Shown here: positions 1 to 40,495 of the stretch, one piece after another
How the letters are laid out: each line of letters opens with the position of its first letter
Numbering within the stretch: position 1 is the stretch's first letter
From: a virus
Virus record (IMG/VR): IMGVR_UViG_3300030382_002979
Coordinates: 1 to 40,495 of that record
DNA length: 40,495 bases
Strand: one strand, 5' to 3'
Notes under the pieces: model-generated
The model's input: the letters and a program-made list of their open reading frames with translations, nothing else
What the model was told of the DNA's origin: nothing
The model's database searches: none
Program-made: the position numbers and the translations under genes

Positions 1-17
1 CAAAATCCGGGAATGCG

Positions 18-48
18 ACTTCCTAGAATCGCATAAGCAACTTCCTAG
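18..48. repeat. Direct repeat ACTTCCTAG, two copies
   Basis: ACTTCCTAG occurs at 18-26 and 40-48, 22 bp apart start to start (two helical turns). Regularly spaced short repeats close to a terminase gene can be recognition sites for packaging or regulatory proteins. Two copies could also be chance. Confidence 0.4.
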
Positions 49-69
49 GGGCGCGCCCACGCGAGCAGA

Positions 70-108
70 CCCACCCCCCTGCCCCCAAGCGACTCTCCCC
101 CCGCCCCC
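70..108 (-). other. G-quadruplex-capable tract (G-rich on minus strand)
   Basis: C-tracts lie at 70-72, 74-79, 82-86, 97-102 and 104-108, so the minus strand carries five G-runs of 3 to 6 bases. Spacers are 1, 2, 10 and 1 bases; one is longer than the usual seven-base loop limit, but the six-base runs can be split. The tract lies about 70 bp before the terminase start. Formation of a quadruplex is inferred, not shown. Confidence 0.5.
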
Positions 109-175
109 TAGCCACCGCAAAAAAAATAAAGATTATTCTTGCCTTGCACCAACCAATTGCCGATGATAAGGGGGC

Positions 176-1747
176 GTGACAGCACCTGATGCCCAAGCTC
201 TGAAGGATGCTCTCCTAGAAATGTGGCACGACCCGCTGGCCTTCGGTCGGGCGCTCGGCTATAAGGGGACACCTGAAGGACGAAAACAGTTCGGCGAATT
301 CCATCGCCGGATGGTTGACCACGTATACTCGCGCCCACGCACATCTACTATTGTTCCAAGGGGCCATGCGAAATCGACGGTCATCTCTGTAGTCGACACC
401 TGCTGGCATCTGCTGCGTCACCCCGAGAGCCGCAACCTCATCGCCTGCGCGACCCTTGACCTCGCCAAAAAACTCTGCGGCGAAGTCCGCGACCGTTTAA
501 ACGGCGACCTCGAACTCCGACCCGGCCTCTTCGCACCGGTCAAAGAGGTCTTCCCTTGGCTCGCGCCCTCCGGCGACCGCAAGAAGAGCGGCCCTACCGA
601 CGGCTTCAACATTCAGGGCCGCGCCGGAACCGGTCGGGAACCCTCCGTCTTCGCGGCCTCCATCGAGTCCAACCTCGCAGGAAACCACCCGACCCGCGCC
701 GTCATCGACGACCCAGCCAACGAGCAGAACTCACGCACCTACGCTCGGCGGCAGAAGGTCATCGACTTCATCGAAGCACTCGAGCCGCTCATGTACGCGA
801 CCGATTCACCTATCAACCACATCGGAACCCCCTGGGCCTTCCAAGATGTGACGGCCTATCTAGCGCGCCGCGCCGACTGGTCACAGTTCCGCTTCGGTGT
901 TTGGGATGGCGCTGCGGGGGACGGCAAGGGGCCAGGGCCAGACGGCGCATATCCGCTCTGTCCCTCCTTCCTGGACGCGGTAGAGATTATCGAAAAAGAA
1001 GAAGCCCTGTCACGCACCTTCTATTCGGCCCAATATCTCTGCGCGCCGGTCCCCTCCGAGGAAGCCATCTTCGACCCCAACCTAATCGCGGCGGCTACCG
1101 ATAACGACATCACACTCGAAAATCTTCCCGACGGGCAAGAAATCCTACTACTCGACCCTGTTGCGCGCATCGACGGAACACACGGCGACCTTAACGGCAT
1201 CGTCATAGTACGTGTCCTCCCTGCGCACAAACTCAAACTTAAAGGTTTCCCGCCCGACCGGAACATCTTCGTTCCCATCTTTGCCCATGAAATCGCCGGA
1301 GGCGCAGATGCTGCCGCTTGCTGGATAGAGGACATCGGCGTTCCTAAACACAAAGAGCGACTCAAATCAATATGGATTGAACAGGTCGCGTCCCAATCTC
1401 TTTTTGCCCCTTGGCTCGAAGAACGAAACCGTATACACGGCGTAAAGATTCGTGGCCAAAAAATTGGTAATGCCTCCCTACCATACCGCCTGATGGGACT
1501 CCAGACGGCTATGCGTAAAGGCTACTTAATCTTTCCGCAGAAATTTACGGGGCGCGACTTGCTCGTCCGCCGTCTGGTCGAGTATCCTCTCTCGGACTCA
1601 GATGATGCTGTATCCGCACTTGCCCTCCTCTCTACCATGCTAGAAAGGCGTGGCTCACTCCCTGGCCTCGAGCCAGTCCAACACGGCTACCCTGACCCAA
1701 CTCGTGTCTGGAACACAAAAGAAACTAGCCACTCCTGGCCGTCATGA
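176..1747 (+). CDS. terL: Terminase large subunit (packaging ATPase-nuclease)
   Basis: Motor that cuts concatemeric DNA and pumps it into the prohead through the portal. The N-terminal ATPase has a Walker A-like PRGHAKST at residues 61-68 (Ala where the family usually has Gly) and a Walker B-like AVIDDP near residue 179. The C-terminal RNase H-fold nuclease shows an LLLDPV segment and a late SDSDDAVSALALL acidic motif. The length of 523 aa is normal for the family. The GTG start is chosen because AAGGGGG lies just before it and the in-frame TGA TAA at 164-169 blocks extension; ATG at 221 is the alternative. The first 1.1 kb is visibly more GC-rich than the rest of the gene. The stop overlaps the portal start (ATGA). 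Confidence 0.93.
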   Translation: MTAPDAQALKDALLEMWHDPLAFGRALGYKGTPEGRKQFGEFHRRMVDHVYSRPRTSTIVPRGHAKSTVISVVDTCWHLLRHPESRNLIACATLDLAKKLCGEVRDRLNGDLELRPGLFAPVKEVFPWLAPSGDRKKSGPTDGFNIQGRAGTGREPSVFAASIESNLAGNHPTRAVIDDPANEQNSRTYARRQKVIDFIEALEPLMYATDSPINHIGTPWAFQDVTAYLARRADWSQFRFGVWDGAAGDGKGPGPDGAYPLCPSFLDAVEIIEKEEALSRTFYSAQYLCAPVPSEEAIFDPNLIAAATDNDITLENLPDGQEILLLDPVARIDGTHGDLNGIVIVRVLPAHKLKLKGFPPDRNIFVPIFAHEIAGGADAAACWIEDIGVPKHKERLKSIWIEQVASQSLFAPWLEERNRIHGVKIRGQKIGNASLPYRLMGLQTAMRKGYLIFPQKFTGRDLLVRRLVEYPLSDSDDAVSALALLSTMLERRGSLPGLEPVQHGYPDPTRVWNTKETSHSWPS

Positions 1748-3714
1748 AAAATTTCCCCACATATAAACTAAATGAAGAGGCGCAGAATGCGCTCAAAGCC
1801 TTAGTGAACGATTCGATTACTAAAATTAACGAGCCTATCGATGGCTCGGCAAAGTTAGTAGCAGACATCTACACAGGACGTGACCCGCTAGGCGCTGGCC
1901 TTCGTATGATGATTGGTGAGGGTATTCCTGTGCAAGCGTATAACGACGCGCTCTCAACTAAGCGTTGGTCTCCCCCTGAGACTACCGCCAATTTATTCCT
2001 CTCTCGAATCAGACAAATACTAACTACGCTAACCCCAGGAGTACCTACAATTAAAGTACGCTCGAGGACTCCGGGTGCGGCATACGCCGCCGAGCATCAG
2101 AACGAATTGATGCGCTTCATGACCGACCGTGGCGAATTACGAGAAGCGATGCGGAAAGCCGCCTTCACAGGGCTACTCTCCCCCTTCTTCGGAATCAAGT
2201 TGGCCTTCGACCTCGACGCTAAGTACGCCTACGATAAGGTCAAGTTCGAGACCATCGAGCCACATGACTGCGGTTACGAACCCTTCCAACGCCGCTTCTC
2301 TTGGCACTCCTACGATAAGCAATGGGCCGACCTACCTAAAGATTGGCGACCCGACGTAACCGAACCCCCTAAAGATTGGGATACTATCCGCATTACTGAG
2401 GTTTATCATGAAGGCTTTAAGCATGGGGCAAAGAAAATGGAAGGATGCCCGATGTCTATCTTCGTCAGTATCGGCGGAGAAGATTCGGACACGACTTTAG
2501 GAGGGCGGAAAGAAGATATTAGTTCGCTAGGAACATATACGACGACCGTCGAATTACCCGCTTGTCCTCTAGTCTTGGGCAACTTTTTAGACCCTGCCCC
2601 AGCCGAAGACGTTCCGGCCTCTGAGGTACTGTCTTGGATTCCTTTAATGCGGATGATTGTCCAGGTGCTTGTCCAAATCAACCGGGAAATCACCACAGTC
2701 AACAAGACAATTCTCTTCGATAAGGCCGCTGTTTCTGACGACGCGCTTATGCTTGCTCGTGATGCCGTTCCAGGCGCTACCGTATTTATCGGTGTAGATG
2801 CTGATGACGCGACCCGAGGAGTCAATGCAACGATGCGCCCTGTCGAACAGAATTCGGTACTCAACGAATACTTGGCCGCGCTAACGACTTACATGCGTCT
2901 CTTCGATGATGTAACTGGTGTAAGCCCACAAGACCGTGGGATGCCAGTCAATCCACGGAAGTCCGCAACCGAAGCCGCCGCGATTACTGATGCCGCAAGC
3001 CGCCGCAACCAAGACCGCTTAGAGGTCATGGCAATGATGTGGTCTAGGCTCTCGCAAGCGTTATTCAAGTTCCAACGAATCGTCTGCGGTAAAGTTGTTC
3101 CGGTTCCCCTCGAGAATGGTATTGTCCGCGAAGTACCTGTACCCAATCCGGTTACAGCATGCTATGCCTTCGAAGTTGACCCAATCGAGCTAGGACACAT
3201 GAGTCGACGTGGTGATTTGGATGCCCTGATGAATTGGTTAACAGTCACCACTAACACCCAACAAGCCTTCCAGACCGGAATGCCGCGTCTCACTAGAGAG
3301 ACTTTACGCCGTCTAGGTAAGTCAATGGGCATCGAAGATGTCGACCTATACCTCGATGCACCTGTCCTCGAGGAAGGACCAGAGAATCGTTACATTGCTT
3401 TCTTGCAAACAGGAAAAGCAATCAATGTTTACCCCCAAGACCAACACGAAATGTATATTGCTTACTACCAAAAGATGCTTGACAAAGTTACGGGAGAAAG
3501 CCTCTTTAAGGGCGGCGAACTTGTCCTCATCTCTGCGCTGGAGAAGCATGCTATGTTCGCCCAACAACTTGCCGAGGCCACTAGCCAGAAGGCAGGGGGC
3601 GAAGTCGTTCCCGGCATGGGCGCTGGCGCTGGTAGTGTCGATAACAATATCGCCGCTCAACTCCAAGCTGGCGCAACCCCTTCAGCAGTACCTCAAGGAA
3701 CCGGTGGTTATTAG
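1744..3714 (+). CDS. Portal protein
   Basis: Dodecameric ring at the capsid vertex through which DNA enters and leaves. The call rests on its place directly after the terminase, its 656-aa length (within the range of podovirus portals), an alpha/beta composition and long helical segments such as the region around residues 400-450 (DRGMPVNPRKSATEAAAITD), typical of portal stem and clip regions. The C-terminal 60 residues are Gln/Gly/Ala-rich. It overlaps terL by four bases (ATGA), which suggests translational coupling, and has no Shine-Dalgarno site of its own. No catalytic motif is expected. Confidence 0.82.
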   Translation: MKNFPTYKLNEEAQNALKALVNDSITKINEPIDGSAKLVADIYTGRDPLGAGLRMMIGEGIPVQAYNDALSTKRWSPPETTANLFLSRIRQILTTLTPGVPTIKVRSRTPGAAYAAEHQNELMRFMTDRGELREAMRKAAFTGLLSPFFGIKLAFDLDAKYAYDKVKFETIEPHDCGYEPFQRRFSWHSYDKQWADLPKDWRPDVTEPPKDWDTIRITEVYHEGFKHGAKKMEGCPMSIFVSIGGEDSDTTLGGRKEDISSLGTYTTTVELPACPLVLGNFLDPAPAEDVPASEVLSWIPLMRMIVQVLVQINREITTVNKTILFDKAAVSDDALMLARDAVPGATVFIGVDADDATRGVNATMRPVEQNSVLNEYLAALTTYMRLFDDVTGVSPQDRGMPVNPRKSATEAAAITDAASRRNQDRLEVMAMMWSRLSQALFKFQRIVCGKVVPVPLENGIVREVPVPNPVTACYAFEVDPIELGHMSRRGDLDALMNWLTVTTNTQQAFQTGMPRLTRETLRRLGKSMGIEDVDLYLDAPVLEEGPENRYIAFLQTGKAINVYPQDQHEMYIAYYQKMLDKVTGESLFKGGELVLISALEKHAMFAQQLAEATSQKAGGEVVPGMGAGAGSVDNNIAAQLQAGATPSAVPQGTGGY

Positions 3715-4678
3715 AACCTTCCCAACCGTCCGTGACCTAAACGGTGGCGCAAACTATTCTACCCGTGATAGGCAGGAGCCAGAATCTAAACCACTCACTC
3801 CTGCTGAGAACCGTATACGCGCCTATGAGTTTACCCGTCAAGTCGAGTCGGGTTCTTATAAAGGCAAGACTCGTATAAGTACAGCAGGAGATGACGGGAA
3901 AGCCATCGGTGATATGCAAATGTGGGAAACATACTTTATAGATGCCAAGAATAATCCGGGGCGTATGAAGCATGGCCGACCTTTCCACCTGAAAAACTAC
4001 AAAGACCTAACTAAAGCAGAGCATGCGGGAGCCGAGACTTTCGCTGAATACCAACGCCGTTGGAACGAGAAAGGTTGGATAGCGGGTGACTTAGAATCTA
4101 TTGCACTTACCCATAATCTAGGCGGCCCCCAGTACGAAACCCTGATAAAAGGCACGGCCACTCAAGAGGTAAAGGCTTTGGCCAAGAAATACCGCAAGCA
4201 CCTTAAGTCGGTCGAAGGGGGAGGGCGTATCCCTAAAGCATTCTTCAACACTGAACGTTGGCGTACTGCCGCTCAAGGGGCTAAACCGATGACCCAACTT
4301 ACGCCTAACCGCGAGAAATTCTTCCAGCAATGGTACTTAAGCTGGTCAAAAATAGCTGGCCTAGCCGCCGACCCAGATGACCGCCTCCATTATTATGACT
4401 ACCGCGCCCTCTTCAAGGAGGCCATGACTGGTGGCCGTCCGCCCCAACCCACCTTCGACAAACAAAAGAAGGCTTGGAAGTGGCCCTCAAAATATAAGCG
4501 CAAAGGACATCCAGCCTATTATGTCTGGGACAAGGACCAACTAATCGAGTCCCCGTCAGGCAAACCCGTCCTCGACTACTTCAGCTACAAAACACTAGAA
4601 GCCATAAACCCAAAGAAGGCCAAGCAGCATGCGGTCCGACTGCGCGATAACAATAACATTTGGAGCTGGAAAAAATAA
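3704..4678 (+). CDS. Lytic transglycosylase-like virion protein
   Basis: Probably cleaves peptidoglycan, either during DNA entry as a virion component or at lysis. The N-terminal part has the layout of an SLT lysozyme-like domain: a catalytic-type Glu in QVESGSY (about residue 48), AIGDMQM (67-73) matching the usual GAxGLMQ, and ALTHNLGG (134-141) matching the AYNAG motif. The C-terminal part has HYYDYRALFKEA and WPSKYKRKGHPAYY, a pairing I recognise as recurrent in phage virion proteins without a settled name. The frame has no ATG near the portal stop. GTG at 3704, overlapping the portal end, is the best start, and ATT at 3710 is possible. About 324 aa. Confidence 0.68.
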   Translation: MVIRTFPTVRDLNGGANYSTRDRQEPESKPLTPAENRIRAYEFTRQVESGSYKGKTRISTAGDDGKAIGDMQMWETYFIDAKNNPGRMKHGRPFHLKNYKDLTKAEHAGAETFAEYQRRWNEKGWIAGDLESIALTHNLGGPQYETLIKGTATQEVKALAKKYRKHLKSVEGGGRIPKAFFNTERWRTAAQGAKPMTQLTPNREKFFQQWYLSWSKIAGLAADPDDRLHYYDYRALFKEAMTGGRPPQPTFDKQKKAWKWPSKYKRKGHPAYYVWDKDQLIESPSGKPVLDYFSYKTLEAINPKKAKQHAVRLRDNNNIWSWKK

Positions 4679-5067
4679 TGCCTAGTTACCCTTACACCTG
4701 CCCCGATTGTTTGTTTTCGTTCGCCATCAATAAACAGATGGCTGATGCAAGACGCACTGAGAATTGCCCTTCCTGCGACACCGAAGTCACCCAACAATCT
4801 TATGCTGGGCGGCGCGTCAGTGGCTTCGTCTCCAGCGAGGGCAACTGGACGGGCGGTAAGAAGGTTACCCAACTACACCCAAAACACCCCGATGCCGTAG
4901 TCACCTCCAAGAAACAGATGGAGGAAGTCTATAAGCGCAACGGGATTTCCCTCGATACAGGGCATTTCATATCTGAAGAAGCCCAAATCAAGGGGACCGT
5001 GCCTCGAGTAAAACGCACCGGAGAATCCGATAACGCGGTTATTTCTGGTGTGCAAGAAGAATCTTAA
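4678..5067 (+). CDS. FmdB-type zinc-ribbon protein
   Basis: Small protein of 129 aa starting MPSYPYTCPDC, with a second pair CPSC about 25 residues later. Together they form a CxxC...CxxC zinc ribbon like that of the FmdB family regulatory domain. The rest is polar and probably flexible. The start at ATG 4678 overlaps the preceding stop (TAATG); an upstream in-frame ATG at 4660 would lie inside the previous gene. Such small ribbon proteins often sit between portal and capsid genes in environmental phages. Their role is unknown, and a DNA- or head-assembly-related part is only a guess. Confidence 0.6.
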   Translation: MPSYPYTCPDCLFSFAINKQMADARRTENCPSCDTEVTQQSYAGRRVSGFVSSEGNWTGGKKVTQLHPKHPDAVVTSKKQMEEVYKRNGISLDTGHFISEEAQIKGTVPRVKRTGESDNAVISGVQEES

Positions 5068-5166
5068 AATTCTCGTTGATTTTGCTTGACACGACCCATA
5101 CACTTTCACCACGGGAAGTTCTCTCACGGAGCCGACTTAGGTAAACCCTCTGACCATTAGAAACCC

Positions 5167-5844
5167 ATGACCGACGAAATTCAACAAACCTCTGAGCCTG
5201 ACGTAAGTCCAAGCGAGGAGCAGACTCCACCACAGGAATCTGTAGACCTTGCGGCAGAAGCCTCAAATGCGGCGGCTGAACAGCCACCACAATCTCAGAA
5301 ACTCCGCTCTCTTGACGACCTTGACCTCGAAGGCAATGTCCGTCGCCAAATCGAATCTTACGTAAGTAAGGCCATCAACGATGCTGTCTCATCTCATGAC
5401 CAGAAACAGCAGAAGAAACTCGACGACGAGGGGTTCATGAACCGCTCTCAAATCGAGGATATCATGACGCAACGTGACGCTGAATACCAGCGCCGCGATT
5501 CCGCCAAAGAAAATCTTCTGTCGATTCTTGGTAGTGAGGGGATTACTCCTGGTTCTGACGAATATACAACTATTCAAAAGTTCTATGCTGACGCTACCGC
5601 CGATGGTCGTCTAACTCCGCACATCCTTCTATCAGATGCCGGTATCCGAACGCTAGTCGCAATGGCTGGTGTCGGAACATCGTCATCTACGGACTCTGGT
5701 CCGGGTAGTGGATTCCGCTCTAATGACACACAGGCAGTCCGCCTGAATGCAGGAGGCGAAGTCCAACTCAACAAGGAAAATGCGCGAGCCGACTCACTTG
5801 ATAATAAGATGCGAGAAGCGATGGAGAAAGCCGCACGACGATAG
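5167..5844 (+). CDS. Putative capsid scaffolding protein
   Basis: A 225-aa, strongly acidic, Gln/Ser-rich protein directly before the major capsid gene, the standard place for an internal scaffold that shapes the prohead and then leaves. Residues 1-45 are low complexity and acidic. Residues 50-120 are charged and helical (coiled-coil-like), and the C-terminal end is basic (REAMEKAARR), as in scaffolds that bind the capsid shell through a basic helix. No protease signature is visible. No Shine-Dalgarno site precedes ATG 5167. The 99 bp before it (5068-5166) hold no gene and only a weak hairpin (AGAAT/ATTCT). Confidence 0.68.
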   Translation: MTDEIQQTSEPDVSPSEEQTPPQESVDLAAEASNAAAEQPPQSQKLRSLDDLDLEGNVRRQIESYVSKAINDAVSSHDQKQQKKLDDEGFMNRSQIEDIMTQRDAEYQRRDSAKENLLSILGSEGITPGSDEYTTIQKFYADATADGRLTPHILLSDAGIRTLVAMAGVGTSSSTDSGPGSGFRSNDTQAVRLNAGGEVQLNKENARADSLDNKMREAMEKAARR

Positions 5845-5891
5845 AGCGTCTTTACAAAACTCTTAACCACGGCGCGAAAGCGTCTTAGACA

Positions 5892-7022
5892 ATGGCCGCT
5901 ACTACACTAGCAACTTACGACCTTGATAACATGGTCACGACCGCTATTGACACCATGTCTACTGACCCGGTTAACATGTTGACGGACTCTGGGGAGAAAT
6001 TCCTGAAGACTGCCGCTCAACGTGGCCGGATGTTTGTAGTCAATGATGCCGAAAACGTTCGACACACTCTCATCTACAATGGCGGAAACGCTACTGTTAA
6101 CTATGTTCCCGATAACCTCAGTGGAGCCACACTCTCGGCGGCAGCTACCGAAGTAGTCACCCAGAACCTTTGGTCTCTGAACGCATCTTCGCGGAACATC
6201 AACTTCCCCCAATCTCAGCCTGCTGGCAACGTCATGGATTACGTGGCAACTGTCGTCAAAGCGAACATGATGGAAATTCTTAATCAAGAAGAAGCCCTCT
6301 TTGTTCGTGGTGTCGCAGACCCTACCGGTACTATGGCTCAGAATGACCCTTACGTTGGGGACGAGAACTACGCTACTGCCCTTCCTATGAGTCTCGCGGG
6401 ACTTATTTGGGGAAGTACCGACGATAAGCACGACCATGCGACTACGGAATTATTCGCTGGTATCAAAACATCCGAGATTGCGAAGTGGACTCCACACTTT
6501 GCAACAGGTGCTGAAACGGCGGGAATTGCAGATGACCTGATTGGTGACTTTCAGAAAGCCGTTATGACCGCATCCTACAGCGATGTAGAGCGTCCAACTC
6601 ATATCTACACGACACAGATAATGTTCGAGAAGTTCTTAACCGAACTGCGAGGGTCAGCCGCCCTACCTGACCCTGTTCACGCGAACTTGGGTTTGGAAGG
6701 AACTGCAACCTTCGCTGGTATGACTATCGATTGGTCTCGTTACTTGGATTCAGATGCTATCTGGGATGATGGAGATGCCTCCTTCACCGCAGAACATCCT
6801 GTTCTTGGCATTAACTGGAACTCACTTCGTCTAAACGTTGTTCGCGCAGGCGGCATCAATAGCGATAGTGTTGGTTTCATTCGCCAAATTGGTTCACTAC
6901 AACCTCACCCAACCTTGACTAACCTCTTCAAGCGCCTTGAGTGGAAACGTTGCTGGTCTCTCGATAATGGCCGTCGGTCATTCTTCAAGATTAGTGGCTT
7001 CACCGACGCAAACCAGGTTTAG
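5892..7022 (+). CDS. Major capsid protein
   Basis: Shell subunit of the head, 376 aa, the expected size for an HK97-fold capsid protein. Support is mainly positional (after the scaffold, before the adaptor). The sequence also fits: a helical N-terminus, a long mixed alpha/beta body without enzyme motifs, and near residues 230-240 HIYTTQIMFEKFLTELRG, a pattern like the spine-helix region followed by an A-domain. The final stretch LEWKRCWSLDNGRRSFFK resembles C-terminal ends of other phage capsid proteins. The 47-bp gap before it repeats GCGTCTT twice (5846 and 5879) and contains no Shine-Dalgarno site, surprising for a very highly expressed gene. Confidence 0.85.
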   Translation: MAATTLATYDLDNMVTTAIDTMSTDPVNMLTDSGEKFLKTAAQRGRMFVVNDAENVRHTLIYNGGNATVNYVPDNLSGATLSAAATEVVTQNLWSLNASSRNINFPQSQPAGNVMDYVATVVKANMMEILNQEEALFVRGVADPTGTMAQNDPYVGDENYATALPMSLAGLIWGSTDDKHDHATTELFAGIKTSEIAKWTPHFATGAETAGIADDLIGDFQKAVMTASYSDVERPTHIYTTQIMFEKFLTELRGSAALPDPVHANLGLEGTATFAGMTIDWSRYLDSDAIWDDGDASFTAEHPVLGINWNSLRLNVVRAGGINSDSVGFIRQIGSLQPHPTLTNLFKRLEWKRCWSLDNGRRSFFKISGFTDANQV

Positions 7023-7045
7023 TCCTTAGCCCAACCTAAATAAAC

Positions 7046-7921
7046 ATGGCAACTAAATCCAACTTAAGAGAACGCCTCCAACGCCGTCTAGGTCTAGGAA
7101 TGGTGTCCTCTGTCGAGGAAGCCAGATTAGGCGAGGCTTTGAATGCAGGTATTGCCCGGGCCATCAGCGATGGTGTCCCGGGTCTTACCCACGACACATT
7201 CACGGGACATGTTCTTGGCGACCTCGCTCTAACTGGTACATCTGCTACTACTATCGGTGATACTGTAATCGAAACAGCACATGAAGGGGATAACCTAATT
7301 ACATCCGGCGTACTCCCACAAGACATCATCAGTGTCTTCGACGACCCTACCTGGTATGACTATCTAATTCGAGATATCGGACTTGAAGGCGGTAAGACGC
7401 AAGATGAGGATGCTGTTGATGTTGGCGCGCCGATTAACGCGGTAATCACAGGTTCCTCCGCCAGCAAGATTATCCGGCGTGGTCTTAAACTACCTACGTC
7501 TGGACAAGTTATCGCTGTACACCGAATCGATTCTTCAACTAAAAAATCGACCCGCTTGACCTATGAGCCGCTTCATGCGGTAGGCGACCCCTTCGCTACG
7601 GGAACGCCTGTCTATTTCGAGCAGAGATATTCTCAGACGATTGAGGCGAGCTACATTTCGCTGTGGCCTGCCCCTGCTACAACTACACAACTTTCTATCA
7701 TCCAAACCAGATTCCACGATAATCTGAGCGCGGACGATATGACTTTGCGTTTCCCTGAAGAGGCTCTCGATGCCGTACTCGAAAGAGCGCGTCTCGCTTA
7801 CCTAACTTGGAGTGGCAATGTCAATCAAGTTGATGCGGCTCTCGCAACCGAGTCTGTCAAAGATGTCTCGGACTCACTCAAAAACTCAGGCAATGCCGAA
7901 CAGGTATTTGTCAAGCAATAG
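7046..7921 (+). CDS. Head-tail adaptor (connector) protein
   Basis: Likely ring protein that joins portal to tail. It is 291 aa, follows the capsid gene, and has the layout of adaptor proteins: a short N-terminal helix region (LRERLQRRLGLG), a central beta-rich insertion (about residues 50-200), and a C-terminal helix pair starting RFPEEALDAVLERARLAYL. This motif is of a kind common in podovirus adaptor and tail-tube-A-like proteins. No enzyme motif is seen. It starts 23 bp after the capsid stop, with no Shine-Dalgarno site. Alternative: another neck protein. Confidence 0.65.
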   Translation: MATKSNLRERLQRRLGLGMVSSVEEARLGEALNAGIARAISDGVPGLTHDTFTGHVLGDLALTGTSATTIGDTVIETAHEGDNLITSGVLPQDIISVFDDPTWYDYLIRDIGLEGGKTQDEDAVDVGAPINAVITGSSASKIIRRGLKLPTSGQVIAVHRIDSSTKKSTRLTYEPLHAVGDPFATGTPVYFEQRYSQTIEASYISLWPAPATTTQLSIIQTRFHDNLSADDMTLRFPEEALDAVLERARLAYLTWSGNVNQVDAALATESVKDVSDSLKNSGNAEQVFVKQ

Positions 7922-7927
7922 ATAAAA

Positions 7928-8527
7928 ATGGTTTCATATTCTCCTGGATTCGAGGATTTCACTAGAGCCAAAAACTCTATGATATTGAAGGCGTGGAACA
8001 ACCAGCGCGTCGACTCAACAAACGACGGCAATAACTCTGGCGAACATGATAGTACACGTTTTACGATTAGTGGCCCGTGTATCCTTACTGACCTCGTTAT
8101 CAGCTCAGCACCTAAAGTAAGTGGCAAGGAATGGGAACCGGGCAGTGTAGTAGGAGAAGAGGGGCAATCTGCGCTTAAACAAACTTTTGTCCGAGTTAGC
8201 CAACTCGATGAGGCCGGAAGCGGCCCTCTGGAATTTAAGGATGAAGAGGGAACAGATAGAACGGCAGGGGTAGTAGCATTCCCCTGCACATCTAACGCGG
8301 GGAATACTGAGCTAGTCGCCGGTACTAACGGAGATGGTGCTATTCCTGGACAGGGTGTGGGTCATCTTAAAGACCTAAATATCTATGGTCCGTACGGAAT
8401 ACGGGTAGAGCTTCAGATTTCAAAGGATGTTCCGGCTTACCAAACTCTTTCTGTTGCTATAGGTTGGGTAGACAGTAAGGGAGCTGACGCACAGACTAAG
8501 GTAGAGCAAGGCACAGGCATGAGCTAA
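7928..8527 (+). CDS. Virion-associated beta-rich protein of unknown function
   Basis: Not recognised. It is a 199-aa polar protein with alternating hydrophobic strands and no transmembrane segment or signal. Its position between adaptor and large tail protein suggests a head decoration, neck or tail component. The C-terminal segment YGIRVELQ...VAIGWVD resembles a segment of the next gene product (GGVHIEIQ...LQYVD), so the two may be paralogous or share a fold. It starts 6 bp after the adaptor stop without a Shine-Dalgarno site. Confidence 0.6.
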   Translation: MVSYSPGFEDFTRAKNSMILKAWNNQRVDSTNDGNNSGEHDSTRFTISGPCILTDLVISSAPKVSGKEWEPGSVVGEEGQSALKQTFVRVSQLDEAGSGPLEFKDEEGTDRTAGVVAFPCTSNAGNTELVAGTNGDGAIPGQGVGHLKDLNIYGPYGIRVELQISKDVPAYQTLSVAIGWVDSKGADAQTKVEQGTGMS

Positions 8528-8531
8528 ACTA

Positions 8532-9299
8532 ATGGCAGAGTTTGCTGAATCTTGCTGCTGTTCGCCTACAGGCATCACTGGAATGCCCGGTGGTATCCAT
8601 CCCGACCACATCAATACGGCATTTGTGGATGCCATGCCACTAGGGTCAGGAGATTGGGTCACAAGGACACAGCCTATAACATTTGCTCCGGTTCACATCA
8701 TCGGCGGTAGTGTATCTTACTATGCAAAGTTTCCTGGTGCAGGAGACCCGATTCCTGAAGCATACACAAATCAGGCCGATACACTCCTATACGCCTATAC
8801 CCCACTAAACGTTTCGTTATTTACTATCGACGGTTTTACTTGGGACGCAGAAAACTACGGCGGTTTCATAAAGCCAGATAATGATGACGCAGAAGCGCGC
8901 GGCGACTCACGCCAATACATCTGGACAGGTTGTCTGAATCCTGGAGGTGTTCCCTCCTTAAATTTACCCTCTCATTTGTGGGGTTACTTCTGTGATGGGG
9001 GCGTTCATATAGAAATTCAATGTGCCGCTTCTGTGACAGTTGGTGCGCGAGTCTGCCTTCAATACGTAGACCGTGTAAATTTCGGGCCTGCTTACGCCTC
9101 TCCTACAACTAACAACAAAACACGTTGGGCTTGCATGAACCCCGGCGAGGACTTCTTAGATGGGTTTTATGGTGGGACAGTTGACGACCCTGGTCCCTCG
9201 GGGAGCGAATCTGAGCCATCTGAGTCAATAGATTCCTCATCTCTGGACATAAGTTCCGATGGGTCATTCGGCAGTGGTGAATCTTGGACTCTTTTCTAA
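8532..9299 (+). CDS. Virion-associated protein with acidic Ser-rich tail
   Basis: Not recognised. It has 255 aa. The N-terminus contains three consecutive cysteines (ESCCCSP). The middle is beta-rich and aromatic. The last 40 residues are a Ser/Glu/Asp-rich low-complexity linker (SGSESEPSESIDSSSLD) ending in WTLF, like a flexible tether with a terminal docking peptide. The segment near residues 157-182 (GGVHIEIQ...LQYVD) matches the pattern of the preceding protein. Four bases separate the two genes and three separate it from the large tail gene. A tail, neck or decoration role is inferred from position only. Confidence 0.58.
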   Translation: MAEFAESCCCSPTGITGMPGGIHPDHINTAFVDAMPLGSGDWVTRTQPITFAPVHIIGGSVSYYAKFPGAGDPIPEAYTNQADTLLYAYTPLNVSLFTIDGFTWDAENYGGFIKPDNDDAEARGDSRQYIWTGCLNPGGVPSLNLPSHLWGYFCDGGVHIEIQCAASVTVGARVCLQYVDRVNFGPAYASPTTNNKTRWACMNPGEDFLDGFYGGTVDDPGPSGSESEPSESIDSSSLDISSDGSFGSGESWTLF

Positions 9300-9302
9300 A
9301 GA

Positions 9303-12300
9303 ATGCCTAAATCCTTACGTTTCGATAATCTTCCGATGGACCGACGTACTGCGGGAGTTACCCGCAAGCTACAACCAGGTGGTACGCCGCTAACGGGACC
9401 GTCAGGGCTATCTTCTGTCTTCGAGAAGCGTGACGTAGACCCGAACGCTCCACTCTTTGCTCGGCGTACTGGTACTCAACGCCTAACTAACGACATACCC
9501 AATATCCCCGGCCTCCATCAGGCTACCGTAAATGGCGGAAAACTTCAGGTAGCCCATGACTTTCTAACTGGCGGAGAGCTTGCCTCAACTGCTGCTGGTG
9601 CAGACGCGAGATGGACATTTATCTGCACTATAAAAGTAACTGCGCCGACAGACACAACACAAGATACTTACTATCCTATAGCTTCTTTTAATGGAGCGCA
9701 TCTCTATATGAAATGGGATGTCTCAGATACCGGCAACGAGATGAAACTCCATTGCGAAGATGCTGACGGAACGCATACTAATACAATTAGCCCGGATAAT
9801 AATTCCGCCTCCGACGCTGGCGAAGGAAACTATCACGTTGCGTTTGCACGCTCTGCCGCTACCAGTCACAAGATTGCATGTGCAAAAGCGGAGTCAACTA
9901 CTACTTCGGATTTCAATTTTAATGTAACCACAGATGCCGTCTTCGAGAATACAAATGGCCAACTAGAACTCCTCGGCCTTGGCCGTTCCGGTGGTCCTTC
10001 TGCCTTTAACGATAGTGTCGTACTAGCAAATGCTACGCTCTGGAAAGGGGCTTTGGGCAAAGATGACATGCAAACGTTGGCAGGAGATACAACGCCTCCG
10101 ACCGACGGCGCTGGAGTGGCATCTAACCCCTTGCTCTGGCATCAAATCTTTAAGGATGGAGGCGATTACCATTCTCACATAAATACAAATGCTGACCCGG
10201 ACGAAACCTATTACGACTATCTAATCCCGACGACTCCCTTCGAGTCTGACGACCAAATCCATTTCGCAGGTCGCGGTATTGCAGAACTACCCTTCTATAC
10301 CGACTTCGATGACTACTACTACACACCACAGTCGTCGTCTGCTCGGGTCGAATGGCACTTCTATACAAAGTTCACGACCCCGCATCGCTTCATTGAGCCA
10401 GCGGCATCTACCGATAACGCGCATGTCATCTTTGACTTTCAGGATATATGCAAACTATCTATCCGTCGAATTGACAATGGCAGTATTCAATACAGATTGA
10501 CTGGAGCCTACGCCAATGGTGGGTTACTACATGACACAACCAACCTAAGCCCCGGTACAGAGTACGAGGTACACGTTGGGCGCGACGAAGCCAACTACTA
10601 CATCCGACTTAAAGGCGGGTCGAAACTTTCCGACACAGCGAACTTCCCTGCTCTTTACGACTATACAACAACGTTATCCTATATCCTTGGCGACAACATC
10701 AGCCAGGAAGCTCCCTTACCTTTCGATGGAAAAATCACGTCGATAGGCTTCTGGAATACTTCTGATGACCAAATAATTAACCCGGCATCTAGTGCTGTAT
10801 TCTATTATGATGCCGCTTCTATCTACGGAACCGAATTACGCGACCGTGGCAACCGCGCATTAACTGCTTACCTAGGCACACGATTGCCCTACGCGCCACC
10901 TACCTATAAAGAGGGGCCGATTCAAGAGGGGTCTTACGTAGCTGCAACTGGTGGTTACTACATGACATCTTTCTTACCTGCGCCTGGTTATAGTGGTTCT
11001 GTAAAAACAGCTATCACTAAGGACGCTGTTGTCCAACGTATCGGCAATTCCGCTTTCTTAGTCAGTAACGGGTCAATCTATTTTATTAACGATGAAGATA
11101 ACACCTTCCGTCCGCTGGGTGTTCCGCGTCCCTCAAGTAAGGTTTCGTGTAATGCAACAGGTGTCGGTAATATCGACGGCGCAGTCCGCTACGCCTATCG
11201 TTACGTAACCAAAGAAGGTAATACTGGTCCGCCCTATCCGCTTGACGCGGTTTCGAGTCCTGGGGGTCAGCGCGTTATTCTAGGCGCTCAAGCCTACGGC
11301 TTACCTGGTGATTCCCCCTTCGCGTCTTCCTGGTTGCGTTGTGAAGGAACCGATGTCGGAAGGGGCGATGGCGCATCTGGAACCGATACTAACGAATGGG
11401 CTGCAATCTACGACACGCAAAATATAGCAGTTACCCCAGCGCGAATTCTTTACGGCGACACAAACACTTATGCGCCGTCTGGTTTGACAAGCGAGATTTC
11501 ATTTCGGTTACCTAATAAAGGTCGCGTTAAAGAAAGAATCTTTGAGCAAGGTGTCACACAACCGACGACAGCCGACCATGAGATTATCGCAACAATGATG
11601 AATGGGCATCAATTAAAGGGCTGTTTTAAGGAGGCATCGGAGCATACTTGCATGGTAGCCTTTAAGTACGATGCGTCCAAGCAACAGCAAACTTTGGCCT
11701 ACGTTGGCCCACAAGAATCGAAGTATAAAACTGCGCGTACCCATTATCGCGGCGGTCCTTTCCATCTTTCGATTGGGCCTTCTAAGGTAGCCAACTTCAA
11801 TTGGGGTTCTTCGGATGGTGGCTATGAAGACGGCAATAGGGCTATCACGTTATGTCGGTCGAATAACGGGCGCGACAATTCTTATAAAGCAACAAGTTGG
11901 GATTATCCATTCGAGGATGGACATCAATACGTCGTTGTTTGTCGTAAGGGTAGAGCATTAGCGACTAATAATGTAGGTAATGATGCAATCATACATATCT
12001 GGGACGAGCAATACCACGAGTCAACCGACGCGAAGTACGGTGAAACGAATAAGAATGGTTGGACTAAGTGGGCAGAGATAGATGGAGTTGCCTCCGGAAC
12101 TAAAAACGCAATTTCGAGCGGCTTCTGGGGTAGCTTTAGCTATACCGGCAATGGTGGTAAGCCACACGTACCGATGTTTGGTATGTCTAATTACGCCGGT
12201 ACTGGTGGCCTGAACTGTTGTCGAACGTATACCCGCGCTTCACCAGGCGCAGCCCTTACGTACGGTACAGGCGCAAGAAACTTCAAGTCGGACAGTGACC

Positions 12301-14957
12301 AAAAGGGTGTGCTATACCATGCACGTTGGTGGAAGACAGACTTTGGTCCCGGTGAACAAGCTCTAAATGTTTTGAATCCTGGTTTAGACGGCCAGACTGG
12401 AATCTTTGAGCGTTACGGATGCGATGTAGGTACTTTGACAAATAGCATTAACATGGATATTGCGTTCTGTGTTGATGCGTATCAAGACCAACAATCGTCA
12501 GCGTGGTGTCGAGTACAAGGCATAAAGTCCGTTAAGTTTAAGCATAAGTTTAGGGGCGACCAAGTGCTTGAGGCATTATTCGAGGGCAGTTATCAAACAC
12601 CTATTTTAAACTGGGGATGCGACCCTATTGGGATGAGTAACGGAACACATGATTCAGAGGATGTGCGCGAATCAATTCCTCTAGGTCTATGGTATTCGTC
12701 GCGAAACGAGGGTAGCCTCATTTGTTTCACGGGCGACCAACTGGCTGTTGAAATCGCCACAAAACGCTGGTACTCTGGAGATGACGAAAGCCGTAAAAAA
12801 ACGCTACTCTTCGAGGACTTTATCTCATCGAATGGTGGCCCCCTCAATCTAGCAAACTTTACTTGGGTCACATTCTTTTTCGAGCATCTAGCGAGCTTTG
12901 ACCCTGGTACGTCGACCAATTACATACAGGCTTGGCTACGTCGTGTCTATATCGACGGAACTGAAGTTATCGAACTAACGAGTTCCGCGTGGAACTTTAA
13001 TGGTATGGCAGCGAATGATGTAGACCCCGACGACGGAAATGCGGCGGATTTAACTGCACAATTAATGGCCACTCTTGGTGGTGCAGTCAATATGGATAGT
13101 ACAGAAACGCTAGATATTGCTGAGTTCCGTCTCTGGGATGGCGACCGCTACAAATCAAAGAATAACGGCCCTGGTGTAAACCAGTTCGATTATATGGGCC
13201 AACGTATTCCTCCTACCTATTGGAGTGATATGTGGTATTACCTTCGCTTTGCAAAAGACGATGGCAATAACGAAGACGTATCTACCACAATGGATAATAA
13301 GGGCCAATACTCTGAGACCGGTACTGGTGCGCTAGGTGGTGGCTATCGTATGAAGCAGGGCGACTCGGTTCAGTTAGGACACGGCGCGTCGCTCCAGGAT
13401 AGTGGAGATATCGGTAGTAATGGCAACACAACAACAGAAAATTTTGTTCCCTTCCCTAGCGCCAATCTTCAAGGTATTCGTGGTATTCAAATCTACCGCA
13501 CCCAAGTAGCGCCCTTTTCAGAAATAGACCCAAGCACAGGCGACCCCACCCCATCTGCTCTCGAGGCTTCGATTCGCGCTGTCCGTACTGCGCCCTTTTA
13601 TTACTTAGACGAGATTCCATTAGGAACCGAGTTCTACGAGGATAATACTCCAGATGCACTTCTTGGCGATGCCTTAGACACAACTAAAGCAGAAACAATT
13701 CCAGACCCAGGTGGTGTTGTCGAATGGGAAGGCCGGATTGGAGTTTGGTCTACATCGATACCACGCATCTATTGGTCAAGGTCCGGCGACTACGAATCCT
13801 TTCCAACAGCTTCCAGGCAAGATATCGCGCTACGCGAGTCTGGTCCTGTGACAGCAGCAGTCGAGTTGGCATCGCGCGATGCTCGTCAATCTCGTGTATT
13901 TGTTTGTGGCCAATCTTGGGCCGCTTTCATCGACGGAAATCCCACCCAGCCGCAGATGAACAGCATCGGAGGCGGGGTAGGCGCAAGCACGAGCCGCACG
14001 TTGGTCACATCGAATGGAATCGCCTACGCCTATAACGGCTCATTATGGGCAGTTACTGGAGACGGCCAGGTCGCTGATATAGGTAAACCTGTACAAGACC
14101 TCTTGCCTCCTACTGACAACGCACGTCTATCGATTTCTTCTGTTCTAGCATCCTTATTCGTAATCGATGAGCGCACCGAAACTGGGACAGGCGACGATAC
14201 TGGTCTCTGTCTTCGGTTCCATTTCCCATCGAAAGAATGGTTCGTGGAAGACCGCGCGGCGATGTCCCTAACAGATATTGACGGGGTTGATACTTGGGTA
14301 CATAAATCCGGCTGGGCTTCCCAAGGAAGCACGAACTTCGGTGACGACGTAGAATCAGATACACCAACTTCCGTTAGTGTGTCTAGTTTCAATAATGCGA
14401 CTAATACTTTCGTTGTGTCTTCTACGACAGGATTAAAGGTTGGCCAACGTATAACCTTAGTGGGCGACCGTGGGGATGGGTCTACGACTGCGAAACCGGA
14501 CGCGCGTGTAAGGCAAACTATTACTATTCAATCTATAAATAGTGTCACTACCACAATTACAACTAGCGAAGACCTTGACCTAGATGTAAGTACCGGAGGT
14601 TTGAACTATCTCTACACCGCATACCCAGGAATCGGTTACTGGGGAACCATGCTCGATACTGGGCAGTTTAACTTCCAAGGAACTTTGGAGAATATCGATG
14701 TTGGAATTGTCTCAGGAGATAACTGGTGGTCAGCGTTTGACTCTGCGGATTTCGCGCGGAAGCCTACAGACCGTACTGGATTCGATAACGCAGAATCCTT
14801 CCCTACTCATATTGTTGATTCTGTTGGCTCAGGAACAGCAGGACGATGGGGACTCACTAATCGACAGCGCATTGAGCGTATTATTATCTGGGCTAACAAA
14901 CCTGCCGCCGCAGAACTCGCCGAGATGGAACTAAACTACAAAAACACAGCAGGTTAA
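9303..14957 (+). CDS. Giant tail nozzle-like protein with LamG-like domains
   Basis: A protein of 1884 aa. Residues about 1-40 and the last 450 look like a podovirus tail nozzle or tubular protein B: SYVAATGGYY-type segments, YRTQVAPFSEID, WEGRIGVWSTSIPRIYWS, SGDYESFPTA, ESGPVTAAVEL and FVCGQSWAAFIDG follow the beta-propeller pattern of that family. Between them lie several concanavalin/LamG-like beta-sandwich modules (about residues 75-260 and 310-490, and more between 720 and 1330) with repeated phrases of the type TFICTIKV...YHVAFAR and VEWHFYTKF...EVHVGRDE. Such modules usually bind carbohydrates, so the protein may combine the DNA conduit with receptor binding. No separate tail-fibre gene is seen. 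No Shine-Dalgarno site precedes the ATG. Confidence 0.68.
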   Translation: MPKSLRFDNLPMDRRTAGVTRKLQPGGTPLTGPSGLSSVFEKRDVDPNAPLFARRTGTQRLTNDIPNIPGLHQATVNGGKLQVAHDFLTGGELASTAAGADARWTFICTIKVTAPTDTTQDTYYPIASFNGAHLYMKWDVSDTGNEMKLHCEDADGTHTNTISPDNNSASDAGEGNYHVAFARSAATSHKIACAKAESTTTSDFNFNVTTDAVFENTNGQLELLGLGRSGGPSAFNDSVVLANATLWKGALGKDDMQTLAGDTTPPTDGAGVASNPLLWHQIFKDGGDYHSHINTNADPDETYYDYLIPTTPFESDDQIHFAGRGIAELPFYTDFDDYYYTPQSSSARVEWHFYTKFTTPHRFIEPAASTDNAHVIFDFQDICKLSIRRIDNGSIQYRLTGAYANGGLLHDTTNLSPGTEYEVHVGRDEANYYIRLKGGSKLSDTANFPALYDYTTTLSYILGDNISQEAPLPFDGKITSIGFWNTSDDQIINPASSAVFYYDAASIYGTELRDRGNRALTAYLGTRLPYAPPTYKEGPIQEGSYVAATGGYYMTSFLPAPGYSGSVKTAITKDAVVQRIGNSAFLVSNGSIYFINDEDNTFRPLGVPRPSSKVSCNATGVGNIDGAVRYAYRYVTKEGNTGPPYPLDAVSSPGGQRVILGAQAYGLPGDSPFASSWLRCEGTDVGRGDGASGTDTNEWAAIYDTQNIAVTPARILYGDTNTYAPSGLTSEISFRLPNKGRVKERIFEQGVTQPTTADHEIIATMMNGHQLKGCFKEASEHTCMVAFKYDASKQQQTLAYVGPQESKYKTARTHYRGGPFHLSIGPSKVANFNWGSSDGGYEDGNRAITLCRSNNGRDNSYKATSWDYPFEDGHQYVVVCRKGRALATNNVGNDAIIHIWDEQYHESTDAKYGETNKNGWTKWAEIDGVASGTKNAISSGFWGSFSYTGNGGKPHVPMFGMSNYAGTGGLNCCRTYTRASPGAALTYGTGARNFKSDSDQKGVLYHARWWKTDFGPGEQALNVLNPGLDGQTGIFERYGCDVGTLTNSINMDIAFCVDAYQDQQSSAWCRVQGIKSVKFKHKFRGDQVLEALFEGSYQTPILNWGCDPIGMSNGTHDSEDVRESIPLGLWYSSRNEGSLICFTGDQLAVEIATKRWYSGDDESRKKTLLFEDFISSNGGPLNLANFTWVTFFFEHLASFDPGTSTNYIQAWLRRVYIDGTEVIELTSSAWNFNGMAANDVDPDDGNAADLTAQLMATLGGAVNMDSTETLDIAEFRLWDGDRYKSKNNGPGVNQFDYMGQRIPPTYWSDMWYYLRFAKDDGNNEDVSTTMDNKGQYSETGTGALGGGYRMKQGDSVQLGHGASLQDSGDIGSNGNTTTENFVPFPSANLQGIRGIQIYRTQVAPFSEIDPSTGDPTPSALEASIRAVRTAPFYYLDEIPLGTEFYEDNTPDALLGDALDTTKAETIPDPGGVVEWEGRIGVWSTSIPRIYWSRSGDYESFPTASRQDIALRESGPVTAAVELASRDARQSRVFVCGQSWAAFIDGNPTQPQMNSIGGGVGASTSRTLVTSNGIAYAYNGSLWAVTGDGQVADIGKPVQDLLPPTDNARLSISSVLASLFVIDERTETGTGDDTGLCLRFHFPSKEWFVEDRAAMSLTDIDGVDTWVHKSGWASQGSTNFGDDVESDTPTSVSVSSFNNATNTFVVSSTTGLKVGQRITLVGDRGDGSTTAKPDARVRQTITIQSINSVTTTITTSEDLDLDVSTGGLNYLYTAYPGIGYWGTMLDTGQFNFQGTLENIDVGIVSGDNWWSAFDSADFARKPTDRTGFDNAESFPTHIVDSVGSGTAGRWGLTNRQRIERIIIWANKPAAAELAEMELNYKNTAG

Positions 14958-14969
14958 GGAGAAAATAAA

Positions 14970-15731
14970 ATGCCAGCAATTATTGCAGCAGGAGGTTCAA
15001 TCGTTCTTGGAGCGTTTGGAGCCGGACAAGAAGCGAAACGCCAGAAGCGCCTGATGGCGTTAGCGGAGCAACAAAAGAAAGAAGCCCAACTGAGGGGCAG
15101 GCAAACAATCAGTCGTTATCGAGAACAAATGGCTTCACCTGAGCGTATGCGCCGCCTCGCTCTTGGCACAACTGGAGCGATGGCGCGACTACGCACTACT
15201 GCTCTGGAGCAATCTGCTCGTCAGCAAAGAACACAGGACTTAGCAATACGTAAGTCTCTAACGGCGGCAGGCGCACAAGCCCACACACAAATAACAGGAG
15301 GTGGGGCGTTTGGTAACTATCTTCGGTCTGAGGGACAAATTGGAGCTGAGAAACAGCAGGCAACTTCTGCCTATGAGTCTCTCATGAATACAATCGCTTC
15401 GACAGAAGCTAATATGAGCATGCAGTCTAATGCGGAGCAAACTAAACTCGGCGCACAAATGCTTGCAATGAAGTCAGAGTTCCCCGATGCCTGGGGAACA
15501 TTCGCTTCTGGTATGAGCGCATCATTAGGCGCAATGGCTGGACCTCCAACAACTACAACAACGGCCCCAGACGGAACCCAGACAGCAACAACCGGTGATA
15601 TAGAGCAAAGTGGTTGGGGAAAATTAGCCACTGGAGTTGGTGATTGGTTTAAGGGAATGTTCGGTACGGATGAAGAATTCGGAAACATTCATTATCAGCA
15701 AACAAGAATTGGCCCTCCAGGAAGTCAGTAA
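14970..15731 (+). CDS. Internal virion (ejection) protein A-like
   Basis: A 253-aa protein in the T7 gp14-like position, first of three ejection-protein genes. It begins with a small hydrophobic Ala/Gly segment (AAGGSIVLGAFGAG, residues 5-18), then a long Gln/Arg/Ala-rich helical region (20-175) with coiled-coil character, then a Thr/Gly-rich linker and a short C-terminal domain. Family members leave the capsid and form a pore in the outer envelope during DNA entry. A clear Shine-Dalgarno site (AAGGAG) precedes the ATG, unlike the genes upstream. Its stop overlaps the next start (TAATG). Confidence 0.65.
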   Translation: MPAIIAAGGSIVLGAFGAGQEAKRQKRLMALAEQQKKEAQLRGRQTISRYREQMASPERMRRLALGTTGAMARLRTTALEQSARQQRTQDLAIRKSLTAAGAQAHTQITGGGAFGNYLRSEGQIGAEKQQATSAYESLMNTIASTEANMSMQSNAEQTKLGAQMLAMKSEFPDAWGTFASGMSASLGAMAGPPTTTTTAPDGTQTATTGDIEQSGWGKLATGVGDWFKGMFGTDEEFGNIHYQQTRIGPPGSQ

Positions 15732-18700
15732 TGGTTACAAATAATCAAGACCCTACCGAAGACCTATTGGCCAAAGGTGAAGAACTACTAGCTAAAGGCG
15801 ACACAGAAAAAACTACTTCCATTTCTACGCCTAGTTTCCTCGGACGACTCGGTTCTGCTTTCGGTGGCGGCGCGGCGGCTATCTTAGATATTACGCCCGG
15901 TGGCAAGGGAGGCAATATGCAAGCCTACCTTCAGAATCTAACTGCCGACGAGAATCGCTATCATGATGCTATCCAGCAAGACCTGAATAGGTCAGCCCAA
16001 CTCGAGCGGACGATGCTCAGTACGGGTGCTTCAATGATTTCTGAAGCGGCGGGAATAGCATCTCGAGAAGGAATCGCAGATTTAGATAGAGCATCTCGAA
16101 AAGAAATCTCAAGTTTAGATAGAGCATCTCGAAAAGACATCTCAGGTTTAGATAGAGAATCGAGCGAACTAATAGCGAAAAGGAGCAACGAAACACGCCT
16201 AAAAATCGCTAAATTAGAGAAGACTGAGAGGGCGGACCGCGAGGCGCTTGCACAAAAGCAGCTAGACAATGCACTTGCTCTAGAGTTAAGGCAGCAACAC
16301 GGAAGCAGGGGCATGCAGGGAGCTGCTCTTATTAGCGCGTTAGGGCCAAACATAGACCCGGGTATGCGCAAAGTCTTGGAAGACCCTACGAATCCTGATT
16401 TTGATAAGTTTGTCAACTTAGCTGTTAGACAAGTTGGTGTCTTGGCTGGCCCGAATGCACGTAACGTGCTAGGGATAACAGTAGAGTTACAAGCGAAATT
16501 ATCTGAAGAGCGGAGAGCCATCAAGCGAACGTTTCCGAATATGACCGAGGAAGACCTTGTGGCATTAGCATCAAGTCCAGGCGCTTGGAATGAGTTTTAC
16601 AATGACATGCAAACTGCCCTTCAGGATGGTTATGTCGGCTTCAATAATGCAGAGGGGGCGCTGGATGAGCTATTCGGTGCTTACGATTCTGAAATTGGTT
16701 ATTCAGGGGCAGGCCGTAAAGAAGATTTTGGCGCTGCGCTAGAGCGGTATGATGATTGGGTAGAACTTGGTCCAAAGCTAAAAGAAGCAGGAGAGGCTCC
16801 TATCCTCCAAAATGACCTTAACCATGCTGGCCCTTCTGGGAACGCTCGCAAAGCTAACATTTCATATCGTAGGCTTGGAAACCTGCTCGAGGCTAACTTA
16901 ACATCAACTGGAACGAACGATATCAAGACTATGTTCTCGGATGCGGTTGGCAATAGACCCGAGGAAACCTCACTAAATGAAATGTGGACACACCTGGCCG
17001 ACAACCCGAGCCTCTGGAATACTAGCTGGGTTAGGGGAACAGCAGAAGAGCGTCTATTGATTACAAATATCATGAACGACATTGCTAAACTAGACCCGCA
17101 TCTATACGCAGACTTTGCCCAGGAATTCCCTAAGCTAGATGCCTTCAGGGAGTTCATGCACAGTAATGAGTTCACTAATGGTGACCAACTCTTTGATGCA
17201 CTAAAGAAGGCCGTAGTGGAAAACACCGCACCGGCGCAAGGACAGAAGGGGGCGGTTAGTGGAATCATGAGCAATTCCGCACAAGATATTCTTCCCTTTG
17301 TATCTGCTGGGCGCGACTTTGCCGCGATGGGTAAACAAATAGAAGCTAAAGCCGAGGGCTGGGAGGCACAGGCTAATGCACGGACAGACAAAGCGATGGC
17401 TCTCGATGCAGTCACAAGGTCATTCAGACTTCTTGACCTATCTTTACCGGACACTATTGATATCGATAGCATTCAGATGGTTCGACGCAATGGCGTTGAT
17501 GTCGTAGACCCCAGGCAATTCAGAGGTTGGGCTAAAGAAGTAATCGAGGATAAACTTACTTCACTACCCCTCGGAGCGCGAGTTAACCATTTCGAAAGTT
17601 TGCATAAGATACAAGGCGAACTCGACCAGGAACTCAATAACTTAGTACAGTCAGGGAGGTCTAATTCTATCGAGCATATGGTGTTAAGTGATGCCGCTGA
17701 CGAAACCAATAATCGACTACGTAAACAAAGGATTAGCGCCGATGACTTGAGTGCAGACCCTTGGTATAATAGGGAATTGAGTGGGACAGAAGCTGCGGAA
17801 ATAGCAGGTAGTATGGTTGACCTCCGTAGGGCGCGTGAGGCGCAAGCCTTTGAAGGCCAAGGCTTTTACGATATAGTAAGAGCCATACAAACAATAAATC
17901 CCGAAGTAGCGGATATACTCAAGTCGGAAATACAGTTCCACTTAAACATTGGTAGCAACATCTTCACAGCCAAGAAGTCTAAGATAATCCAGTCGGATAA
18001 GTCGATTCACGAATTTTGGGGAGAACCTGGGAAGGCGTTTGGTCCGGGGGAGGGGTCTAAACTAACCGAGGCGTGGAAACGCGAAAAACTACTCGACTGG
18101 TTACTGGCCTCTCGTGAGTCCGTCGTAGACCGTGCTAGTGATTGGGTTACAATGCGAAGAACCCCAGCTCGGGGCCAAACTCGAGACCAGTGGGAAAAAC
18201 GCTATTCCGTTGAAGGACGTAAAAAACTGGGTAAAACCGAACAAAAACCCCAACAGAAGGATTGGCTAACTGCTGGTCTCCCAAAGGCACAAGCAGACCA
18301 AATAAATAAACTTCTTGACCTAATGGCGAAGGAACGCGAGACACTTGTTGGTGAGGGCAATACACCCCCAACGAACCTAACACTTGCACAAATTGGGATG
18401 GGGCAGAATATCCGGAACTTCGACAAAGATGAAGAAAAAGCTCTGGCCAGGAAATTAGGCGCTCGTGCTAATATGCTACCAACTAAGGAAGAAATTGAGC
18501 GAAGGCGGAACCACATAAGCACTAAAGCCTTAGAGTTCCAGAGAATTCATGCTGCTGGAGGTAACGAGCAGTACACCAAACTGCAAGCGAACGACTTATT
18601 CAATCGGTATAACGAGAAAGCAGAGTCTTTAGGTGAGATGCTAAATGACTATCCTGCTACTCAAGGTGTCCTCGAAAGCAATATCCAGGGACCGACCCGA

Positions 18701-19237
18701 AGTTTCTATCTCAGCCAGGGTAAGCCTGGGGAAGCGAAAGACCTAAGCGTCTTTACTGCCGCTGAATTTGCTACTGAGGAAGCACTTAAAGACATGTACG
18801 TAAATAGATTAGGTGCTACCTTTAATCAAACCCTCGACCTCGACAGGATGCCCCTGCTAAGTGAAAGAATTGGTAACCTCGCAGGTTCAGCGACGCGGTA
18901 TTCTCCTATCGAACTGTACGAGGAAATAGAACGCCTGTATATCGATACGGCATACGCAGAAGTAAAACGCGCCTACACTAATTCTGACGTGAATCGCTAT
19001 GGTTTGGTCCAGACAGCCGAGGCTTCTCTCGAGACTAACATCCAAATACTTGAGGCAATGGCGGATAATGCTGAACTGATGGGTTGGAAATACGAGCAAA
19101 TCATCCAGCAGACTCCTGAACTCAAGAACATCTTACCTGGCAAAGGCTATGATGATGCTGACCCTGAAAGCAAAGCAATCATGTTGCTCATGGCAAGGCA
19201 AGAAGTCGAGGCCAACTACGCCACACGGAGTCGATAA
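15731..19237 (+). CDS. Large internal virion protein B-like
   Basis: A 1168-aa, mostly helical, charged protein in the T7 gp15-like position. It has no signal peptide or transmembrane segment. An early Gly-rich patch (LGSAFGGGAAA, about residues 38-48) is followed by a predicted coiled coil carrying a tandem 11-residue repeat (SLDRASRKEI type, about residues 107-145). Homologues by position build the periplasmic tunnel for genome delivery. It shares one base with the next start (TAATG) and has AGGA as Shine-Dalgarno site. Assignment is by order, size and composition, not by a catalytic motif. Confidence 0.6.
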   Translation: MVTNNQDPTEDLLAKGEELLAKGDTEKTTSISTPSFLGRLGSAFGGGAAAILDITPGGKGGNMQAYLQNLTADENRYHDAIQQDLNRSAQLERTMLSTGASMISEAAGIASREGIADLDRASRKEISSLDRASRKDISGLDRESSELIAKRSNETRLKIAKLEKTERADREALAQKQLDNALALELRQQHGSRGMQGAALISALGPNIDPGMRKVLEDPTNPDFDKFVNLAVRQVGVLAGPNARNVLGITVELQAKLSEERRAIKRTFPNMTEEDLVALASSPGAWNEFYNDMQTALQDGYVGFNNAEGALDELFGAYDSEIGYSGAGRKEDFGAALERYDDWVELGPKLKEAGEAPILQNDLNHAGPSGNARKANISYRRLGNLLEANLTSTGTNDIKTMFSDAVGNRPEETSLNEMWTHLADNPSLWNTSWVRGTAEERLLITNIMNDIAKLDPHLYADFAQEFPKLDAFREFMHSNEFTNGDQLFDALKKAVVENTAPAQGQKGAVSGIMSNSAQDILPFVSAGRDFAAMGKQIEAKAEGWEAQANARTDKAMALDAVTRSFRLLDLSLPDTIDIDSIQMVRRNGVDVVDPRQFRGWAKEVIEDKLTSLPLGARVNHFESLHKIQGELDQELNNLVQSGRSNSIEHMVLSDAADETNNRLRKQRISADDLSADPWYNRELSGTEAAEIAGSMVDLRRAREAQAFEGQGFYDIVRAIQTINPEVADILKSEIQFHLNIGSNIFTAKKSKIIQSDKSIHEFWGEPGKAFGPGEGSKLTEAWKREKLLDWLLASRESVVDRASDWVTMRRTPARGQTRDQWEKRYSVEGRKKLGKTEQKPQQKDWLTAGLPKAQADQINKLLDLMAKERETLVGEGNTPPTNLTLAQIGMGQNIRNFDKDEEKALARKLGARANMLPTKEEIERRRNHISTKALEFQRIHAAGGNEQYTKLQANDLFNRYNEKAESLGEMLNDYPATQGVLESNIQGPTRSFYLSQGKPGEAKDLSVFTAAEFATEEALKDMYVNRLGATFNQTLDLDRMPLLSERIGNLAGSATRYSPIELYEEIERLYIDTAYAEVKRAYTNSDVNRYGLVQTAEASLETNIQILEAMADNAELMGWKYEQIIQQTPELKNILPGKGYDDADPESKAIMLLMARQEVEANYATRSR
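16048..16165 (+). repeat. 33-bp tandem repeat inside ejection protein gene
   Basis: Two near-identical 33-bp units (16081-16113 and 16114-16146; two mismatches) are followed by a partial, decayed third (16147-16165) and preceded by a more diverged copy (16048-16080). The repeat keeps the reading frame and encodes an 11-residue unit of the form LDRASRKEISS, consistent with growth of a coiled coil by slippage or unequal recombination. Confidence 0.85.
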
Positions 19238-22200
19238 TGCCACAGCAACCAGGAAATTGGGACAGGTTCTTCAACTCCACAATATCGTGGCCCCAACAGT
19301 TCCTGTGGCGCGTTCAGCGCGCTATACAAGAAGATGACATTGACCTCTTCAGCGAGAAAGGTCTTATGGACTTATCGATGGTTCCTCTTCTAGGCATCCT
19401 CGACGACCACAAAGAAGATGTCATGCCGGACTATATGTTCGGCGAAGGCTTAGGCGCGCAAATCGCTGGCTCGATTGCTTACGACCCCTTGACCTATATG
19501 TCAGGCGGCCTTTCTGCCCTCGCTAAAGGCGCACAGATTGGCAACCGTGCGCGGTCGATGGCTTCAGTCTCTCGCCATTTAACCAGTAAATTCGGTAAGG
19601 GCAAGGGCATAGGCGGAACCACGCTTAACCAACTCGACGGCGCATTAGCCGAGATACTCGACAGCGGAAAGAAATTGAAGCGCGGCGACCGCCGGAAGAT
19701 GCATAAGATGCGCAGTCAGATTGGGAATCTTGTCGAGACAGGCGACACTGCACGACGCTTCGAGACACCTGGAACCAAACGTTTACTAGACCGAAAGGTC
19801 GAGGGCATCGGAGACATGTCTTTCGACACTCTCTTGAAGAGCGAAGGCGAGAAGCAACTAGCTTGGCGACTTCCTATTCTCTGGCGCGCTGGAGCCGAAA
19901 TCAATGTCGCCCCACAGTACCGCAACTGGTTTAACTTCTGGGGTAAGAAAGGTGAGCAAGTATCTGATTTCGTTAAGGCCAAGACAGTCACACACCTCGG
20001 CCCTATTTCCGGTGAGATTGCAAAGCTACCCTTTGCCCAAGAAGCTGCCGAACGATTCGGCACAGCATTTAAATACCTAAACCTTCCTGGTCATGTCGGT
20101 AGTGGCCTACGCGCTTGGGGTCGTGGTTGGGCTGTCGGTGGTGATGCCGCATACGCCCCATTTATTAAATTCAATGAGAAGCAGTTATCCGAACAGTCGG
20201 CCTATCTAAATACAAAGGTAAGCCAATTCTATGAACGCATGCGAAACGCCGATGGTGGCGTAAGTAAGGCTCAAACCAAGTTTCAAAAGGCAGTCGATGA
20301 AGGAGAGCCTGACCTATTCCGCGCCTTTGTAAAAGCATATGGCAAACCACACGCAAAAGGCCGCTATAGGGGTAAGGTCACAGTAGGCCCAAAGACAGCG
20401 GAGAAGAGGGCAAAGGAAATCTACGGCCAGATGGTTGGCTCTCCAAATGTATTTGAATGGAGTGACGAAACCCAAGAATCTTTTCAAGCACTGTTCTCGG
20501 GCGGTCGTAACAATGCAGTAGCCGATATCGGCGATTTAGCCAATGACTTTATGAAGAATTCGGAAGACGCTTGGTCTTCTCTATACGGTAATGTAGCCGA
20601 AGCAAAGAAGACTCGCGCAGGTAAGGCAGTAGCTGCTCACGGAAAGGAACTCGACGAGACACTCAAAGGGCTAGGTGGCTTCAAGAATGTCATGTTTGAA
20701 ACAGCAAAGAAATCTGCTACGTTGACAACAAAAGCATTTACAGGAGACTCGGGACTCCGTGACCTACTCGCCGCCGAAAAAGTATTGCGCCAACATGAGA
20801 ACATGGGCGCTGACCAAGCTAGGGCTGTTGGCGAATTGCTTTACTCGATGGTAAAACCTGCCGCCAAAGAAGCAAACATGGACTGGAAGGATTACCTAAA
20901 AAGTATGGGTAATATGTTCGAGGGAGTCACTAACCCAGATGAGTTAATCATGTCCTTTGCTCATCCCAACATGACTGGTGAAGATTATGCCAAGTCTTTA
21001 GATGCAGTCGGACGATTCCTTCACCGACATCTAACCGCAATCGAAGCGGTGGGTGGGATGGCGCAGAAGGGTTCCCTATCTCGAAATTCTCTTCGGGGTT
21101 TACAGGCTACGCTTAAAGACGAGATGCTGAGTCAAATTCCGAAGGACGGGCAAGCGTTTATGGCCGAAGTCCACCGTGTAGTCACAGCAACTGAAGGCAC
21201 GGGACAAAGTGCTAGGCGAGTCTTACCTGACAAAATGCTGGCCAACCCGCTCAATATGCACAAAGTCGACACCGGCCTTGCTCCTACAGGAGCGGCTGAA
21301 CGTCGCATGGAAATTGGTCTTTTAAATAATCGTGAGTTAGAGGAGGCAAGGCGGCGCATAGCAAATAAAGGTATGCGCGATTGGACTCCCGAGGAGTTTG
21401 CCGATTGGATGAAGAATCATCGGTCTGGTAAGCAAGTCGCGAAATTTAAGGGGAAGTTTAACCTTACAGATAAAGAATTAAAGAAGGCCATTAGAACTGC
21501 TCGCCGACAAACTTCGCGTGGCGCGGCTAAGTCTCGTACAATCAACGGTAAAGTAATTGATGAGGACGCGCTCGCCAGTCTAAAAAGACAAATTGGTGAT
21601 AAGGGCATGCGCATCGTACTCGGCGATATGAAGCGATTCGATGAGCAAGTTCTTAAAGCGGCAGGCACAAAGAAGGTTAACTATATTACCGACTGGGAAA
21701 AGGTAAAGCAACTTCAAGCACAACGTAGTGCGGGAGTCGAGGAGATGCACCGCGCCAAATCAGTACAAGCAAAGCCGCCCGACTTTTCTGTGGGGCCAGG
21801 TGCAGTCGAAGAAGTTATCCGCGTAGGTAAAGATAATGAGGGAGTCTCCGAATGGGCCGATTCGTTTGTCCGCGCTAAAATCCTACAAGACGAATTATCC
21901 ACCTGGGTAGACCGTACGATTGCAAAGAATACCGAATTAGGTACGCAGGTTATGGACGTACCCCAAGAACTTCTTGATGACCTCATGCTCGAAGTCAATC
22001 GGATGTCTAGTCAACTGTGGGATGTTTACTACAAAGGACAAGGTGATACGGGCAAAGAACTACTTGACCTGATAAAGCACTATCAATCCGGTATCGCGGA
22101 AAATGCGCTAAAGGGTGGTATCATTATGCCAGGTGCGCCTCTTGGATACTTAGGGCGCTTCATGAAGGGACAAGAGAGGCAAGAACTCGACAAGCTAATG

Positions 22201-24648
22201 GCGCGTACCGATATGCGTAATGTCTTGAATCGTATCGGGATTAAGATGCCCTCCTACTTTGGTCGGCATAAGCAGGCAGACGAGATGGTTGTCGACGACT
22301 TAAATGATATGTATCGTGCGCTTAATGCTGACCGCACAGATGCGGGTAAGGCGCTGGCAAAAGAAGTCGAAGATATAGTTACACGAGGAACTGGTAATAA
22401 GGAGTTCCTCAAGCATTGGGAAGAAGACCCTATCCTCCGAACAGTTACCCGTTTAAGCCATTCGGCCCAGAACGATACACTCGAAAAGTTCTTTGAGGCA
22501 GCAATGGACGCTGGAACTTTGGTTAAGGGGAAGGAAACCGGTCAAGCTCTTGCTGTAGGAGGCCGTGTTGTCGGTTGGTTCGACGATACTGGTAACGTAA
22601 ATAAATACGAGCAACGGCAAGTCAAGGTACTAAGCGAAAAGAAGAAGGTTCATCGTGGCAGAGGCCGAGCGACAGCATCCGAGGTGGTTTCTGAGTTAGC
22701 GCCTGGAGTACCGCAACGTGCTGAGTTCGTCGATAAAGATGTCGTAACCGTCGGTGAGGTTGTAGAGACTACCGAGGATACACTTAAAGGTATCATTATT
22801 AAAACGGCGGACGGCAGAGAAATCGCTGTTTCCTCTGACCAACTAAAGCACGGAATGGGTGTTTTATCATTGGGCAAGGTCGACGATTATACAAAGACAA
22901 CCGCTAACGCATTTGTTAAGGCGATTCACCGAGCCAATGTCGATAAGACATTTATCCGTGGGAACTTTACTATAGATGATGTCAGGAACCTAGAGGGACA
23001 GCATGTTGTTTTTGGTAATGAATCAATGGTGGCGGGAACTGTCAATATGACGCGGAATTTACTTGACGTTACCCCACATGTCTTACGTCAAGTCGACACA
23101 ATGAACTATGCTATCAAGTCTTGGCAGACAGTACATCGCCTCCCCTTCCACGTAGCTAACTTCACCTCTGGTATCTTCCAGGCGATGTACGCTGGCGCAT
23201 CAGCCGCAGATGTAGCCGCCGGTTATTACCATGCCGCTCGGATGCTACATAAGAAAGATGCAGGCTTTCTCCGCTTACATGACCGCACCCTTTCTGCAAT
23301 TGGTAAAAGTAAGGTTCTTCCTGGAGAAGGATTACGCTTGGGACGTGGTGAATTCGTAGCCGCTGCTCGACGCATTGGCTCTGGTTGGCTCGGCGAAGTG
23401 CCTCCCGAAATGATTTCTAAGTACGGTCTCGATGAAGTCGACGACTTCATGATTCCAATCACAGACGGCGGCCACACTAGCGCAGGCGAAATTCTGCGCC
23501 ACGCCGCCCAAGAGGGTTTATATGGAACGTATGCGGCGGCTGGTATGCGAGGCTCACAAACAATCTCGGACACCCTTCTTAGACTAAAGACCGACGCACT
23601 TGACGCTAACCTTATCGAATCATATGGCGACAAAGATTTTGCTGGCATGCTACGCCGCGCCGCTAAGAAGTCTTGGAACGCAGCAACGGGTCGCCCTGGC
23701 CCTGCCTTACGCTCTGCTACCGAAGCAGTCGAGGTCTTGAACCGGACAGGAACCGCCTTCGCTCTTGTTCGTGCGGGGCATTCACCTAAGCGCGCAGTCC
23801 AAATGGCTAGGGCGGCACACGTTCCATACGAGCAGGTAACTAACTTCGAGAAGAATTGGCTCAAGCGGGGTATTATGTATTACACCTTCCCTCGCCATTA
23901 CGTTCCCCATGCCTGGACTAAGTTTATGGAAGACCCCAAGAAACTTTCAGTCATAACCAATACTATTAGGCAATCCACCTCCTTAGATGTTGATGGAACA
24001 GATGTGGGCTTTACCCAATTCGAGGGTAAGCCGGTACTCAAGGTAGGCGATTATCGCGTAGATGTTGGGCGCTTAAATGCCAACCTCGAATCCGCGCTGA
24101 TGTTCTCTTCATTCCTCGATAATATAGCGATGCCAGTCCTACGCATGGCCCCAGGAGTAGGCGAACCTGCTGACCCCCGTTTTATTCATAGACAGATGAC
24201 CGATATGGGTCTTATGAGTTCAGGCGGTCTGGGTTCCATCATCGGAATGGAACGTTCTCTATTACCTGCGTATCCTACCCGACCAACTAGCCGCGACCCC
24301 TGGACAGCTAAGATGTTGAAAATCACTTGGCCAATCAAGATGCTCGCACAAGCAGCAGGCAAACTACCTGGGTCTGGTCCTTTAAACCTATTGCCACCAG
24401 ACGACCTAGACAATCCAAAGACCAACATAGAAAAAGCACTAACACACACCGACCTGGGCATCCCCTTTCGTAAAGTTCGCGCAAAGAACGAAATACGGGT
24501 AGCTATGGGTAATCACAGGCGTTTGATGGCAGACCTAAAGGCTAGGTATGTTAGTGAAAACGACCCTGAAGAACGGGAATTGATTAGAGAAAACATGCAG
24601 TCAATTTCCGAAGCACTACAACGTCTCATTGCGCGAGAACAAGACTAA
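19237..24648 (+). CDS. Very large internal virion protein (T7 gp16-like position)
   Basis: An 1803-aa protein, longer than T7 gp16 (about 1300 aa). It is largely helical, with many Lys/Asp-rich segments and a moderately hydrophobic stretch near residues 1290-1330 (LPFHVANFTSGIFQAMYAG). The later part contains FEKNWLKRGIMYYTFPRHYVPHAW (split here only as a landmark near residue 1540), of a type seen in large polyvalent phage proteins. No SLT motif is evident; the cell-wall hydrolase of this phage seems to be the separate gene at 3704-4678. It likely enters the host with the DNA. CGGAG precedes the ATG, which overlaps the previous stop. Confidence 0.62.
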   Translation: MPQQPGNWDRFFNSTISWPQQFLWRVQRAIQEDDIDLFSEKGLMDLSMVPLLGILDDHKEDVMPDYMFGEGLGAQIAGSIAYDPLTYMSGGLSALAKGAQIGNRARSMASVSRHLTSKFGKGKGIGGTTLNQLDGALAEILDSGKKLKRGDRRKMHKMRSQIGNLVETGDTARRFETPGTKRLLDRKVEGIGDMSFDTLLKSEGEKQLAWRLPILWRAGAEINVAPQYRNWFNFWGKKGEQVSDFVKAKTVTHLGPISGEIAKLPFAQEAAERFGTAFKYLNLPGHVGSGLRAWGRGWAVGGDAAYAPFIKFNEKQLSEQSAYLNTKVSQFYERMRNADGGVSKAQTKFQKAVDEGEPDLFRAFVKAYGKPHAKGRYRGKVTVGPKTAEKRAKEIYGQMVGSPNVFEWSDETQESFQALFSGGRNNAVADIGDLANDFMKNSEDAWSSLYGNVAEAKKTRAGKAVAAHGKELDETLKGLGGFKNVMFETAKKSATLTTKAFTGDSGLRDLLAAEKVLRQHENMGADQARAVGELLYSMVKPAAKEANMDWKDYLKSMGNMFEGVTNPDELIMSFAHPNMTGEDYAKSLDAVGRFLHRHLTAIEAVGGMAQKGSLSRNSLRGLQATLKDEMLSQIPKDGQAFMAEVHRVVTATEGTGQSARRVLPDKMLANPLNMHKVDTGLAPTGAAERRMEIGLLNNRELEEARRRIANKGMRDWTPEEFADWMKNHRSGKQVAKFKGKFNLTDKELKKAIRTARRQTSRGAAKSRTINGKVIDEDALASLKRQIGDKGMRIVLGDMKRFDEQVLKAAGTKKVNYITDWEKVKQLQAQRSAGVEEMHRAKSVQAKPPDFSVGPGAVEEVIRVGKDNEGVSEWADSFVRAKILQDELSTWVDRTIAKNTELGTQVMDVPQELLDDLMLEVNRMSSQLWDVYYKGQGDTGKELLDLIKHYQSGIAENALKGGIIMPGAPLGYLGRFMKGQERQELDKLMARTDMRNVLNRIGIKMPSYFGRHKQADEMVVDDLNDMYRALNADRTDAGKALAKEVEDIVTRGTGNKEFLKHWEEDPILRTVTRLSHSAQNDTLEKFFEAAMDAGTLVKGKETGQALAVGGRVVGWFDDTGNVNKYEQRQVKVLSEKKKVHRGRGRATASEVVSELAPGVPQRAEFVDKDVVTVGEVVETTEDTLKGIIIKTADGREIAVSSDQLKHGMGVLSLGKVDDYTKTTANAFVKAIHRANVDKTFIRGNFTIDDVRNLEGQHVVFGNESMVAGTVNMTRNLLDVTPHVLRQVDTMNYAIKSWQTVHRLPFHVANFTSGIFQAMYAGASAADVAAGYYHAARMLHKKDAGFLRLHDRTLSAIGKSKVLPGEGLRLGRGEFVAAARRIGSGWLGEVPPEMISKYGLDEVDDFMIPITDGGHTSAGEILRHAAQEGLYGTYAAAGMRGSQTISDTLLRLKTDALDANLIESYGDKDFAGMLRRAAKKSWNAATGRPGPALRSATEAVEVLNRTGTAFALVRAGHSPKRAVQMARAAHVPYEQVTNFEKNWLKRGIMYYTFPRHYVPHAWTKFMEDPKKLSVITNTIRQSTSLDVDGTDVGFTQFEGKPVLKVGDYRVDVGRLNANLESALMFSSFLDNIAMPVLRMAPGVGEPADPRFIHRQMTDMGLMSSGGLGSIIGMERSLLPAYPTRPTSRDPWTAKMLKITWPIKMLAQAAGKLPGSGPLNLLPPDDLDNPKTNIEKALTHTDLGIPFRKVRAKNEIRVAMGNHRRLMADLKARYVSENDPEERELIRENMQSISEALQRLIAREQD

Positions 24649-24857
24649 TGGACTCACGACTGAATGACAAACTACTCAATGCAATCTCTACGGTTGCACT
24701 CGCCTTAACTCTATTCCTCATGACAAATCTGTGGTCAAGGGTAGACACACTCGAGCTGCAGATGAGAACACAAGACAAGGAGTTGGCCGAAATTATGCTC
24801 CGTATAGAAAGCCGGATGACTCGTGTAGAGACAAGGTTAGATGCACAGGATGAATAG
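24648..24857 (+). CDS. Small single-pass membrane protein, holin or spanin candidate
   Basis: A 69-aa protein with one membrane segment (about residues 11-27, AISTVALALTLFLMTNL) followed by a charged coiled-coil-like tail (LELQMRTQDKELAEIMLRI). The short N-terminus with a cytoplasm-favouring charge pattern and long C-terminal coil resemble small phage lysis proteins (pinholin-like or i-spanin-like). It begins at the stop of the last ejection gene (TAATG). Function is inferred from topology and place after the structural genes. Confidence 0.55.
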   Translation: MDSRLNDKLLNAISTVALALTLFLMTNLWSRVDTLELQMRTQDKELAEIMLRIESRMTRVETRLDAQDE

Positions 24858-25203
24858 CGCCCCATTTAGACAAACACGTCGCGTGGCTTTAGCTATGCTA
24901 GTACTCCTTGGCACAATGCTTTGTTGTCTGAGCTGCTCTTCTCTAGCACCTATCGTCGGAGCATCGGGTGGTGCGGCGCTTGGTTCGCTCGCTGGCCCTG
25001 GCGGGGCGGCATTAGGTGGCGCTGCCGGGGCCGCCGCTGGTGAAATGGCATACCCTGCAGACGCGCCTCCACCCGATACTGTTTGGGGATTGTTGGCCAA
25101 ACTCCTAGACCAAGCTGTCTGGTTGGCCATCCTTATTGCTGTCGTATACCTTCTGACTCTCTTTGCGCCACCACCGAAGGAGTGGCTTAAACGCCGAAAA
25201 TGA
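24841..25203 (+). CDS. Glycine-zipper membrane protein, lysis candidate
   Basis: A 120-aa protein. It has a basic N-terminus, a hydrophobic segment (residues 15-30) ending in CCLSCSS, a Gly/Ala-rich zipper (38-68), then a second membrane segment (about 91-109, AVWLAILIAVVYLLTLF) and a basic end. The Cys cluster suggests a lipoprotein signal, but the residue at -3 is Cys rather than Leu/Val, so this is uncertain. AAGG lies 4 bases before ATG 24841; ATG 24850 is an alternative. It overlaps both neighbours. Holin, spanin or envelope protein are all possible. Confidence 0.55.
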   Translation: MHRMNSAPFRQTRRVALAMLVLLGTMLCCLSCSSLAPIVGASGGAALGSLAGPGGAALGGAAGAAAGEMAYPADAPPPDTVWGLLAKLLDQAVWLAILIAVVYLLTLFAPPPKEWLKRRK

Positions 25204-25718
25204 TTGTCTTAGGTATCGACCCAGGCTATAGAAATCTTGGTATTTCGGTAGTTCGGTTGCGCCAAAAGAAAGAGCCTAATATCCTTTACTCAAAGAATGT
25301 AAATCTAGGTGACGCACACCAGCCGCTCAACTTTGTCAAGCTATTAGTGCCTCGACTAGATGAGCTAAATAAGAAATATGGTATCGATGCTGTTGCCAGC
25401 GAATCGCCCCCTTATATTTTAAAGCGCATCAAAACAACAGTTGGTCTCTGGACGGTCTCCTCTACGATTGCAACCTGGGCAGAGATGCGTGATATCCCTT
25501 TTCGACATGCCTCGCCTATTACTCTCAAACGCGCAACCACTCGTATTCTCGGCTTAAAGTGGGACCGAAAAGCAATTCCTAAAAAAGCCGCAGTCAAAGA
25601 TGCTATCATGGAAATCTGTGATACATGCCCCAACACTTCCCATGAGACCGATGCGGTTCTTGCCGTACTCGTTCTCTTCAGCAACCTAATACCTAATGAC
25701 AAAGAAATTAAGACTTAG
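25200..25718 (+). CDS. RuvC-like Holliday junction resolvase
   Basis: RNase H-fold endonuclease, probably resolving branched replication intermediates before packaging. Seen: IDPGYRNLG with the first catalytic Asp at residue 7, an acidic ASESPP (Glu 68) after the third strand, and a C-terminal HETDAVLAVLVL (148-159) that matches the closing His/Asp-Ala helix motif of RuvC. The length of 172 aa equals bacterial RuvC. The ATG overlaps the previous stop (ATGA). Placed at the end of the structural arm rather than with the replication genes. Confidence 0.83.
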   Translation: MIVLGIDPGYRNLGISVVRLRQKKEPNILYSKNVNLGDAHQPLNFVKLLVPRLDELNKKYGIDAVASESPPYILKRIKTTVGLWTVSSTIATWAEMRDIPFRHASPITLKRATTRILGLKWDRKAIPKKAAVKDAIMEICDTCPNTSHETDAVLAVLVLFSNLIPNDKEIKT

Positions 25719-26151
25719 CACAATGGCTTCCAAGGTGCGTTATCCCTATATTATGTTGAATACCTTTGAGGTTAGGTCGATACCACTCGACCGCCTATTC
25801 TGCCCTTGTGCTACTGTAAACGCATTTGTCGAACGGCTTGCTGAATCGTTTGAAAAAGATGGTCTGCTCAACCCAGTTATCGTTGTCCGACTTTCGGTCG
25901 AAGACTTCTTGGCTAGGAAGGGGGCAAAGGGAAAAGCCAAGCTGTTGAAGAGAATACCTGCCGATTGGCAAACAATCAATGTGGTTTGGGGAGGCAACAA
26001 TAGAGTCGAGGCCGCTCGTATTCTCGGCTTTGATGAAATAGATTGTGTAATGATGCCCAACTTTGACGTGGCAATGCAAGTACAAGATAACCACAGAGAA
26101 TGGAATAAAGCAGATGCCAGGAAGCAACGCGAAAAAAGAGCCTGTAAGTAG
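25696..26151 (+). CDS. ParB-like N-terminal domain protein
   Basis: A 151-aa protein with the ParB/sulfiredoxin-type domain: an early EVRSIPLDRL strand, FVERLAESFEKDGLLNPVIV, and WGGNNRVEAARILGF (the GGNRR box of ParB-like nucleotide-binding or nuclease proteins), then a basic tail. Lone ParB-like domains are common in phages near terminase, methylase or nuclease genes; roles include DNA binding, CTP switching or nuclease activity. Start uncertain: ATG 25696 overlaps the resolvase, whereas ATG 25723 lies just after its stop. Neither has a Shine-Dalgarno site. Confidence 0.75.
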   Translation: MTKKLRLSTMASKVRYPYIMLNTFEVRSIPLDRLFCPCATVNAFVERLAESFEKDGLLNPVIVVRLSVEDFLARKGAKGKAKLLKRIPADWQTINVVWGGNNRVEAARILGFDEIDCVMMPNFDVAMQVQDNHREWNKADARKQREKRACK

Positions 26152-26548
26152 CCCTAAAGGGCCAGTTAAACGCCTCGAGTCCGTCGAGGAGATGGCGCGC
26201 GCTCGGTTTGGGGACACCGATGGCTTGGCTATTGTCCGTGAAACGACATTAGGTTTGGCGGAATACTATGCCGATAGGTTCTCGCTTGAGATGAGTGACC
26301 CAGAAGTGTCGCTTATAGCCTCGGCGCTCGCGTTTACACGCCACAAAGAGTTTGTCCTATACGTCGAGGTCGAGCGCGAGCTACATGCACGAGTATCTAA
26401 CCACCCAGATAATATCGGTTACGGGCAGGTGTTATTCCAGTCGGTGCGTACGGGCGCGTTCAAAGAAATCTACAGGGAGCTTGACAGGCTCCACTCACGC
26501 GCCGCCGTTTACACGAAAGAACTGAAGGAACTAGGCAAGGACAAGTGA
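26114..26548 (+). CDS. Helical protein, possible terminase small subunit
   Basis: A 144-aa mainly helical protein with a Lys/Pro-rich N-terminus. Its body (LAEYYADRFSLEMSDPEVSL, FVLYVEVERELHARV, FKEIYRELDRL) has the rhythm of a small helical oligomeric protein. No small terminase is found next to terL, and this gene shares the composition of such subunits, but I see no diagnostic motif. Start ATG 26114 is inside the end of the ParB-like gene; the frame is open further upstream to 26063. Its stop overlaps the next GTG. Confidence 0.45.
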   Translation: MPGSNAKKEPVSSPKGPVKRLESVEEMARARFGDTDGLAIVRETTLGLAEYYADRFSLEMSDPEVSLIASALAFTRHKEFVLYVEVERELHARVSNHPDNIGYGQVLFQSVRTGAFKEIYRELDRLHSRAAVYTKELKELGKDK

Positions 26549-26850
26549 CCTGTCCTGACAAAATCAAACTGATAGGTTTTATTGTGCCTGTTATCCTGAC
26601 CGATGAGCGCGACGACGTGTGGGGAGAGTGGGATGGGTCGGCTGGCACAGTAACCCTGAATGCACGGGCCTCGGACGACCACCTAAAGGTGACCTTCCTA
26701 CATGAGGTAATACACGGCATCGATGATATCTTAGGTTTAAACGTAAAACACTCGGCGGTGTACGCCCTATCACAACACCTATGGTTGCTGTTTAAAGAGA
26801 ACCCTGCGTTGGCAGAATGGTTCTTTACCGACCAAAAAGCCAATCAATAA
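26545..26850 (+). CDS. Small HExxH zinc-metalloprotease-like protein
   Basis: A 101-aa protein with FLHEVIHGID (His 53, Glu 54, His 57), the zincin motif, preceded by a beta hairpin region (GTVTLNA) typical of small ImmA/IrrE-like or SprT-like phage metallopeptidases. A third zinc ligand is not obvious; Glu/His residues after the motif (KHSAVYALSQHLW) are candidates. The GTG start overlaps the previous stop (GTGA). It ends 2 bp before the opposing minus-strand gene, so the two arms converge here with no clear terminator. Confidence 0.68.
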   Translation: MTCPDKIKLIGFIVPVILTDERDDVWGEWDGSAGTVTLNARASDDHLKVTFLHEVIHGIDDILGLNVKHSAVYALSQHLWLLFKENPALAEWFFTDQKANQ

Positions 26851-26852
26851 AC

Positions 26853-27092
26853 TTATTTGGCAGAATCCGGAACAACCAATTTAGGGCCACCGCCGTTTTT
26901 TGTATTGCTTTCTTCATTTTCAGTCTCCTCTTCTTGTGCTTTCATCTCCATCGCACGGTCATGCAGGATTGCATTTGCGGCGAGGGCGATACGTAAAATG
27001 TCCATGTTAGGTAGTTTACTCATCTCTTCAACTACATTCATGGGACCGGGGGTTTCCTTTTCTTTATCCATTGTCTCGTTTTGATTAGCCAC
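26853..27092 (-). CDS. Small acidic protein of unknown function
   Basis: Not recognised; 79 aa. It has a hydrophilic N-terminus, a central helix (MDILRIALAANAILHDRAMEM) written here only as a landmark near residues 28-48, and a Glu/Asn-rich tail. GTG at 27092 is preferred because GGAG lies nine bases before it; ATG at 27071 is the alternative. An open frame continues to 27221 but would sit wholly inside the next gene. Last gene of the minus operon. Confidence 0.5.
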   Translation of the reverse strand: MANQNETMDKEKETPGPMNVVEEMSKLPNMDILRIALAANAILHDRAMEMKAQEEETENEESNTKNGGGPKLVVPDSAK

Positions 27093-27327
27093 AGCAGTAT
27101 TCTCCAGCTTCGTTCTGCCAGTAGTCGCCGCCGCTTGATGTTTCCTCCATGTGATACTCACCCTCCATGCCCAATTGGGATTGGCCGTCTGCCCATCCCT
27201 CGAAGGACTCATCGCCTGCATCGCATTTACAGAAGATTATTTCAGCAATGGCGTGACCTTCTCTGAAGATGCCTGTATCTTTGCAGGCAGGGCAAGTGTA
27301 CGTTTTGATTTCCTTTTCTTTGTTCAT
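27085..27327 (-). CDS. Small zinc-binding protein
   Basis: An 80-aa acidic protein with CPACKDTGIF and a later CKC, giving a DnaJ-central-domain-like or rubredoxin-like zinc site (CxxC...CxC), and a terminal CC. Function unknown. The ATG overlaps the stop of the nuclease gene (TAATG), so it is probably translated by coupling, and its end overlaps the GTG of the next gene. Confidence 0.55.
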   Translation of the reverse strand: MNKEKEIKTYTCPACKDTGIFREGHAIAEIIFCKCDAGDESFEGWADGQSQLGMEGEYHMEETSSGGDYWQNEAGEYCCG

Positions 27328-28220
27328 TAGACTGTTATTTTAAGTGGGGTTTCGTGGCAGATATTTTTGAACGGGCAGTAACCTGGCTTGCCTCCCCTAC
27401 CACAGTAGAAGTTAGCCTCTGATTTATGGCGTAGCAGGAACTCCTCGCCAGGGTCTTCTCCTTTCAAGGCCATCGCAAGATTATCCTTGAGCCGGTTGAT
27501 GTTCCATTTGAGGATAGAAGCATCGACAAGGCGGGTGCTTAAACCCCGCATTAGTTGGTCGCGGTTGATGCCGCCTATTATAGCACCATACTCCTCAACC
27601 CCCAAAGCAGCCGCATAAGTAGACAACTGAGAGATGTAGCCGAAGCCATCGGGGTCATAGTCGAAGACTGCTTTACCGTGCTTACGGTAACCATAGCCAC
27701 CCATAGTCTTGAAGTCTACGAGCATCTTCGGCTGGCGCTCGACCACGGCAACGGGCAAGTATTTTTTGGCCTCCTCCTCATCCTCTATCTCGATGAGCAT
27801 ATCGACATGCCCTTTGGAAGAGAATTTCTCATGTTCCTTTGGCCACCAGTCAGGTAGCTCCACAGGAACCTCGGTGCTTACTTTGAAACCTGTTGGTATT
27901 CCACTCTTTACGGCACAGTAAGATAGCTCGTGGAGTAGGTGGCCGACAGCAAAGGTTGCCCCAATCTCGTCGGGCATCTCGCCTGCCGATTCCCCGTTGA
28001 GGAAAAAGTAAGCGTGTCGCGCACAAGAAAGAAACGAGGACGGTCTAATCGTCCGTGCCTCATTGCGTTGTACGACCGAATTTTTAATTGATTCGGCGGC
28101 GGCGTTTACACCCGCCTCAACAAGCTCTGGGTTAATGTTCTTGACCGAGCGACCATGATTCCAGACTGCCGAGATGAATCGGCTCCAGTCGGGGTATTGT
28201 TCTACAGGTAATTTATTCAT
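27327..28220 (-). CDS. Cas4/AddB-like PD-(D/E)XK nuclease with Fe-S cysteines
   Basis: Probable DNA exonuclease in replication or recombination. Seen in order: Cys 66 in SFLSCARHAY, GHLLHE (His 94), GHVDML (Asp 140), LVDFKTM (Asp 169, Lys 171), YISQLSTYAAAL (Gln 198, Tyr 202), and a final trio Cys 273, 282 and 288. The order of one early and three late cysteines around a RecB-type nuclease core is the signature of Cas4, AddB and RecB-like iron-sulfur nucleases. The 297-aa length fits. No CRISPR locus is nearby, so a phage replication role is more likely. GGAGG precedes the ATG. Confidence 0.82.
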   Translation of the reverse strand: MNKLPVEQYPDWSRFISAVWNHGRSVKNINPELVEAGVNAAAESIKNSVVQRNEARTIRPSSFLSCARHAYFFLNGESAGEMPDEIGATFAVGHLLHELSYCAVKSGIPTGFKVSTEVPVELPDWWPKEHEKFSSKGHVDMLIEIEDEEEAKKYLPVAVVERQPKMLVDFKTMGGYGYRKHGKAVFDYDPDGFGYISQLSTYAAALGVEEYGAIIGGINRDQLMRGLSTRLVDASILKWNINRLKDNLAMALKGEDPGEEFLLRHKSEANFYCGRGGKPGYCPFKNICHETPLKITV

Positions 28221-28444
28221 TGTTCCTCCGAGGTAGTGAATTCACTGTGTATTTCAGACGGGATTGCGTCTACAGCAATGGCTTTGTCCGTGCCGCGCAT
28301 GAAGAGCATTGAACCGCCTTGCTTGAAGTTAGGTATCACAGAAACGAGATACCTAAGATTGATTAAACGCCCGTCTGTGTCCACACCGGAATCAAACAGG
28401 GCGAATTTTTCTGTGCCTATTTCAACTACAGAGATTTTTTTCAT
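28217..28444 (-). CDS. Small protein of unknown function
   Basis: Not recognised. It is 75 aa from ATG 28444, a compact alpha/beta protein (KKISVVEIGTEKFALFD, LVSVIPNF, MLFMRGTDKAIAVD). Its open frame continues upstream in phase through two tandem hairpin repeats to TTG/GTG codons at 28528/28525, but no Shine-Dalgarno site supports any of these starts. Its stop overlaps the nuclease ATG (ATGA). Confidence 0.5.
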   Translation of the reverse strand: MKKISVVEIGTEKFALFDSGVDTDGRLINLRYLVSVIPNFKQGGSMLFMRGTDKAIAVDAIPSEIHSEFTTSEEQ

Positions 28445-28453
28445 TGGTAGGTG

Positions 28454-28520
28454 CGGGGCGGTTAACGCCAGCCCCGTAAGGCGACTCGGCGGGGCGGTTA
28501 ACGCCAGCCCCGTAAGGCGA
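28454..28520 (-). repeat. Tandem 31-bp hairpin repeat, two copies
   Basis: Identical 31-bp units at 28454-28484 and 28490-28520 (36-bp period). Each contains CGGGGC and GCCCCG (28454-28459 with 28471-28476; 28490-28495 with 28507-28512) flanking a GTTAAC palindrome, so each can fold into a stem-loop. There is no T-run, so these are not standard terminators. The period is a multiple of three, so the repeat would read in frame if translation started upstream. Confidence 0.85.
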
Positions 28521-28531
28521 TACACCAAAGG

Positions 28532-28945
28532 CTAGTTCTTCATCGGGGTGAAGCGGAACTCGGCCCATTTGCCGAAGTCACCTTCTTCATGAAAAACTGT
28601 TATGTTTACACGTTCACCAACCAGGTCTCGAGGAGTCTTTTGTAGCGCCTCTTCTTGGTCTGGCCAAACCGCCTTCACCATCTTGGTGTAAACGGCACGT
28701 GAATTAAGGGGACGCTTGAAGTTAATAAAGGTAGACAGGTCTCCATCGAAAGTCGGGCAATCGAATTGGACAAGCAGTCTAGCCTCTACGCCCTTCTCTT
28801 TCTGGCGCTCGTGCGGCTCGAAAGCGCGCACATCCTTAATGGTGCAGTTAGGGTAGGAACCTTCAGGAGTCATGGCTTTCTTGCCCTCAAACTCTTCAGG
28901 TGTAATCGTAGCATTCAAGATGCTATCTGGGTCAAATTCATTCAT
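28532..28945 (-). CDS. Possible ssDNA-binding / DUF669-like protein
   Basis: A 137-aa protein: AMTPEGSYPNCTIKDVRAF, then GVEARLLVQFDCP, FINFKRPLNSRAVYTKMVKAV, DLVGERVNITVFHEEGDF and a final FRFTP strand. This layout (PEGxYP start, a strand describing a bound group, LVGxRVxVxV) resembles DUF669 and other OB-fold-like phage proteins next to nucleases and polymerases. A single-strand DNA-binding role is an inference from similarity and location. AGGAG precedes the ATG. Confidence 0.5.
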   Translation of the reverse strand: MNEFDPDSILNATITPEEFEGKKAMTPEGSYPNCTIKDVRAFEPHERQKEKGVEARLLVQFDCPTFDGDLSTFINFKRPLNSRAVYTKMVKAVWPDQEEALQKTPRDLVGERVNITVFHEEGDFGKWAEFRFTPMKN

Positions 28946-29162
28946 CTTCTTTATCTCCTAGTGGCTTAGGGCCACGGTCTAAGTTACGAAGTAATCCGAG
29001 CAAATCGAGATTGCCTTCTGATGCGAGCGGTTTTGCTCTTAGAAGTCTCTCTACTGCTCCGGCGAGGGCTTCTTTATCCCTCGGGGGTCGGTCGCTCATT
29101 TCTTCGAGCGCGTCTCTGACTCTACGGTCAATCAGTTTGCTAATGCTTTCCTTTTCAGTCAT
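28938..29162 (-). CDS. Small charged helical protein
   Basis: Not recognised; 74 aa, rich in Arg/Glu/Leu, with two amphipathic helices (ISKLIDRRVRDALEEM and LAGAVERLLRAK) and an acidic end. AAAGG precedes the ATG. It overlaps both neighbours by 8 bases. Possibly a partner of the polymerase or the putative ssDNA-binding protein, judged only from the operon. Confidence 0.5.
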   Translation of the reverse strand: MTEKESISKLIDRRVRDALEEMSDRPPRDKEALAGAVERLLRAKPLASEGNLDLLGLLRNLDRGPKPLGDKEDE

Positions 29163-29652
29163 GTACCTTTCTTATCCACCAAGATTGGAAACGGTCTGAC
29201 CCGTCCGTAATGTTAAGTGTTACGCCATAATCTTTTACGAACCTGTCTACTGCTTCAATGGTTTTAGGATACTTCTCGCTGTAATCGTGTCCGGCGAATA
29301 AGCCCCCAAGCGCTAGTTTACGCCACCAATCGCGTATTGTTTTACCGCCGTCTTGTCCGGTGTGGGCATACCCATCGATGTAGATGAAGTCAAAGAAGTT
29401 GTCGGGAAAAAGGGTAAGCGCCTCATCGAAAGTCGCACGGATAACCGTGCTTTGTCTTCCGAATACGCGCAATGTTTCCATAGCATCGAAGTATTCCTTC
29501 ATGTCATGGTGGTCTGCCCATCGGTCGATTGAGTACAGGCGGCGGCAGTCAGCCCCTCCGTCGAGAAGAACATTTGAGAAATCTCCTCGGGCTACCCCAA
29601 GTTCGACTCCTGTTGTCCACCCTAATTTTGCTAATTCGTTGCGTGATTTCAT
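29155..29652 (-). CDS. Class I SAM-dependent methyltransferase
   Basis: A 165-aa Rossmann-fold enzyme: motif I is GVELGVARGDFSNVL (15-29), the acidic end of strand 2 is SIDRWADH, motif IV-like is FDFIYIDGYAHTG (Asp 93), and ALGGLFAGHDY (115-125) follows. This resembles Methyltransf_24/TylF-like small-molecule methyltransferases rather than DNA methyltransferases, which would show DPPY/NPPF. Substrate unknown; it lies between polymerase and small replication genes. GGAG precedes the ATG, next to the polymerase stop. Confidence 0.75.
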   Translation of the reverse strand: MKSRNELAKLGWTTGVELGVARGDFSNVLLDGGADCRRLYSIDRWADHHDMKEYFDAMETLRVFGRQSTVIRATFDEALTLFPDNFFDFIYIDGYAHTGQDGGKTIRDWWRKLALGGLFAGHDYSEKYPKTIEAVDRFVKDYGVTLNITDGSDRFQSWWIRKVHD

Positions 29653-31314
29653 TTACACATCTCCCCAAGTATCTCCTTCGGTCGCGGATGCGGTGAATGT
29701 AATGTTAGAGAACTCAGTATAGGCATTGTTGGCCGCGTATTCCATCAATTCCTTTAATTTTTCGCCCTCACCTTGCCCCTGAATAAGTACCTCATCGTGA
29801 ACAGAAAGGATGGGTTCGAGTCCGGCCTCGGCAACGGCAACCAAGGAGTGCCTCATCAGCTCTGCGGCGGAACCCTGCACTATAACACTGATAGCAGAGC
29901 GTGTCTCCTCGTCGGCAAGGAAAGGGCGCGTCCTACCCGATACTGTTCGTGCTAATCCGTATGCTTCTGCCTCTCTCCACACGCCCTCCATCCATTCGTT
30001 TAAACGCGGCAGATTCCGTTTGTATTCCTCGAGGAATTTCTTGGCTTCGTCGTACGTCGACTTGAGTTCGATGGCTAGTCGCTTTGCTCCCATGCCGTTC
30101 AAGATGCCAAAGTTTACGGCCTTGGCTTTGAACCGCTCATCGGGTGTGATGCTCTCAAGGGTTTTCCCTAACATCTTTGCGGCTACCTCAGTATGTGGGT
30201 CTCCGCCGGAGTGGAAGGCTGACAGAAGTACCTCCTCTCCGGCGAAAGATGCGGCAACCCGTAACTCGACCTGTGAAAAATCACAGGCCGTGACCCCCGT
30301 TCTACCGGGGGAAGTCAGACACGAGCGGATACTTTTGCCCAAGGCTCCACGCTTAGGTATCTGCTGTAAGTTCGGGCCGGAGCAACTGAACCGTCCAGTT
30401 CGTGTAAGTGTCGTGTTGGTCTGTGGATACAGTAATCCATTCTGCGTCATTTTAGGCAACGGCTCTATGAAAGCGGACCGCAACTTGACTGCCTTGCGCC
30501 AGTCCAAAACGAGACTGACTAAGTTGTCCCCCTTGTCCGCCAGTTTCTGAAGGACAAGTTTAGACGTGCTTATATTACCCTTCGGCGTTCGTGGAAGATG
30601 TCGCCCCTCTTTGGTTAGCCAGTCGCCTACTTGTTTGGGTGAGTTACCATCACCACCAAAGCCAGCCGAGCGTAGGGCGTGTTCGGACATATCGATTAGG
30701 GTGTCTAAACGTTCCTTTACTTTGGACAACCGCTTTGGTAAAAGCCTAACCCCCCTTCTCTCCATCTCATACACCGCCTTATCTACACGGTAATCGAACT
30801 CACACGCATCCATCTGTAACACCTCGGACATCCGCCAGGTAATGAGGCAGTCATCTGCCAGGTATCTCTCCAAATCAGGTTCCGGTACGTCATAGATACG
30901 CCCCTTCTTCAGGAGGTCGGGTGTCTTAATCTTTGGCCACCCATACATTCGAGCGATGTGGTCCATGCTTTTACGCCCTGCCGTATTGTTGAAGTAGCAG
31001 GCAACCATTGTATCTTGCCAAGGAACTGTGGGCTTTAGCCTGAGTGCATGCAAGTCGAAGCGTAGGTTATGCCCAACCAACCGTAGTCCTTCGACGATGG
31101 GACGTAGCCCCCAGTCATCGAAGTCTTTGCGCGCTACTATCAGGCAGAACTGACTGCCGTAGGGCATCAGCCCTATGTATTTTGCCTCGTTTTTAGGTAT
31201 GTTTCCACGCACTTCTAGCCCGTCAGTTTCGGTGTCCATTACCCAACGCTTATCTGCGCCCTTGGTAAGTAAGGCTATCGAATCCTCTTTGTTTAAACGT
31301 AATACAGTAATCAC
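29653..31314 (-). CDS. DNA polymerase, family A, with 3'-5' exonuclease
   Basis: Replicative polymerase of 553 aa. Exonuclease: MDTETDG (Asp 27, Glu 29), GHNLRFDLHAL, YLADDCLITW. Polymerase: TGRFSCSGPNLQQIP, motif A CDFSQVELR (Asp 345), motif B RFKAKAVNFG (Arg 394, Lys 398, Phe 402) and motif C SVHDEVL (506-508). Phe 402 equals the E. coli Pol I Phe 762 position. The nearby residue equivalent to the conserved Tyr 766 is Asn 406 (FGILNG), which is unusual. There is no 5' nuclease domain. The GTG at 31314 overlaps the preceding stop (GTGA) with a G-rich site 7-8 bases upstream. An upstream in-frame start at 31356 is less likely. Confidence 0.93.
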   Translation of the reverse strand: MITVLRLNKEDSIALLTKGADKRWVMDTETDGLEVRGNIPKNEAKYIGLMPYGSQFCLIVARKDFDDWGLRPIVEGLRLVGHNLRFDLHALRLKPTVPWQDTMVACYFNNTAGRKSMDHIARMYGWPKIKTPDLLKKGRIYDVPEPDLERYLADDCLITWRMSEVLQMDACEFDYRVDKAVYEMERRGVRLLPKRLSKVKERLDTLIDMSEHALRSAGFGGDGNSPKQVGDWLTKEGRHLPRTPKGNISTSKLVLQKLADKGDNLVSLVLDWRKAVKLRSAFIEPLPKMTQNGLLYPQTNTTLTRTGRFSCSGPNLQQIPKRGALGKSIRSCLTSPGRTGVTACDFSQVELRVAASFAGEEVLLSAFHSGGDPHTEVAAKMLGKTLESITPDERFKAKAVNFGILNGMGAKRLAIELKSTYDEAKKFLEEYKRNLPRLNEWMEGVWREAEAYGLARTVSGRTRPFLADEETRSAISVIVQGSAAELMRHSLVAVAEAGLEPILSVHDEVLIQGQGEGEKLKELMEYAANNAYTEFSNITFTASATEGDTWGDV

Positions 31315-31772
31315 ATTATTACCCCCACAATTCGCGCCCAAGTCACGGGGACACACTCTTTCGTGGTTGGGTCGACAACGCCCTTATCTCTTAGCTCCCG
31401 CACAATGTCCAGGCTGGGAGAAATCTCACTGTCCTTGGTTTTTCCTGTGATTAGGAGAGCTTGAGTCATTATAGTTTTTGATTCTTCTTGTAAGAAGAAT
31501 TCCATCCTCGCTGGAGTGAAGCATCTGCCGTATACCCACCTATTCTCCCTAAGCAATAGGGCAATAACGGGGGGCTTGAAGTCGCCCCCACGTAGTTTTC
31601 TTCTGTAGAAGTCTTCCGCTGAAGGCTCTACTCCCCAAGGTTTGTTTTCCGTATTGAGGAACACATTCTTTAGTGCGTCTTTGGGGAATTTAACCCATAC
31701 GCCCCTGAGTCTTCCTGCTAGGGGGTAGGATGACGTTACGTGTAACCCTCTCTTCTTTGCGTACTCCGGCAA
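31311..31772 (-). CDS. Conserved-looking protein of unknown function
   Basis: Not recognised; 153 aa from TTG 31772. It is alpha/beta and basic, with WVKFPKDALKNVFLN, FKPPVIALLLRENRWVYGR and a C-terminal LDIVRELRDKGVVD helix. The start is odd: the frame remains coding-like up to the stop of the preceding small gene (31821) but contains no ATG or GTG. The only well-placed ATG (31813, preceded by AAGGA) is in another frame and meets a stop after 25 codons. An upstream -1 shift, a rare start codon or a sequence error could explain this. Its stop overlaps the polymerase GTG. Confidence 0.5.
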   Translation of the reverse strand: MPEYAKKRGLHVTSSYPLAGRLRGVWVKFPKDALKNVFLNTENKPWGVEPSAEDFYRRKLRGGDFKPPVIALLLRENRWVYGRCFTPARMEFFLQEESKTIMTQALLITGKTKDSEISPSLDIVRELRDKGVVDPTTKECVPVTWARIVGVIM

Positions 31773-31820
31773 GCAAAGTTTCGGTACGTTATCCGACTGG
31801 ACAACCGTTGCATTCTTCCT

Positions 31821-31904
31821 TCAGGTCGGCTTTAATTTGTTGATTATGCCCTTTAAACGCTCGTTGACCTTGGTCAAACGATTTATTTTCTTCTCGTCGC
31901 TCAT
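31821..31904 (-). CDS. Very small basic protein
   Basis: A 27-residue frame starting MSDEKKINRLTK, with a short amphipathic basic helix (VNERLKGIINKL). The ATG overlaps the helicase stop (ATGA), which is the pattern of most real starts in this operon. It may be a genuine micro-protein or a coupling leader for the next gene. Evidence is only the coupling and composition. Confidence 0.35.
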   Translation of the reverse strand: MSDEKKINRLTKVNERLKGIINKLKPT

Positions 31905-33016
31905 TGGGGTAGCCTCGCTTTTAATGTTATTGGAATGTGAACCCTTCGCCTTGCCCTTGTGAGCATAACGTAGAGTAAACGAATTGTTTCTGTGTCCTTT
32001 GCTTCTAGTCTTTTGATTGCTTGCCGAGACCACGGGAGCAGGTAGACATCATCGGCCTCAGCTCCCTTCGCGGCATGCCCTGTCGCTAAGACCAGCTCCT
32101 CATCTGCTTGGGCAACGTTAGGAACAACACCTGTCTGTGAAAGATTCCAGTTGCGGAATGCTTTTGCTACAGCACGGCGAGAGTAGCCTAAGACCAGTCC
32201 TTTAAACGGCCTGTTTGTGTGGTTCCATGTAAGGATATCCGTCACATGCTCCGCTTTAAAGGTACTCGATGGGCGCTTATAGTAGGAGCTAAGAACCCTA
32301 GAGGCCACCGAAGCTACGGGGTCTCCTACCCTATACCCCTTATTCATTACCTCCTTCTCGTCTGCACTTGCCCAAACAGGGGGTAAAGAGCCTCCGGTCA
32401 TGCCCTTTGAAGTGGCGAAGATAGATTGGCCAGGGTCTCCATAGGCTGTGGCCTCGCCCCCTTCTTTGAGTAAACCTAAACAAGCGCGGAGTTCTAACCA
32501 CGACATGTCTTGGGCTTCGTCGATTGCGATACGTTTAAACGTCGGCTTACCTTCAACCAACGGGCAACCCGCCTCTACCCAACGGGCAAGGGGTAATGTG
32601 TATTTCAGCAACCCTTTCGGGGTCTCATTCCACAGGTCGAATGGGGGGTCTCCCGCACTCCACGCATGGAGACTCTTTGCCATCCCATCCTGCCTTGATG
32701 GGGGGCAGTTCGACGGCGCGTCCATCTCGTACTGAACGAGAGCGGGGTCGAACAGGTGGTGAATCTTCCTCTGCCCGTATGAAACATTTACCGTTGAACC
32801 CAACATCTTTGTCCCCTTTGCGAATGAGGAAACATGGGGCCAAGATAAGGAGTATATCGTCCCTGCTGTAAGGTCGGGCGCTCTGCTCCGTACCACAGCG
32901 GCGGCATCGTTTGTGTAGGTCAGGACTGCCGAGTCCTTCTCCCAATTCTCCGCTACCTGAATGATGCGGCGTGTTTTTCCGGTTCCTGGGGGGCCGTCGA
33001 TTGTTATTAGAGTCAT
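31901..33016 (-). CDS. Compact UvrD/PcrA-like SF1 helicase
   Basis: A DNA helicase of 371 aa, about half the usual UvrD length, so the 1B/2B insertions appear reduced. Motifs: Walker A GPPGTGKT (8-15), motif II IDEAQDMSW, motif III GDPGQSIF, motif V ATGHAAKGAEADDVYL and motif VI YVMLTRARRRVHI. It is the only replicative-type helicase in the window, so it may unwind the fork or serve recombination. The ATG overlaps the stop of the sulfotransferase-like gene (ATGA) and there is no separate Shine-Dalgarno site. Confidence 0.88.
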   Translation of the reverse strand: MTLITIDGPPGTGKTRRIIQVAENWEKDSAVLTYTNDAAAVVRSRAPDLTAGTIYSLSWPHVSSFAKGTKMLGSTVNVSYGQRKIHHLFDPALVQYEMDAPSNCPPSRQDGMAKSLHAWSAGDPPFDLWNETPKGLLKYTLPLARWVEAGCPLVEGKPTFKRIAIDEAQDMSWLELRACLGLLKEGGEATAYGDPGQSIFATSKGMTGGSLPPVWASADEKEVMNKGYRVGDPVASVASRVLSSYYKRPSSTFKAEHVTDILTWNHTNRPFKGLVLGYSRRAVAKAFRNWNLSQTGVVPNVAQADEELVLATGHAAKGAEADDVYLLPWSRQAIKRLEAKDTETIRLLYVMLTRARRRVHIPITLKARLPQ

Positions 33017-33579
33017 TTGGCATTAACATATTTCTTATGGTTTATTGTAACGTCGAGTCCATTAAGTAACTCGAAGCGTGAGTAGTCGAATTTGAGTTTC
33101 GGGGTCAGCCAGCGTTGTAAGTCTTGCACTACTCCGGCGTGATTTAAACGGTCGTAATCAACACACTTTACATTGGGGTATCCCCTCAGTTTTTCGTGCA
33201 GGTTCTGGAGCGCATCCAGTTCTTTAGTGCAAGGGTCTCCGAAGAGACGCTCACAAGATACGGCCACCTCATCGTAGTTCCTTTCTATGAGCGCAAACTT
33301 TGCGTTAGGAAACAAGTTCTCTAGCTCGCTAAACCACCAACCGTTAACCGAGTCGGCTGACCCGTAGTAATTCCTTTTTGGTGTGGTGTCGTCATACCAA
33401 CCATTCCAAGGGATAAAGGCATCCGATTTGTGTAGTATGGAATGGAGTTGTTTCGCCCCCGATTTAGCGCAGAGCCTGGACGGGTCGTGTAAACAAATCG
33501 AATCTCTCGTGGTGAACCAATTCGATAACCAAGCGGTGCGCGAACGAGGCAAGCCTAGAATGAAAAAGTATTCAGGCAT
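33013..33579 (-). CDS. Sulfotransferase-like protein
   Basis: A 188-aa protein with the PAPS-binding pattern of sulfotransferases: an N-terminal ILGLPRSRTAWLSNWF (P-loop-like PRSxTxWL, residues 11-18) and a later FALIERNYDEVAVSCERLF (Arg 100, Ser 108), corresponding to the 3'-phosphate-binding strand and helix. It is shorter than cellular enzymes (about 250-300 aa), so it may be a minimal version or have a different acceptor. It is placed between primase and helicase, a surprising context. It overlaps both neighbours and has no Shine-Dalgarno site. Alternatives: a P-loop kinase-like protein. Confidence 0.7.
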   Translation of the reverse strand: MPEYFFILGLPRSRTAWLSNWFTTRDSICLHDPSRLCAKSGAKQLHSILHKSDAFIPWNGWYDDTTPKRNYYGSADSVNGWWFSELENLFPNAKFALIERNYDEVAVSCERLFGDPCTKELDALQNLHEKLRGYPNVKCVDYDRLNHAGVVQDLQRWLTPKLKFDYSRFELLNGLDVTINHKKYVNAK

Positions 33580-33871
33580 CGTCAGACCATTCTACCGTGA
33601 CCGGTATCTGTGCTAAGTCCTTAACCACATTGGCCCAACCCTCGTGTTCAGGGAAGAAAATGCCGTCGGCTTCTTGCATCTTATCTGATATCGCGGACGC
33701 TGTAGCGTATGATAAAAATCTGGTGAGTGCCATTTCAGTCAGTTGCGCCTCGAAGTTGTAGCCATGTTCTGTATTGTAACCACAATAGCGATTACACTTG
33801 GCCTCGTCCACATATTTTTCAAATCTGTCGGGAACTTCTATCGTAATGGTGGGTTTAAATTTCAGCTTCAT
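33572..33871 (-). CDS. Small protein of unknown function
   Basis: Not recognised; 99 aa. It starts MKLKFKPTITIEVPDRFEKY (a beta strand then a helix), contains two cysteines close together (CNRYCGY), and ends with an acidic VTVEWSDDA. AAGGAG precedes the ATG, which lies inside the end of the primase gene. Probably an operon partner of the primase. Confidence 0.5.
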   Translation of the reverse strand: MKLKFKPTITIEVPDRFEKYVDEAKCNRYCGYNTEHGYNFEAQLTEMALTRFLSYATASAISDKMQEADGIFFPEHEGWANVVKDLAQIPVTVEWSDDA

Positions 33872-35426
33872 TTTTAGTCTCCTTTGTACGCACGAAATTC
33901 TCGTATTGAGCGGCGCAGTATTCCTTTGTTTCGGGGGTGATGTTGTCTAAAGAACAGGCCCAGACCTTTTGTCCTGAGCGCATTCCTACCAACGATTTTA
34001 TTGTTAAGTGCTTAGACACCAAGCGTTTAGCCTTGGGGATGTCCCCAATTTGCGTGAGCAAAGTCTCTTGTAGCATGGGTGGGATGACCAAAGATGGGGG
34101 TTCCATTTCGGTTAGAGGCCAAACAATGAAGGCGGTTGCCGCACCTGCGGGACGCTTCTCTGTCCAAGCCTCTAAGAATAGACGGTCTCCCGATGAGATG
34201 CGCGCCCACTCGTCCAGCAATTCCCAGAACCTTTCTTCTGGTGGTATACCTAATTGGTCTACAGCCTTCTCGGTTTGGAGCATATACTCCAACACCTTTG
34301 ACCATCCAGGTTGTATAAACAGGGGCGAGCGCGCCACCGTATCGGGGTCAGCTTGTGTTAAGCGAGTAAGTGTGGGAAGAATCTCCTTTAAGTCCTTTAA
34401 ACGCACCAATCTGTCGGCCTCGTGCCTACGTTTAGGCGAGCCACCCAGTCCAGCGAGCCATTCCCTTGTCTTACCTGACGAATCTCTTACCTCGACAAGC
34501 CAAGGAACCGAGCTAAAGACACCTTCACATTCAGCCTTGACATCTGTAACTGAAGGGTGTTTTTCACGTGCTTGATACTTCTCGGCATTCTTACTACCCG
34601 TCTTAAACCCAGAGATAACCGTGGTATTAAATTCCTTTCGACCGAAATCTCGACCGAGTTTGGTTGATAATACCCCCCAAAGCATGTCTAAGATATCTTC
34701 GGGTATACCTTTTGCGGGATGGACGCGCCCAAGAACCTGTGCAATCTTGGCCAAGGCGTTGTTGCGGTCACCCTCATGAAAGTCCGGCAGTAATCGAAGA
34801 GTATCCAGAAAGTGTGCTACCTCTGTCGGTGTGTTACCCTCCTCTGTTTTCCCTTGCTCCTTTCTTGCGCGGATTCGAGCCATCAAAGTTGGGCTTGGTT
34901 CGGGTAAGGTGCTTACATCCAATCGGCCTGAGTATTTACCTATACGCCCATGCTTATTCATCGCGACCGACTCTGGAAGCATGATTAAACGACGGTTCTT
35001 CGCACTTGCCCTAACTTCTCCCTTGACTCCGTTGCCGAAATCAATAGTGGCGGGTAGCTTCTCACCCGGAACATCGTCGGGTAGTTTAAACCACAGATGC
35101 CAGCCGCCTGATGCGGTAGCTACCTTACCTAAACCCTTTGGCGGGGTATCATCGGGACATATCGTGTGCCAAATCGAGTCGAAGTCTGCGCCATATGTGT
35201 CTAAGTCTAGTATCAATAAGCGAGTAGGGTCGTTTGACTGAGGGCAAAGGGCGGCTCCCGTGGCATCTCCCGCATTTAGAAGGTGTGCATTCAGCAGTTC
35301 ATGTTCCTTATTCTCAATGAATTCGTCCCATTTCTTGCCGCCAAATGATGTCGGGAACTTTTGCTTGCTTTTAACGGGGAATACCCAGTATCCCTGTTCA
35401 CTAAGCGTAAGCCAATTAGTCTTCAT
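33855..35426 (-). CDS. PrimPol-type DNA primase/polymerase
   Basis: Primase of 523 aa. The N-terminal 200 residues match the bifunctional primase-polymerase domain: WVFPVKSKQKFP opening, LLILDLDTYG with the paired Asp 74 and Asp 76, and TASGGWHLWFKLP (His 110). The third catalytic position, usually in a D-(L/I)-R strand, reads GEVRASAKNRRLIMLPES here, Glu instead of Asp. The remaining 320 residues are not a recognisable helicase: no Walker motif is present, so this is not the common primase-helicase fusion. GGAGG eight bases before ATG 35426 fixes the start; the open frame extends to 35486. Confidence 0.8.
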   Translation of the reverse strand: MKTNWLTLSEQGYWVFPVKSKQKFPTSFGGKKWDEFIENKEHELLNAHLLNAGDATGAALCPQSNDPTRLLILDLDTYGADFDSIWHTICPDDTPPKGLGKVATASGGWHLWFKLPDDVPGEKLPATIDFGNGVKGEVRASAKNRRLIMLPESVAMNKHGRIGKYSGRLDVSTLPEPSPTLMARIRARKEQGKTEEGNTPTEVAHFLDTLRLLPDFHEGDRNNALAKIAQVLGRVHPAKGIPEDILDMLWGVLSTKLGRDFGRKEFNTTVISGFKTGSKNAEKYQAREKHPSVTDVKAECEGVFSSVPWLVEVRDSSGKTREWLAGLGGSPKRRHEADRLVRLKDLKEILPTLTRLTQADPDTVARSPLFIQPGWSKVLEYMLQTEKAVDQLGIPPEERFWELLDEWARISSGDRLFLEAWTEKRPAGAATAFIVWPLTEMEPPSLVIPPMLQETLLTQIGDIPKAKRLVSKHLTIKSLVGMRSGQKVWACSLDNITPETKEYCAAQYENFVRTKETKNEAEI

Positions 35427-35769
35427 TTGATTTTCCTCCAAGAAAGAATTCGCCGGATAATAACCTCCAGCACCTAGCCAATTCAAGACCCCATTCGTCT
35501 CCGTGTTCGTGTTCTACGCCCCATGTCAAAACATGCGCCCATTCGTGGGCGAGTAGTGTAAACGCGAGTTCGGGTGAGCGTATGCTCAGGTCTTTCTTTA
35601 GCCTTATTAAGTATTGTTTAGAGTGGTGAGAAGTATCCGCCATTCTCTCATCAGGCACGTCATTCGTGATTCTGATTCTGACGGGTAGCCCATCGGGAGC
35701 AGGTAACAGCGCCCTAAATAAGCGAACCATCTTCCAGAAGTATCTCCAAGTAACCTTATCTTCTAGCAT
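35416..35769 (-). CDS. HExxH metallopeptidase-like protein (SprT-like)
   Basis: A 117-aa protein with LLAHEWAHVLTW (His 75, Glu 76, His 79) followed after nine residues by HGDEWGLELARCW, where His 89 is a plausible third zinc ligand. The arrangement resembles the putative metallopeptidases of many phages and SprT/WSS1-like enzymes, which act on proteins bound to DNA. The upstream frame to 35862 overlaps a separate ribbon-helix-helix gene and is not used; ATG 35769 has AAAGG about 10 bases before it. It ends inside the primase start region. Confidence 0.7.
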   Translation of the reverse strand: MLEDKVTWRYFWKMVRLFRALLPAPDGLPVRIRITNDVPDERMADTSHHSKQYLIRLKKDLSIRSPELAFTLLAHEWAHVLTWGVEHEHGDEWGLELARCWRLLSGEFFLGGKSNED

Positions 35770-35923
35770 TTTCAGCGAGCCTTTTGATTGCTCGCCTAAC
35801 CACGGCAGAGATGGATGTATCTTCTTCGTATGCAAGTTGCTCAAGCTCTTTGTATTCTTCATCTGTTAGTCTGACCTCAATTCTGTGGCTCCGGTCAATA
35901 GAGCGTTTTTTTCTGTTAGTCAC
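35756..35923 (-). CDS. Ribbon-helix-helix transcriptional regulator
   Basis: A 55-aa protein from GTG 35923: a basic tail, a beta strand RIEVRLTDEEYKELEQLA, then a turn and a second helix TSISAVVRRAIKRLAEN. This is the classic Arc/CopG-type layout. GGAGG lies five bases before the GTG. It is shorter than usual gene-calling limits and in another frame than the overlapping protease extension, so it is easily missed. It is the first gene after the structured 35.9-36.1 kb spacer, a natural place for a regulator acting on that spacer or on its own promoter. Confidence 0.82.
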   Translation of the reverse strand: MTNRKKRSIDRSHRIEVRLTDEEYKELEQLAYEEDTSISAVVRRAIKRLAENARR

Positions 35924-35944
35924 GGCTACCTCCTATTAGGAACC

Positions 35945-36136
35945 TTTCGACCTATTAAAAGCGCGTAAAGCCAGCAAACACAAGGGCTTACGGCAAAACA
36001 CCTAAAAAATGCGACGGCGGGGGGCCAGCGGGAGAGTCTCGGCAAACTGAATGCTTACAACCGAATGCCAAATCTCTCAAAAACCGCCTTAACCCCGCCG
36101 CCACAAAAGACTTACGTTCACGCGAATAGGTCGAAA
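35945..36136. repeat. Intergenic inverted-repeat element
   Basis: TTTCGACCTATT (35945-35956) and AATAGGTCGAAA (36125-36136) are perfect 12-bp inverted arms. Inside, CGGCGGGG (36015-36022) pairs with CCCCGCCG (36093-36100). No gene is seen in the 219-bp spacer 35924-36142. The spacer separates the replication genes from the small accessory genes. The core arm TTCGACCTAT recurs in the element at the right end. Confidence 0.75.
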
Positions 36137-36142
36137 CGTCCC

Positions 36143-36337
36143 TTATAGTCGAGACGCATCCTTCCTAGCCGCGCGATGTTTCCTACCCTTCGATATCGCC
36201 AGCTCAATGGCATCCTTCGACACATGTTTCTTAATCTCCGCCATCAACATTTTCTCTAGCCAATCGCGTGGGTCGATAGCCGACTGAGCGGCTACCTGTC
36301 GGACAAGTAATTCAATGCTGTGGGAGAGTTTAATCAT
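36143..36337 (-). CDS. Small basic helical protein
   Basis: Not recognised; 64 aa. It is helical with a basic C-terminus (SKGRKHRAARKDASRL) and could bind nucleic acid. Its beginning (SIELLVRQVAAQSAIDPRDW) has some resemblance to a ribbon-helix-helix second half, but no strand is clear. The ATG overlaps the previous gene's end by 8 bases, with no Shine-Dalgarno site. Confidence 0.5.
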   Translation of the reverse strand: MIKLSHSIELLVRQVAAQSAIDPRDWLEKMLMAEIKKHVSKDAIELAISKGRKHRAARKDASRL

Positions 36338-36596
36338 GGCCCATTATCATAAGGATATTCTCGGCGTAGCCCTTAATATCTTGCAAAGAATCTCGGCTTG
36401 GGCCAGCTTCTGACTGACACCGCGCAATCTTCTGCAAGATATTGAGGAAACATACATCGATTGGTGTTCGACTGGAAGATTTCGTATTCAAGTCGTAAGC
36501 ATGCCAGAACCGCGCCGTCCTCCAATGATTCTCGGAAGGCGGCCCGTAAGCCTTCCCCCTTTCGGTAACTAACGACTTCACTGTGCGCCTTACCAT
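36330..36596 (-). CDS. DUF6378-like phage protein
   Basis: An 88-aa helical protein with ERGKAYGPPSENHWRTARFW, DVCFLNILQKIAR and a final RDSLQDIKGYAENILMI. This order (RGxxYGxPxxN, a KIAR helix and a RDxxxDIxGYA helix) matches DUF6378, a small helical family frequent in phages whose biochemical role is not known; a MazG-like relation has been proposed only from fold-like features. AGGAGG precedes the ATG, directly after the previous stop (TAA ATG). Confidence 0.72.
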   Translation of the reverse strand: MVRRTVKSLVTERGKAYGPPSENHWRTARFWHAYDLNTKSSSRTPIDVCFLNILQKIARCQSEAGPSRDSLQDIKGYAENILMIMGHD

Positions 36597-36869
36597 TTAA
36601 ACGTCCTCCTTATTTTTAGTCATGAAAACCATTCTCGCCGCGTTCTTAGCCTTGACTTTACGCATCTCCTCAATGAGTTGAAGCGCCTTAGTCAGCGGCG
36701 CACGACCTCTTCGATGGAACCTCGCCCTCGGAAAGGCAATGCCTTCCTGCTCCAATACTGCCCAAGTGGTGCGTCCCTTTCTAATCCAGACATGCGCCGA
36801 CGTGTAGCATCGTTTACACAGCCCACGTGTGTGCGCCACCCTATCACAATCCGTTACGTTACACTTCAT
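36597..36869 (-). CDS. Zinc-finger protein
   Basis: A 90-aa basic protein opening with MKCNVTDCDRVAHTRGLCKRC, a C-x4-C-x8-C-x2-C zinc site of the kind found in the N-terminal part of phage HNH-type and other DNA-binding proteins. A basic helical region (RRGRAPLTKALQLIEEMRKV) follows. No HNH catalytic motif is present. It probably binds DNA or RNA. GGAGG precedes the ATG. Confidence 0.62.
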   Translation of the reverse strand: MKCNVTDCDRVAHTRGLCKRCYTSAHVWIRKGRTTWAVLEQEGIAFPRARFHRRGRAPLTKALQLIEEMRKVKAKNAARMVFMTKNKEDV

Positions 36870-37162
36870 TGTCCATCCTCCACGGCAGTATCCAAGTCGA
36901 ATTCAATCTCAGCTAAATCCTCCAAATCTTCAGGAGCGAGCATCTCCTCATAACAAGACCAACCGTGCTTATCATCCCACCATTCCTCATCGAGAACGGT
37001 TTCCGTTAATTCGGTCTTGTCCAAATCCTCAAGCATCTCTACCTGCTTCTCTAAGTCTGCTAACGACGTGCCTTGAAGCGTTATGGTCGTATCAGTCTCA
37101 TACGAAATGAACTTATTTAGCCTCACATGGACATCAAGTTCCCAAGTATTATTGTCCGTCAT
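36866..37162 (-). CDS. Acidic protein of unknown function
   Basis: Not recognised. It is 98 aa from ATG 37162, strongly acidic (for example DLEKQVEMLEDLDKTELTE, and EDLEDLAEIEFDLD at the end). Acidic small phage proteins sometimes mimic DNA or inhibit host enzymes; there is no direct evidence for that here. GGAGG lies before ATG 37162; the frame is open to 37219 but that part overlaps the next gene. Confidence 0.5.
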   Translation of the reverse strand: MTDNNTWELDVHVRLNKFISYETDTTITLQGTSLADLEKQVEMLEDLDKTELTETVLDEEWWDDKHGWSCYEEMLAPEDLEDLAEIEFDLDTAVEDGQ

Positions 37163-37367
37163 TTTTCTTATCCTCCATGCGTTGTTTAAACGTCTCCATC
37201 CAGTAAACGAGGTAATCACCAGCCAAACCTTGCGTCAATCCAAAAGCATCAACTAAGAATTCCCCTGCTCCAAACATGTTTGTTACGCCCGACTCTCTCA
37301 AGTCATCAAGGTATTCCGCATGTTGTTCGGTATACCCATCAGGCACTTTAATCGACTCACTAACCAT
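37149..37367 (-). CDS. Small conserved phage-type protein
   Basis: A 72-aa protein with GVTNMFGAGEFLVDAFGLTQ and LVYWMETF. The MFGAxxxLxxxFGL...YWMxTF pattern is one I recognise from many short unannotated phage and plasmid proteins. Function unknown. ATG 37367 follows GGAGG by about 10 bases and overlaps the preceding stop. Confidence 0.58.
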   Translation of the reverse strand: MVSESIKVPDGYTEQHAEYLDDLRESGVTNMFGAGEFLVDAFGLTQGLAGDYLVYWMETFKQRMEDKKNDGQ

Positions 37368-37716
37368 CAAATCTATCCTCCAAGTGTATTTCTCTATTTG
37401 TTGCTATTGAGTGCGCTTGGTCATCTAAGCCCAAATCACACACTAATGTATCCCACTTGATTCCAGATACGGAGACATGCTCCCCCTCTATCATCAAGTC
37501 TGTTACCTCATAGTCAAATTCTGGACACCACCCCTGCTCACCAGGGTCTCCATTCGACTCGTAAGGTCTGTCAGCCTCGCCCCTTTCTGTGCAAGTAACG
37601 TGTAAACACAACGTAACCTGAACATCTGACCAACCATCCGCCAGTTCCTTCAACGTAATGGTTGCTTCAGGGTAAGCTCTCGCCAATCTATCTAAATCAG
37701 TATTCACTTCGACCAT
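37360..37716 (-). CDS. Protein of unknown function
   Basis: Not recognised; 118 aa, acidic, beta-rich (EATITLKELA, VQVTLCLHVTC, YEVTDLMIEGEHVSV). Cysteines are present but not arranged as a ribbon. AAGGA precedes the ATG. It overlaps both neighbours. Confidence 0.48.
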   Translation of the reverse strand: MVEVNTDLDRLARAYPEATITLKELADGWSDVQVTLCLHVTCTERGEADRPYESNGDPGEQGWCPEFDYEVTDLMIEGEHVSVSGIKWDTLVCDLGLDDQAHSIATNREIHLEDRFDG

Positions 37717-38057
37717 TCTTCCTTCAACTCCTCGCTGAACAACTCCAGCGCATCGGGTGTAAAATCTATACGTCCACTCGGTAGCGTGAAATCACGCACC
37801 CGAACAAACATGGTGGCAAGGAACTCAGGACTAACCCAACCAAGGGGCTGTCCGCAGACCTCGCCATCGGGAGACATGAGAGCAACCTCGGCATCATGGC
37901 TATCGATTGCCTGCGACAGCCGCCTAGAGTCAGCTTTCCTATCCTCCATCCGCTTCCTGGCCTCGCAGTAATGGAACGGACTCCATCTCACCGAGAGACC
38001 AAGCCCATTCCGAAACCTCACCGTGAAACCATTTTGGGACTGTGTAAACGCCCTCAT
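37704..38057 (-). CDS. Protein of unknown function
   Basis: Not recognised; 117 aa from ATG 38057, preceded by GGAGG. It opens with a beta-hairpin-like region (GFTVRFRNGLGLSVRW) and a YCEARKRMEDRKADSRR helix; the middle contains a likely strand pair (AEVALMSPDGEVCG). ATG 38078 is in frame upstream but lies in the previous gene. Confidence 0.48.
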   Translation of the reverse strand: MRAFTQSQNGFTVRFRNGLGLSVRWSPFHYCEARKRMEDRKADSRRLSQAIDSHDAEVALMSPDGEVCGQPLGWVSPEFLATMFVRVRDFTLPSGRIDFTPDALELFSEELKEEWSK

Positions 38058-38245
38058 CGCTCGTCCTCCTCTCTCCAAACTACGCCAAATTCGCTAGGCT
38101 CGTAGCCCTCATCCTTGTTGTCGCAATCGGGACACCACAGGTCTGTTCGCGCTAGGTCATCGGCACACCTTTCACCATTATTCAGGTGAGTCCACTCACG
38201 ACTCTGAACATCAGAGCCGCCACATTTTTCGCAGACCCAACTCAT
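38054..38245 (-). CDS. Small zinc-ribbon protein
   Basis: A 63-aa protein: MSWVCEKCGGSDVQSREW and, further on, LWCPDCDNKDEGYEP, a four-cysteine CxxC...CxxC ribbon. GGAGG precedes the ATG. It overlaps both neighbours. Proteins of this size usually bind zinc and nucleic acids or partner proteins; nothing more can be said. Confidence 0.6.
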   Translation of the reverse strand: MSWVCEKCGGSDVQSREWTHLNNGERCADDLARTDLWCPDCDNKDEGYEPSEFGVVWREEDER

Positions 38246-38862
38246 CGCGCGACCTCCATCTGATTACCACACCCACAAGTAGGTGGGGGCAGAACCTCAA
38301 GCCATTTGCGGGTCATCCGAGCGATACAACCACAACTCCAGCATTGAATCTTAATCATTCTTGACCCCGGTTTCTTTCTCGCTTGACCATCCAAGCCCGG
38401 ATGCGGATACTCACCGAGCATCTTATTTACAAGTCCCAACTTTCTCTTTAGGATTTCACCCGCAACGGTCGCGGTCATTTTGCCCTCCAGCCCTACTGCC
38501 TTGGCTACCTTTCTGAATGGGCCTCTATGACCGCACTCAGTGCCAACCGACGCATGAACCATCTCATGAAGCAAAACCGCAAGAACCTCGATGGGGTCAG
38601 TCAGCTCAGGACTAATGAAGATGTGCGCCCTCTCCTTATCCCCACTTGCCTTCTTGTCCCAACATTGTCCAATCGTCTTTCCATGCGCCCCACCTCTTGA
38701 ACCCTTTGCCCAACCCACCGAAACATGTGGGGTCAGGAAATCTGGAGCAGAGACTCTAGTCATCAAGGGGCGTAGCTCCCCAACCGCAGACTGGAGCCAA
38801 TCCTCCCTGTTCGACGCAATGGCGGCTTGCCTTACTGTTCCTAGCTGTATCACCTCCATCAT
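38242..38862 (-). CDS. SprT-like zinc metalloprotease
   Basis: A 206-aa protein with VLLHEMVHASVGT (His 99, Glu 100, His 103), a third ligand in CGHRGPFRKVAKAVG (His 112) and a C-terminal zinc ribbon (CWSCGC near 174-179 and CGCG near 196-199). This is the full SprT/Spartan-type layout. Cellular relatives cut proteins crosslinked to DNA; here the target could be host DNA-bound proteins or phage terminal complexes, which is inference. GGAGG precedes the ATG; a second ATG follows directly. Confidence 0.85.
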   Translation of the reverse strand: MMEVIQLGTVRQAAIASNREDWLQSAVGELRPLMTRVSAPDFLTPHVSVGWAKGSRGGAHGKTIGQCWDKKASGDKERAHIFISPELTDPIEVLAVLLHEMVHASVGTECGHRGPFRKVAKAVGLEGKMTATVAGEILKRKLGLVNKMLGEYPHPGLDGQARKKPGSRMIKIQCWSCGCIARMTRKWLEVLPPPTCGCGNQMEVAR

Positions 38863-39233
38863 TCAACCTCCGAGCGTTTAAACGCACTCACATAGAGCTG
38901 GAACTGTCCCGTCTCTGTGATGGCGAATCCAGGGATGAATCCCTCATCTTCGCATTGGTCATAGAACGACCGCGCCTCTTCGATAAACTGCCTATGAGTT
39001 AAGGCTGGTTCATCTTCCGCACCCATTCCAGACGAATCGACAAAGAATGTCTTTTCATACCCATCATCATCGATTGGCTCCCAACCATCTGGCAAGTAGT
39101 CCCCCAAGTTCGGGAAGGGGAATGGTGGTGAAATCTCCCAACGAGTTGCTGGAATGAAAGGTTCCTGGTTCCTTTCTGCCGCTTCTCGACCCGTCTCCTT
39201 CGAGAGTTCTTTAATGTATTCAACGCTCATCAT
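38859..39233 (-). CDS. Protein of unknown function
   Basis: Not recognised. It is 124 aa from ATG 39233, preceded by GGAGG. It has a helical start (VEYIKELSKETGREAAERN), then an acidic, Pro/Phe-rich segment (ISPPFPFPNLGDYLPDGWE), and a C-terminal region FYDQCEDEGFIPGFAITETG. No motif recognised. Confidence 0.5.
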   Translation of the reverse strand: MMSVEYIKELSKETGREAAERNQEPFIPATRWEISPPFPFPNLGDYLPDGWEPIDDDGYEKTFFVDSSGMGAEDEPALTHRQFIEEARSFYDQCEDEGFIPGFAITETGQFQLYVSAFKRSEVE

Positions 39234-39261
39234 GACTGACCTCCGTGGTCTCAATTAAACT

Positions 39262-39280
39262 AAAATCCGACCGCAGTCGG
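39262..39280 (-). terminator. Candidate rho-independent terminator
   Basis: CCGAC (39267-39271) and GTCGG (39276-39280) form a 5-bp stem with a four-base loop. On the minus strand the stem is followed by ATTTTA and more T-rich bases. It lies after the 33-codon zinc-ribbon gene and before the next gene. The stem is short, so it may be only a partial attenuator. Confidence 0.4.
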
Positions 39281-39330
39281 GGTGATTTGGTGAGCAGTTT
39301 TGACTCATGCTCAGGAGTTGAATCCAGAAC

Positions 39331-39432
39331 CTACGGAGTAGAATCGCAGGATAGGCAAATCAGCCCTTTATCAGTTTTGACTGCTTCAGACTCTGGTAGT
39401 CGGGACTCGCAGTTGGCGCATCGGATACTCAT
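39331..39432 (-). CDS. 33-residue zinc-ribbon micro-protein
   Basis: A short frame starting MSIRCANCESRLPESE and ending with CLSCDSTP: CxxC...CxxC spaced for one zinc ribbon. GGAGG lies just before the ATG, and the ATG overlaps the previous stop (TAATG), both typical for this operon. It is too short for normal gene finding. Function unknown. Confidence 0.6.
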   Translation of the reverse strand: MSIRCANCESRLPESEAVKTDKGLICLSCDSTP

Positions 39433-39659
39433 TAGTCCTCCTCCCTCTTGTATTCGAGTGCGGCAATAAAGAGTAACTTCTTGGCAAACTCTTCTAGTGC
39501 TTCAATCGAGCAAGAGAAGTCCACCTTAATCCCAGCACACTTAAATGTTAAGTCGGGGTTATCCCATGTGTAGCATGAGCGTGTAATGTCCACCTTTATT
39601 GGGCGGTCATCCTTCCTATTGAGCCTAAGACTCTCGTAAACGGATTTGCTTACTTTCAT
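39432..39659 (-). CDS. Small protein of unknown function
   Basis: Not recognised; 75 aa. It has a basic N-terminus (SVYESLRLNRKDDRPIKVD), two central strands and a C-terminal helix EALEEFAKKLLFIAALE. AGGAGG precedes the ATG. It is the first gene of the long minus operon, directly after the 329-bp leader region. Confidence 0.52.
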   Translation of the reverse strand: MKVSKSVYESLRLNRKDDRPIKVDITRSCYTWDNPDLTFKCAGIKVDFSCSIEALEEFAKKLLFIAALEYKREED

Positions 39660-39988
39660 TTTTGACCTCCTATGGTCTGGATTTTATTGGTAGTAGCTCG
39701 GTTAGAGCCAACGAGTTTAGTGTTGGGGAGAGACGGGTGAGGGACTAACTCAACCGACAGCCGCTAGTCTGCGATGAGGCAACGACAGGTATCTCACAGT
39801 AATGAGGGGGACTCAATCTTCTGTGTGCCAACTCTCCTAGAACCTGCCAAGTGTAGACTTCAACAATCTGAACTCTAGTCATCAGGCTCTAACCGTGCTG
39901 TGTAAACGCTTACACAACGATAAAATATAAGAGTGCCTCTTATTCTCGGCTTACTCTCTGGATTGGATTGGACTCAGAAAAACGGACA
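39660..39988 (-). promoter_or_regulatory. Leader region upstream of the minus operon
   Basis: There is no gene in this 329-bp stretch on either strand. It ought to hold the promoter of the minus operon. AT-rich TATATTTTATC (minus strand, around 39918-39928) is the best -10-like block, but no good -35 partner was found. The palindrome at 39899-39916 lies right beside it. No tRNA could be folded from the region by eye. Confidence 0.4.
39899..39916. promoter_or_regulatory. Operator-like palindrome TGTGTAAACGCTTACACA
   Basis: Perfect 7-bp arms TGTGTAA and TTACACA around ACGC. The site lies in the leader of the minus operon next to an AT-rich block, as expected for a dimeric repressor or activator. 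On the minus strand it contains CGTTTACA, a member of the motif family repeated through this arm. Confidence 0.55.
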
Positions 39989-40006
39989 CGCCCCCCGAAG
40001 GGGGCG
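39977..40006 (-). terminator. Rho-independent terminator with UUCG loop
   Basis: Read on the minus strand, CGCCCCC and GGGGGCG (stem arms at 40000-40006 and 39989-39995) enclose a TTCG tetraloop, a very stable hairpin, followed six bases later by TTTTT. It lies 11 bp after the stop of the 40018-40233 gene and should end that transcript, separating it from the long minus operon. Confidence 0.75.
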
Positions 40007-40017
40007 CGCCCTGATAC

Positions 40018-40233
40018 TCAGTCGCTCATACTCATTGCTTGCTCCTTCTGATAGATATTGATACCTATCGTAATCTCGGAGCCGTCCTTCAAGCGCAGGG
40101 TCTTATTCCCACGGGTTGAGGCCAGCACTAACGACTTACCACTCTTCGATGGTGTCCCGCCTTTCGTGGTGTCCACGGTCAGCGTTACCATTCCGTCATT
40201 CTCGGTGGCAGTAATGTTATCTCCTATCAACAT
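40018..40233 (-). CDS. Small protein of unknown function
   Basis: Not recognised; 71 aa. It is beta-rich (NDGMVTLTVDTTKGG, KSLVLASTRGNKTLRL, GSEITIGINIYQ), with alternating hydrophobic residues, like a small barrel or sandwich. AGGAG lies eight bases before the ATG. It is a one-gene unit with its own terminator, upstream of the main minus operon and next to the large dyad at the right end. This suggests strong separate, probably early, expression. Confidence 0.6.
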   Translation of the reverse strand: MLIGDNITATENDGMVTLTVDTTKGGTPSKSGKSLVLASTRGNKTLRLKDGSEITIGINIYQKEQAMSMSD

Positions 40234-40495
40234 GCGATTTTCTCCTATTCTCGGATTCTAGTAAAATCCCGCCGGGGAGTTATCCCGATGGGGCGAATCC
40301 GCAAAGTGCTTTCGCCGTTCGACCTATCTGCCATTCGCCGCCGCTTACGCGCCGAAGAAATTTTATTTATTTCGTAAGTGCTTATTACGCAACGACTTAC
40401 GACCGAAAATAAATTAGTGCGGCGCGTAGGCGGCCCCTAGCGGCGGATAGGTCGAGAGGCGGCGCTTTTCGGCGCTTGCCCCTTAACATGGAAAG
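40234..40495. other. Right-end structured non-coding region
   Basis: There is no gene in this 262-bp stretch. It holds a small inverted repeat (GGATT 40253-40257 with AATCC 40265-40269), with TAGAAT (minus strand, centred about 40258) as a possible -10 box for the 40018-40233 gene without a clear -35. The large nested dyad follows, and then an ATG at 40488 that is open to the window edge. Confidence 0.55.
40319..40455. repeat. Nested dyad of about 137 bp (hairpin/cruciform element)
   Basis: Successive arms pair from outside to inside: TCGACCTATC (40319-40328) with GATAGGTCGA (40446-40455); CCGCCGC (40338-40344) with GCGGCGG (40440-40446, one base shared with the outer arm); TACGCGCCG (40346-40354) with CGGCGCGTA (40420-40428); an imperfect AT-rich part; and TCGTAAGT (40372-40379) with ACTTACGA (40395-40402). 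Together these make one long interrupted stem. It could be an origin, a packaging or regulatory cruciform, or a structured RNA. Confidence 0.8.

Follow-up and report, generated by a model that had tools for sequence, protein, structure and literature searches.

SPRTN (Spartan) removes DNA-protein crosslinks, and we know of no dispersed cognate sites for it of the kind described below. SPRTN and cellular SprT-like proteins have the HExxH metalloprotease domain of Pfam family PF10263, to which the phage protein below also belongs, and SPRTN activity is DNA-dependent (PMC5127644, PMC5128726). Short motifs scattered over a genome are familiar as Chi, KOPS and the nucleoid sites of Noc and SlmA. 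Metalloproteases coupled to DNA sites are found in protease-repressor pairs, a known theme in which ImmA acts on ImmR and IrrE on DdrO. Cluster A mycobacteriophages, which have an L5-type repressor, carry many dispersed cognate sites with lineage variants, the stoperators, in addition to operator-like sites (PMC9283540). Each of these systems has something in common with the viral DNA analysed here, the 40,495 nucleotides of record IMGVR_UViG_3300030382_002979 (the window).

Octamers of the form CGTTTA[AC]A number 23 in the replication arm of the window (25.7-40.5 kb), where a synonymous-codon shuffle predicts 1.8 (maximum 7 in 200 shuffles), and 2 in the structural arm, against 1.5 expected. 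A recount returned every octamer coordinate of an earlier sequence-only reading, including the absence of copies from 505 to 25800, and the shuffle agrees with its view that codon choice does not explain the sites. As it had described, they fall in mixed codon frames and across gene boundaries. The fuller motif is a near-palindromic decamer, CGTTTA[A/C]ACG (CGTTTAMACG). The sites, with the gene of the proposed motif reader, are as follows.

494..503, no strand: perfect palindrome CGTTTAAACG in terminase gene, the structural arm's lone full copy
25815..25822, minus: site CGTTTACA
26331..26340, plus: site CGTTTACACG
26506..26515, plus: site CGTTTACACG
26736..26743, minus: site CGTTTAAA (CGTTTAAACC)
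28103..28110, plus: site CGTTTACA (CGTTTACACC)
28687..28694, minus: site CGTTTACA (CGTTTACACC)
29997..30006, no strand: perfect palindrome CGTTTAAACG in DNA polymerase gene (minus-strand CGTTTAAA at 29999)
31292..31299, minus: site CGTTTAAA (CGTTTAAACA)
31852..31859, minus: site CGTTTAAA
32201..32208, minus: site CGTTTAAA
32532..32541, no strand: perfect palindrome CGTTTAAACG in helicase gene (minus-strand CGTTTAAA at 32534)
33143..33150, minus: site CGTTTAAA
34396..34403, minus: site CGTTTAAA
35084..35091, no strand: GTTTAAAC, weaker flanks, in PrimPol gene
35557..35564, minus: site CGTTTACA
36596..36603, minus: site CGTTTAAA, ATG directly after
36811..36818, plus: site CGTTTACA
37185..37192, minus: site CGTTTAAA (CGTTTAAACA)
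38043..38050, minus: site CGTTTACA
38242..38862, minus: SprT-like metalloprotease (HExxH...H) with C-terminal zinc ribbon, 206 aa, proposed motif reader
38875..38884, no strand: perfect palindrome CGTTTAAACG, candidate operator, 13 bp before SprT start codon (minus-strand CGTTTAAA at 38877)
39901..39908, minus: site CGTTTACA, intergenic

The strand bias of the earlier reading is real in the window (CGTTTA, minus:plus 23:9), but since the motif is near-palindromic its palindromic copies carry no strand information, and in other phages the ratio varies (e.g. 15:2, 24:4 and 8:15). A promoter box with a fixed partner was rejected, no second box being found at a constant distance around the motif core. 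A megablast search of the motif-rich arm against named phages gave no match. Host assignment yielded only a Gemmatimonadota MAG containing a phage piece flanked by 100-N scaffolding gaps, which was rejected as host evidence; GTTTAAAC is rare in that MAG (4 copies), so a host-wide motif is unlikely.

In six related marine podoviruses no other word family is as over-represented as the motif. When all 8-mers were compared with codon shuffles, the top words were of motif type in WIN, G001, G003, G004, G006 and G007, and in none of the four genomes G011, G013, G014 and G016. The crowding on one arm, extreme in the window, is not general: relatives carry the motif in both arms and the contrast is lower. 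Across the six genomes there are 77 sense and 39 antisense sites in the replication arms and 57:66 in the structural arms; an mRNA-level element was rejected because the non-palindromic sites of the structural arms show no sense bias (10:22). Just 17 of 147 sites share a position between relatives (0.6 expected), which led us to reject a position-conserved element; mostly it is motif density, not place, that is kept. Among the alignment columns with shared sites are column 462 of the polymerase (29997..30006 in the window, also G004 and G006) and column 137 of PrimPol (35084..35091, also G003, G006 and G007). Every full motif-bearing relative has the SprT gene, and the motif-free ones lack it. 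The polymerase neighbours x103 and h137 were rejected as the binder: they occur within the marine family only, not in other motif-bearing phages, and h137 is present in motif-free relatives as well.

The SprT protein of the window matches PF10263 (E 3e-6, 27.4 bits, cut-off 25.6; profile search) and phrog_6361 (E 6.5e-47). Of 44 homologues, 33 match PF10263, and the catalytic residues H99, E100, H103 and H112 are invariant in all 44. An AlphaFold2 model built from the 44 sequences reached pLDDT 89, better than an earlier, mediocre model from 7 sequences. Its best whole-protein match in the PDB is the minigluzincin abylysin, a metallopeptidase zymogen, and is weak (probability 0.93, E 0.07); SPRTN is not among the best 50 structure matches, the zinc ribbon has no structural match to a sequence-specific DNA binder, and a profile sequence search of the PDB gave no match. 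SprT-like genes are widespread and annotated across actinophages.

The same motif is found in unrelated Arthrobacter, Microbacterium, Streptomyces and Burkholderia phages that encode the SprT protein, with enrichment reaching 160-fold. Motif-type words come out on top in SprT-bearing Yang, Percival, UtzChips, Emotion, Cen1621, Marky, 4A and Mica, and the enrichment is modest in PT1 (12 vs 4.3 expected) and KA2-1 (16 vs 2.8; codon shuffle). The hosts belong to at least seven genera, with one site. No gene family other than SprT occurs in every one of the 18 motif-bearing genomes examined, and in SprT-free controls the motif is nil or at background, the controls being 12 genomes and most phages of this wider test having been picked for SprT.

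The DNA word covaries with the residues of the ribbon. GTTTA[ACG]AC is enriched about 20-fold in the marine ribbon class; GTTTA[AC]AC is enriched 130-167-fold in the actinophage class, where GTTTAGAC is absent; and GTTTAAAC is enriched 39-fold in the low-GC class. The CGMI variant class goes with a different word, ATTTAAAT (48-fold; 38 seen, 0.8 expected), and L266 with GTCTAGAC (14-fold). Control palindromes showed no enrichment in this comparison. No motif was found where the SprT ribbon is degenerate or lost (AvGardian, Brahms, Franklin22, PSA20, MW2, L224, L227 and L228), carriers that belong to few lineages and so do not represent many independent events. Two ribbon-bearing loci, L265 and L281, have zero sites and several further loci are weak.

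Of 31 actinophage-type loci, 24 have a site in the 200 bp upstream of the SprT gene, where 3.2 would be expected; among the low-GC loci it is 4 of 7, with 1.4 expected. In the marine group an upstream site is no more frequent than chance would give (2 of 12 loci, 1.8 expected), though the window itself has one. The arrangement of the window recurs in PT1, Mano, Mica, KA2-1, Persinger and actinophages; 4A has no site upstream of SprT. The upstream sites adjoin -35/-10-like boxes, and overlap or abut the -10 or sit in the spacer. Most sites are nevertheless intragenic, and the idea of a pure promoter element fails on this point, although in many phages some of the sites are placed in the promoter region of the SprT gene itself. 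Counts of intergenic sites in the phages compared were 2/23, 3/17, 6/28, 0/14 and 3/20 by a simple gene caller, and about 8/20 for Yang by its published gene table. Spacing is more even than random in Yang (P=0.0002), Percival and Marky (0.0006) and Cen1621 (0.0012).

Taken together, the association with SprT, the match between ribbon class and word and the sites at the gene's own promoter make it very probable that the octamers represent CGTTTAMACG in half or whole copies and that this decamer is the cognate site of the phage's own SprT-like metalloprotease, read by its zinc ribbon, probably as a dimer. The earlier reading's general idea of repeated protein-binding sites holds up as a prediction from sequence, having come through both of the checks that it had set for itself, the codon shuffle and the comparison with relatives. 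The candidate function may be that of an autoregulated protease tethered to phage DNA or of a stoperator-like repressor system. Taken whole, the explanation by ribbon-read sites of the phage's protease is likely. How such a protease would work we propose more tentatively, at not quite even chances given the cognate-site claim. On the site in its own promoter region the protein would limit its own synthesis; the dispersed sites would keep the protease tethered all along the phage DNA while titrating it as well, and its amount would then track phage DNA copy number. The DNA-bound protease might clear proteins stuck on or silencing phage DNA, by analogy with SPRTN at DNA-protein crosslinks.

Less likely, though the strongest competitor, is that the SprT-like protein acts mainly as a repressor of transcription, with operators at its own and other promoters, stoperator-like dispersed sites, a protease for self-cleavage or induction, and a role as immunity repressor in temperate phages. 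The sites at the -10 and in the spacer of SprT promoters suit it, as do cluster AZ phages Powerpuff, Lego and YesChef, which have 13-15 perfect sites and the protein; the lysogens of Powerpuff are stable and homoimmune although no repressor could be identified (PMC8758107), and SprT could be that missing repressor. Yet the majority of sites are intragenic and evenly spaced, not at promoters, they face both ways with respect to transcription, the window has no integrase match among the genes scanned, and the catalytic residues never decay in the 44 homologues.

It is improbable that another protein, of phage or host, binds the sites and is acted on by the protease, the ribbon recognising that partner instead of DNA. 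The pairs named above provide precedent, and a DNA-binding-protein gene adjoins SprT in several actinophages; against this, the 18 genomes have no second family in common, one site goes with hosts of at least seven genera, and the ribbon residues track the DNA word itself.

The binders and functions that the sequence-only reading had listed (primase or helicase loading, ParB-like or RHH sites, a recombination hotspot, a promoter element) are very improbable. The crowding in the replication arm of the window speaks for them, but none of the PrimPol, helicase, ParB-like and RHH families is common to the 18 motif-bearing genomes, motif-free relatives share the replication genes, PT1, Mica, Mano, KA2-1 and Persinger carry the motif yet lack these genes or have different ones, and in other phages the sites also cover structural genes. 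Neither Chi-like polarity nor a recombination hotspot is supported, given a near-palindromic site in mixed orientation. Composition, codon use or chance, for which only the general caution that k-mer counts hinge on the null can be cited, is refuted by the codon-shuffle nulls, the control palindromes and recurrence in unrelated phages.

In the literature searched, we found no description of GTTTAAAC, GTTTACAC or CGTTTAAACG as phage words or of the motif in clusters EH or AZ, and no published cognate DNA sites for a SprT-like gene or pairing of such an enzyme with a site. If the proposal is true, a protease family regarded as DNA-dependent gains a DNA address code that can be read off any genome and that varies with a short zinc ribbon; the co-evolution of protein and DNA could be tested on it, and it might also yield a programmable protease targeted to DNA. 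SprT would then also be a concrete candidate for the repressor still missing from temperate phages of clusters AZ and EH, in which lysogens are homoimmune although no repressor is known (PMC8758107). In its widest form, the proposal, which we hold slightly less likely than not, is that phages infecting many hosts make a protease with sequence specificity, its ribbon reading a decamer evenly planted on their own genome; proteolysis would be confined to phage DNA and scaled with it. Such a self-marking system would serve clearance or anti-silencing and would be autoregulated through the same site.

Compared with known systems, the sites resemble stoperators in being many and dispersed on a phage genome. 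Stoperators have a single orientation, a mostly intergenic position and a helix-turn-helix repressor, whereas the phage site is a near-palindromic decamer in mixed orientation, mostly intragenic, found also in integrase-free phages, and its candidate reader, the only family common to the 18 genomes, is a metalloprotease with a zinc ribbon. Unlike Chi, an asymmetric site with strong strand polarity, and unlike KOPS and the Noc and SlmA sites, the motif has no consistent polarity, a self-encoded candidate reader, an even spread and many hosts; ParB/parS differs in that no ParB homologue is common to the 18 carriers. In ImmA/ImmR and IrrE/DdrO a protease is paired with a repressor, whereas the phage protease itself appears to hold the DNA specificity and the phages share no family of partner repressors. 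As far as is known, the phage proteins differ from SPRTN in being associated with a particular DNA word, one that varies with their zinc ribbon and is present at many sites genome-wide.

Octamers of the form CGTTTA[AC]A had been reported to crowd the replication arm, and every coordinate listed was exact. Between 25.7 and 40.5 kb there are 23, against 1.8 expected (maximum 7 in 200 shuffles) from a codon shuffle that preserves protein sequences and codon usage; in the structural arm 2 are seen and 1.5 expected. The sites fall in all codon frames and at junctions, as the sequence-only reading held, and also within genes and in intergenic DNA. Their spacing in the arm is more even than random (P = 0.03). 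The fuller motif is [C/T]GTTTA[A/C/G]AC, with CGTTTAMACG its best form, and no fixed-distance partner box was found around it. The proposed strand bias stands in part: some of the raw strand count is uninformative because CGTTTAAACG is a palindrome, but a residual bias is real in the replication arms, where CGTTTA occurs 77 times sense and 39 antisense in six genomes (57:66, no bias, in their structural arms).

The window, a virus record of 40,495 bases, encodes terminase, portal and internal-virion-like proteins, and its replication arm a PolA-type polymerase, PrimPol, helicase and Cas4-like nuclease. Relatives by terminase are uncultured viral contigs. When all 8-mers are ranked against the codon shuffle, GTTTA-type words come top in the window and, as anticipated for related phages, in five relatives (G001, G003, G004, G006 and G007), and never in four others (G011, G013, G014 and G016). 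Polymerase identity among relatives is only 56-64%. Of 147 sites, no more than 17 occupy matching positions when the genes are aligned (0.6 expected); it is therefore mainly motif density that is conserved, rather than site position. Spacing in G006 and G007 is not more even than random. Motif-free G011 (IMGVR_UViG_3300010155_002773) has its own word at 5.5-20.2 kb, CAGGGTCG, with 14 copies on one strand only (2.9 expected, codon shuffle), and in the distant relative G016 (IMGVR_UViG_3300032257_000025) AGTGCTGG/CAGTGCTG is strongly over-represented (17 vs 2.2). A Gemmatimonadota MAG (CP070815.1, locus L143) contains, at ~6.1-10.9 kb and flanked by the 100-N gaps of the scaffolded assembly, a stretch of phage DNA that carries SprT, motif copies and a truncated terminase (88% to G006); this is a phage contig binned with the MAG or else a hint of the host.

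Iterative profile searches found one family in all motif-bearing full genomes that is missing from motif-free ones, the first of two metallopeptidases in the window:

38242-38862 (-), SprT, a 206-aa SprT-like metalloprotease with C-terminal zinc ribbon
35416-35862 (-), a second, unrelated-looking metallopeptidase ORF (HEWAH) with a weak SprT-like match (E 0.002), overlapping the PrimPol gene start

With SprT as query, tblastn matched 163 named phages; most are phages of Arthrobacter, Microbacterium and Streptomyces, and others are of Pseudomonas, Bordetella and Enterobacteriaceae. The same words head the 8-mer lists of the first two actinophages examined: GTTTACAC is seen 14 times in Percival (0.46 expected) and 20 times in Yang (0.34).

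CGTTTAMACG per whole record in SprT-bearing phages
Marky 23; Cen1621 22; UtzChips 19; Yang 14
Percival 11; Emotion 10; 4A 5; Mica 3
Mano, Persinger, PT1, KA2-1: 1-2 each
AvGardian, Brahms, PSA20, MW2: 0; Franklin22: 1

Controls lacking a full SprT have at most one copy; CherryonLim, among these, has a weak partial family match. The family is absent from T7, lambda, P22 and VpV262, whose genomes show GTTTAMAC at one or two places each. Against the codon shuffle, GTTTA[ACG]AC is strongly enriched in Marky (39 vs 1.5) and Cen1621 (28 vs 0.5) and modestly in PT1 (12 vs 4.3) and KA2-1 (16 vs 2.8). SprT is the only family in 18 of 18 motif-bearing genomes, an association to be read with the named phages having been picked for SprT; the runner-up, PolA, is in 13 of these 18 and in all 11 motif-free genomes. 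Other words are also over-represented in some named phages. GGCCACAC in the Microbacterium phages PrincePhergus and Mercedes (L194-L195, L198-L199; 28 vs 4.5 and 36 vs 3.9, codon shuffle) is perhaps another dispersed-site system, and CGTGAAAC/CACGTGAA in Arthrobacter phage Emotion (L170-L172; 20 vs 1.2) resembles a parS-like palindrome.

Among 23 aligned SprT homologues, the difference between motif-bearing and motif-free phages falls in the zinc ribbon, which reads R[MLI]xKxxC...(C/S)G[YC]xxRxTxxW in the former and KSRSGKSIKL.C...DFVVSISKxRL in motif-free Microbacterium homologues; PSA20 and MW2 have lost its cysteines. In 89 non-redundant viral contigs with SprT, judged by a low-order Markov model rather than the codon shuffle, loci with the ribbon are enriched in the motif, in many cases 10- to 100-fold, apart from L265 and L281, which have no site; the cysteine-less loci L224, L227 and L228 show no enrichment. 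Ribbon class and DNA word co-vary, and four control palindromes are flat.

Words enriched by ribbon class (low-order Markov expectations)
Marine: GTTTAAAC, GTTTACAC and GTTTAGAC alike, about 20-fold
Actinophage: A or C variant, 133- and 167-fold; GTTTAGAC 0 seen, 1.4 expected
Low-GC: GTTTAAAC only, 39-fold
CGMI (replacing CGY/CGC): ATTTAAAT, 38 seen, 0.8 expected
L266, a single divergent ribbon: GTCTAGAC, 5 seen, 0.36 expected

That protein residues co-vary with the DNA word is hard to explain if the ribbon does not contact DNA, and we take the ribbon to be very probably the reader. The divergent ribbons of L226 (CGTIARMSKTQ), L277 (CGAVARISRKW) and L220 (CDF...VRMSAQV) still accompany strong GTTTA-type motifs and should help in mapping the residues that matter. 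L280 (IMGVR_UViG_3300046660_000471) has AATACTAG/AGTATTTG words (8-10 copies vs 0.2) beside its GTTTAAAC sites. The catalytic H, E, H and a third H are invariant in 44 SprT homologues, so the protease domain and the ribbon are under joint constraint. AlphaFold, given 44 sequences, yields a confident model (pLDDT 89) whose best PDB match, a weak one, is the metallopeptidase abylysin.

Relative to random places on the same contigs, a site lies within 200 bp upstream of SprT in 24 of 31 actinophage-type loci (3.2 expected), 4 of 7 low-GC (1.4) and 2 of 12 marine (1.8); the window has one 13 bp ahead of the start codon. With promoter boxes judged by eye, these sites typically occupy the spacer or directly follow the -10, as in Marky (TTGCGC-(site)-TACTGT) and PT1 (TATAAT...GCACGTTTAAACGC). 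The remaining sites are dispersed and mostly intragenic, and a number of genomes space them more regularly than chance would (Yang P = 0.0002, Percival and Marky 0.0006, Cen1621 0.0012).

What the sequences themselves show is the site, its dispersion, its association with SprT and co-variation with the ribbon and, in many phages, its place ahead of the gene. In the mechanism that we favor, the SprT-like protein would bind as a dimer, and binding close to its own promoter would limit its synthesis. Dispersed sites would keep the protease tethered to phage DNA and also titrate it, which would make its supply follow copy number. By analogy with SPRTN (PMC5127644, PMC5128726), its targets may be proteins coating phage DNA or stuck there. 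In the main rival, which we consider rather unlikely, the same reader acts as a repressor with stoperator-like sites. The cluster AZ phages Powerpuff, Lego and YesChef fit it, having SprT and 13-15 perfect sites, and in Powerpuff, a temperate and homoimmune phage, no repressor was found (PMC8758107); the intragenic position of most sites, their even spacing and their mixed orientation speak against it, as does the presence of the system in the window, where no integrase is among the genes scanned.

The SprT-like family is already known and annotated, and its mycobacteriophage members have been noted as SPRTN-like (PMC12363180). Repeat motifs described for other Microbacterium phage clusters, in the portions of those accounts available to us, do not include the present one. 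In the open-access journal literature searched, the motif words returned nothing relevant, and we found no described system in which a protease's own zinc ribbon sets a genome-wide address code. SPRTN is the model for the proposed SprT targets on phage DNA, and stoperators, the dispersed repressor sites of cluster A mycobacteriophages (PMC9283540), are the comparison for the dispersed sites should the reader be a repressor.
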